Part shown: in pieces, positions 1 through 44,006 of the stretch
Layout: every line of letters starts with the position of its first letter
How positions within the stretch are numbered: the stretch's first letter is position 1
Assembly (NCBI GenBank): GCA_026984675.1
Contig: JALSRQ010000107.1
Location: 1 to 44,006 of the forward strand
Length of the DNA stretch: 44,006 bases
Source of the DNA: Thermaceae bacterium
Lineage (GTDB): Bacteria; Deinococcota; Deinococci; Deinococcales; Marinithermaceae
Direction of reading: 5' to 3'
Position numbers and translations under genes: made by a program
Notes under the pieces: model-generated
What the model saw: the letters and a program-made list of their open reading frames with translations, nothing else
What the model was told of the DNA's origin: nothing
Databases searched by the model: none

Positions 1-2
1 GC

Positions 3-110
3 GAGGTCTTAAAGCGCTACTTCCCCGCCGACGAGCAGGGGGTCGAGGTCCGGGTCGAGGAGCGGGGCGAGCACATGGTCCTGATCGCTGAGATCCCGGT
101 CAAGCCGTGA
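3..110 (+). CDS. minE: C-terminal fragment of cell division topological specificity factor MinE
   Basis: Open frame from the window edge: EVLKRYFPADEQGVEVRVEERGEHMVLIAEIPVKP*, resembling the MinE C-terminal pattern; GTGA overlap with rodA start. Confidence 0.6.
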   Translation, partial: EVLKRYFPADEQGVEVRVEERGEHMVLIAEIPVKP

Positions 111-1189
111 CCCTGGGCCGGATCCGCGCCGACTACGACTGGGGCCTTTGGACGCTGGTCCTCGTCCTCTCGGCCTTCGGGCTCTTCGTCCTGGGAAGCG
201 CCGCCCCCAGCCCGGCCTTCGTCTTCCGCCAGGGGCTCTGGCTCTTGGCGGGGGTGGCGGCCGCCCTGACCCTGCAGCTCCTCCCCAAGGCGGCCCTCTA
301 CCGGGCGGCCTTTTGGCTCTACCTCCTGAGCCTCCTCCTGCTCGCCGGGGTGCTGGTCGCCGGCCGCGAGGTCAACGGCGCCCGGGCCTGGTTCGAGCTC
401 GGGCCGCTCCGCTTCCAGCCCTCGGAGTTCGCCAAGCTGGCCCTCATCCCGATGCTCGCCCGGGTGCTCGAGCGCCGGTCGCTGGACCGGCTCTCCGGCT
501 ACGCGGTGCCCCTGCTGGTGGCCCTGCCCCCAATCGCCCTCACCCTGGTCGAGCCCGACCTCGGCGGGGCGGCGGTGATGGCCGCGCTGGCGGCCGGGAT
601 GTTCTTTGCCCGGGGCCTGCCCTGGCGCCACCTCCTCTTCGCCGGACTGGCCGCCCTCCTGCTTGTGCCCACCGCGGTCTGGCCCCACCTCCGCCCCCAC
701 CAGAAGGAGCGCATCCTCACCGTCCTAAACCCCACCCGCGACCCCCTGGGCAGCGGCTTTCAGGTCCTCCAGTCGATGATCGCGATCGGCTCCGGCGGCG
801 TCCTGGGCAAGGGCTACGGCCAGGGCACCCAGACCCAGCTCGGCTTCGTGCCCTTCCGCCACACCGACTTCATCTTCTCGGTGGTCGCCGAGGAGATGGG
901 GCTGGTGGGGGCCCTCGGGCTGCTCCTCGCCTACGCCGCCCTGTTCTGGCGCTTTCTCGCCCTGGCCCTCGACCTCCCCTTCCTGGCCGACCGGCTGGCG
1001 GTCGCCGGGGTCTTCGCCTGGATCGGCTTCCAGGTCCTGATCAACGTCGGGGTCACGCTGGGGGTGGCGCCGGTGACCGGGATCACCCTGCCCTTCGTGA
1101 GCTACGGCGGCACCAGCCTGGTCACCCTGTGGCTGGCGGTGGGCCTCGTGCAGCTCCTCTACCGCGACCGTCTGCAACGGGTCCTTTAG
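107..1189 (+). CDS. rodA: Rod shape-determining protein RodA (SEDS family)
   Basis: Polytopic protein with SEDS motifs GARAWFELGPLRFQPSEFAKLALI and FVSYGGTSLV. Confidence 0.9.
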   Translation: MTLGRIRADYDWGLWTLVLVLSAFGLFVLGSAAPSPAFVFRQGLWLLAGVAAALTLQLLPKAALYRAAFWLYLLSLLLLAGVLVAGREVNGARAWFELGPLRFQPSEFAKLALIPMLARVLERRSLDRLSGYAVPLLVALPPIALTLVEPDLGGAAVMAALAAGMFFARGLPWRHLLFAGLAALLLVPTAVWPHLRPHQKERILTVLNPTRDPLGSGFQVLQSMIAIGSGGVLGKGYGQGTQTQLGFVPFRHTDFIFSVVAEEMGLVGALGLLLAYAALFWRFLALALDLPFLADRLAVAGVFAWIGFQVLINVGVTLGVAPVTGITLPFVSYGGTSLVTLWLAVGLVQLLYRDRLQRVL

Positions 1190-1192
1190 ACT
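1187..1192 (+). promoter_or_regulatory. Putative -10 TAGACT containing the rodA stop codon, N6 before the tauE ATG
   Basis: TAG(stop)ACT-CGGGGC-ATG read directly. Confidence 0.4.
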
Positions 1193-1198
1193 CGGGGC

Positions 1199-1933
1199 AT
1201 GGCGCCCTTTCTCATCGGCTTCGCCGCCGGCGGTTTCGGGGCCCTTCTGGGGCTCGGCGGCGGGGTGATCATCGTTCCCGCCCTGACCGCGATCCTCAAG
1301 CTCCCCCAGCACCAGGCCCACGGCACCAGCCTGGTGGCGGTCTCGCTCACCGCCGTGGTCGGCTCGCTCTCCTACGCCCTCGGCGGCTCGGTGGACTGGC
1401 TGGCCGCCGGCCTGCTCACGGTCACCGCCATGGGGGCGGCCCGTTGGGGGGCGGGCTACACCCGCCGGCTGAACGCCCGGGCGCTCCGGCGCTTCTTCGG
1501 GGCCTTCCTGCTCCTGGTGGCGGTGGTCCTCCCCTTCAAGCACCAGCTCCCCCACGTGCGGGCCGGGGGGGCGGGGGCGCTGAGCTGGGCGATCCTCCTC
1601 TTCGCCGGGGCCTTCGCCGGCTTCCTCTCCGGGTTGCTCGGGGTCGGCGGGGGGACGGTGATGGTGCCGGCCCTGGTCCTCGGCGGCGGGCTCGACCAAC
1701 ACCTGGCCCAGGGCACCAGCCTGGCGGCGATGGTGCTCCCCAGTTTGATCGGGGCCTACACCCACTATTCGCTCGGCCACGTGCGGCGCGACGTGGTCCC
1801 CGGGCTCCTGCTCGGGGTGGTGACCGGGGCCTTCCTCGGGGGACGGGTGGCCCTCTCCCTCCCCGAGCTGGGGCTTAGGCTCCTTTTTGCCGGTATCCTG
1901 GTCTGGATGGGCGTGCGGTACCTGCGCCGTTAG
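1199..1933 (+). CDS. TauE/SafE family sulfite exporter-like membrane protein
   Basis: Two repeats of GFGALLGLGGGVIIVPAL / GFLSGLLGVGGGTVMVPAL typical of the family. Confidence 0.85.
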   Translation: MAPFLIGFAAGGFGALLGLGGGVIIVPALTAILKLPQHQAHGTSLVAVSLTAVVGSLSYALGGSVDWLAAGLLTVTAMGAARWGAGYTRRLNARALRRFFGAFLLLVAVVLPFKHQLPHVRAGGAGALSWAILLFAGAFAGFLSGLLGVGGGTVMVPALVLGGGLDQHLAQGTSLAAMVLPSLIGAYTHYSLGHVRRDVVPGLLLGVVTGAFLGGRVALSLPELGLRLLFAGILVWMGVRYLRR

Positions 1934-1942
1934 GAGGGCGAG

Positions 1943-2122
1943 ATGAACCTGGGAATCTGGGAAATCCTGGTCCTTTTGCTGCTGGTCCTTTTGCTTTTTG
2001 GCGGCAAGAAGCTGCCGGAGCTGGCCCGGGGCATCGGCAAGTCGGCCAAGGAGTTCAAAAAGGGGCTTCAGGAGGGGGAATCGGAGGAGTCCGAGGGCGC
2101 CTCCTCCGGCGAGAAGAGCTGA
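1943..2122 (+). CDS. tatA: Sec-independent protein translocase TatA (59 aa)
   Basis: [44 protein letters not shown]...; FGxxKLPEL hinge motif; SD GGAGG upstream. Absent from the supplied ORF track (below 60 aa). Confidence 0.9.
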
Positions 2123-3126
2123 AGGTAGCGGGGTTTCAGCACCACCCGCCGGGTCTCGCCGGCCACCAGGTCCAACCGGTCCTGGACGTGGCGGGGCAGG
2201 AGGACCCGGAGGGTGAGCCCGGAAAGCGCCACCCGCACCGCGACCTGGGCCCCTCGAGGCCGCACCGAGAGGAGGCGGCCGGTGCGTACGTTGGGGGCCA
2301 GGGCGGGGGCCAGGGGGCGGTCCTCCCGGACGAAGAGGACCTCCTCCGGCCGGATCCCGAGCACCACCGGGGTCCCGGGCGGGCGCGGCGGCGCCTCCAG
2401 CCAAAACCGCCCCGCCGCCGTCGCCACCCACAGGCCGCCTTGGTCGATCCCCTCCACCCGTCCGGGGAAGAGGTTTTCGAACCCGGTGAGGCGGGCGACG
2501 GTGAGGCTCCGGGGGCGGGTGTAGACGGTACGGGGGTCGCCCTCCTCGAGGACCCGCCCCCGGTAGAGCACCACCACGCGATCGGCGGCCTGGGCCAGCT
2601 CGGGGTCGTGGGTCGCCACCAGGGCCCGGACCCCGAGCTCGGCGACGACCTCCAGGAGGGCCTCGAGGACCCCCCGGCGGGCGGGGGCGTCGAGGCTGGC
2701 GGTGGGTTCGTCCAGGAGGAGGAGCTCGGGGTCCCGGGCCAGGGCCCGGGCCAGCGCCACCCGCTGGCGCTCCCCCCCCGAGAGCCGGTGGGGCCGCCGG
2801 TCGGCCTTGTCGGCCAGGCCGAAGCGTTCCAGCAGGGCCAGCGCCCGCCGCCGCCCCGCCTCGCCCGGGGTCCCCAGGCCGAACCGAACGTTTTCCAAAG
2901 CGGTGAGGTGGGGAAAGAGCAGGTGCCCCTGGGGCAGGTAGCCGATCGGCCGGCGCTCGGGCGGGAGGCCGGCGAAGGGGGTTCCCTCGGCCGGCACCAG
3001 CCCGGCCAGGGCCTTGAGCACGGTGGTCTTCCCTGCCCCCGAGGGGCCCAGCAACGCGGTGAACCCCCGGATGGAAAACCCCACCGTCAGGGCGACCGGT
3101 CGTCGGATGCGGTAGCGAACCTCCAC
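2068..3126 (-). CDS. modC: Molybdate-type ABC transporter ATPase with C-terminal TOBE-like domain
   Basis: Walker [38 protein letters not shown] start within the modB 3' end. Confidence 0.85.
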
Positions 3127-3755
3127 CGTTCCTCCAGGCTTCGTACCAGCAGGACCAGCCCGAACGCCACCGCCAGCAGGATCAGCGAGGCCCGGTTGGC
3201 GGCGGCGAAGTCGAGGCTCTCCACCAGGTCGTAGAGGTAGGTCGAGGCGACCTGGGTCTTGCCCGGGATGTTCCCCCCGACCATCAGCACCACCCCGAAC
3301 TCGCCGAGGGCGTGGGCGAACCCGAGCAGGGTGCCGGAGACCAGCCCCGGCCACACCAGGGGCAGCACCACCCGGAAAAACCGTTTCGCCGGTCCCGCCC
3401 CCAGGGTGCGGGCGGTGGCCAGGAGCTCGGGGTCGAGGGCCCGGAAGGCCTCCCGGTAGGCGGTAAAGGCGAAGGGGAAGCTGAAGAGCGTGGCCCCGAT
3501 CACCATCCCCGGAAAGGTGAAGGCGAGCGGCGCCGCCCCCAGCCGGGCCAGCGGCCCCTCGGGCCCGAGGGCGAGCAGGAGGTAGAAGCCGAGGACCGTG
3601 GGGGGCAGGGCCAGGGGCAGGAGCAGGACGCTTTCGACCAGGGCCCGGCCGGGGAAGGGGCGGCGAAGGAGGTAGGCGAGGGGGGTGCCGAGGAGGAGCA
3701 GGAGCCCCGCGCTGGCGAGCGCGAGCTTGAGGCTGAGGAGGAAGGCCGGGATCAC
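3087..3755 (-). CDS. modB: Molybdate-type ABC transporter permease
   Basis: GTPLAYLLRRPFPGRALVESVLLLPLALPPTVLGFYLL and EFGVVLMVGGNIPGKTQVASTYLYD, typical of ModB. Confidence 0.9.
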   Translation of the reverse strand: MIPAFLLSLKLALASAGLLLLLGTPLAYLLRRPFPGRALVESVLLLPLALPPTVLGFYLLLALGPEGPLARLGAAPLAFTFPGMVIGATLFSFPFAFTAYREAFRALDPELLATARTLGAGPAKRFFRVVLPLVWPGLVSGTLLGFAHALGEFGVVLMVGGNIPGKTQVASTYLYDLVESLDFAAANRASLILLAVAFGLVLLVRSLEERWRFATASDDRSP

Positions 3756-4450
3756 GGGCGTTCCAGACCGAAGGCGGCCAGCGTCCGCTGGGCCGGTTCG
3801 CTGAGAAGATAGGCGAAGAAGGTCCGGGCCTCGGGGCGGTCCTTAAGGAGCAGTGCGGGGTAGACGATCGGGGGGTCGCGCCCGGGGGGGAGCCGGCGGT
3901 GGCTGCCGGCAAGGCGGAGGGCCGAACCCAGGTCGATGAGCCCGGCGTCGGCGGCGAAGGCGGCGATACGGGCGGCCTGGGCCACGCTCTCGCCGTAGAC
4001 CAGCTTGGCCTTTACCCGGGACCACACCCCCGCCGCCTTGAGGGCCGCCACCGCCGCCGCCCCGTAGGGGGCGGAGCGGGGGTTGGCGATCGCCACCCGC
4101 CGCACCCGGGGGTCGGCGAGTTGCTCGAGCCTGACGGCGGTGAGGCCGGTGTGGGGCGGGAAGTAAAGCGCCAGCACGCCCCGGGCCAAGGGGGCCTCGG
4201 CCTCGGGCTCGAGGCCCCGCCGGTAGCGGGGGGAGGCCGGGAGGTAGAGGTCGTAGGGGGCCCCCGCGCGGATCTGGCCGTAGAGCTTCCCCGAGGAGGC
4301 CAGGACCAGCCGTACGGGAGCGCCCCCCTCCTCCTGGAACCGGGCGGCCAGGGCCTTGAGGGCGGGGCCCAGGCTGGAGGCCGCCGCCACCGTCACCGGC
4401 TGGGCCAGGGCGCTTCCTAGCAGGAAGAGGAGGAGGAAAAGCCGCGCCAC
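3752..4450 (-). CDS. modA: Molybdate-type ABC transporter substrate-binding protein
   Basis: Signal peptide then VTVAAASSLGPALKALAARF...VRLVLASSGKLYGQIRAGAPYDLYLPAS; GTG start chosen by signal peptide and upstream TATGCT-N6. Confidence 0.85.
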   Translation of the reverse strand: MARLFLLLFLLGSALAQPVTVAAASSLGPALKALAARFQEEGGAPVRLVLASSGKLYGQIRAGAPYDLYLPASPRYRRGLEPEAEAPLARGVLALYFPPHTGLTAVRLEQLADPRVRRVAIANPRSAPYGAAAVAALKAAGVWSRVKAKLVYGESVAQAARIAAFAADAGLIDLGSALRLAGSHRRLPPGRDPPIVYPALLLKDRPEARTFFAYLLSEPAQRTLAAFGLERP

Positions 4451-4456
4451 CCCCCC

Positions 4457-4462
4457 AGCATA
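4457..4462 (-). promoter_or_regulatory. Putative -10 TATGCT, N6 before modA GTG
   Basis: Minus strand TATGCT-GGGGGG-GTG, immediately after the cycA terminator tail. Confidence 0.4.
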
Positions 4463-4467
4463 CGAAA

Positions 4468-4492
4468 GGGCGGCGCCCAGAGGGCGCCGCCC
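4468..4492 (-). terminator. Intrinsic-type terminator downstream of cycA
   Basis: Perfect 11-bp inverted repeat GGGCGGCGCCC-TCT-GGGCGCCGCCC followed by TTTCGT on the minus strand, just after the cycA stop. Confidence 0.75.
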
Positions 4493-4506
4493 GGGTTCCC
4501 TGGGTT

Positions 4507-4971
4507 CTACTTGCCGGCCTCGAGGGCCTTCCAAAGCTGGTAGACCTGCTGCGGGGTGAGCTGCTTGCCCCGCTCCTTGGCGACCTCGTCCTGGGTGAAG
4601 TCCTTGAAGCCCTTGGGGAGCTTCTTGTCGTTCCCCCAGGCCTTGGCCACGTAGGTGAGCACGGCGGCGACGTCGGCGTCCTTAAGCGAGCCGCCGAGGC
4701 CGGGCATCATCCCGTTAAAGGTGCCGCCGCCGGCGGTGATCTGGCCCTGGAGGCCGAAGAGCACCACATCGATCAGGAAGGCCCGGCCCTTGTCCCCCTT
4801 CCCGATCAGTTCGGGCACCTCCTCGACCAGGGGCGGGAAGGCCCCGGTGATGCCCTTGCCGTTGGCCTGGTGGCAGCTCATGCAGTAGGTCTGGTAGACC
4901 TGCTCCCCGCTGGCCGCGAAGGCCAGCGCGGCGAGCGCCAGGAAGCTCGCCAGGATCAGCGCTTTCTTCAT
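4507..4971 (-). CDS. cycA: c-type cytochrome, Thermus cytochrome c-552-like
   Basis: Signal peptide, CMSCH heme motif, ...VVLFGLQGQITAGGGTFNGMMPG...AWGNDKKLPKGFKDFTQDEV...KQLTPQQV resembles Thermus c-552; SD GGGAGG upstream of ATG (GTG at 4980 also possible). Confidence 0.85.
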   Translation of the reverse strand: MKKALILASFLALAALAFAASGEQVYQTYCMSCHQANGKGITGAFPPLVEEVPELIGKGDKGRAFLIDVVLFGLQGQITAGGGTFNGMMPGLGGSLKDADVAAVLTYVAKAWGNDKKLPKGFKDFTQDEVAKERGKQLTPQQVYQLWKALEAGK

Positions 4972-4990
4972 ACCCATCACCTCCCGGACG

Positions 4991-4996
4991 ATTATA
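4991..4996 (-). promoter_or_regulatory. Putative -10 TATAAT for cycA
   Basis: TAGGGTATAATCGTCCGGGAGGTGATGGGTATG on the minus strand, directly after the potD stop. Confidence 0.55.
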
Positions 4997-4998
4997 CC

Positions 4999-6024
4999 CT
5001 AGCGCGATTTCAGCTCGGTCCAGATCCGGTCGTAGAGCCGGATCGCGTCGCCGATGTCGTGGATGTACTCGAGTTTTTGCCGCACCGCCTTGGGGGGGAA
5101 GACCGCCGGGTTGTCCTTGAGGGCGGGGTCGAGGTAGGGGAGGGCGGCGGCCACCGGGGTGGCGTAGCTGTTGTAGTTGGAGATCGCCGCCGCGATCCTG
5201 GGCTCCAGGATAAAGTTCAGGAAAGCGTAGGCCAGCTCGGGGTGGGGTGCCCGGCGGGTGATCGCCACCGCGTCGGTCCAGATCGTTCCCCCCTCCTTGG
5301 GGACCCGGTAGCGGACCTGGGGGGCCTCCCCCTGTATCTGGACGATGTCGCCGGAGTAGGCGTGGACCACCGCGGCGTCGCCGGAGAGCAGCCGGCTGCG
5401 GGCCTCGACCCCGCCGGCAAACCCCAGGCACCGCTTCTTGGCCCCCAGCAGGACCTTTTTGGCCTCGGCCAGGTGGCCGGGGTCGGTGTCGTTCAGGGAG
5501 TAGCCGAGGTACTTGAGGGCGGCGCCGATCGTCTCCCGCATCTCGTCGAGCAGAAAGCAGGGCCCGGCGTACCGCTTGGGGTCGAAGAAGACCCCCCAGG
5601 AGTCCACCGGCCTGGTCACCGCCTGGGCGTCGTAGGCGATCCCGGTGGTGCCCCACTGGTAGGGGATCGAGTGGCGGTTTTGGGGGTCGTAGGCGGGGTC
5701 CTTGAACTCCGGGGCGAGGTTTTTAAGGTTGGGGAGCTTGGCCGGGTCGAGGGACCGGATCAGCCCGGTCCGGGCCATCTCCAGCACGTAGTAGTCGGGC
5801 GGCACCACCACGTCGTACTCGGCGTCGCCACCGGCCTGCAGCTTGGCCAGCATCGCCTCGGGGGCCTCGAAGGTGTCGATGATCACCCGGGCCTGGTAGC
5901 GCCGCTCGAACTCGGCGACCACCTCCTCGGGGATGTAGTCGGCCCAGTTGAACAGCCGGAGCTCGCCGCGGGCCAGCGAGAGCCCGGCGAGCACGGCCAG
6001 GAGCGAGATCAGGGTCCTTTTCAT
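4999..6024 (-). CDS. potD: Spermidine/putrescine ABC transporter substrate-binding protein
   Basis: Signal peptide then LRLFNWADYIPEEVVAEFERRYQARVIIDTFEAPEAMLAKL, typical PotD. Confidence 0.93.
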   Translation of the reverse strand: MKRTLISLLAVLAGLSLARGELRLFNWADYIPEEVVAEFERRYQARVIIDTFEAPEAMLAKLQAGGDAEYDVVVPPDYYVLEMARTGLIRSLDPAKLPNLKNLAPEFKDPAYDPQNRHSIPYQWGTTGIAYDAQAVTRPVDSWGVFFDPKRYAGPCFLLDEMRETIGAALKYLGYSLNDTDPGHLAEAKKVLLGAKKRCLGFAGGVEARSRLLSGDAAVVHAYSGDIVQIQGEAPQVRYRVPKEGGTIWTDAVAITRRAPHPELAYAFLNFILEPRIAAAISNYNSYATPVAAALPYLDPALKDNPAVFPPKAVRQKLEYIHDIGDAIRLYDRIWTELKSR

Positions 6025-6025
6025 C

Positions 6026-6802
6026 TCACCTCCTCCGCAGCAACGCCCGGCCGAGCACCAGTCCGACCGTCGTCGCCGCGATCAGTATAGAGGAGAGGGC
6101 GTGGATCTCGGGGGTGACCCCCCGCTTGACGCTGCCGAAGATGTAGAGCGGCAGGGTGGTCGAGCCGGGGCCGGCGGTGAAGAAGGTGATCACGAAGTCG
6201 TCGAGGGAGAGGGTGAAGGCGAGCAGGGCGCCGGCCAGGACCCCGGGGAGGATCAGGGGCAGGGTGACGTGGCGAAAGGTGGCGTAGCTGCCGGCCCCCA
6301 GGTCCTGGGCGGCCTCCTCGAGGGCGGGGTCGAGGCCGGCCAGGCGGCTCCGCACCACCAGGGCGACGTAGGCGATCTGGAAGGTCACGTGGCCGAGGAC
6401 GATGGTGGTCAGCGAGAGGCGGAGCCAGCCGGTGTGGACCCGGACCCAGGCGAAAAAGAGCAGGAGCGCCACCCCCATCACGATGTCGGGGATCACCACC
6501 GGCACGTAGATCAGGAACCGGATCGCCCCTTTGAGCCGGAAGGAATAGCGGTAGAGCCCCAGCGCCAGCAGGGTCCCCAGGACGGTGGCGATCAGGGTGC
6601 TGGCCACCGCCACGATCAGGGTGTTCTCGGCGTAGACCGCCACCCGGTGGTGGTGGAAGAGGCGGAGGTACCACTGCCAGGTGAAGCCGGTCCAGCGCAC
6701 CCCGAAGCGGCTTTGGTTGAAGGAGAGGGCGACGATCACCGCGATCGGCAGGTACAGGAAGGCGAGGACCAGGTAGGTGTGGAGCTTGAGCAGCCTGGGC
6801 AT
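6026..6802 (-). CDS. potC: Spermidine/putrescine ABC transporter permease
   Basis: ABC permease with EAAQDLGAGSYATFRHVTLPLILPG; SLDDFVITFFTAGPGSTTLPLYIF as in PotC. Confidence 0.92.
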   Translation of the reverse strand: MPRLLKLHTYLVLAFLYLPIAVIVALSFNQSRFGVRWTGFTWQWYLRLFHHHRVAVYAENTLIVAVASTLIATVLGTLLALGLYRYSFRLKGAIRFLIYVPVVIPDIVMGVALLLFFAWVRVHTGWLRLSLTTIVLGHVTFQIAYVALVVRSRLAGLDPALEEAAQDLGAGSYATFRHVTLPLILPGVLAGALLAFTLSLDDFVITFFTAGPGSTTLPLYIFGSVKRGVTPEIHALSSILIAATTVGLVLGRALLRRR

Positions 6803-6806
6803 GGCG

Positions 6807-7691
6807 TCAGACCAAGCGGTCGAGCCCCTCCTCTCCGGCCACCCGGGCGTAGCCCCAAAGCCCCAGCAGGACCAGGGCCATGAGCACGTAGGCGGCGGCG
6901 CTCCCGAAGGCCCAGTCGCGCACCACCCCGAACTGCTGCTGGATCACGTTGCCGATCAGGATCACCCGTCCGGCCCCCAGGAGGTCGGAGATCACGAAGG
7001 TGCCGAGGGCGGGGACGAACACCAAAAGCACCCCCGCCACCACCCCGGGCAGGGTCTGGGGCAGGACCGCGTGCAAAAAGCCCCGCACCCGCCCGGCCCC
7101 GAGGTCCTGGGCGGCCTCGAGGAGCGTCCAGTCGATCCGCTCCACCGCGGTGTAGACCGGCAGGACCAGAAACGGCAGGTAGGTGTAGACGGTGGCGACG
7201 TAGACCGCGAACCAGGAGGGGTAGAGCGGAAGGGGACCGAGCCCCAGCGCCCCCAGCGCCGCGTTCACCACCCCGTGCCGCTGGAAGATCACGATCCAGG
7301 CGTAGATCCGGATCAGGAAGTTGGTCCAGAAGGGGAGCACCACCAAAAGCAACAGGGTCTCCTTGCGGCGGCTGGTGGCGATGGCGAAGGCGAGGGGGTA
7401 GCCGAGCAGCAGGGTGATCGCGGTCACCCCGGCGGCGAAGACCGCGCTCCGCCAGAGGATCCCGAGGTAGAGGGGGTCGAAGCCCTCGGGGGTGAGGCCG
7501 AAAAACCGCAGGTAGTTGGCCAGGGTGAAGGGCCCCACCAGCCGGCCGTAGGGCCCCCGCTGGAGGAAGGAGGCCTCCAGCATGAGCAGGGCGGGGATCA
7601 GCATGAAGATCAGGAGCCAAAGGGCCCCCGGCCCCACCGTGAGGAGGAGCTCAAGGAGCCGGCGGGCGCGGCTCGTCGCCGATCGGTTCAT
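6807..7691 (-). CDS. potB: Spermidine/putrescine ABC transporter permease
   Basis: EAAQDLGAGRVRGFLHAVLPQTLPGVVAGVLLVFVPALGTFVISDLLGAG as in PotB. Confidence 0.92.
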   Translation of the reverse strand: MNRSATSRARRLLELLLTVGPGALWLLIFMLIPALLMLEASFLQRGPYGRLVGPFTLANYLRFFGLTPEGFDPLYLGILWRSAVFAAGVTAITLLLGYPLAFAIATSRRKETLLLLVVLPFWTNFLIRIYAWIVIFQRHGVVNAALGALGLGPLPLYPSWFAVYVATVYTYLPFLVLPVYTAVERIDWTLLEAAQDLGAGRVRGFLHAVLPQTLPGVVAGVLLVFVPALGTFVISDLLGAGRVILIGNVIQQQFGVVRDWAFGSAAAYVLMALVLLGLWGYARVAGEEGLDRLV

Positions 7692-8757
7692 CGATCACCA
7701 CCAGGTTCTCGGGGGGGAGGTGGACGTGGACGGTCTCGCCGTAGTCGTACTCCTCGTACCCGGGCTCGGAGATGTCGGCGTTCAGGGTGTAGGCGACCAG
7801 CTCGCCCCCCCGGGCCTCGAGGATGTACTGGTTCTCCGCCCCGGTGTAGACGATCTCCTTGACCCGGGCGGTCACCGTGTTGGCCCGGTTCCAGGGCTCC
7901 CGCGCCAGCCGGAGCTTCTCCGGACGGATGCCGAGCAGGTAGCGCCGGCCCGGGGTCAGCCCGCCGCTCACCCGGAGGGGGCCGAAGGGGGTCTCGGCCC
8001 GGTCGGGGGCCACCGCGTGGGCCTCGATCAGGTTCGAACGCCCCAGGAACCGGGCTACGAAGGCGGTCTTGGGCCGCTCGTAGAGCTCCTCGGGGAGGCC
8101 CACCTGCTCCAGCCGGCCGTTTTGCATCACCGCCATGCGGTCGCTCATCACCAGCGCCTCCTCCTGGTCGTGGGTGACGTAGACGAAGGTGGTGCCCAGC
8201 TCCATCTGGAGCCGCATCAGCTCGATCTGGAGCTGCTTCCTTAGCTTCAGGTCGAGCGCCCCCAGGGGTTCGTCGAGGAGCAGGACCCGGGGCTCGTTGA
8301 CCAGGGCCCGGGCCAGCGCCACCCGCTGCTTCTGACCGCCGGAGAGCTCGTGGGGCCGCCGGGCCGAGAGTCCCTCGATCTGCACCAGCTCCATCGCCCA
8401 GCCGACCTTGCGCCGGACCTCGGCGGGGGGCCGCCGCCGCATCCGGAGGCCGAAGGCGATGTTGTCGAAGACGGTCATGTGGGGGAAGAGGGCGTAGTTT
8501 TGAAAGACGGTGTTGACCGGGCGGCGGTAGGGCGGGACCTCGCGCACGTCGACCCCGGCGATCCGCACGGTGCCGGCGTCGGGGACCTCAAAGCCGCCGA
8601 GGATCCGGAGGAGGGTGGTCTTGCCGCAGCCCGAGGGTCCGAGCAGACTGAAGAACTCGCCCTCGTAGACGGTGAGGGTGACCCCGTCGAGGGCCACCGT
8701 GCCCCCGTCGAAGACCTTCCGGACCCCCTCGAGCTCGACCACCGGGGTCGGGTTCAT
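7651..8757 (-). CDS. potA: Spermidine/putrescine ABC transporter ATPase
   Basis: [35 protein letters not shown]; start at MNPTPVVELEGVRKVF. Confidence 0.92.
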   Translation of the reverse strand: MNPTPVVELEGVRKVFDGGTVALDGVTLTVYEGEFFSLLGPSGCGKTTLLRILGGFEVPDAGTVRIAGVDVREVPPYRRPVNTVFQNYALFPHMTVFDNIAFGLRMRRRPPAEVRRKVGWAMELVQIEGLSARRPHELSGGQKQRVALARALVNEPRVLLLDEPLGALDLKLRKQLQIELMRLQMELGTTFVYVTHDQEEALVMSDRMAVMQNGRLEQVGLPEELYERPKTAFVARFLGRSNLIEAHAVAPDRAETPFGPLRVSGGLTPGRRYLLGIRPEKLRLAREPWNRANTVTARVKEIVYTGAENQYILEARGGELVAYTLNADISEPGYEEYDYGETVHVHLPPENLVVIDEPIGDEPRPPAP

Positions 8758-8783
8758 GGGCCGCCTGGGTGCCTTCAGCAACC

Positions 8784-8818
8784 GCCCCTCCCGCGCGAGT
8801 CTACGGCGCGGGAGGGGC
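8784..8818 (-). terminator. Long GC hairpin between lipoprotein gene and potA, probable terminator
   Basis: 13-bp perfect stem GCCCCTCCCGCGC / GCGCGGGAGGGGC with 9-nt loop; no clear U-tract. Confidence 0.5.
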
Positions 8819-8831
8819 CCCCGGCAAGCGC

Positions 8832-9431
8832 TCAGAGCCCCTGGGCCAACCGCCCCAGCGGCTCGCTGGTGAGCCGGAGGGTGAAGCCGGCGAGGCGGAA
8901 GTGGAACTTCTGCCCGCTCCCCTCAAGCCGAAGCCCCACCCGGAAGCTCCCGTGGCCGTTCTTGATGGTGGCGAACCCGGGATCGCCGTTTTGGAGCTTG
9001 AGCTTTAGGGTCAGGGATCCGCTCGCCCCGGCGGCGAGGGGGCGCGGCTCCAGGCTCGCCTCGCCCGCCTTGTACTGGGGCTGGTAAATATTGCTCTCGT
9101 CCTCGGGGGCGAGGTAGAGGGCGGCGGTGAGGGTGAGGTCGCCGGCCGCCTGGTTCTCGATGGCGGCCTCGAGGTCGACCGCGACCGCATCCAACGCGTC
9201 GGTCAGCCGCCCCGGCACGCGAGCCAGGTAGCCCTGGAGGTCGGGGGTGGTGTAGTCCTGATCCTGGTCCGGGAGGTAGACCTGAAAGGCCGTGGGGGCT
9301 CCGAAGTCGACGGTGTCCTCGGCCTGGCTCCCGAGCAGGCTGGCGACGTTTACCTCGACGGCGTAGCGGGTGTGGGCGCTGCAGCCGACGAGCAGGGCGG
9401 CGAGCGCCAAGAACGTCCAGGTCCTCCGCAT
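8832..9431 (-). CDS. Hypothetical lipoprotein
   Basis: Signal peptide with lipobox ALLVGC; SD GGAGG upstream. Confidence 0.7.
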   Translation of the reverse strand: MRRTWTFLALAALLVGCSAHTRYAVEVNVASLLGSQAEDTVDFGAPTAFQVYLPDQDQDYTTPDLQGYLARVPGRLTDALDAVAVDLEAAIENQAAGDLTLTAALYLAPEDESNIYQPQYKAGEASLEPRPLAAGASGSLTLKLKLQNGDPGFATIKNGHGSFRVGLRLEGSGQKFHFRLAGFTLRLTSEPLGRLAQGL

Positions 9432-9440
9432 GGTTCCCTC

Positions 9441-10754
9441 CTAAAACCCCACCGCGGCGGCCACCCCGAAGACCTGGCCGCCGACCAGGGGGGCGGTGTG
9501 GCTGGTAAGGGCGAGGTCGAGCCGCAGGGCGGCGAGGTCCACCCCCAGCCCGAGCCCCAGCCGTAGGCCGCGCTCGTAGCCGATCCCGGCCCGGAGGGCG
9601 AAGGTTCCCAGGGGGTACTCGGCCCCCAGGTGGGCGGCGATCGCCCCGTCGTAGCCGAGGTCGGCGGCGAGGAGGAGGCGCCCCCCCTCCTCAAGGGCGA
9701 GGTCGCCGGCCCCGCTCAGGTAGAGGGCCGGGGCCACCCCGGCGAAGGTCTCGGTCTTCGGCTGGGCGTGGGTGCCCCCGCCGTCCCGGACCTCCTCGGT
9801 CCCCTGCCACCGGGCGTAGCTCACCAGGTTCCGCACCCCCACCCCGAAGACCCCGACCTTGTTGGCGTAGGCCAGCCCGAGGTCGAGCCGGAGGCCGTAA
9901 CCCAGCCCCTGGCCGATCGCGCTGGTAAAGATCCGGGTGGTGGTGGTGCTTCCCGAGGGCTGACCGCCGGCGTCGGTGGTGAAGGCGGTGGTGACCTCGG
10001 CCTCGGCCCGCGCGAGGCCAAGGAAGGCCTGGCCCCGGACCCCGGCGTAGAGGGTGCCCTCAACCTCCGGCAGGGGCGGCAGCGCCTGGGCGAGGGCGAA
10101 CCCCAGGCTGAGCCCGGCGCTCGCCGCCCCCCGGGCGACCAGGCGGTAGGTCCGGTTGGGCGCCAGGCTCCCCCCGGCGAGCAGGGCGGCGAGCTCGGGG
10201 TCGGGCTCGGCCGAGAGGCCCTCGACCCCGGCGAAGAGCCCCACCTCGCCGTAAAAGCCCCGACCGAGGGCGAAGGGGTAGCTCAAAAGCGGCGGCGGGG
10301 TGAGCCCGGGGGGCGGGCTGGGCGCCAGGTCCCGGGCGGCCGAGAGCCTCAAGGGGCGTCCCTGGCCGTCCTCCAGCCGAAACCGCGGGTTCCCGTCGCC
10401 GTCCCCCTCGATCTTGAGGACCACCTGGTCGGGGCTGCGGGCGGGGTTGAGGAGGAGGGCCCCGGGGTGGGCGAGCTGGTCGTAGAAGCTGAGGAGGTCG
10501 AAGCTGGAATAGAAGGTCCCGGGGTCGGCGAGGTAGTAAAGCGGGCTCCGGTCCGGCAGCAACAGGCCCAAAAGCCCCACCGGCAGCGACCAGGTGCCCC
10601 GCTGCCAGCGGGGTTCGATCGCCGCGTAGGCGGGGTTTTGCCAGGAGGCGCCCGGCCCCGGCAGGGCGACCCCGCCCATCCCCACCTCGCGCACGCTCTG
10701 GGCCAGCGCGAGGGATAGGAGGAGCAACCCAAGCGCACCGATACGGGTTTTCAT
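9441..10754 (-). CDS. Putative outer-membrane beta-barrel protein
   Basis: Signal peptide (ALAQS), MGGVALPGPGASWQNPAYAA N-terminus, repeated amphipathic strands, terminal aromatic (AAVGF). Confidence 0.65.
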   Translation of the reverse strand: MKTRIGALGLLLLSLALAQSVREVGMGGVALPGPGASWQNPAYAAIEPRWQRGTWSLPVGLLGLLLPDRSPLYYLADPGTFYSSFDLLSFYDQLAHPGALLLNPARSPDQVVLKIEGDGDGNPRFRLEDGQGRPLRLSAARDLAPSPPPGLTPPPLLSYPFALGRGFYGEVGLFAGVEGLSAEPDPELAALLAGGSLAPNRTYRLVARGAASAGLSLGFALAQALPPLPEVEGTLYAGVRGQAFLGLARAEAEVTTAFTTDAGGQPSGSTTTTRIFTSAIGQGLGYGLRLDLGLAYANKVGVFGVGVRNLVSYARWQGTEEVRDGGGTHAQPKTETFAGVAPALYLSGAGDLALEEGGRLLLAADLGYDGAIAAHLGAEYPLGTFALRAGIGYERGLRLGLGLGVDLAALRLDLALTSHTAPLVGGQVFGVAAAVGF

Positions 10755-10761
10755 ACCCCTT

Positions 10762-10767
10762 AGGCTA
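10762..10767 (-). promoter_or_regulatory. Putative -10 TAGCCT, N7 before the outer-membrane protein ATG
   Basis: Minus strand TAGCCT-AAGGGGT-ATG. Confidence 0.3.
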
Positions 10768-10773
10768 CCCGGG

Positions 10774-11265
10774 CTACATCCGGAAGTCCCCCCGCGTTTG
10801 GGGGGGTTGGGCCAGGTGGGTGAGGGCCACCGCGATGGCGTCGGTGGCGTGGTTGGACTCGGGGAGCGGCCCTCCGAGCAGGGCCCGCAGCATGTAGGCG
10901 ACCTGGGCCTTCTCGGCCCGGCCGGCTCCCACCAGCGCCTTCTTGATCTGCATGGGTCCGTAGGCGAAGACCGGCAGGCCGGCCAGGCTGGCGGCGGCGA
11001 GCACCGCCCCCATCCCCCAGCCGACCTGGAAGGCCCGTTCGTTCTGGCGGTAGAAGTACTGGGCCTCGACCGCCACCGCCTCCGGCCGGTGGTCGCCGAT
11101 CGCCGCCCGCACCCCCTGGAAGAGCCGGCCCACCCGGACCTCGGCGGGCTCGCCGGCGGCGGTGGCGACCACCCCGGCGTAGACCAGCCGGGCCCGGCGG
11201 GCGTCGCCCTCGACCACCGCCAGTCCCAGGTTGGCGATGCCGGGGTCGACCCCCAGGACCCTCAT
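10774..11265 (-). CDS. ruvC: Holliday junction resolvase RuvC
   Basis: [40 protein letters not shown]. Confidence 0.93.
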
Positions 11266-11999
11266 CCGGGGACCGCGACCGAGTCGGGATCGAGGTTGGT
11301 GTAGACCGCCTGGACGTCGTCGAGGTCCTCCAGGGCCTCGACCAGCCGCATCACCTTGGCGGCGGCCTCGGGTTCCAGCCGCACGGTGTTCTGGGGGATC
11401 ATGGTGACCTCGGCGCTCTCGGGTTTCCGGCCCCGTTCCTCGAAGGCCCGGGCCACCGCGTAGACCTCGTTGGGGGCGACGTAGACCTCGAGGACCCCGT
11501 CGGACTCCACCAGGTCCTCGGCCCCCAGCTCGATGGCGAGCTCCTGGGTGGCCTCGCTGGTGTCGGAGAGCACCACCAGGCCCTTTTTCTCGAACTGCCA
11601 GGCGACGCTCCCCGAGGTTCCCAGGGAGCCCCCGTGCTTGGCGAAGACGTGGCGCACCTCGCCGGCGGTGCGGTTGCGGTTGTCGGTGAGTCCCAGCACC
11701 AGCACCGCCACCCCGCCGGGGGCGTAGCCCTCGTAGCTCACCTCCTCGAACCGGGCGGCGCCCTCGCCCTGGCCCCGGAGGCGGGCGAGCAGGCGCTCGA
11801 TGTTCTCCATCGGCACGTCGTCGCGCCGGGCCGCCTCGATCGCGTTCCTGAGCGCGACGTTGGCGGCGGGGTCGGGGCTGCCGCCGCTGCGGGCGGCGGC
11901 CTGGATCGCCCGCAGGTGCTTGGTGATCAGCTTGCCGCGCTTGGCGTCGTTGGCGGCTTTTTTGCGTTTGATCTGGGCCCACTTGCTGTGACCGGCCAT
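11262..11999 (-). CDS. yebC: YebC/PmpR family transcriptional regulator
   Basis: [37 protein letters not shown] signature. Confidence 0.95.
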
Positions 12000-12007
12000 A
12001 CGGAATC

Positions 12008-12015
12008 ATTATAGT
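12008..12015. promoter_or_regulatory. Overlapping divergent -10 elements for yebC (TATAAT, minus) and comF (TATAGT, plus), each N8 from its ATG
   Basis: CATACGGAATCATTATAGTCGAGACAAATG read on both strands. Confidence 0.65.
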
Positions 12016-12023
12016 CGAGACAA

Positions 12024-12638
12024 ATGCCCTGGCTGGAGGCCTTTTTGGGGCGGCGCTGCCCGGTTTGCGGCGGCCCCCTGGACGCGGTGGGGGTCTGCCG
12101 GGCCTGCCGCGAGGCGCTGGTCCCCGAGCGGGTCGGGGGGGCGGTGTACCTGGCCCGCTACCCCCGGGTGCGGGGGCTGGTGCGGGCGGCCAAGTACCGC
12201 GCCCACCGCCGGGCGGCCCTCTGGGCGGGGGAGCGGCTGGCCGACCGGGTGGCCCAGACCGGCTGGCCGATCGAGGCGGTGGCCTGCGTGCCCACCCTCC
12301 CCTGGCGGGCGGCGCTGAGGGGGGGTCACCTGCCGGCGGTTTTGGCCGGGGGCCTGGCCCGGCGGCTGGGCCGGCCCCTCTACCGGGGCCTGGTGCGAAC
12401 CGCGTACACCCCGAGCCAGACCCGGCGGGCCCAGAGGCGGCGGCTCCCCCAGGTCTTCGCCGCCCGCGGCCGCCCGCCGGCCGGGGTCCTTCTGGTCGAC
12501 GACGTCCTCACCACCGGGGCCACCTTCGCCCGGGCCGCCGAGGCCCTCCTCGAGGCGGGGGCGAGTACGGTCTGGGGCGCCTTTCTGGCGGTGGCCGAGC
12601 CCGATCGGCTGCGGCGCTTGCCCTACCGAAAGGTATAA
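12024..12638 (+). CDS. comF: ComF-family amidophosphoribosyltransferase-like protein
   Basis: CPVCGGPL...CRACR zinc motif, PRPP motif VLLVDDVLTTGATF. Confidence 0.88.
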   Translation: MPWLEAFLGRRCPVCGGPLDAVGVCRACREALVPERVGGAVYLARYPRVRGLVRAAKYRAHRRAALWAGERLADRVAQTGWPIEAVACVPTLPWRAALRGGHLPAVLAGGLARRLGRPLYRGLVRTAYTPSQTRRAQRRRLPQVFAARGRPPAGVLLVDDVLTTGATFARAAEALLEAGASTVWGAFLAVAEPDRLRRLPYRKV

Positions 12639-12639
12639 T
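12634..12639 (+). promoter_or_regulatory. Putative -10 TATAAT containing the comF stop codon, upstream of the DUF4258 gene
   Basis: GGTATAATCGTCCCGGAGGCGGGAATG; TAA stop lies inside TATAAT. Confidence 0.5.
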
Positions 12640-12655
12640 CGTCCCGGAGGCGGGA

Positions 12656-13042
12656 ATGAAGCTCCGGCGTCTTGGCGACCTCGTGCCCTACCTGCGCGAG
12701 GGCCGCTACCGGCTTGGGCCCCACGTGGCCCGGCACATGCGGGCCGAGGGGTTCACCGAGCTCGACGTGGTGCGGGCCGTCGAGTACGGCCGGGAGCTCG
12801 CCGTCTACCCCGAGGACGCCCGGATGCTGGTGCTCGGCTACATCGTGGTCAGCCCCCGGCTCAAGCTCCCGCTCCACGTGGTGCTGGAGTACCGCAAGCC
12901 CCGCTTCGTGGACATCGTGACCGCCTTCATCCCCCGGGAGCCCCACCGGGTCTACTCCCGGGCCCGGCTCGCTTTGTTGCTCCGCTTCGACGGGGCCCGC
13001 ACCGAGGTCGAGTGGTCGGGCCCCCGACCCCGCCGTGGCTAG
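12656..13042 (+). CDS. DUF4258-like protein
   Basis: RLGPHVARHMRAEGFTELDVVRAVEYGRELAVYPED... with a C-terminal beta region; SD GGAGG. Confidence 0.65.
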   Translation: MKLRRLGDLVPYLREGRYRLGPHVARHMRAEGFTELDVVRAVEYGRELAVYPEDARMLVLGYIVVSPRLKLPLHVVLEYRKPRFVDIVTAFIPREPHRVYSRARLALLLRFDGARTEVEWSGPRPRRG

Positions 13043-13929
13043 CCGTAGAGCAGCCGGCGGGCGGCGTCGGCGTCGGCGGCGATCTGGGCCTTGAGGGCCT
13101 CGAGGCTGGGAAACCTCCGTTCCCCTCGCAGCCGGTGGACGAACTCCACCACCAGCTCCTCGCCGTAGAGGGGGCCGCTGGGCCGGAGGAGGTGGACCTC
13201 CAGGCGGGCCTCGCCGTCCTCCCCCAGGGTGGGGCGGCGGCCGACGTTGGCCACCCCCCCGACCCGCCGGCCCAGGACCTCGACCCAGACCGCGAAAACC
13301 CCGGGGGGCAGGGCCTTCTGCCGGGGCACCGCCAGGTTGGCGGTGGGGAAGCCGAGCCGGCGGCCGAGCCGCTCGCCGGGGACCACCACCCCCCGCACCC
13401 GGTAGGGGCGGCCGAGCAAGAGCCGGGCGGCCTCCACGTCGCCGGCCAGGAGCGCCTCGCGGATGCGGGAGGACTTCACCGGCGCCCCCCCGAGCGCCAG
13501 CAGCGGCACCGCCTCCACCGCGGCCACCGCCGCCAGGTCCTCGGGCCCGCCGGTGCGGCCGCGGCCGAAGCGGAAGTCCTCGCCGACCACCAGGAGGGCG
13601 GGCTCCAGGGCGCGGAGGTCCTCCAGGAAGGCCTCCTTGCTGCGGGCGGCGAACTCGGCGTCGAAGGGGACCGCCAGGACGATCTCGGCCCCGGCCTCGG
13701 CCAGGAGCTCGGCCTTTTCCGAAAGCGTCGAGAGCACCGGCACCCCCCGGGTGAAGACCTTGGTCGGGGGGTCGAAGGTGTAGACGAGCAGCGGCAGCGT
13801 CCGCTCGCGGGCCCGGGCCAGCGCCCGGGCGAGCAGGCTGCGGTGGCCGAGGTGCACGCCGTCGAAGCTGCCGATGGCGACGACCTTTCGGCCGGGCGGG
13901 GCGTCGGCGGGGTCGTTGATCAGGATCAT
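13039..13929 (-). CDS. ribF: Bifunctional riboflavin kinase/FAD synthetase
   Basis: GSFDGVHLGHRSLL, VVGEDFRFGRGRTG, GRRLGFPTANL. Confidence 0.93.
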   Translation of the reverse strand: MILINDPADAPPGRKVVAIGSFDGVHLGHRSLLARALARARERTLPLLVYTFDPPTKVFTRGVPVLSTLSEKAELLAEAGAEIVLAVPFDAEFAARSKEAFLEDLRALEPALLVVGEDFRFGRGRTGGPEDLAAVAAVEAVPLLALGGAPVKSSRIREALLAGDVEAARLLLGRPYRVRGVVVPGERLGRRLGFPTANLAVPRQKALPPGVFAVWVEVLGRRVGGVANVGRRPTLGEDGEARLEVHLLRPSGPLYGEELVVEFVHRLRGERRFPSLEALKAQIAADADAARRLLYG

Positions 13930-14411
13930 CGCCTGGAGGCCAGCCAAAGCAGCCCGGCGACGGTGGGGCTGCTGGTTCTTAAGCGGCCGGCGTGGAGGTC
14001 GGCGAGCAGCCGCTCCGTCTCGACCCAGCGGACGGTGAGGGCCTCGTCGGGGTCGGGCGGGCGCCGGCGTTCGGTGAGGTCTTCGGCGTAAAAGAGCGTG
14101 ATCCGCTCGTCGGTGAAGCCGGGGCTGGTGTAGAAGCTGAGAACCTCCCGGAGCCGGGCGTCGAACCCGGCCTCCTCCATGAGCTCGCGGCGGGCGGCCT
14201 GGCGGGGCGCCTCGCCGGGCTCGATCAGGCCGGCGGGGAGCTCGAGGGTGCGCGCCCCGATCGCCACCCGGTACTGCTCGACCACCAGCACCCGGCCGTC
14301 CCTCTCGGCCAGCACCGCCACCGCGTCCTTGTGCTCGACGATCTCCCAGCGTTCGTCCTCGAGGGCGAGGGCGAGGATCCTGCCGCGGTAGAGGTAGCGT
14401 CGCCGGGCCAA
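13926..14411 (-). CDS. Nudix hydrolase (ADP-ribose pyrophosphatase-like)
   Basis: Nudix box GLIEPGEAPRQAARRELMEEAGF; TTG start. Confidence 0.88.
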   Translation of the reverse strand: MARRRYLYRGRILALALEDERWEIVEHKDAVAVLAERDGRVLVVEQYRVAIGARTLELPAGLIEPGEAPRQAARRELMEEAGFDARLREVLSFYTSPGFTDERITLFYAEDLTERRRPPDPDEALTVRWVETERLLADLHAGRLRTSSPTVAGLLWLASRR

Positions 14412-14420
14412 GGCGCTCTC

Positions 14421-14428
14421 AGTATAGG
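14421..14428. promoter_or_regulatory. Overlapping divergent -10-like elements for nudix (TATACT, minus) and amidohydrolase (TATAGG, plus)
   Basis: AGTATAGG; N9 to TTG on minus, N8 to GTG on plus. Confidence 0.45.
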
Positions 14429-14436
14429 CTTTGGGC

Positions 14437-15799
14437 GTGGCGATCTGCGGCCGGGCCCCCGGCTTTTCCGAGGCGGTGGCGGTCCGCCTGGGCGGAGGGC
14501 GGATCCTCGAGGTCCTCCCCGCCGCGCGCTTCCGGGGCCGCTGCCGGCGCTTCGAGGCGGTGACCCCGGGCCTCGCCGACGCCCACGCCCACCCCCTCTA
14601 CTGGGGGCGGGCCCGGCGCGTCCTCGACCTCTCCGGGCTCACCGACCCCCGTCGGGTCGCGGAACGGGTCGCCGCCCACCCCGAAGGCGGCTGGGTGCTG
14701 GGCCAGGGCTTTCTCTTCGACGCCCCGCCCCCGCCGGGGCTGTTGGCGGCGGCCGCCCGGGGCCGTCCGGTCTTCCTCAAAAGCCGCGACCTCCACGCCG
14801 CCTGGGCGAGCCCCGAGGCCCTCCGCCGGGCCGGACTGGCGGCGGGGAACCCCTGGCTCGACGCCGAACGGGGCTGGGTCTGGGAGCGGGGGCTCGCCGC
14901 CCTCGAGGCGGCGGCCCCTCCGCCGGGCCCCGACGACCTCATCGCCGGCCTTCGGGACTTCGCCGCCCGGGGGTACACCGCCGTCCACGCCCTGGCCTAC
15001 GAGCCCCGGGAGGCGCTGGCCTGGGCCGAGGCGGTCGCCGATGAGCTGCCGGTCCGGCTCTGGTGGGCCCTCCCCCGGGGAGGCTGGCGGGGGGTCGCGC
15101 CGGGCTGGCGGGGGCCCCGGCTCTTCGTCGGCGGGGTCAAGTTCTTCGCCGACGGCGCCCTGGGGAGCCGCACCGCCTGGATGAAGGCGCCCTACCCGGA
15201 CGGGGGGCGGGGGATGGCCCTCGACCCTCTGGAGGCGATCCTCACCGAGGGCCGGGCCGCCGCCCGGGCGGGGTTCCAGGTGGCGGTGCACGCGATCGGC
15301 ACCCGGGCGGTGGCCGGGGTCCTCGGGGTCCTCGCCCGGCTTCCCCGGCTTCCCGGCCGCCCCCACCGGGTCGAGCACCTCCAGCACCTGGAGGACACCG
15401 ACCTCCCGCTCCTTTCGGGCTCCGGCCTGGTGGCCTCGATGCAGCCGGTGCACCTGGCGGGCGACGCCCCCCTGGTGCGGCGGCTCCTCCCCGGCCGCGA
15501 GCGGGAGGCCTTCCGCTTCGCCTCGATCGCCGCCCGGGTGCCGCTGGCCTTCGGCTCCGACGCCCCGGTGGCCGCCCCCGACCCGGCGGCCTCGCTGGCC
15601 GAGGCCACCCGCCACCGACTCACCCCCGCCGAGGCGGTGCCCCCCTCCCTGGCCCTTTGGGCCCACACCCGGGGGGCCGCGGTGGCCGCCGGCTGGCCGG
15701 GCTACGGGCTGCTGGCGGCGGGGGCCCCCGCCGACCTCACCCTCTGGGAGGGGGGGCGGCCGGTGGCCCGGGTCTTCGACGGCCGGTTGGAGGAACTCG

Positions 15800-15825
<26 letters not shown>
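14437..15825 (+). CDS. Amidohydrolase family protein (YtcJ-like)
   Basis: PGLADAHAHPLYWG, FADGALGSRTAWM, HAIGTRAV, FGSDAPVAAPDP. Confidence 0.85.
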
Positions 15826-16890
<1,065 letters not shown>

Positions 16891-16894
<4 letters not shown>

Positions 16895-17595
16895 CCCAGG
16901 GGTTTGCCGGTGCGCACCACCTCGGCGATCCCGCGGGGCAGGCCCCAGGCCTCGATGTCGAAGGCGGTCTGGGCGAAGTCGTAGGGCACCTTGTAGATCC
17001 GGGGGTGCACCCCGTCGGGCTTGATGGTGAGGATCGCCACGTCGGCCCCCGGCTCCCCGCCCAGGGTCAACCCCACCGAGCCGGGGTCGAGCACGAAGCG
17101 GCGCCCCACCTGGCGGAAAAAGGGCACATGGTGGCCCCCGGTCAGCACCACCGTGGCCAGGGTGCGGGCGAGGTGGCGGTCGAGCTCGGGCTCGGGGTCG
17201 TAGAGGGGGAACTTGGCCTCGGGGTCGTCGGGCCGGCCGTGGAAGCCGCGGGCCTTGCCGTAGGGGGTCATGAACTTGATCGCCGGCGGCAGCGCGCCGA
17301 GAAAGCGGCGGGCCTCGGGGGAGAGCTGGTCTCGGGTCCAGGCCATGGCGGCCTCGTTCTCGGGGCTTTTCAGGCCGGTGGGGGTGGGGAAGAGGACGCG
17401 GATCTCGGCGCCCCCCAGGGTGCAGGCGACCCCCGCCTCCCGCAGGCGGGCGACGACCTCGTTGGGGTGGGGGCCGTAGCCCACCAGGTCGCCGAGGCAG
17501 ACCACCCGGTCGACCCGGGCCTCCTCGAGGAACCCGAGGGCGGCCTCGAGGGCCGGCAGGTTGGCGTGCACGTCCGAGATCACCCCGAGCCGCAT
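16891..17595 (-). CDS. Metallophosphoesterase family protein
   Basis: MRLGVISDVHANLPALEAAL, GDLVGYGPHPNEVV, LTGGHHVPF. Confidence 0.85.
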
Positions 17596-17654
17596 TGGCC
17601 CCATTGTGGCACAACCCCGCCCATTCTCATGTCCGATGGGCCTACCTCTAGGGC

Positions 17655-18992
17655 GTGGCGGCGGTCTTGCTGGGCGGGCTCCTGGCCCTGGCGCTCCCCC
17701 CCTTTCCCCTGGGGGTCCTCCTGCCCCTGGGGCTCGCCTGGGTGCTCGCCCGGCCCCGGGGTTTTCGCTTTGGCTTCCTCCTCGGGCTTGGGTTTTGGGG
17801 GGTGCACATCGGCTGGCTCCCGGCCAGCTTCGCGGCCTGGTTCGGGCCTTGGGGGGTGGTGCCGTTCGCCCTTTTGGTGGCCTTTTTGGCATCCCTTTGG
17901 GGCGGGCTCTTCGCCCTCTTTGGCCGGGTTCCCCTGGCCCTGGCCGGGGCCTGGGTGGGGCTTGAGTGGCTTTTGGCCCAGGGGCCGCTCAGCTTCCCCT
18001 GGGGCTACCTCGGCTACGCCCTGGTGCCGGCCGGGGGGCGGGTGCTGGCGGCTTGGGTCGGGGTCTGGGGGCTCAGCCTGCTGGTGCTCCTTATCGCGGC
18101 GCTCCTCGCCCGGCGGCGGTACTGGGCGTTGGCGCCCTGGCTCCTGCTCTGGGTCTGGCCGCTCCCCCCGGCCCGGCCCGGGGCCCAGGCCCTGGTGGTG
18201 CAGGCGGCGATCAACCCCCTCGCCAAGTTCCAGGGCGCCGAGGCCTCCCGGCGCTACCTCGAGCTGACCCGCGCCGGCCTCGCCGCCCACCCCGAGGTCC
18301 GGTTGGTGGTCTGGCCGGAGACCGCGGTGGCCCGCCTCCCCCAAGGGACGGCGGCGGTGCTGGGGGACCGGACCCTGATCTACGGCACCTGGGGACCGGG
18401 ACCCCGGAACGAGGTGCGGCTTTGGCGCCGGGGCCGCGACCGGGCGGTCTACGCCAAGCGGCGGCTGGTCCCCTTCGGCGAGTTCTTCCCCGGCCGGGCG
18501 GTTTTCGCCCCGGTCTACGGCTTCTTCTTCCGGGCCTTCGGGCTCGCCCCCCTCGCCGACCTCCGGCCGGGGCGGGCCCCCGCCCTCCTGGGCCGGGCCG
18601 CCGCCTTCGTCTGCTACGAGGCCGACTACCCCGACCTGGTGCGCGGCCTGGCGAACCGGGGGGCCCGGTGGCTCGTCAACGTCTCCAACGACGCCTGGTT
18701 CGGGGTCGGCTACGGCCGGGCCCAGCACCTGGCGATGGCCCGGATGCGGGCGGTGGAGGAGGGGCGCTGGCTCCTCCGGGCGGCCAACGACGGCATCAGC
18801 GCCAGCATCGACCCCTACGGACGGGTGGCGGCCCGCTCCCGGGTGGGCCGGCCCCAGGCCCTGCTCGCCCCCTACCGCGAGCTCGAGGGGCGCACCTTCT
18901 ACGCCCGTTTCGGCGAGCTCCCGGTGTTGGGGGCGGCCTGGCTGGTGCTGCTCACCGGCCTTCTAGAAAACGCTTCCAGAAGGAGCCGATGA
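17655..18992 (+). CDS. lnt: Apolipoprotein N-acyltransferase
   Basis: VVWPETAV, AKRRLVPFGEFFPGR, FVCYEADYPD, VNVSNDAWFG motifs; GTG start. Confidence 0.9.
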   Translation: MAAVLLGGLLALALPPFPLGVLLPLGLAWVLARPRGFRFGFLLGLGFWGVHIGWLPASFAAWFGPWGVVPFALLVAFLASLWGGLFALFGRVPLALAGAWVGLEWLLAQGPLSFPWGYLGYALVPAGGRVLAAWVGVWGLSLLVLLIAALLARRRYWALAPWLLLWVWPLPPARPGAQALVVQAAINPLAKFQGAEASRRYLELTRAGLAAHPEVRLVVWPETAVARLPQGTAAVLGDRTLIYGTWGPGPRNEVRLWRRGRDRAVYAKRRLVPFGEFFPGRAVFAPVYGFFFRAFGLAPLADLRPGRAPALLGRAAAFVCYEADYPDLVRGLANRGARWLVNVSNDAWFGVGYGRAQHLAMARMRAVEEGRWLLRAANDGISASIDPYGRVAARSRVGRPQALLAPYRELEGRTFYARFGELPVLGAAWLVLLTGLLENASRRSR

Positions 18993-20655
18993 CCTCGGGA
19001 TCGAGCCGGGCGGTCCGCTCGGTGGGGGGCAGCGGCTCCCGGTAGAAGAAGGCCGGCAGGGCCTCGACCTCGGGGAGGCCGAGCTCGCGGTTGAAGGCGA
19101 GCTCCAGCCGCAGCACGTCCTTGCCGAGCTCGGCGAAGTACCCTTCTGGGGGCCGGACCCCGTGGCGGTCTTCGATCGCCTCGGCGACCAGCTCCACCGC
19201 CTCCTCGGCGATCGCCGAGGACATGTAGCAAAGCCCCAGGGCGTCGAGGGCGGCGCTCTTCACCTGGTAATCGAAGGAGAGCCGCATGACCTCCTCCAGC
19301 GGCATCTCGAAGGTCTCGACCCGGGCGGGGTTTCCGGCGGTGTGGTCGGCCCCCTGCTGGCTGGTCATGTAGGTGACCCCGGTGCCCTCGACCACCCGGG
19401 GGTCGTAGGCGCTCATCGCCTGGCCCCGCACGGTGGGGTCGCGGGGGTGGCCGAGCTCCCGGGCCAGCCGGTGGGCCCCCTGGGCGATGCGCCGGCCCTC
19501 GGGGGTGCCGTGCCGGAGTTCCTCGGCCATCCCGAGCATCCACTCGAGGTCCCCCCACTCGGCGAGGCCGGCGTCCATGGCCACCGCCAGGGTGGCCCCG
19601 AACTCGATGGTGTCGATCCCCAGGTCGTTGGCCTCGCGGTTGACCCGGGCGATCGCGTCGAGGTCGGCGAGGCCGCAGTTCGACCCCACCAGCCCGATGG
19701 TCTCGTACTCCAGGGGGCTCACCACCAGCCGCCCCTCGGGGTCGGGGAAGCGGTTCGAGCAGCGGATGATGCAGCCGGGCATGCAGGCGTGGGTGGGGGT
19801 GCCCTGGCCGTCGCGCTTTAGGATCCGTTCCCGGAGGGCCTCGCCGCCGATCGGGTTGGGGCCGTCGGTGAGCCGCCCGAGACGGAAGTTCTTGACCGGC
19901 AGCCCGCCGGCGACGTTCTGGTAGTCGGCCATGCCGGCGGTGCCGATCTCGGGGTAGTAGCGCCCGGTCACCGGGTTGGCCCGGAGCTTCTGACCGTAGG
20001 CCTTGAGCTCGTCGAAGAACTTCCTCTTCTCCTTGGGCGGCCGGTCGGCCCCCTCGACCACGATCGCCTTGACGCGCTTCTTCCCCAGCACCGCGCCCAG
20101 CCCGCCCCGGCCGGCGATCCGCCCGGGGAGGCCGTCGGTGTCGGTGATGCTGATCCCGGCCAGGAGCCCTTGGTACTCGCCGACCGGACCGAGGGCGGCC
20201 ACCGCGCTCTTGGGGTAGCGGCGGCGGAGCTCGGCGACGGTGGCGTAGGTCCCCTGGCCCAGGAACTCGCGGCCGTCCTCGAACCGGACCCCCCCGGGCC
20301 CGATCACCAGCACCGTCCAGTCGGGGGCGGCGCCGAGCAGGGTCAGACCGGCGATCCCCAGCCGGCCCAGGGCGAAGGCCACCGTTCCCCCCGCGTTCGA
20401 CTCCTTGACGCCCCCGGTGAGCGGGCTCCGCGCCCCCACCGAAAGGCGGTTGGCGTTGGAGAAGGTGGTCCCCGCCAGGGGGCCGGCGACCAGGACCAGG
20501 GGGTTTTCCTCCGAGAGGGGTTCGGCCCGGTAGGCCTTATAGGCGAGGAGCCGCTCGACGGTGCGGTAGCGGCCGGCCCGCCAGACTTCCTCGGCGGGCC
20601 AGGGGCGTTCCTCGACCTTGCGGTCGTTAAGGCGTACCGTCAACCAGCGAGGCAT
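18952..20655 (-). CDS. Aldehyde ferredoxin oxidoreductase family (tungsten-type) protein
   Basis: LVLVAGPLAGTTFSNANRLSVGARSPLTGGVKESNAGG; GLPGRIAGRGGLGAVLGKKRVKAIVV; cysteine cluster CMPGCIIRC. Confidence 0.9.
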   Translation of the reverse strand: MPRWLTVRLNDRKVEERPWPAEEVWRAGRYRTVERLLAYKAYRAEPLSEENPLVLVAGPLAGTTFSNANRLSVGARSPLTGGVKESNAGGTVAFALGRLGIAGLTLLGAAPDWTVLVIGPGGVRFEDGREFLGQGTYATVAELRRRYPKSAVAALGPVGEYQGLLAGISITDTDGLPGRIAGRGGLGAVLGKKRVKAIVVEGADRPPKEKRKFFDELKAYGQKLRANPVTGRYYPEIGTAGMADYQNVAGGLPVKNFRLGRLTDGPNPIGGEALRERILKRDGQGTPTHACMPGCIIRCSNRFPDPEGRLVVSPLEYETIGLVGSNCGLADLDAIARVNREANDLGIDTIEFGATLAVAMDAGLAEWGDLEWMLGMAEELRHGTPEGRRIAQGAHRLARELGHPRDPTVRGQAMSAYDPRVVEGTGVTYMTSQQGADHTAGNPARVETFEMPLEEVMRLSFDYQVKSAALDALGLCYMSSAIAEEAVELVAEAIEDRHGVRPPEGYFAELGKDVLRLELAFNRELGLPEVEALPAFFYREPLPPTERTARLDPEVIGSFWKRFLEGR

Positions 20656-20661
20656 GCCCCT

Positions 20662-20667
20662 ATTGTA
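20662..20667 (-). promoter_or_regulatory. Putative -10 TACAAT, N6 before the AOR ATG
   Basis: Minus strand TACAAT-AGGGGC-ATG. Confidence 0.5.
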
Positions 20668-20702
20668 GACGGACGGATTCGGCCGCGACCTCCGGCGCCG
20701 GC

Positions 20703-21866
20703 TCAGGGCCCGGCTTCTTTGAGGTAGCGGCGGAGAAAGGCCTCCCGGCGGGCGTAGACCAGCTTGACCCCGGGGCTCCTCTTCTTGGGGTAGCGGGGGT
20801 CGCGGTAGAGCCACTCGAAGAACCGGAGGGCGGCGGTGGCCACCGCTCGGTCGAGGGGCGGGAGCTCGGCGACCTCGAACCCGAGCAGCTCGCGGGCCCC
20901 CTCGACCAGCCCGGTGCGGGCGAAGACCAAGGCGATCTCGGGATCGTCGGCGACCCGCCGGGCGGCGGCCTCGAGGTCGGCCCGGAGGGCCCGGAGGATG
21001 GCCAGGGGCGGAAGCGCCGCGACCTTCCGGCTGTCGAAGTGGAGCTCAAGCCCCACGCTCCCCGGCGCCACCCCCGGCAGGGCCGGGCCCCGGTAGGGGG
21101 CCTTGGCGCAGCGGAAAAGGCCGGTGCGGTGCCGGCGGCAGTGGCGGATTCCGTGGGCCCGGTCGTAGCGCTCGTCCATCCCCTGGAGCGCCCGGATCAG
21201 CCCCTCCTTGAAGCCGAGCGGCCGGAGGGTTTGATCCCCCATCGGGACCAGGCGGTAGCCGGCCGAGGCGAGCCCCTCGATCAACCGGGGGAGCATCGCC
21301 AAGGTGGCCTCGCGGCCGTCGTGGAGAAGGATCACCGAGCCGGGGGCGGCGTACTCCAGCACCCGATCGGCCAGGGCCGCCGGGTCCTCGTCGGTCCAGT
21401 CGCGCGACTCCAGGTCCCAAAGCGCCACCCGCCGCCCGAGTCGCCGGGCGAACACCCGGGTGAAGGGGGTGTGGAGCCCGTGGGGCGGGCGGTAGAGGGG
21501 GAGGCCGCCGGGATCGTAGGCCACCTGCCGCCACTCCAGGGGTGGGAAGAGGAGCCAGCCAAGCCGGTGGCTCCGGCCGTGGGAGGCGACCTCGTGGCCC
21601 GCTTGGCGGATCGCCTGGACGAGTTCGGGGTGGCGCTCGGCCCGCTCTCCGAGTACGAAGAAGGTGGCCCGGACCCGGCGGTCCCCAAGCAGCTTGAGCA
21701 GCCGGGGGGTGGTCGCGGGGTCGGGGCCGTCGTCGAAGGTGAGCGAGACCAGGGGGGCGTTCCTCGGGCCGTGGGCCAGGGCCCCCACCCCCATCCAGCG
21801 GAAGAGGAGGTCGCTGGCCAGGTAGGCGAGGGCTAGCCCGCCGAGTCCGATCGCCCAAGCTGCCAC
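20703..21866 (-). CDS. Polysaccharide deacetylase (NodB-like) with additional ~130-aa C-terminal domain
   Basis: SLTFDDGPDPATTPRLL, EVASHGRSH, YRPPHG, ILLHDGREATLAMLPRLI; GTG start overlapping MFS 3' end. Confidence 0.85.
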   Translation of the reverse strand: MAAWAIGLGGLALAYLASDLLFRWMGVGALAHGPRNAPLVSLTFDDGPDPATTPRLLKLLGDRRVRATFFVLGERAERHPELVQAIRQAGHEVASHGRSHRLGWLLFPPLEWRQVAYDPGGLPLYRPPHGLHTPFTRVFARRLGRRVALWDLESRDWTDEDPAALADRVLEYAAPGSVILLHDGREATLAMLPRLIEGLASAGYRLVPMGDQTLRPLGFKEGLIRALQGMDERYDRAHGIRHCRRHRTGLFRCAKAPYRGPALPGVAPGSVGLELHFDSRKVAALPPLAILRALRADLEAAARRVADDPEIALVFARTGLVEGARELLGFEVAELPPLDRAVATAALRFFEWLYRDPRYPKKRSPGVKLVYARREAFLRRYLKEAGP

Positions 21867-23017
21867 AGGTAGTACCCTCCGACCAGCGCCATCAGCGCCC
21901 CGCCGGTGACGAAGGGCCCGGCGGGGCCGAAGGCGTCCCAGGTGAACCCGCCGAGGGCGGGGCCGACCGCGAAGCCCAGCGCCTCCAGCGTCATGATCAC
22001 CCCCCAGGCGGCGGCCCGGTCGGCATCGGGTAGCGAGCGCACCACCAGGCCGTTCCAGCCGGGGAAGAAGAGCCCGTACCCCACCCCGATGAGGAGCCCG
22101 CTGGCCAGCAGGACCCCCCAGGTGGGGCCGTAGGCCAGGCTTAAAACCCCCACCCCGGCCAGCCCCAGCCCGGCCAAGAAGAGCCCCGGCACCAACAGCC
22201 GCCGGGGCTCGCCGCGGTCGGCCCGGTGGCCGGCCAGGGCCAGGACCAGGAGGGCCGCCCCGCCCCCCACCGCGATCAGAAACGCGAGCCGGGGGACGCC
22301 GAGGTCGACCCGGGCGATGAAGAGGAAGAGCACCGGCGAGAGCACCCCGGTCGACAGCGTCTGGACGAAGGCCGCCGGCATCAGCCGGATCAGCCGGCGC
22401 CAGTCGTAGGCCTCGCGGCCCTGGTGGGCGGCGGGGGCCTTGAGCCCGGCCAGGCTGAGGGCGAGCAGGGCTAAAAGGGCCGCTCCCAAGAGGAGGTAGC
22501 GGTAGGCCTCCTCGGGGCGCTGGCGGGCGAGGTAGCCGGTGGCCAGCATGGCGAGGCCGAGGAGGGGGGCGATCAGGGCGGTGGCCAGGGTCACCCCCCG
22601 GGCCTCGTAGCCGCGGTGGCTGTCGCGGCTGATAAAGGTGAGGACGGCCGGCCACAGGGGGCTGACCAGCGCCCCCCAGGCGGCCGCCACCAGGAGCATC
22701 CAGGCCAGCGGGCCGTGGGGGAGGGTGGCCACCGCCAGCAGGCCGAAGAGGCCGGAGCCGGCCAGGACCGCGCCCAGCCGCACCCGTTCGGCCAGCCAGC
22801 CGCCGCCGCTTTTGGCCAGGGCGTCGGTGAGGTAGTGGACCGAGGTCACCAGCCCCACCAGCGACGCCCCCAGCCCCAGGTGCCGCCCGGCGTAGAGGGG
22901 GAAAAACCCCACGAAGAAGGCGCTTCGAAGCATCTCGGTGAGGGCCAGGAGGCCCACCAGGCGCACCACCAAAAGGGGCCGGCGCCAGGGGAGCCGCCTA
23001 GCGGTTTCTCTCGGCAA
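21833..23017 (-). CDS. Major facilitator superfamily transporter
   Basis: 12-TM-like protein; DADRAAAWGVIMTLEALGFAVGPALGG. Start uncertain (TTG at 23017). Confidence 0.8.
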   Translation of the reverse strand: MPRETARRLPWRRPLLVVRLVGLLALTEMLRSAFFVGFFPLYAGRHLGLGASLVGLVTSVHYLTDALAKSGGGWLAERVRLGAVLAGSGLFGLLAVATLPHGPLAWMLLVAAAWGALVSPLWPAVLTFISRDSHRGYEARGVTLATALIAPLLGLAMLATGYLARQRPEEAYRYLLLGAALLALLALSLAGLKAPAAHQGREAYDWRRLIRLMPAAFVQTLSTGVLSPVLFLFIARVDLGVPRLAFLIAVGGGAALLVLALAGHRADRGEPRRLLVPGLFLAGLGLAGVGVLSLAYGPTWGVLLASGLLIGVGYGLFFPGWNGLVVRSLPDADRAAAWGVIMTLEALGFAVGPALGGFTWDAFGPAGPFVTGGALMALVGGYYLWQLGRSDSAG

Positions 23018-23702
23018 AGTAGTCCTCCCCGTAGTCCTCCGGCAGGCCCCGAAGGCGCCGCCAGACGTTCCGCGCGTGGACCCCGTAGAGCTTGAGCCGC
23101 CCGCCCCGGAGCCGCCGACCCGAGGTCATCACCCGCTGGCGCGGCTGGTAACGGACCTCCCCCAGGGCCTTGAGCTTGAGGCCGAGGTGGACGTCCTCGG
23201 CGAAGGGCCGGTCGTAGCCGCCCACCGCCAGCGCCGCCTCCCTTCGCACCGCGTGGTTGGCCCCCGAGAGGTTGGGCTGGCCCAGGGCGTGGGTGAGGCG
23301 CAGGAAGAGGGGGAAGCCGTAGCGGGCCAGCCAGCGATCGAGGGCCGGGGCCTCGAAGAGCTCGAGGGGGCCGTAGCTGGCCACCACCCGGGGGTCCTCG
23401 AACGCCTCCAGGATCGCCGCCGTCCACCCCGGCAGCACCCGCCCGTCGGCGTCGGTCTGGGCCACGATCGCCCCGCTGGCGGCCTCGAGGCCGGCCTGGC
23501 GGGCCCGGTGCACCCCCGCTTCCTCCACCCGGATCACCCGGGCTCCGGCCTGGGCGGCGATCGCGGCGGTGGCGTCCACCGAGCCGTTGTCCACCACGAT
23601 CACCTCGTCGGGCGGGGGGTCCTGGGCCAGGATCGACTCCAGCGCGGCCCCGATGTAGGCCTCCTCGTTTCTTGCCGGGACGACGACGGAGAGCCGGGGC
23701 AT
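22998..23702 (-). CDS. Family 2 glycosyltransferase
   Basis: MPRLSVVVPARNEEAYIGAALESILAQ...VIVVDNGSVD...QTDADGRVLPGW. Confidence 0.9.
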   Translation of the reverse strand: MPRLSVVVPARNEEAYIGAALESILAQDPPPDEVIVVDNGSVDATAAIAAQAGARVIRVEEAGVHRARQAGLEAASGAIVAQTDADGRVLPGWTAAILEAFEDPRVVASYGPLELFEAPALDRWLARYGFPLFLRLTHALGQPNLSGANHAVRREAALAVGGYDRPFAEDVHLGLKLKALGEVRYQPRQRVMTSGRRLRGGRLKLYGVHARNVWRRLRGLPEDYGEDYFAERNR

Positions 23703-23711
23703 GTCGCCCGG

Positions 23712-23717
23712 ATTATA
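23712..23717 (-). promoter_or_regulatory. Putative -10 TATAAT containing the upstream GT4 stop codon, N9 before the GT2 ATG
   Basis: Minus strand GCGTATAATCCGGGCGACATG. Confidence 0.55.
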
Positions 23718-24906
23718 CGCGGCTGGAGCCGTTTTTCAGGGTGGGAAAGCCGAAGTAAAGCTTTCGGGGTTCGCTCTGGAAGATCGCCTCGGCTTCCTCG
23801 TAGGCCGCCACCATGGCCTCGGCCACCCGGGGGGCGCTGCGGGCGGCGGCAAAGCGGCGGGCCTCCTCGGCGAAGCGGCGGCGACGGGCCTCGTCGGCGA
23901 GCAGACCGGCCGCCGCCCGGGCCAGGGCGGGGGCGTCGCCGGGGGGGACCAGGTACCCGGTGCGCCCGTCCTGGACGCTGTCGATCGCTCCGCCGGCGGC
24001 CACCGCCACCACCGGCAGCCCCATCGCCTGGGCCTCCCAGAGCACCAGCCCCTGGGTCTCGGTCTCGCTGGCGAAGAGGAAGAGCTCGGCGGCGCGGTAG
24101 TAGCCGCCGATCGCGGGGTAGGGAAGGGCGCCGGCGAAGGTCACCCGGTCGGCCACCCCGAGCTCCTCCGCCAGGGCCTCGAGGGCCTCGCGCTCGGGGC
24201 CCTCGCCGACGATCACCCAGTGGGCGTTGGCGTCGTGAGCCAGGCGGGCGAAGGCCCGCACTGCCACGTCGAGGCTCTTTTCCTTGCCCAGCCGGCTCAC
24301 GGTGAGGAGCCGCCGCCGCCCGGCCGGCCAGGGGTCGGGCTCGGGCCGGGGGGCGGCCTCGAGGAGCTCGGTGTCGATGCCGGTGGGGATCACCCGCACC
24401 GGTCGCTCGATGCGGTAGCGCTGGACCAGCTGCTTGACCGGGTGGGTGGGGGCGATCACCAGCTCGACCCGGTTGTAAAAGGCCCGGGCCAACCGGGGGA
24501 TGATGTGGGTGTGCCGGTCGAGGAAGGCGAGGCCGGGGACGTAGTGGGCGTACTTCTCGTAGTGGGTGTGGAAGGTCGAGAGGTGGGGCACCCGCCACTT
24601 CTGGGCCAGCGAGAGGGCCCAAAGCCCCAGGGTGAAGGGCACGTGGGAGTGAACGATCTCGAACCGCTTGGGCAGGGCCTTGCTGCTCGGGAGCCCCAGC
24701 CGGTAGTCCTCGAAGAAGGGGTAGGGCACGCTCTTGACCCGCACCACCCCCTCCTCGGGCTCGGCCCCGGGGAGCTCGGGGGCGATGATCCAGGCGTCGT
24801 GGCCCTGCCGCCGGAGCTCCCGCCAGAGCAGGTAGACGCTGGTCGAGACCCCGTTCTTGCTGGGGAAGTAGACGTCGGTAAAAAGCCCCACCCGGAAGAG
24901 CCGCAC
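23713..24906 (-). CDS. Family 4 glycosyltransferase (lipid-glycosyltransferase-like)
   Basis: VGLFTDVYFPSKNGVSTSVYLLWREL, FHTHYEKYAHYVPG, VIPTGIDTELL, FASETETQGLVLWEAQAMGLPVVAVAAGG. Confidence 0.88.
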   Translation of the reverse strand: MRLFRVGLFTDVYFPSKNGVSTSVYLLWRELRRQGHDAWIIAPELPGAEPEEGVVRVKSVPYPFFEDYRLGLPSSKALPKRFEIVHSHVPFTLGLWALSLAQKWRVPHLSTFHTHYEKYAHYVPGLAFLDRHTHIIPRLARAFYNRVELVIAPTHPVKQLVQRYRIERPVRVIPTGIDTELLEAAPRPEPDPWPAGRRRLLTVSRLGKEKSLDVAVRAFARLAHDANAHWVIVGEGPEREALEALAEELGVADRVTFAGALPYPAIGGYYRAAELFLFASETETQGLVLWEAQAMGLPVVAVAAGGAIDSVQDGRTGYLVPPGDAPALARAAAGLLADEARRRRFAEEARRFAAARSAPRVAEAMVAAYEEAEAIFQSEPRKLYFGFPTLKNGSSRV

Positions 24907-24912
24907 GGAGCC

Positions 24913-24918
24913 ATCTTA
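24913..24918 (-). promoter_or_regulatory. Putative -10 TAAGAT containing the upstream GT2 stop codon, N6 before the GT4 GTG
   Basis: Minus strand TAA(stop)GAT-GGCTCC-GTG. Confidence 0.4.
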
Positions 24919-25788
24919 CCGCGTGGGGGTAGGGCCCAGCCCGTCCCTCACCGCCCGGACCACCTCGGCGACGCTTTGCCGGCTCGGGTGGAGGGCCAAA
25001 AAGCCCAGCACCCCGAGGGCCATCTGGGCGAACAGGAAGGTTTTCCCGAGCGGGCCGAAGGCCGGTCCCCGGAGGACCCACAGCCGGTTTCGGACCCCGT
25101 AGTAGACGCGGTTTTCCCCGGTGGTCGCGGAGACGTAGGGCTTGGAGGCCGACTGGTGGACGACCCGGCTGGCGGCGACCTGGTACCCGTAGCCCCTTCG
25201 CAGGATCCGGCCGGTGTACTCCAGGTCGTCCTCCCAGATGAAGAACGCCTTGTGGGGGAGCCCCTCGGCCTCGATCACCGAGCGGTGCAGCAAGGCCGAG
25301 GTGAAGAGCGCCCAGCGGATCGGGCGGTAGCGGGGCCGGTAGCGGAGCCAGAGCGAAAGCCGCCGGAAGTCGGTGGGGGTGACGAAGGCGGCGGTGGGGT
25401 GGGGCCGTCCGTCGGGGAGGAGCTGGGTGCTGGCCAGCACCGCCGGCGGGGGCTTGAGCTCCTCGGCGGCCCGGAGCAGGGCCTCGAGGGCCCCGGGCTC
25501 GGGGAAGGTGTCGTCGTCCATCAGCCAAAGCCAGTCGGCCCCTGCCTGGTAGGCCCGTCGCATCCCCTCGTGGAAGCCCCCGGCGCCGCCCTGGTTTTCC
25601 GGCAGGGAGAGGACCTGGACCTCGGGGAACTCGGCGGCGAGCATGGCGGCGGTCCCGTCGGTGGACGCGTTGTCGACCACCAGCACGGCGTCGGGGGGGC
25701 GGGTTTGGCCCCTCAGGGCCTCGAGGTTCTTCCGCAAAAGCGACTTGCGGTTGTAGGTCACCACCACCGCCCAGACCCGTCGGTTCAC
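24916..25788 (-). CDS. Family 2 glycosyltransferase, galactofuranosyl/rhamnosyltransferase-like
   Basis: VWAVVVTYNRKSLLRKNLEAL, WLWLMDDDTFPEPGAL, FFIWEDDLEYTGRI; adjacent to glf. Confidence 0.82.
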   Translation of the reverse strand: MNRRVWAVVVTYNRKSLLRKNLEALRGQTRPPDAVLVVDNASTDGTAAMLAAEFPEVQVLSLPENQGGAGGFHEGMRRAYQAGADWLWLMDDDTFPEPGALEALLRAAEELKPPPAVLASTQLLPDGRPHPTAAFVTPTDFRRLSLWLRYRPRYRPIRWALFTSALLHRSVIEAEGLPHKAFFIWEDDLEYTGRILRRGYGYQVAASRVVHQSASKPYVSATTGENRVYYGVRNRLWVLRGPAFGPLGKTFLFAQMALGVLGFLALHPSRQSVAEVVRAVRDGLGPTPTR

Positions 25789-26897
25789 GGCAGCTCCCGG
25801 AAAAGCTTGAGGGCCCGGGCCACCGCCTGGTCCATGTTGTAGTAGCGGTAGTCGGCGAGCCGCCCGGCGAAGAAGACGTGCTTGAGCTTTTGGGCCTCTT
25901 TCTGGTAGGCGCGGTAGCGAAGGCGGTTTTCCTCCCGGGGGATCGGGTAGTAGGGCTCGTTCCTGCCCGGTTCGTGGGCCTCGGGGTACTCGTAGGAGAT
26001 CGCGGTGAAGGGGCTCTCCTGGCCGGTCAGGTGCTTGTACTCGGTGGTGCGGGTGAAGGGGTGCTCGTTGGGGTAGTTGATCACCGCCACCGGTTGGACC
26101 GCCGGGGTTCGGTGGGTGGCCCAGACGAAGCGCAGGCTGCGGTAGGGGAGGGGACCGTGGAGGTAGTCGAAGAAGGCGTCGATGGGGCCGGTGTAGATCA
26201 GCCGATCGAAGCGGAGCTCGCCCTCGATCTCCTTGAAATCGGCCCCCAGGAGGAGGTGGATCCTCGGGTGGGCGAGCATGCGCTCGACCATGCGGGTGTA
26301 GCCCTCGGCCGGGAGGGCCTGGTAGGGGTCGGCGAAGTAGCGGTCGTCGCGGGCCACCACCACCGGCACCCGGCCGGTCACGGCGGGGTCGAGCTCCTCG
26401 GGGGCGAGGCCCCACTGCTTTCGGGTGTACCCCAGAAAGACGTTTTGGTAGACGAACGCGGCGAGCTCGGCGAGCTCGGGGTCGTCGGCGGTCTTGAGCT
26501 TCAGGATCGGCACCCGGGCGCCGTGGCCGAAGCGGGCCACCAGCTTCTCCTCGACCCGCTCGGCGAGCCGGCGGGGGTAGAGGGCGTGGAGGGTGTTGAG
26601 GTTGAAGGGCAGCGGCACCCGGCGACCCTGGATCTCGGCCAGGACCCGGTGGACGTAGGGACGCCAGGCGGTAAACCGGGAGAGGTAGTCGAACACCTCC
26701 CGGCTTTGGGTGTGGAAGATGTGGGGGCCGTAGCGGTGGACGAGGAGCCCCTCGGGGTTGGGGTGGTCGTAGGCGTTGCCGGCCAGGTGCCGGCGGCGCT
26801 CGACGACCAGCACCCGGGCGCCCCGTTGGCTGGCCAGCCGTTCCGCCAGGGTGGCGCCGGTGAGACCGGCCCCCACGATGACCCAGTCGTACTTCAC
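25785..26897 (-). CDS. glf: UDP-galactopyranose mutase
   Basis: DWVIVGAGLTGATLAERLA...RHLAGNAYD, YGPHIFHTQSREVFDYLSRF, YYNMDQAVARAL. Confidence 0.95.
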   Translation of the reverse strand: MKYDWVIVGAGLTGATLAERLASQRGARVLVVERRRHLAGNAYDHPNPEGLLVHRYGPHIFHTQSREVFDYLSRFTAWRPYVHRVLAEIQGRRVPLPFNLNTLHALYPRRLAERVEEKLVARFGHGARVPILKLKTADDPELAELAAFVYQNVFLGYTRKQWGLAPEELDPAVTGRVPVVVARDDRYFADPYQALPAEGYTRMVERMLAHPRIHLLLGADFKEIEGELRFDRLIYTGPIDAFFDYLHGPLPYRSLRFVWATHRTPAVQPVAVINYPNEHPFTRTTEYKHLTGQESPFTAISYEYPEAHEPGRNEPYYPIPREENRLRYRAYQKEAQKLKHVFFAGRLADYRYYNMDQAVARALKLFRELP

Positions 26898-27961
26898 GTC
26901 CCCTCCTTCAAGAGCGCGGCCAGACGCCGCGCGGTGTGCCTAAGTGTATGCGAGGCGAGGACCCTTTGGCGGGCCCGGCGCCCCATCGTCCGCGCCCCCT
27001 CGGGGTCGGCGAGGAGCTCCCTTAGCGCCCGGCGGAGGGCGGCCGGGGTGGGCGGCACCAGCCGGCCCTCGAGGCCGTCGGACACCAGCTCGGCCTGGGC
27101 CGGGATCGGGCTGGTGATCACCGGCAGCCCCGAGGCCATGGCCTCGAGGGTGGCCAGCGACTGGTTCTCCCCCAGGGTGGGAAAGAGGAAGAAATCGGCC
27201 GCGCGGTAGAGCTCGGGCATCGCCTCGACCCGCCCGAGGAAGCGGGCGTTTCGGATCCCGAGCACCGCCGCCAGCCGTCGCAGGGGGCCAAGCAGGGGCC
27301 CCTCGCCGGCCAGGGCCAGGGTGAGGCCGGTCAGCGGCCGCACCGCCAGGAGGGCGGCGGGCTGGTTCTTCTCCAGGCTCACCGCGAAGCGGGCGGGCAG
27401 CAGGGCGACCGGGCCGGCGAGCCCGAAGCGGGCCTTCTGGGCGGCCCGCTCCCCCTCGTCCCCCGGGGGGCGGAAGCGCTCGGGGTCGACCCCGTTCAGG
27501 AGGTAGCGGACCCGGGGGACCCGGTGCACCTCGCCGAGGAAGCGGGCGGCCCAGCGGGAGACGGTGATCACCCCGTCGGCCCGCCGGAGCAAGGGGGCCT
27601 GGAGCAGCCGGTAGCCGAGGCGGTAGCCGTAGCGGAGGCCCAGCGGGTAGTGGATCTCGACCTGGTCGTGGACCAGCGCCAGGACCGGCCGGGGGAGCTC
27701 GTTTAGAAACCGGGCCAGGTTCCTCGGGTACCAGGTGGAGGCGACCCAGAGGTCCACCCGGGGGAGGTCGGACGGACGCCGGTAGGGGAGGACCGGGACC
27801 CCGCTTTCGGCGAGCCGCCGGCGGAGGGCCCGGGTCGCCGGGGCCTCGGGAAAGGCGGCGAGCGGGGCCACGCCCTCCTGGGCCAGCCGGGGCAGGACCT
27901 CGGCCAGCCAGACCTCGCTGCCCCCCACCTGCCGGGCGTCGGTGATGAAGCCCACCCGCAC
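26894..27961 (-). CDS. Family 4 glycosyltransferase
   Basis: VGGSEVWLAEVLPRLA, DGVITVSRWAARFL, YLLNGVDPERFRPP, FLFPTLGENQSLATLEAMASGLPVITS. Confidence 0.88.
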   Translation of the reverse strand: MRVGFITDARQVGGSEVWLAEVLPRLAQEGVAPLAAFPEAPATRALRRRLAESGVPVLPYRRPSDLPRVDLWVASTWYPRNLARFLNELPRPVLALVHDQVEIHYPLGLRYGYRLGYRLLQAPLLRRADGVITVSRWAARFLGEVHRVPRVRYLLNGVDPERFRPPGDEGERAAQKARFGLAGPVALLPARFAVSLEKNQPAALLAVRPLTGLTLALAGEGPLLGPLRRLAAVLGIRNARFLGRVEAMPELYRAADFFLFPTLGENQSLATLEAMASGLPVITSPIPAQAELVSDGLEGRLVPPTPAALRRALRELLADPEGARTMGRRARQRVLASHTLRHTARRLAALLKEGT

Positions 27962-27968
27962 GGCGGGT

Positions 27969-27974
27969 ATTGTA
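27969..27974 (-). promoter_or_regulatory. Putative -10 TACAAT, N7 before the GT4 GTG
   Basis: Minus strand TACAAT-ACCCGCC-GTG. Confidence 0.5.
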
Positions 27975-27992
27975 TCGCCGGCGGTTTCCCCC

Positions 27993-27998
27993 TAGGAT
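27993..27998 (+). promoter_or_regulatory. Putative -10 TAGGAT, N8 before mfd ATG
   Basis: TAGGAT-GCGGGCGG-ATG. Confidence 0.45.
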
Positions 27999-28006
27999 GC
28001 GGGCGG

Positions 28007-30940
28007 ATGCCCACCCAGGTCCAAGTCCGCGCCTACCCCGGCCTGCCGCAGGTGGCCCGGGCCCGGCTCTTTTCCCGCGCCCCGGCGCCGGCGGTGCTCC
28101 TCGTGCCCGACGAGCGCCTGCCGCTCTACCGCGGCCTCGAGGCCTTCGGGGTGCGGGCCTACCCCGAGCCGAGCCCCTACGCCGCCAAGGAGGCCGCCCA
28201 CCTGGTCATCGGCCACCGGGCCGCCCTGGCTCCGGTGCCGGCCGACCCCTGGGCCGAGGGGCTGGTCCTGACCGCCGGCAAGAGCTACCCGCGCTCGGCC
28301 CTGCTCGCCGCCCTGGAGGCCCTCGGCCACACCCGCGAGACCGACGTGCGGGTCCTCGGCGAGGTCGTCGAGGTTGGCGAGCTCAGGTTGGAGTTCTTCG
28401 GCGAGACCCTGGAGCGGATCGAGCGGGCCGGCGAGGAGGTGCCGGCGTTCCGGATCGAGCCCCGCTCCGGCCGGGCGGCGGGTCCGACCGTACCCCTCCT
28501 CGCCCTGACCCGGGGGCCGGTCTGGGTCGAGCAGCCGGGGCGCCTCTCCGAGGCGGCCTGGGGGCTCGTCGGCGACCGGTTGGCGGCGGTCTTCGCCCCC
28601 TGGGACGGGGCCGAGCCGGTCCCCCCCGGCGTTCGGCCGCTGGCCCCCTACCGCGCCGAGCTCCGGCGGTTCCGGAAGGACCTAACGAACTGGCTCGCCC
28701 AGGGCCTCCGGGTGGTGCTCTTTTACAAGCATGAGAAGGGCCGGGCCTACCTGACCCAACGGCTCCTCGCCGACCTTCCCACCCGGGTGCGGCCGGCGGT
28801 CGAGCCCTTCCCGGGGGTCCTCTTGGTCCCGGCCGGCTTCGAGGGGGGCTTTCTGGACCCCGAGGAGGGGGTCGTCTACCTCTCCGAGGCCCTGCTCTTC
28901 GGATTCGCCGGGGCCAGCGCGGTGCGCCGCACCTTCCTCCGGGGCGAGGGGGTGGCCGATCCCGAGCTCCTCTCGGTCGGCGACTACCTGATCCACCCCG
29001 AGCACGGCATCGGCCGCTACCTGGGCCTGGAGACCCGCGAGGTGCTGGGGGTCCGGCGCGACTACCTGGTCCTCCAGTACCGCGACGCCGGCCGCCTCTA
29101 CGTCCCGGTCGAGGACCTCCCCACCCTCCGCCGCCACCCGGCGACCTCCGACGAGCCCCCCGAGCTCTCCAGCCTGGCCAAGAAGGACTGGAAGCGGGCC
29201 AAGGAGAAGGCCCGCCGCTCGGCCGAGGCGCTCGCCCAGCGGCTGCTCGTCCTCTACGCCCGGCGCCGCCAGGAGAAGGGCACCGCCTTCCCGCCCCTGC
29301 CCGATTGGGATCCCCTGATCGAGCAAAACTTCCCCTTCGAACTCACCGCCGACCAGAAGCAGGCCCTGGAGGACGTCTTCCGGGACCTCGAGGCCGAGCG
29401 CCCCATGGACCGGTTGATCTCCGGCGACGTCGGTTTCGGCAAGACCGAGGTCGCCCTCCGGGCCGCCCACCGGGTGGTGGGCCACGGCCACCAGGTCGCC
29501 TTCCTGGTCCCCACCACCCTGCTCGCCGAGCAGCACCACCGCACCTTCGCCGAGCGCTACCGCGACCTGCCGGTTCGGGTGGCGATGCTCTCCCGCTTCA
29601 CCCCCGAGCGGGAGGCCCGGCGGGTCCTTGAGGACCTCGCCGCCGGCCGGGTCGACATCGTGATCGGGACCCACCGCCTGCTGGAGCCCGGGGTCCGGTT
29701 CCGCCGCCTGGGCCTTTTGATCGTCGACGAGGAGCACCGCTTCGGGGTGGGGCAGAAGGAGCGGCTCAAGGAGCTCAGGGCGGGGGTGGACGTCCTGATG
29801 CTCTCGGCCACCCCCATCCCCCGCACCCTCTACCAGGCGCTGGTGGGGCTTAAGGACATCAGCGCGATCCAGACCCCGCCCCCGGGCCGGAAGCCGATCC
29901 GCACCGTCGTCGCCCCCTTCGACCCCCTCTTGGTGCGGGAGGCGGTGCTCCGGGAGATGGACCGGGGGGGCCGGGTCTTCTTCGTTCACGACCGGGTGGC
30001 CAGCATCGAGCGGCGGGCCCGCTGGCTGGAGCGGCTGGTCCCCGAGGCCCGGATCGGGGTGGTGCACGGCCAGATGAGCGCGGCCGGCATCGAGGAGGTG
30101 ATGCTGGCCTTCGCCCACGGCGCCTACGACGTTCTGGTGGCCACCACCATCATCGAGTCGGGGCTCGACGTCCCCCTCGCCGACACCATCGTGATCGAGC
30201 GGGCCGACCGGCTGGGCCTGGCCCAGCTCTACCAGCTTCGGGGTCGGGTGGGTCGGCGGCGGCGGGCGGCCTGGGCCTACCTGCTCCACCCGCCCCGGCT
30301 CACCGAGGCGGCCGAGAAACGGCTCGCCGCCATCGCCGACCTCTCCGACCTGGGCAGCGGCCACCTCCTGGCCGAGCGCGACATGGAGATCCGCGGGGTC
30401 GGCAACCTCCTCGGCCCCGAGCAGCACGGCCACGTGCGGGCGGTCTCCCTGGAGGTCTACGCCGAGATGGTGGCCGAGGCGGTGCGAAGGCTCAGGGGGG
30501 AGGAGGCGCCCGCCCGGCCCCGCCTGACCCTCGACCTCAAGGTCTCGGCCCGGATCCCTCCCGACTACCTCCCCGACCTCGCCGAGCGGAGTCGGGTCTA
30601 CGCCGCCCTGGCCAGGGCCCGGGGGCTGGCCGAGGTCGGCCGGGTGCGGCGCCGCCTGGCGACCGAGCGGGGTCCCCTGCCGGAGGAGGCCGAGAACTTC
30701 TTCCGGCTCACCAAGATCCGGCTGCTCGCCGAGCGGCGGGGCCTGCTCTCGATCACCGAGGACCTCGCCCAGATCCAGCTGGTGGCGCCCGCCTACCCTC
30801 CGGCCCACGACCCCCACCGGCTCGCCGAGCTCCCCTTCCCGGTGGAACTCACCCGCTACCCGCCGGGCTTCCGGATCCCCAAGGCCCGGCTCGGTCAGCC
30901 GGTGATCGAGGCGGTGGAGCGGCTGCTTTCCGCCCTCTAG
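28007..30940 (+). CDS. mfd: Transcription-repair coupling factor Mfd
   Basis: GDYLIHPEHGIGRYLGLE, SGDVGFGKTEVALRAA, DEEHRFGVGQKERLK, ATTIIESGLD, QLRGRVGR. Confidence 0.96.
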   Translation: MPTQVQVRAYPGLPQVARARLFSRAPAPAVLLVPDERLPLYRGLEAFGVRAYPEPSPYAAKEAAHLVIGHRAALAPVPADPWAEGLVLTAGKSYPRSALLAALEALGHTRETDVRVLGEVVEVGELRLEFFGETLERIERAGEEVPAFRIEPRSGRAAGPTVPLLALTRGPVWVEQPGRLSEAAWGLVGDRLAAVFAPWDGAEPVPPGVRPLAPYRAELRRFRKDLTNWLAQGLRVVLFYKHEKGRAYLTQRLLADLPTRVRPAVEPFPGVLLVPAGFEGGFLDPEEGVVYLSEALLFGFAGASAVRRTFLRGEGVADPELLSVGDYLIHPEHGIGRYLGLETREVLGVRRDYLVLQYRDAGRLYVPVEDLPTLRRHPATSDEPPELSSLAKKDWKRAKEKARRSAEALAQRLLVLYARRRQEKGTAFPPLPDWDPLIEQNFPFELTADQKQALEDVFRDLEAERPMDRLISGDVGFGKTEVALRAAHRVVGHGHQVAFLVPTTLLAEQHHRTFAERYRDLPVRVAMLSRFTPEREARRVLEDLAAGRVDIVIGTHRLLEPGVRFRRLGLLIVDEEHRFGVGQKERLKELRAGVDVLMLSATPIPRTLYQALVGLKDISAIQTPPPGRKPIRTVVAPFDPLLVREAVLREMDRGGRVFFVHDRVASIERRARWLERLVPEARIGVVHGQMSAAGIEEVMLAFAHGAYDVLVATTIIESGLDVPLADTIVIERADRLGLAQLYQLRGRVGRRRRAAWAYLLHPPRLTEAAEKRLAAIADLSDLGSGHLLAERDMEIRGVGNLLGPEQHGHVRAVSLEVYAEMVAEAVRRLRGEEAPARPRLTLDLKVSARIPPDYLPDLAERSRVYAALARARGLAEVGRVRRRLATERGPLPEEAENFFRLTKIRLLAERRGLLSITEDLAQIQLVAPAYPPAHDPHRLAELPFPVELTRYPPGFRIPKARLGQPVIEAVERLLSAL

Positions 30941-30947
30941 GAGAGCC

Positions 30948-33398
30948 GTGCGGGTCGTCGTCGGCCACGAGAACCTCGACCTCGACGCCCTGGGGGGCAT
31001 GGTGCTGGCCCGCTACCTCCACCCCGGGGCGGTGCTGGTCCAGGTCGGGGGGCTGGAGGGGCGGATGCGGGAGGCGGTCCACCTCTACGGCGACCGGGTG
31101 GTGCTGCTCCCCGCCGCCCAGCTCCCCCTCGAGGCGGTCACCGAGGTGGCGGTGGTGGACACCCAGAGCCGCCGGCGGATCGGTCCCTTGGCCGAGCTGG
31201 TCGGGCGGGTGCCCTTCTTCCTCTACGACCACCACCCCCCCGAGGACGACGCGATCCCCGCCGCCGGCGGGGTGGTGCGCCCGGTGGGGGCGGCGACCAC
31301 CCTGATCGTTCAGCTCCTGGCCGACCGCGGCTTCGAGCCGGGCCCGGCCGAGGCCGACCTGGGCTACGCCGGCATCCTCGAGGACACCGGCCGCTTCACC
31401 TACCCCGGCACCACCCCCGACGACCTCGAGGCCGCCGCCTGGCTGCTCCGCCGGGGCGCCGACCCCGGGCGGGTGCGGGGATTCGTCGAGGGCAAGCTGG
31501 CCCCCGAGGCCAAGGAGGTCCTGGAGGAGCTCCTGGCCACCGCCCAGGTGGTCCGGGCCGGCCCCTACCGGGCGGTGGTCGCCGAGGCCCGCAAGGAGGG
31601 CTACGTTCCCGCCCTCGCCCCCCTGGCCCACACCGTCGCCGACCTGTTCGACGCCGACGCGGTGTTCCTGCTCTTTCGCCTGGGCGACCAGCGGTTGGTG
31701 ATCGCCCGCAGCCGTCGGGGCATCGCGGTGGACCGGGTGCTAAGGGAGCTGACCGGGCGGGGCGGGGGCCACCCCCGGGCCGCCTTCGCCCGGGTCGACG
31801 AACCCCTGGAGCGGGTTCGCGAGCGCCTCCTCTTGGCCCTCCCGGCCTACGCCGGCGGCGAGCCCCGGCTCGGCGACCGCATGACCCGGGGGGTCGAGGG
31901 CATCCACGACAGCCCCACCGTCGCCGAGGCCCTGGACCGGATGAAGCGGCGCGGCTACGGCGGCATGCCGGTCTTCGAGGGGGAGCGGGCGGTCGGGGTC
32001 CTGAGGCGGCGGGACCTCGAGCGGGCCGCCCTCCTCGGCCTCGGCGACGAGCCCGCCCGCGGCTTCATGCACCCCCCGGTGGTGCTCCCCGCCGACGCCC
32101 CCCTCTCGGCCGCCGAGCGGGCCCTCAAGGAGGGGGCCGGCCGGGTGCTGGTCGCCGACGGCGGCCGGGTGGTGGGGATCTTCACCCGGACCGACCTCTA
32201 CCAAAAGCACGAGGCCGAGCCCGACCTCGCCGAGGAGGTCGACCGCCGGCTGCCCCCGGCCGCCCGGCGGGCGGTGGCGGTCCTGGCCGAGCGCTTCCCC
32301 GAGGCCACCCTCTACCTCGTCGGCGGGGCGGTCCGCGACGCCCTGCTCGGCGAGGTCGGCCCCGATATCGACCTGGTGGTCGAGGGGGTGCCCGCCGAGG
32401 AGGCCGCCCGTGCCCTGGTCGCCGCCCTGGGGGGGCGGTTCGAGCCCCACCCGGCCTTCGCCACCGCCCGGGCCGAGCTCGCCAGCGGTCTCAAGGTCGA
32501 CCTCGCCAACCCCCGGGAGGAGCGCTACCCCCACCCCGGCGCCCTGCCCCAGGTGGTCCCGAGCACCCTGGAGCGCGACCTCCGCCGCCGCGATTACACG
32601 GTGAACGCGATGGCGGTCCGGCTTCACCCCGAGCCCCGGCGCCTCTTTGACCCCTTCGGGGGGCTGGCGGACCTCAAGGCCCGGCGGCTCCGGCCGCTCT
32701 CGCCGGTCGCCTTCGTCGAGGACCCCAGCCGGATCCTCCGGGGGCTTCGCCTCGCCGCCCGGCTGGGCTTCGCGTTCACCCCCGAGGCCGAGGCCCTGGC
32801 CCGGGCCGCCCTCGAGCCGCGGATCCTCCGGCAGGCCTCGAGGAGCCGGTTCAAGGACGAGCTCCTCCTGGCCCTCGCCGAGCCCGACCCCCTCAAGGTG
32901 CTGCGGCTCTTCGAGGCCTACGGGGTCCTCGAGCGGGTCTTCGGATTGCGGCCCGGCCCCGAGGTCTGGCGGGCGATGGAACGGCTGGGCCGGCTCCGCC
33001 CCGAGGTGGCGGTGGCCCCAGAGGCCTACCTCTACCTGCTCCTGCTAGGGGCCTCCGACCCCGAGGGCTTCGTCCGCCGCTTCGGTCTGCCCAAGCTCTA
33101 CGCCGAGGGGGCCCAAAGGATCCGTCGCCCGCCCGAGGACCCGGCGGCGGTGCGGGCCCTGGGCCCCGCCTTCGAGCAGGCCTTCCTGGCCTACCACCCC
33201 GAGCGGGCGGGCTGGCTCAAGGAGGAGCGGCGGGTGCTCCGGGGCCGCGACCTGCTGGCCCTCGGCATGCGCCCCGGGCCGGAGGTGGGCCGGGTCCTGC
33301 GGGCGGTGGCCGAGGCCCGCCGCCGCGGCGAGGTGGCGAGCTTCGAGGAGGAGCTCGCCCTGGCCCGTAAACTGATAAGCCGTGATGGGTCTTCTTAG
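30948..33398 (+). CDS. Fusion: DHH-family phosphoesterase + tandem CBS + CCA-adding/poly(A) polymerase nucleotidyltransferase
   Basis: GHENLDLDALGG, LYDHHPPED (DHH); DRMKRRGYGGMPVFEGERAVGVLRRRDL (CBS); YLVGGAVRDALLGEVGPDIDLVVEG, RRRDYTVNAMAV, FVEDPSRILRGLRLAARLGF (PAP/CCA). Confidence 0.92.
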   Translation: MRVVVGHENLDLDALGGMVLARYLHPGAVLVQVGGLEGRMREAVHLYGDRVVLLPAAQLPLEAVTEVAVVDTQSRRRIGPLAELVGRVPFFLYDHHPPEDDAIPAAGGVVRPVGAATTLIVQLLADRGFEPGPAEADLGYAGILEDTGRFTYPGTTPDDLEAAAWLLRRGADPGRVRGFVEGKLAPEAKEVLEELLATAQVVRAGPYRAVVAEARKEGYVPALAPLAHTVADLFDADAVFLLFRLGDQRLVIARSRRGIAVDRVLRELTGRGGGHPRAAFARVDEPLERVRERLLLALPAYAGGEPRLGDRMTRGVEGIHDSPTVAEALDRMKRRGYGGMPVFEGERAVGVLRRRDLERAALLGLGDEPARGFMHPPVVLPADAPLSAAERALKEGAGRVLVADGGRVVGIFTRTDLYQKHEAEPDLAEEVDRRLPPAARRAVAVLAERFPEATLYLVGGAVRDALLGEVGPDIDLVVEGVPAEEAARALVAALGGRFEPHPAFATARAELASGLKVDLANPREERYPHPGALPQVVPSTLERDLRRRDYTVNAMAVRLHPEPRRLFDPFGGLADLKARRLRPLSPVAFVEDPSRILRGLRLAARLGFAFTPEAEALARAALEPRILRQASRSRFKDELLLALAEPDPLKVLRLFEAYGVLERVFGLRPGPEVWRAMERLGRLRPEVAVAPEAYLYLLLLGASDPEGFVRRFGLPKLYAEGAQRIRRPPEDPAAVRALGPAFEQAFLAYHPERAGWLKEERRVLRGRDLLALGMRPGPEVGRVLRAVAEARRRGEVASFEEELALARKLISRDGSS

Positions 33399-33996
33399 CC
33401 TCCTTACCAACCCCTTCGTCTTCCTGGTGGTGGGGGTCGCCGCCACCTTCGGCCTGGTGGTCCACAACCTGGCCCAGGCCTGGCTCGCCGACCGCTACGG
33501 CGACGCCACCCCCCGCCGCCTGGGGTTCCTCACCCTGGAGCCGCGGGTCCACCTCGACCCGCTCGGGCTTTTGCTCCTCTTCCTCCTCGGCTTCGGCTGG
33601 CCGCGGTTCGTCCCCTACCGGCTCTACGGCCGCCGGGAGGCGGCGGTGGCGATGATGGGCCCGCTCGGTTTTCTGGCAGCGGCCTTCGTCTACCTCCTGC
33701 TCTCCCGGGTGCTCCCCGGCGGCTTCGGCCTCGGCTACGGTCTGGAGTACGCCAGCATGGTGATGATCGGCCACGCCGCCGTCTACCTCTTCCCGATCCC
33801 GCCCCTCGACGGGGCCCGGGCGGTGCGGGCGCTGGGGGGGCCGGAGGTGCGGCGGTTCCTCGCCCAGCTCGAGGCCTACGGTCCCATCGGCTTTCTCCTC
33901 ATCTTCCTCGTGCTCAGCTACACCGGGGTGCTGGGGGCGGTGGAGCGCGGGCTCTTGGGCCTTCTGTTAAGCCTTCTTAGGGCCATCGGACTGTAG
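33382..33996 (+). CDS. M50-like membrane protein lacking HExxH (predicted inactive paralog)
   Basis: [41 protein letters not shown]...[15 protein letters not shown] aligns with the next gene; HNLAQ replaces HELAH. Confidence 0.8.
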
Positions 33997-33999
33997 GGT
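33994..33999 (+). promoter_or_regulatory. Putative -10 TAGGGT containing the upstream stop codon, N6 before the M50 protease ATG
   Basis: TAG(stop)GGT-GGGCCG-ATG. Confidence 0.3.
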
Positions 34000-34005
34000 G
34001 GGCCG

Positions 34006-34662
34006 ATGCTGATCTCCCTCTTGCGCGAGGACCCGCTGGCCTTTTTCCTGATCGCGGTCGCCCTGGTCTTCGCCCTGGTGCTCCACGAGCTGGCCCACGG
34101 GCTGGCGGCGCGGGCCTTCGGGGACGACACCGCCGAGCGGGCCGGTCGGCTCTCCCTGAACCCCCTCGCCCACCTCGACCCCCTGGGGACCCTCCTGCTC
34201 CTCACCGTGGGGTTCGGGTGGGCCCGGCCGGTGCCGATCAACCCCTACCGCTTCCGGAACTACCGGGCGGGACTCTTCGTGGTCTCGATCGCCGGGATCC
34301 TGGTGAACCTGGGGCTCGCGGTGGCCGGGGCGCTGGCCCTCAAAGGGCTGGCGACCCTCGACCCCCAGGCGGTTTACCTCGCCTACCGGGGCGGGCACAG
34401 CCCGGTCGGGACCCTCGCGTTGGCCCTATACTTTTTCGTCTCGATCAACCTGGTGCTGGCGGTCTTCAACCTGATCCCGATCCCGCCCCTCGACGGCTCC
34501 AAGATCCTCCAGTCGCTCCTGCCCCTCCGCTACCACCGGGTCTTCTGGCAGCTCGAGCGCTACGGCTGGGTCACCTTCCTGCTGATCCTCACCGTCCTCC
34601 GGGGTCCGATCGAGGCGGTGATCGGCTGGAGCCAGCGGGCCTTCCTCGGCCTCTTTTTCTAG
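34006..34662 (+). CDS. Site-2 protease family (M50) membrane metalloprotease
   Basis: [56 protein letters not shown]. Confidence 0.9.
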
Positions 34663-34663
34663 G

Positions 34664-34669
34664 TAGAAT
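34664..34669 (+). promoter_or_regulatory. Putative -10 TAGAAT, N7 before gatA ATG
   Basis: TAGAAT-CGCCGGG-ATG, one nt after the upstream TAG stop. Confidence 0.5.
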
Positions 34670-34676
34670 CGCCGGG

Positions 34677-36119
34677 ATGGACGCGCTCCGCATCGCCGAG
34701 GCGGTGAATGCCGGCGCCCTCGACCCGGTGGAGGTGGTCGCCGAGCACCGCGCCCGGATCGAGGCCCAAGACCGCCGCATCCACGCCTTCCTGACCCTGA
34801 ACCCCGCCGCCGAGGAGGAGGCCCGGGCGGTGGCCGGCCGGGTGGCCGCCGGCGAGCGGCCGCCGCTGGCCGGGGTGCCGTTCGCCGTCAAGGACAACCT
34901 GGTCACCCGGGGGCTCCGCACCACCGCCGGTTCCCGGGTGCTGGAGAACTTCGTGCCCCCCTACACCGCCACCGCGGTGGACCGGTTGCGGGCGGCGGGG
35001 GCGGTGCTTTTGGGCAAGACCAACCTCGACGAGTTCGCCATGGGCTCCTCCACCGAGCACTCCGCCTTCGGCCCCACCCGCAACCCCTGGGACCTCAAGC
35101 GGGTCCCCGGCGGCTCCTCGGGGGGCTCGGCGGCGGCGGTGGCGGCCGGGATGGTGCCGCTCGCGCTGGGCTCCGACACCGGCGGGAGCATCCGCCAGCC
35201 GGCCGCCTACACCGGGGTGTTGGGGTTCAAGCCGACCTACGGTCGGGTCTCCCGCTACGGCCTGATCGCCTACGCCTCCAGCCTCGACGTGGTGGGCCCC
35301 TTCGCCCGCTCGGTGGGGGACCTGGCGGCGGCGATGGAGGCGATCGCCGGTCGCGACCCCAAGGACGCCACCAGCCTCGAGGCCGCCCCCGCCTTTACGG
35401 AGGCCCTCGACCGCCCGGTCCAAGGCCTCCGGGTCGCCTGGGTGCGGGAGACCCTGGGGCCGGGCACCGACCCCGGGGTGCGGGAGGCCCTCGAGCGGTT
35501 CGCGGGGGTCCTGGAGGACCTCGGACTCACCGTCGGCGAGGTGGGCCTCCCCGAGCTCGAGTACGCCCTCGCCGCCTACTACCTGGTGGCCACCAGCGAG
35601 GCCAGCTCGAACCTCGCCCGCTACGACGGCACCCTCTACGGGGCCCGGGCGCCGGGCGAGGAGCTGGTCGCCGCCATGAAGGCCACCCGCGCCCGCTACT
35701 TCGGGGCCGAGGTCAAGCGGCGGATCTTCATGGGCACCTTCGCCCTCTCCTCGGGCTACTACCAGGCCTACTACGGCCGGGCGCTCCGGGCCCGGGCGGC
35801 GATCGCCCGGGCCTTCGAGCGGGCCTTCGCCGACTACGACCTCCTGCTCACCCCCACCGCCCCCACCCCCGCCTTCCGGTTGGGGGAGAAGCTCGCCGAC
35901 CCCCTGAGCATGTACCTCACCGACGTCAACACGGTGGCCGCCAACCTCGCCGGCCTCCCCGCCCTCAGCCTGCCGGCGGGGTTCTCCCGGGGGCTCCCGG
36001 TGGGGGTGCAGCTGTTGGGGCCGCCGCTCGCCGACGAGCGGCTGCTGGCGGTGGCCCGGGCCTACGAGCGGGCCGCCGGGGGGGTATTCCGGCGCCCCCC
36101 GCCCCCGCCCCAGGGGTAA
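34677..36119 (+). CDS. gatA: Glutamyl-tRNA(Gln) amidotransferase subunit A
   Basis: [88 protein letters not shown]. Confidence 0.95.
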
Positions 36120-36122
36120 GTT
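36117..36122 (+). promoter_or_regulatory. Putative -10 TAAGTT containing the gatA stop codon, N6 before the exonuclease GTG
   Basis: TAA(stop)GTT-AGGGGG-GTG; AGGGGG could also act as SD. Confidence 0.3.
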
Positions 36123-36128
36123 AGGGGG

Positions 36129-36842
36129 GTGGAGCGCCGCACCCGCGAGGCCTCGAGGCTGGCCCAGTTCCTGCGCAAGCGGGGCCGCCCCCTGCCCTGG
36201 CCCGGGGCCGAGCCCCCGGACGGGCGGTTCTTCCTCGAGGCCGGCGAGCTCGGGCTCTGGGAGTGGCGGCGTCCCTTCCCCCCCGGGGGCCGGCCCTGGG
36301 TTGCCCTCGACCTCGAGACCACCGGACTCTCGCCCGCCCGCGACGCGATCACCGAGATCGCGGTGGTGCGGCTGGAGGGCGGGGAGCCCCGGGCCTTCGC
36401 CACCCTGGTCCGCCCCCACCGGCCGATCCCGCCCCGGGTCGAGCGGCTCACCGGGATCACCAACGAACTGGTGCGGGACGCGCCCCCTTTGGAGGAGGCC
36501 CTGGAGGCCGCCCTGCCGATGCTAAAGGACGCCGTCTGGGTGATCCAGAACGCCGGCTTCGACCTGGGGTTTCTGGCCCCCGCCCTGGCCCGGCTCGGGG
36601 TTAGAATGGAACCCGACGTGGTCGACACCCTGGTCCTCGCCCGCCGGGGCCTCCCGGGGCTTCGAAGCTACCGCCTCGCCCGCCTGGCCGAGGTGCTGGG
36701 CTGGGAGGGCGAGGGCCGCCACCACCGGGCCCGGGCGGACGCCGAGGCGGCGCTCTGGGTGGCCCGCGAGCTCTACTATCTCCTCGGCCGAGGCCGGCCG
36801 CTAGCCCTGGAGGCGCTATGCAGGAAGCCAAGTATACCCTGA
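36129..36842 (+). CDS. DnaQ-like 3'-5' exonuclease (DNA polymerase III epsilon-like)
   Basis: VALDLETTGLSPARDAITEIAVVRL, IQNAGFDLGFL, HHRARADAEAALWVARELY. Confidence 0.88.
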   Translation: MERRTREASRLAQFLRKRGRPLPWPGAEPPDGRFFLEAGELGLWEWRRPFPPGGRPWVALDLETTGLSPARDAITEIAVVRLEGGEPRAFATLVRPHRPIPPRVERLTGITNELVRDAPPLEEALEAALPMLKDAVWVIQNAGFDLGFLAPALARLGVRMEPDVVDTLVLARRGLPGLRSYRLARLAEVLGWEGEGRHHRARADAEAALWVARELYYLLGRGRPLALEALCRKPSIP

Positions 36843-37849
36843 CCAGCTATTGTCTGGAATCCGGAACCCTGAGGCTCACCCCCTCGCTCCGCCAGGTTTT
36901 TGGGGAGGACCGCGAGGCCACCGTGGTCGCCCCCGACGGCACCCCCTACCCGGTCGAGATCGACCCCGAGCGGGGCGAGCTCCGGGGACTGGGGGCCTGG
37001 CTGCGGGCCCAGGACCTCGCCCCCAACGACCGGCTCCGCTTCGTCCGCGAGGGCGACCGGGTGAGCCTCGACTGGTTGGGCCGCCGCCTGAAACCGAGGA
37101 AGGCCCCGGCCCCGTCCGAGCCCGCTCCCAAGCCCTCGCCGGCGCCCCGCCGGGTCACCCCCTACCCCAAGGAGGTGATCTACCCCAGCACCGGCGGCCG
37201 ACCCGGGTTCGTCGAGGCGCTGGCGGCCCTGGGCCTGGAGGCCTTTCCCGAAGGTAAGTACTGGCTGCTCCGCTCCCGCATGGGCCGGCGGGGCTACGCC
37301 TTGGTGCTGGCCCCCAAGGGCGCGCTTTCGGCCGAGGCGCTCCTCGAGGCCAAGGCCAAGCACGCCGCCCGCTACGCCGCCTGGCTGGTCCCCGAAGCCG
37401 AGCCCGAGGCCAAGGGGGCGATCGCGGCGGTGGCCGAGCCCGCCCTTCTCGCGCTAAAGGAGCTCCACCAGAGCTTCCCCCTGGGGGCCCAGGAGCTCGA
37501 GCGGTTCCTGGCCCGGGGCCGGCTCGGCATGCGCGAGGTCGAGGAGCTCCGCCGCGAGGTCGCCGGGGTCCTCGGCGAGCGGGCCCAGTTCTCCACCGTG
37601 CTCTCGGCGATCGCGGGGTTTAGGAAGGACCAGGTGTTCCTGCTCGAGGACCTCCTGGCCGAGCTCGGCGAGGGGATCTCCGGCGACGTGGCGGTGCGGA
37701 TGCTCGAGGTCCTGGCGGGGCCGCCGTTCTTCGCGGTGGCCCGGCTCGCCCCCGGCGAGTACCGGCTGCGGGAGGAGGTCCCCGAGGTCCTGGACACCCT
37801 GGCGGCCTACGCCGCCCAGCTCAAGCGCCGTTTGCAGGTGCCGGGGTAG
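36818..37849 (+). CDS. Uncharacterised two-domain protein
   Basis: SD GGAGG; N-terminal ~90-aa predicted beta domain, Pro/Ala linker PAPSEPAPKPSPAPRR, alpha/beta C-terminal part; no family recognised. Confidence 0.75.
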   Translation: MQEAKYTLTSYCLESGTLRLTPSLRQVFGEDREATVVAPDGTPYPVEIDPERGELRGLGAWLRAQDLAPNDRLRFVREGDRVSLDWLGRRLKPRKAPAPSEPAPKPSPAPRRVTPYPKEVIYPSTGGRPGFVEALAALGLEAFPEGKYWLLRSRMGRRGYALVLAPKGALSAEALLEAKAKHAARYAAWLVPEAEPEAKGAIAAVAEPALLALKELHQSFPLGAQELERFLARGRLGMREVEELRREVAGVLGERAQFSTVLSAIAGFRKDQVFLLEDLLAELGEGISGDVAVRMLEVLAGPPFFAVARLAPGEYRLREEVPEVLDTLAAYAAQLKRRLQVPG

Positions 37850-38804
37850 GGAAGATCGCCCCGAAGCTGGCCCGGGCCCGATCCTTGAGCCGCGCGACCC
37901 GGTCCCAGTCGGGCTCCAGGCCGTAGGTCACGGTCTGCACCAGGTCGGCGGCGCGGGCGTCGGTGGCCAGCAGGGGGGCGCCGGCCTCCTCGGCGAAGCC
38001 CGCCACCTTGGGGTCGTAGTCGACGCCGGCGAAGGGGGTGCCGGCCGCCGCCGCCAGCACCATCCCGTGGAGACGGGCGCTGATCACGAAGCTGGCGCTG
38101 GCCAGGAGGTAGTGCGCCCGCTTGGGGTCGCCGGTCACCTCCTTGGGTAGCCCCCGGAAGGCCTCCAGGGTCTCCTCGTCCATCCCCGGCTGGAGCGCGA
38201 GCACCAATACGTCGTAGCCCAGCTTGAGCAGGCGGTAGCTGGCCGAGACCATCTCCCCGGGCTCGACCCCGTAGCGGGGGACGATGGCCACCAGCCCGGG
38301 TTCCCGGGCCACCTTGGGTTTGGGCAGGAGGAGGGCGGGGTCGGCCCCCAGCCGGGGCGTGAGGCCGAGCCGGTGGGCGTACTCCAGGCTCTTCCGGTCC
38401 CGCACCACCAGCGGCACCCCCTTGAGCGCCCGGGCCACCCGCCGCTCCCCCTCCGGGCTGAGCGGCCCCAGGGAGACGTTGAAGACGGTGGCCGGTCGGC
38501 CGGTCCGCCGGGCCAGGCTCAAAAGGCCGAGGTAGTAAGCGAGGCTTCGCCGCGAGGTTCGGTCCTGCAACAGGCCGCCGCCCCCCAGCAGGAACCGGTC
38601 CATCCGCCGGAAGGCGCGCCAAAGGGCCCAGGGGAGGTAGCGGTGGGCGGCGTCGACGGCGTAGCGCTCGAAGGTCTCCCGGGGACGCGCCGAGAGCACC
38701 AGGGGGCTTTCCCCCCGGGCCTTGAGCTCGCCGACCATGGCCAGGAGGATCGCCTCGTCGCCGGCGTTCTTGTACCCGTAGTAGCCGCCTACGCCCACCA
38801 CCAT
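37821..38804 (-). CDS. csaB: Polysaccharide pyruvyl transferase CsaB
   Basis: MVVGVGGYYGYKNAGDEAILLAMV, LLGGGGLLQDRTSRRSLAYYLGL, SARLHGMVLAAAAGTPFAGVDYDPKV. Confidence 0.92.
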   Translation of the reverse strand: MVVGVGGYYGYKNAGDEAILLAMVGELKARGESPLVLSARPRETFERYAVDAAHRYLPWALWRAFRRMDRFLLGGGGLLQDRTSRRSLAYYLGLLSLARRTGRPATVFNVSLGPLSPEGERRVARALKGVPLVVRDRKSLEYAHRLGLTPRLGADPALLLPKPKVAREPGLVAIVPRYGVEPGEMVSASYRLLKLGYDVLVLALQPGMDEETLEAFRGLPKEVTGDPKRAHYLLASASFVISARLHGMVLAAAAGTPFAGVDYDPKVAGFAEEAGAPLLATDARAADLVQTVTYGLEPDWDRVARLKDRARASFGAIFPTPAPANGA

Positions 38805-40486
38805 CGCCGGAACCCCCGGTAGAGCAGCACCCCGATCCCCCCCAGGATAAACCCCAGCACCGCCCCGTTGAAGCCTCGCACCAGACTGATCCAAAACGGC
38901 GTGTGGTAGTGGGCGAAGGAGTCGAGCATCGAGGCCTCGGCCAGGGTGGCCCCGGCGAGCAGGACGTTCCGGAGCCAGGCGGGCCCGGGGGCGAGGAGGG
39001 CGAAGACCGCCAGGCCATGGCCGAAGAGCTCCTTGAACCGCGGCCGGATCATCACCGCCTGGAGCTTCTCCCGCAGCAAAAGCTCCAACCCCGGAACGAA
39101 GGGGGCGTCGTTGCCGCGGCGGAGCAGGGCCACCGCCAGGGCGAGGAGCAGGACCCCGGCGAGGGCCGCCTCCCCCAGCCGGAGGCGGTGGCGGTAGAGG
39201 GCAGCCAGGGCCTGCCTCCAGCGTTCCCGGGGCAGCCGGGCGAGGAGGAAGAGGAGGGGCGGCAGGACGAGCAGGAGGGCGACCCCCCGGAAGGCCTGCA
39301 GCCCCACCAAGGTGGCCCACCGGCTCCCCAGCTCGGCGATCAGGGCGCCGCCGGCGAAGGCGTAGGCCAGCGCCCAGAGCCAGGGGGCGAGCCCCCGCCC
39401 CCCCCGCAAGAACCCCAGCACCGGGAAGACCAGCCCCACCAGGAGGGGCCCGGCCTGGCTCCCGCCGTAGCCGAAGGCGAGGAGGAGGAGGAAGAGCCCG
39501 GTGGCCACCGCCAGCGCCGGCGGGAGCCGGAGGAGGTAGAGGGCCAGGCCCATAAGCGCCGCCCCCCAGGCGAAGACCCGGGGCCAGCGGGGGCGGAAGC
39601 TCTTGGGCTTGGGGGGGCCGAGGAGGATCCCCGAGCGCTTGAGCCCGGCCTCGACCCGGGCGAGGAAGCGGCGGGTCGCCTCGGGGGTCGGGAAGGGGCG
39701 GAAGTAGAGGAGCTGGTGGCCCCGCTCCCGGGCGGCGAGGAGGTACTTCTCGGCGGCCCGGTCGGGGCCGAGCTTTTGCTGGTACTCCGCCCGGAGGCCA
39801 AAGAGCCGCAGGACCCCCCGGGCCCTGGCCAGGACCGCCAGCCCCTTTTGGGGGGTGTTCTCGATGAGGACGACCGGGGCGTTAAGGAGGCGGGCGGCCT
39901 CGGCGAGCCGGTCGGGCCAGCCGAGCGCCTGGTCGCCGACGAAGAGGTAGGCCCCCACCCCCGGGGGGCGTGGCGGCGGCCAGGGCCGGGGCCAGCGGTT
40001 TTCCGGCCGGTAGACGATGAAAAACCCCATGCGGTAGGCGGCGGCGACCTCGGGCGGGGGGCCAAGGGGCAGCTTGCCGACGTCGCCGGAGAATCCCACC
40101 CAGGTGCGGTTTCGCCAGACCACCCGGTGCTGGGGGAGGGGCAGGGCCTCCGCCCCTGGCACGGTGGTGTAGCGCCAGCCCGGCTGGAAGCCGGCGTCGG
40201 GGGCCAGGGTGGCGAGCAGGCCGCCCTCGAGGATCGCCCCCGCCCCCCGGGCGGCGCGGTCCTCGAGGCGCTCCTCGTAGAACGCCACCCCCCCGACCCC
40301 GAGCGCCCGGTAGCGGGCCAGCAGGTCGAGGACGCCGGTCCCGGAGAGCCGGGCCTCCTCCCGGAGGGCGCGGCCGTCGATCACCAGGGTCACCGGTCCC
40401 CGGCGGTCGTAGGCCAGCCGCTCGAACAGCCCGGGCAGGGCCAGGATCCAAAGGACGAGCAGGGCGGTTTCCAGGTAGCGGCGCAC
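38789..40486 (-). CDS. DUF5693-like membrane protein
   Basis: N-terminal TM, large extracytoplasmic region, multiple C-terminal TMs; adjacent to csaB. Confidence 0.7.
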   Translation of the reverse strand: MRRYLETALLVLWILALPGLFERLAYDRRGPVTLVIDGRALREEARLSGTGVLDLLARYRALGVGGVAFYEERLEDRAARGAGAILEGGLLATLAPDAGFQPGWRYTTVPGAEALPLPQHRVVWRNRTWVGFSGDVGKLPLGPPPEVAAAYRMGFFIVYRPENRWPRPWPPPRPPGVGAYLFVGDQALGWPDRLAEAARLLNAPVVLIENTPQKGLAVLARARGVLRLFGLRAEYQQKLGPDRAAEKYLLAARERGHQLLYFRPFPTPEATRRFLARVEAGLKRSGILLGPPKPKSFRPRWPRVFAWGAALMGLALYLLRLPPALAVATGLFLLLLAFGYGGSQAGPLLVGLVFPVLGFLRGGRGLAPWLWALAYAFAGGALIAELGSRWATLVGLQAFRGVALLLVLPPLLFLLARLPRERWRQALAALYRHRLRLGEAALAGVLLLALAVALLRRGNDAPFVPGLELLLREKLQAVMIRPRFKELFGHGLAVFALLAPGPAWLRNVLLAGATLAEASMLDSFAHYHTPFWISLVRGFNGAVLGFILGGIGVLLYRGFRRWWWA

Positions 40487-41107
<621 letters not shown>

Positions 41108-41317
41108 CTACGACTTTTGCTCGGACGGGCAGGTGCTGACCCCAAACAGGGTGTAGAGCGGGCAGAACTTGATCCAGGCGGTGACCAGGAGCACCAGCCC
41201 CACGATCCCCACGACCCAGGCCCAACCGCCCTGGAGGCCCACGAAGGCCCAGATGAGCAGCACGATCCCCAGGATGAAGCGCACGATCCGATCGGTGTTG
41301 CCGACGTTGCAGTTCAT
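41108..41317 (-). CDS. DUF2892 small inner-membrane protein
   Basis: MNCNVGNTDRIVRFILGIVLLIWAFVGLQGGWAWVVGIVGLVLLVTAWIKFCPLYTLFGVSTC; SD GAGGAGGTG. Confidence 0.88.
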   Translation of the reverse strand: MNCNVGNTDRIVRFILGIVLLIWAFVGLQGGWAWVVGIVGLVLLVTAWIKFCPLYTLFGVSTCPSEQKS

Positions 41318-41365
41318 TTCCCCACCTCCTCGGGTACAAATATACGCCGTCGGGGGTGAGCATGC

Positions 41366-41394
41366 TTGCGCCCCGGGTCGTTTTCTGCTAAGCT
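41366..41394 (+). promoter_or_regulatory. Putative sigma70-type promoter for the SAM riboswitch/metY transcript
   Basis: TTGCGC (41366-41371), 17-bp spacer ending TGC, TAAGCT (41389-41394). Confidence 0.6.
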
Positions 41395-41442
41395 CCTCGC
41401 CAAGCGCGCTAGGCGCTCCATAACCGAGAGGACGCGTACCCG

Positions 41443-41558
41443 TTCTCTTATCCAGAGCGGTGGAGGGAACCGGCCCTAGGAAGCCGCGGCAACCGGTGGG
41501 CGATCGCCCACGTCCGGTGCCAACGCCGGCCCGCCTGCGGGCGGGAGCGATAAGGGAA
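41443..41558 (+). ncRNA. SAM-I (S-box) riboswitch aptamer
   Basis: P1 TTCTCTTATC/GATAAGGGAA (10 bp incl. one G-U); core GGTGGAGGGAACCGGCCC...AAGCCGCGGCAACC...GGTGCCAACGCCGGC; upstream of metY-metX. Confidence 0.95.
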
Positions 41559-41597
41559 GGGGGGAGGCAGGCCCCCTTCTCTTCGCGAGAAAGGGGG
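41556..41597 (+). promoter_or_regulatory. SAM riboswitch expression platform: anti-sequestor/sequestor switching on metY SD
   Basis: GAAGGGGG (41556-41563) complementary to CCCCCTTC (41572-41579); alternative stem CCCCCTTCTC/GAGAA(A)GGGGG (41572-41597) occludes AGGGGG SD before GTG 41605. Confidence 0.65.
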
Positions 41598-41604
41598 TTA
41601 AAAC

Positions 41605-42870
41605 GTGCACCCGGAGACCATCAGCGTACAGCTCGGCCTGGCCCAGGAGGACCCCAGCGGGGCCTTGCTCACCCCGATCCACGCCAACACCAGCTACCTC
41701 TTCAAGGACGCCGAGCAGGCCCGAAGGCGCTTCGCCCTGGAGGAGTCCGGCTACATCTACACCCGGATCGGCAACCCCACGGTGGCCGCCTTCGAGGCCC
41801 GGCTGGCCGGGCTGGAGGGGGCCCTGGGGGCGGTGGCGGCCGCCAGCGGCCACGCCGCCCAGCTCCTGCTCATCCTCTCGCTGGCCCGCGCCGGCGACAA
41901 CCTGGTGGCGAGCCCCAACCTCTACGGCGGCACCGCCAACCAGTTCCAGGTCACCCTGAGGCGGCTCGGCATCGAGGTCCGCTTCACCTCCCGCGAGGAG
42001 CGGCCGGAGGAGTTTCTGGCCCTCACCGACGACCGCACCCGGCTTTGGTGGGTGGAGGCGATCGGCAACCCCGCCCTCTCGATCCCCGACTTCGACCTCC
42101 TCGGCGAGGCCGCCCGCGGCAAGGGGGTGGCGCTCGCGGTCGACAACACCTTTGGGATGGGCGGGGTGCTCTTCCGGCCGCTGGCGCACGGGGCGGCGGC
42201 GGTCACCCACTCGGCCACCAAGTGGATCGGCGGCCACGGAGCCGCCCTCGGGGGGGCGGTGCTCTCCGGTTCCTTCCCCTGGGATAACGGCCGCTACCCC
42301 GAGCTCTCCGAGCCCAACCCGAGCTACCACGGCCGCCGCTTCACCGAGGCCTTCGGCGAGGGGGCCCTCCTGGCCAAGCTCCGGGCCGACCTCCTGAGGG
42401 ACCTGGGGCCGGCGCTGGGGCCGTTCGAGGCGTTCCTCTTCCTCCTCGGGATCGAGACCCTGCCGCTTAGGGCCGAGCGGATCACCGCCAACGCCCAGGG
42501 GCTGGCGGCCTGGCTGGCCGAGCACCCGGCGGTGGCCTGGGTCAACTACCCCGGCCTCCCCGACCACCCGAGCCACCACCGGGCCCTTCGCTACTTCGGA
42601 GGGCGGCCCGGGGGCGTGCTGACCTTCGGGCCCAGGGGGGGCTACCCCGCCGCCCGCCGGTTCATCGAGCGGGTGCGGCTGGCCAAGCACCTGGCCAACG
42701 TCGGCGACGCCCGCACCCTGGTCATCCACCCCGCCTCGACCACCCACAGCCAGCTCGACCGGGAGGGCCTGGCGGCCGCCGGGGTTCGCCCCGAGATGGT
42801 GCGGGTCTCGGTGGGGCTGGAGCACCTCGAGGACCTCAAGGCCGACTTCGACCAGGCGCTGGAGGGATAG
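41605..42870 (+). CDS. metY: O-acetylhomoserine aminocarboxypropyltransferase
   Basis: HPETISVQLGLAQEDPSGALLTPIHANTSYLFKD, YIYTRIGNPTVAAFEARLA, THSATKWIGGHG (PLP Lys). Confidence 0.93.
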   Translation: MHPETISVQLGLAQEDPSGALLTPIHANTSYLFKDAEQARRRFALEESGYIYTRIGNPTVAAFEARLAGLEGALGAVAAASGHAAQLLLILSLARAGDNLVASPNLYGGTANQFQVTLRRLGIEVRFTSREERPEEFLALTDDRTRLWWVEAIGNPALSIPDFDLLGEAARGKGVALAVDNTFGMGGVLFRPLAHGAAAVTHSATKWIGGHGAALGGAVLSGSFPWDNGRYPELSEPNPSYHGRRFTEAFGEGALLAKLRADLLRDLGPALGPFEAFLFLLGIETLPLRAERITANAQGLAAWLAEHPAVAWVNYPGLPDHPSHHRALRYFGGRPGGVLTFGPRGGYPAARRFIERVRLAKHLANVGDARTLVIHPASTTHSQLDREGLAAAGVRPEMVRVSVGLEHLEDLKADFDQALEG

Positions 42871-42871
42871 G

Positions 42872-44006
42872 GTGGGGACCCTGCTCTACGAGGAATGGGG
42901 CGAGCACGAGGCCCTGCTGGTGGTCCCAGAGCCCCCCGGCCCCGAGGTGCCGCCGCCCCAGCCCCGCACCGCCCGGCTCTTTCCCGAGGGGTTCCGCCTC
43001 GCCCTCGGAGGGCGGCTACCCCACCTCGACCTCCGCTACGAGACCTACGGCCGCCCGGCGGCGAGCGCCGTGCTCGTCTTCCACGCCCTCTCGGGATCGG
43101 CCCACGTGGCCGGGCACTACGACGACGCCGTCTTCCACCGGCTCTCGCCCCGGGAGCGGGCCTTCGGCCGGCGGGGCTGGTGGAACCCGGTGGTGGGCCC
43201 GGGCAAGGCGATCGACACCGAGCGCACCTTCGTGGTGGCGGCCAACGTCCCCGGTTCCTGCTACGGGAGCACCGGCCCCCTCTCCCCGGCCGAGGACGGC
43301 CGACCCTACGGCCCCCGCTTCCCCGAGCTCACGATCCGCGACATGGTCCGGGCCCAGGCCGCCCTCCTCGACCTCCTGGGGATCGGTAGGGTCGACGTGA
43401 TCGGGGGGAGCATGGGGGGGATGCAGGCGCTGGAGTTCGCCCTCAGCTACCCCGAGCGGACCCGCAGCCTGGTGGTGCTGGCCGCCCCCGGCCGGCACGG
43501 CCCCTGGGCCCGGGCCCTCTCCCAGCTGGGGCGGCGGGCGATCCTCGCCGACCCCGCCTTCCAGGGCGGGCGCTACCGCGAACAGCCGCCCGGCCTGGCC
43601 CTGGCCCGGGCGATCGCGATGGCCGGCTACCGCCACCCGAGGAGCTTCGAAAACCGCTTCGGCGACCGCCCCGAGGAGGGCGAACGCTACCTCGATTACC
43701 ACGGCGAGCGCTTCCTAAAGCGCTTCGACGCCAACGCCTACCTGCGGTTGCTGGCCGCCATGGACCGCCACGACGTGGGGCGGGGTCGGGGCGGGCTGGC
43801 CCGGGCCCTGGCCCGGCTCAAGGGGATCCCCTCGCTCTTCGTGGGCATCGACACTGACCTCCTCTACCCCGCCGAGGCGGTGCGCACCCTGGCCCGCCTC
43901 GCCGGCGGGGAGTACGCCGAGATCAAAAGCCCCCACGGTCACGACGCCTTCCTCATCGAGCACGCCCAGGTGAGCGCGCTGCTCGCCGCCTTCGGGTTCG
44001 GTAGAG
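42872..44006 (+). CDS. metX: Homoserine O-acetyltransferase (truncated by window end)
   Basis: GTG start, open frame to the window end; LVFHALSGSAHVAG, VIGGSMGGMQALEFALSYPERT, SPHGHDAFLIE. Missing from the ORF track. Confidence 0.93.
   Translation, partial: MGTLLYEEWGEHEALLVVPEPPGPEVPPPQPRTARLFPEGFRLALGGRLPHLDLRYETYGRPAASAVLVFHALSGSAHVAGHYDDAVFHRLSPRERAFGRRGWWNPVVGPGKAIDTERTFVVAANVPGSCYGSTGPLSPAEDGRPYGPRFPELTIRDMVRAQAALLDLLGIGRVDVIGGSMGGMQALEFALSYPERTRSLVVLAAPGRHGPWARALSQLGRRAILADPAFQGGRYREQPPGLALARAIAMAGYRHPRSFENRFGDRPEEGERYLDYHGERFLKRFDANAYLRLLAAMDRHDVGRGRGGLARALARLKGIPSLFVGIDTDLLYPAEAVRTLARLAGGEYAEIKSPHGHDAFLIEHAQVSALLAAFGFGR

Follow-up and report, generated by a model that had tools for sequence, protein, structure and literature searches.

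Gene junctions of the window

The window, that is the whole stretch of 44,006 nucleotides analysed, comes from the genome of an uncultured, heat-loving Thermaceae bacterium with a GC content of 71.6%, and it holds four same-strand junctions with a 9-nt gap in which the upstream stop codon coincides with bases 1-3 of a putative -10 element of the layout TARNNT-N6-RTG. These are rodA>tauE (1187..1201, plus strand; TAGACT-CGGGGC-ATG, stop TAG), whose genes are FtsW/RodA and TauE by Pfam; GT2>GT4 (24904..24918, minus strand; TAAGAT-GGCTCC-GTG), where TAA ends the upstream GT2; M50>M50 (33994..34008, plus strand; TAGGGT-GGGCCG-ATG), where TAG ends the first M50-like gene; and gatA>exonuclease (36117..36131, plus strand; TAAGTT-AGGGGG-GTG), where TAA ends gatA. 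The earlier note had described the stop as the first half of the -10 at four 9-nt junctions, and the letters agree in 4/4. None of the four has a Shine-Dalgarno (SD) sequence, nor does the stop lie within an AGGAGG-like motif. Start codons at stop+5 (e.g. TAGG-GTG) were rejected because they do not lie in the reading frame of the downstream gene. Two more gap-9 junctions of the window with TAA or TAG stops (starts at 1943 and 9431) are without the T of the pattern and both are of the TAGGAGG Shine-Dalgarno type, the latter (9429..9443, minus strand) having its TAG nested in TAGGAGG and its ATG at 9431. The ORF starting at 1943 has 59 aa and is dubious.

A TAA stop placed inside a complete TATAAT had also been noted at two junctions, and these letters are indeed found at both, but the leaderless layout holds for only one of them. 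At GT4>GT2 (23700..23717, minus strand; TATAAT-N9-ATG) the GT4 stop forms bases 3-5 of TATAAT and the same arrangement occurs in the nearest relative (G001); the N9 spacing belongs to the tail of the -10-to-start distribution. At comF>DUF4258 (12634..12658, plus strand) the comF stop lies within TATAAT, but this is separated from the ATG at 12656 by 16 nt that include GGAGG, and therefore the junction is SD-led and was rejected as a leaderless case. An unfused contrast within the array is provided by M50>gatA (34660..34679, plus strand), where the TAG stop is followed by one base, a -10 of its own (TAGAAT), N7 and ATG; the orthologous junction of G016 is fused, as TA[TAG]T-N6-ATG.

Enrichment of T at stop+6

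Junction statistics were obtained from a 716-kb sample of the genome in which genes were called with a promoter-blind gene finder, and in which the 9-nt gap forms a peak in the distribution of gap lengths. Genome-wide, TARNNT-N6-RTG is matched 248 times, as compared to 58 times for the reversed pattern. The relatives pooled for the T+6 test were stretches of the genomes G007, G008 and G016, which together with the own genome make up the four-genome pool, and plasmid pTT27 of Thermus thermophilus HB8, with RefSeq gene calls, served as a replicate set. G009:C1 (135,351 bp, a length that suggests a plasmid) showed no effect; it was excluded from the pooled T+6 test (23/37) and included in the pools for -10 frequency by gap, gap -4 count, NTA codon share and register proportions. 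G019 has too few tight junctions to contribute.

Since TANNNT fixes few bases and the stop already gives two of them, matches are expected by chance on scanning 40 junctions; in fact the single informative base per junction is the T at stop+6, against a T background of 17-22%. Within the own genome, however, this T is found in 14/24 gap-9 junctions with TAA or TAG stops (p = 4e-6 against a 17% background) and, leaving the window out, in 10/18 (p = 2e-4), as compared to 26/118 where the gap is long and 0/15 where it measures 5-8 nt. The earlier note had named a lack of T enrichment at +6 in 9-nt gaps as the result that would speak against its idea, and the enrichment is clearly present. It is replicated in the pooled relatives (9/13) and on pTT27 (5/9), where gap-9 TARNNT is seen at cbiB>HEPN, fni>nucleotidyltransferase, hyp>msrA, vapC>CAP and surE. 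The four-genome pool gives 23/37 (62%) at gap 9 versus 53/257 (about 20%) at long gaps (p = 6e-7) and 0/33 at gaps of 5-8 nt. The excess is also position-specific, any other position of the pooled gap-9 junctions having T in 1-7 of 37. Chance is thus an extremely improbable account and is refuted for the set as a whole, but it may hold for single junctions: taken alone, the T of M50>M50 could be such a case.

Resemblance to leaderless -10 elements

The view that the TARNNT elements are leaderless -10s is supported by their position, the absence of SD sequences, their discriminator and their conservation, so that this part of the earlier proposal gains in weight. The TANNNT hexamer is present at the four N6 junctions and at GT4>GT2, and the N6 spacing matches the offsets of -12/-13 at which the -10s of divergent genes peak. 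A T at -7 accompanies TA at -12 in 86/103 starts, versus 100/604 otherwise, and the discriminator after the last T of the hexamer is G-rich, as in ordinary leaderless -10s. The match rate for a TTGACA-like -35 about 17 nt upstream is not raised, either for nested or for ordinary leaderless -10s.

A 9-nt gap could also be set by translation, through Shine-Dalgarno placement or termination-reinitiation, rather than by a promoter. Indeed, the nesting of stop and SD (TAGGAGG) is real at gap 9, as is known in general (PMC2784483), and it accounts for most of the other gap-9 junctions. However, SD-like sequences occur in 1/14 of the TARNNT junctions versus 11/13 of the others (p = 7e-5), and SD placement predicts neither the T at +6 nor the NTA-NNN-TAG layout at gap 4 described below, which makes a translational origin of the pattern very unlikely. 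Still less probable, and in our view hardly credible, is that this T favours translation termination: bases 3' of a stop codon can influence termination, but the T+6 frequency varies with the distance to the next start, from 0/33 at gaps of 5-8 nt to about 20% at long gaps and 62% at gap 9.

Registers and gap lengths

The -10 (TANNNT) of the downstream gene overlaps the stop wherever the -10 carries a T, which results in three registers. In the first the stop forms -10 bases 1-3, at gaps of 9-12 nt; in the second it is embedded as TATART, at gaps of 7 nt and up; and in the third the T of the stop is base 6 of the -10, at gaps of 4-5 nt (NTA-NNN-TAG; 40% vs 2%). At gap 4 this third register is found in 14/32 junctions versus 7/367 (p = 2e-12), NTA being 0.5% of all codons; on pTT27 it is seen at lycopene cyclase>acyltransferase and cobS>hyp. 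The description of the stop as first half of the -10 thus stands for the gap-9 TARNNT junctions, but not as the sole layout. The frequency of a -10 follows the gap accordingly: about 3% at 0-3 nt, 40% at 4, 57% at 5, 6% at 6-8 and 51% at 9, as compared to 36% in divergent genes. It had further been proposed that every cistron in a tight array has its own leaderless transcript; this is not supported, as the commonest tight junction, gap -4, carries a -10 in just 5/199 cases. The pattern, its statistics, its registers and its conservation are direct observations.

The order of events

Comparison with relatives gives differing pictures for the four junctions. TA...T is kept in 8/8 comparable nested junctions of G001, TAG/TAA swaps included, although, tested against other starts, the conservation of T reaches marginal significance (p = 0.05, n = 8). 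T1, A2 and T6 are broadly conserved for tauE and GT4, and for M50 not beyond G001. The tauE -10 is kept in all close relatives by orthologue comparison, being nested in the own genome and G001 and clear of the stop in the Oceanithermus-like g2 genomes and G008; likewise, almost every relative has a TANNNT near the GT4 start, and in most of these relatives GT4 is not preceded by a GT2 homologue. The exonuclease junction differs in register between orthologues, since in G006, G002 and G003 its -10, located at -12, takes its sixth base from the T of the stop, e.g. TAGGC[TAG]GGGT|ATG. M50>M50 is nested only in the own genome and G001 (TAAACT-N6-ATG), other relatives having gaps of 1-11 nt or overlaps, without a -10.

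The earlier note had the stop reused as promoter; on such a stop-first reading an existing stop would supply TA, and selection of T at +6 would then equip the next gene with a promoter. In agreement, nesting in one genome is matched by a coupled or SD-led junction in the relative at M50>M50 and in several reciprocal orthologue pairs, and T is retained through TAG to TAA swaps. At tauE and GT4, however, relatives retain the -10 even though their upstream stop is elsewhere. These two comparisons show a -10 that is older than the overlap, so that the junctions are better described as a promoter that doubles as stop than as a stop reused as promoter. Several orthologue pairs agree with this, the relatives having a -10 that does not depend on the stop or that overlaps it in a different register; moreover, the strongest enrichment, in which the stop T is base 6, draws its TA from sense codons and not from the stop, and the register proportions agree with passive geometry. 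A general stop-first origin is thus possible but doubtful.

Proposed mechanism

We favour the explanation, with a probability of about 0.8 for it as a whole, that the downstream gene is served by a leaderless sigma-A promoter in the junction, whose -10 shares bases with the upstream stop. The TANNNT, six to nine bases 5' of the start codon, would be opened by RNA polymerase at the shared bases, and transcription would begin at the start codon or within a few bases of it, yielding a leader-free mRNA of the downstream gene. For at least two of the window's four junctions, the -10 would be the older part, and the upstream frame would have acquired its end there when the neighbouring gene was exchanged or the spacer became shorter. 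What we infer from these sequences is that the promoters are active, where transcription starts and which way the overlaps have generally evolved.

The overlap would arise because in DNA of about 72% GC the -10 is almost the sole place able to hold a stop; as stops begin with T, they fit only at a T of the -10 (positions 1, 6 and sometimes 3), hence the preferred gaps of 9-12, 4-5 and 7 nt. The register proportions, 27:2:16:3, are consistent with the 78:11:31:5 expected for random frames meeting divergent-gene promoters (p = 0.32). However, only 8/56 frames run through the promoter, versus two in three for random frames; this passive picture is therefore incomplete, and selection against overlap, or compaction, has to be added. 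A speculative and rather improbable extension is that the overlap, beyond saving space, functionally couples upstream termination and promoter opening: transcription and translation arriving at the end of gene 1 would directly repress or time the initiation of gene 2, and a stop that changes between TAGNNT and TAGGAG would move gene 2 from leaderless to SD-led expression or back.

If the promoters are active, the gap would predict transcription units, with genes at 4-5 or 9-12 nt often having their own promoter and those at gap -4 almost never, and distance-based operon prediction would be wrong for many Thermaceae genes; tightly packed head-to-tail genes may nevertheless each be turned on independently. 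Such junctions would also illustrate in a simple way how a single 6-bp element can be used by RNA polymerase and, in its role as stop, by the ribosome. The overlap would likewise account for preferred intergenic distances and for the restricted choice of final codons in upstream genes (NTA-NNN-TAG).

Comparison with known systems

Leaderless -10s are already known in this phylum; no earlier report of a systematic overlap of stop and -10 was found in the mainly open-access literature, which did not include the full Deinococcus deserti start-site study. In Deinococcota, -10 function in leaderless promoters is experimentally established (PMC12340547), and -10-motif promoters are widespread there, with TANNNT 6-7 nt 5' of the start, without Shine-Dalgarno and with no requirement for a -35 (PMC12340547; PMC3160421). 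The four N6 junctions of the window share the TANNNT, a spacing in this range, the absence of SD and the lack of a -35 signal, and differ in that the -10 overlaps the neighbour's stop, stop codons not being mentioned in the texts of either paper. The actinobacterium Corynebacterium glutamicum, from another phylum, has 33% leaderless mRNAs and promoters with the same TAnnnT core, a stop overlap not being described in the parts of that study consulted (PMC3890552). A further parallel is the overlap of stop and Shine-Dalgarno where co-directional genes are separated by a short spacer (PMC2784483), in which the signal of the next gene likewise constrains stop choice and gap length, and of which the TAGGAGG junctions at gap 9 are examples in this genome; the difference is that the overlapped signal is here a predicted promoter, with other preferred gaps (4-5 and 9-12 nt) and other registers.

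Nine-nucleotide junctions

We have analyzed gene junctions in an uncultured Thermaceae MAG (2.08 Mb, 160 contigs), using 672 kb of its stretches plus the window (716 kb, GC 71.6%) and gene calls from a three-periodic Markov model blind to promoters and Shine-Dalgarno (SD) sequences. The four junctions described in the earlier note, with nine nucleotides between stop and start codon (gap 9), have exactly the reported sequence, and their flanking genes are real. Those of FtsW/RodA>TauE (1187–1201, +) and GT2>GT4 (24918–24904, −) are identified by Pfam, as are the exonuclease following gatA (the earlier note's label; 36117–36131, +) and the second M50 gene (33994–34008, +); the upstream M50-like gene, for which the Pfam scan gave nothing above threshold, was instead placed by a genome search, in which it matches the second M50. 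The comF>DUF4258 junction, also listed in the earlier note, does not have a leaderless layout, as TATAAT lies 16 nt from the ATG, with GGAGG included.

Genome-wide, TARNNT-N6-RTG (TAR, TAA or TAG) has 248 matches versus 58 for the reversed pattern, and among 511 same-strand junctions in the sample gap 9 is a peak, with 27 cases where the neighbouring gaps 8 and 10 have 7 and 13. Reuse of stops as −10 elements had been proposed to show as an excess of T at the sixth base counted from the T of the stop (stop+6), and this excess is present at TAA/TAG stops (14/24 at gap 9, 26/118 at gaps 16–299, 0/15 at gaps 5–8), being restricted to +6. Excluding the window, because the pattern was first noticed there, T occurs in 10 of 18 such gap-9 junctions (p 0.005 versus long gaps; p 2e-4 versus the 17% background). 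Pooling three related genomes (G007, G008 and G016) gives 9/13 at gap 9 versus 27/139 (p 3e-4), and plasmid pTT27 of T. thermophilus HB8 gives 5/9, a replicate not fully blind since its RefSeq annotation may itself use leaderless-promoter models.

The remaining gap-9 junctions are mostly TAGGAGG, the stop being nested in the SD: SD-like sequence is found in 11/13 non-TARNNT versus 1/14 TARNNT junctions (p 7e-5). At one gene (own|150) and its G007 orthologue, the bases after the shared stop are ACT in our genome (TAGACT, a leaderless −10) and GAG in G007 (TAGGAG, an SD), possibly a switch of initiation mode.

Registers of the overlap

We sorted all starts by gap and scored TANNNT at −12/−13. 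Genes that follow a strand switch have it in 36% of cases, overlaps and gaps 0–3 in about 3%, gap 4 in 40% and gap 5 in 57%; the share falls to 6% for gaps 6–8, rises to 51% for gap 9 and drops to 25% for gap 10. For gaps 11–12 it is 41%, counting positions −12 to −15. The −10-bearing gaps are those letting the stop codon share −10 bases. As stops begin with T, they fit only where the −10 has T: at position 1 (gaps 9–12), at position 6 (gaps 4–5) and, if the third base is T (TATART), at position 3 (gap 7 and up). The position-6 register is the clearest class: at gap 4, TA stands five bases before the stop in 14/32 junctions versus 7/367 elsewhere (p 2e-12), and the upstream genes of this class end in NTA-NNN-TAG, NTA being only 0.5% of codons. 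Among the stops of the sample, TAG accounts for 53/74 where the gap is 0–5 and for 147/214 where genes converge, shares that are unusually high given a GC content of 72%. The commonest junction, gap −4, carries a −10 in only 5/199 cases, so that an own promoter is not universal among cistrons, contrary to the earlier proposal of one for each.

Evidence for probable promoters, and conservation

T occupies −7 in 86/103 starts with TA at −12 versus 100/604 without. Nested and ordinary −10s have alike preferred positions and a common G-rich stretch from the T to the start codon, and no −35 signal was found for either; Deinococcota −10 motifs drive leaderless expression experimentally, −35 not being required (PMC12340547). 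In G001, the nearest relative with data (about 83% DNA identity), TA...T is kept at the same spacing in 8/8 comparable nested junctions, with varying intervening bases and interchange of TAG and TAA; identity at −7 of other starts is 66% (p 0.05, small sample).

Two divergent pairs in the window, 11999(−)/12024(+) and 14411(−)/14437(+), have start codons about 24 nt apart and −10s overlapping back-to-back (for example ATTATAGT, readable both ways), which suggests shared bidirectional leaderless promoters. Contig G009:C1 of a related genome, plasmid-like by its length of 135,351 bp, has few leaderless −10s and zero nested junctions, unlike pTT27, which has them.

Origin of the overlap

Orthologous junctions indicate which part is older, and reciprocal orthologues give evidence of both kinds of history, the own|150 stop being among them. 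For tauE, the g2 relatives and G008 have the rodA stop 22–39 nt upstream, yet TAGAGT or TAGACT at −12, and within the genus this stop is nested as TAGACT or TATAGT; for GT4, TANNNT lies close upstream in nearly all relatives, in most of which no GT2 homologue was found upstream. The −10 being present with the stop elsewhere or with another neighbour, these two are shown, at sequence level, as putative promoters doubling as stops, so that the proposed reuse of a stop as promoter is not supported for them. It may apply to M50 (nested only in our genome and G001, other relatives having overlaps or short gaps without a −10) and to others, where a stop would have gained a promoter. At the exonuclease, three same-genus relatives keep at −12 a −10 made up of TAGGC and, as its last base, the T of a TAG or TAA stop, and in our genome and G001 the stop is the first half of the −10.

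A passive model, in which random frames run into promoters of genes after a strand switch and the first stop is recorded, predicts positions 1, 3, 6 and later at 78:11:31:5; the observed 27:2:16:3 fits (p 0.32), and thus register choice needs no special selection. However, two thirds of random frames would enter the next gene and only 8/56 observed cases do (p 2e-14), so, we infer, some selection against reading through the promoter, or compaction halting at fusion, must be added. In the searchable literature, outside which many subscription papers lie, no description of systematic stop/−10 overlap with fixed registers was found; leaderless −10s and stop/SD overlaps (PMC2784483) are both already known.
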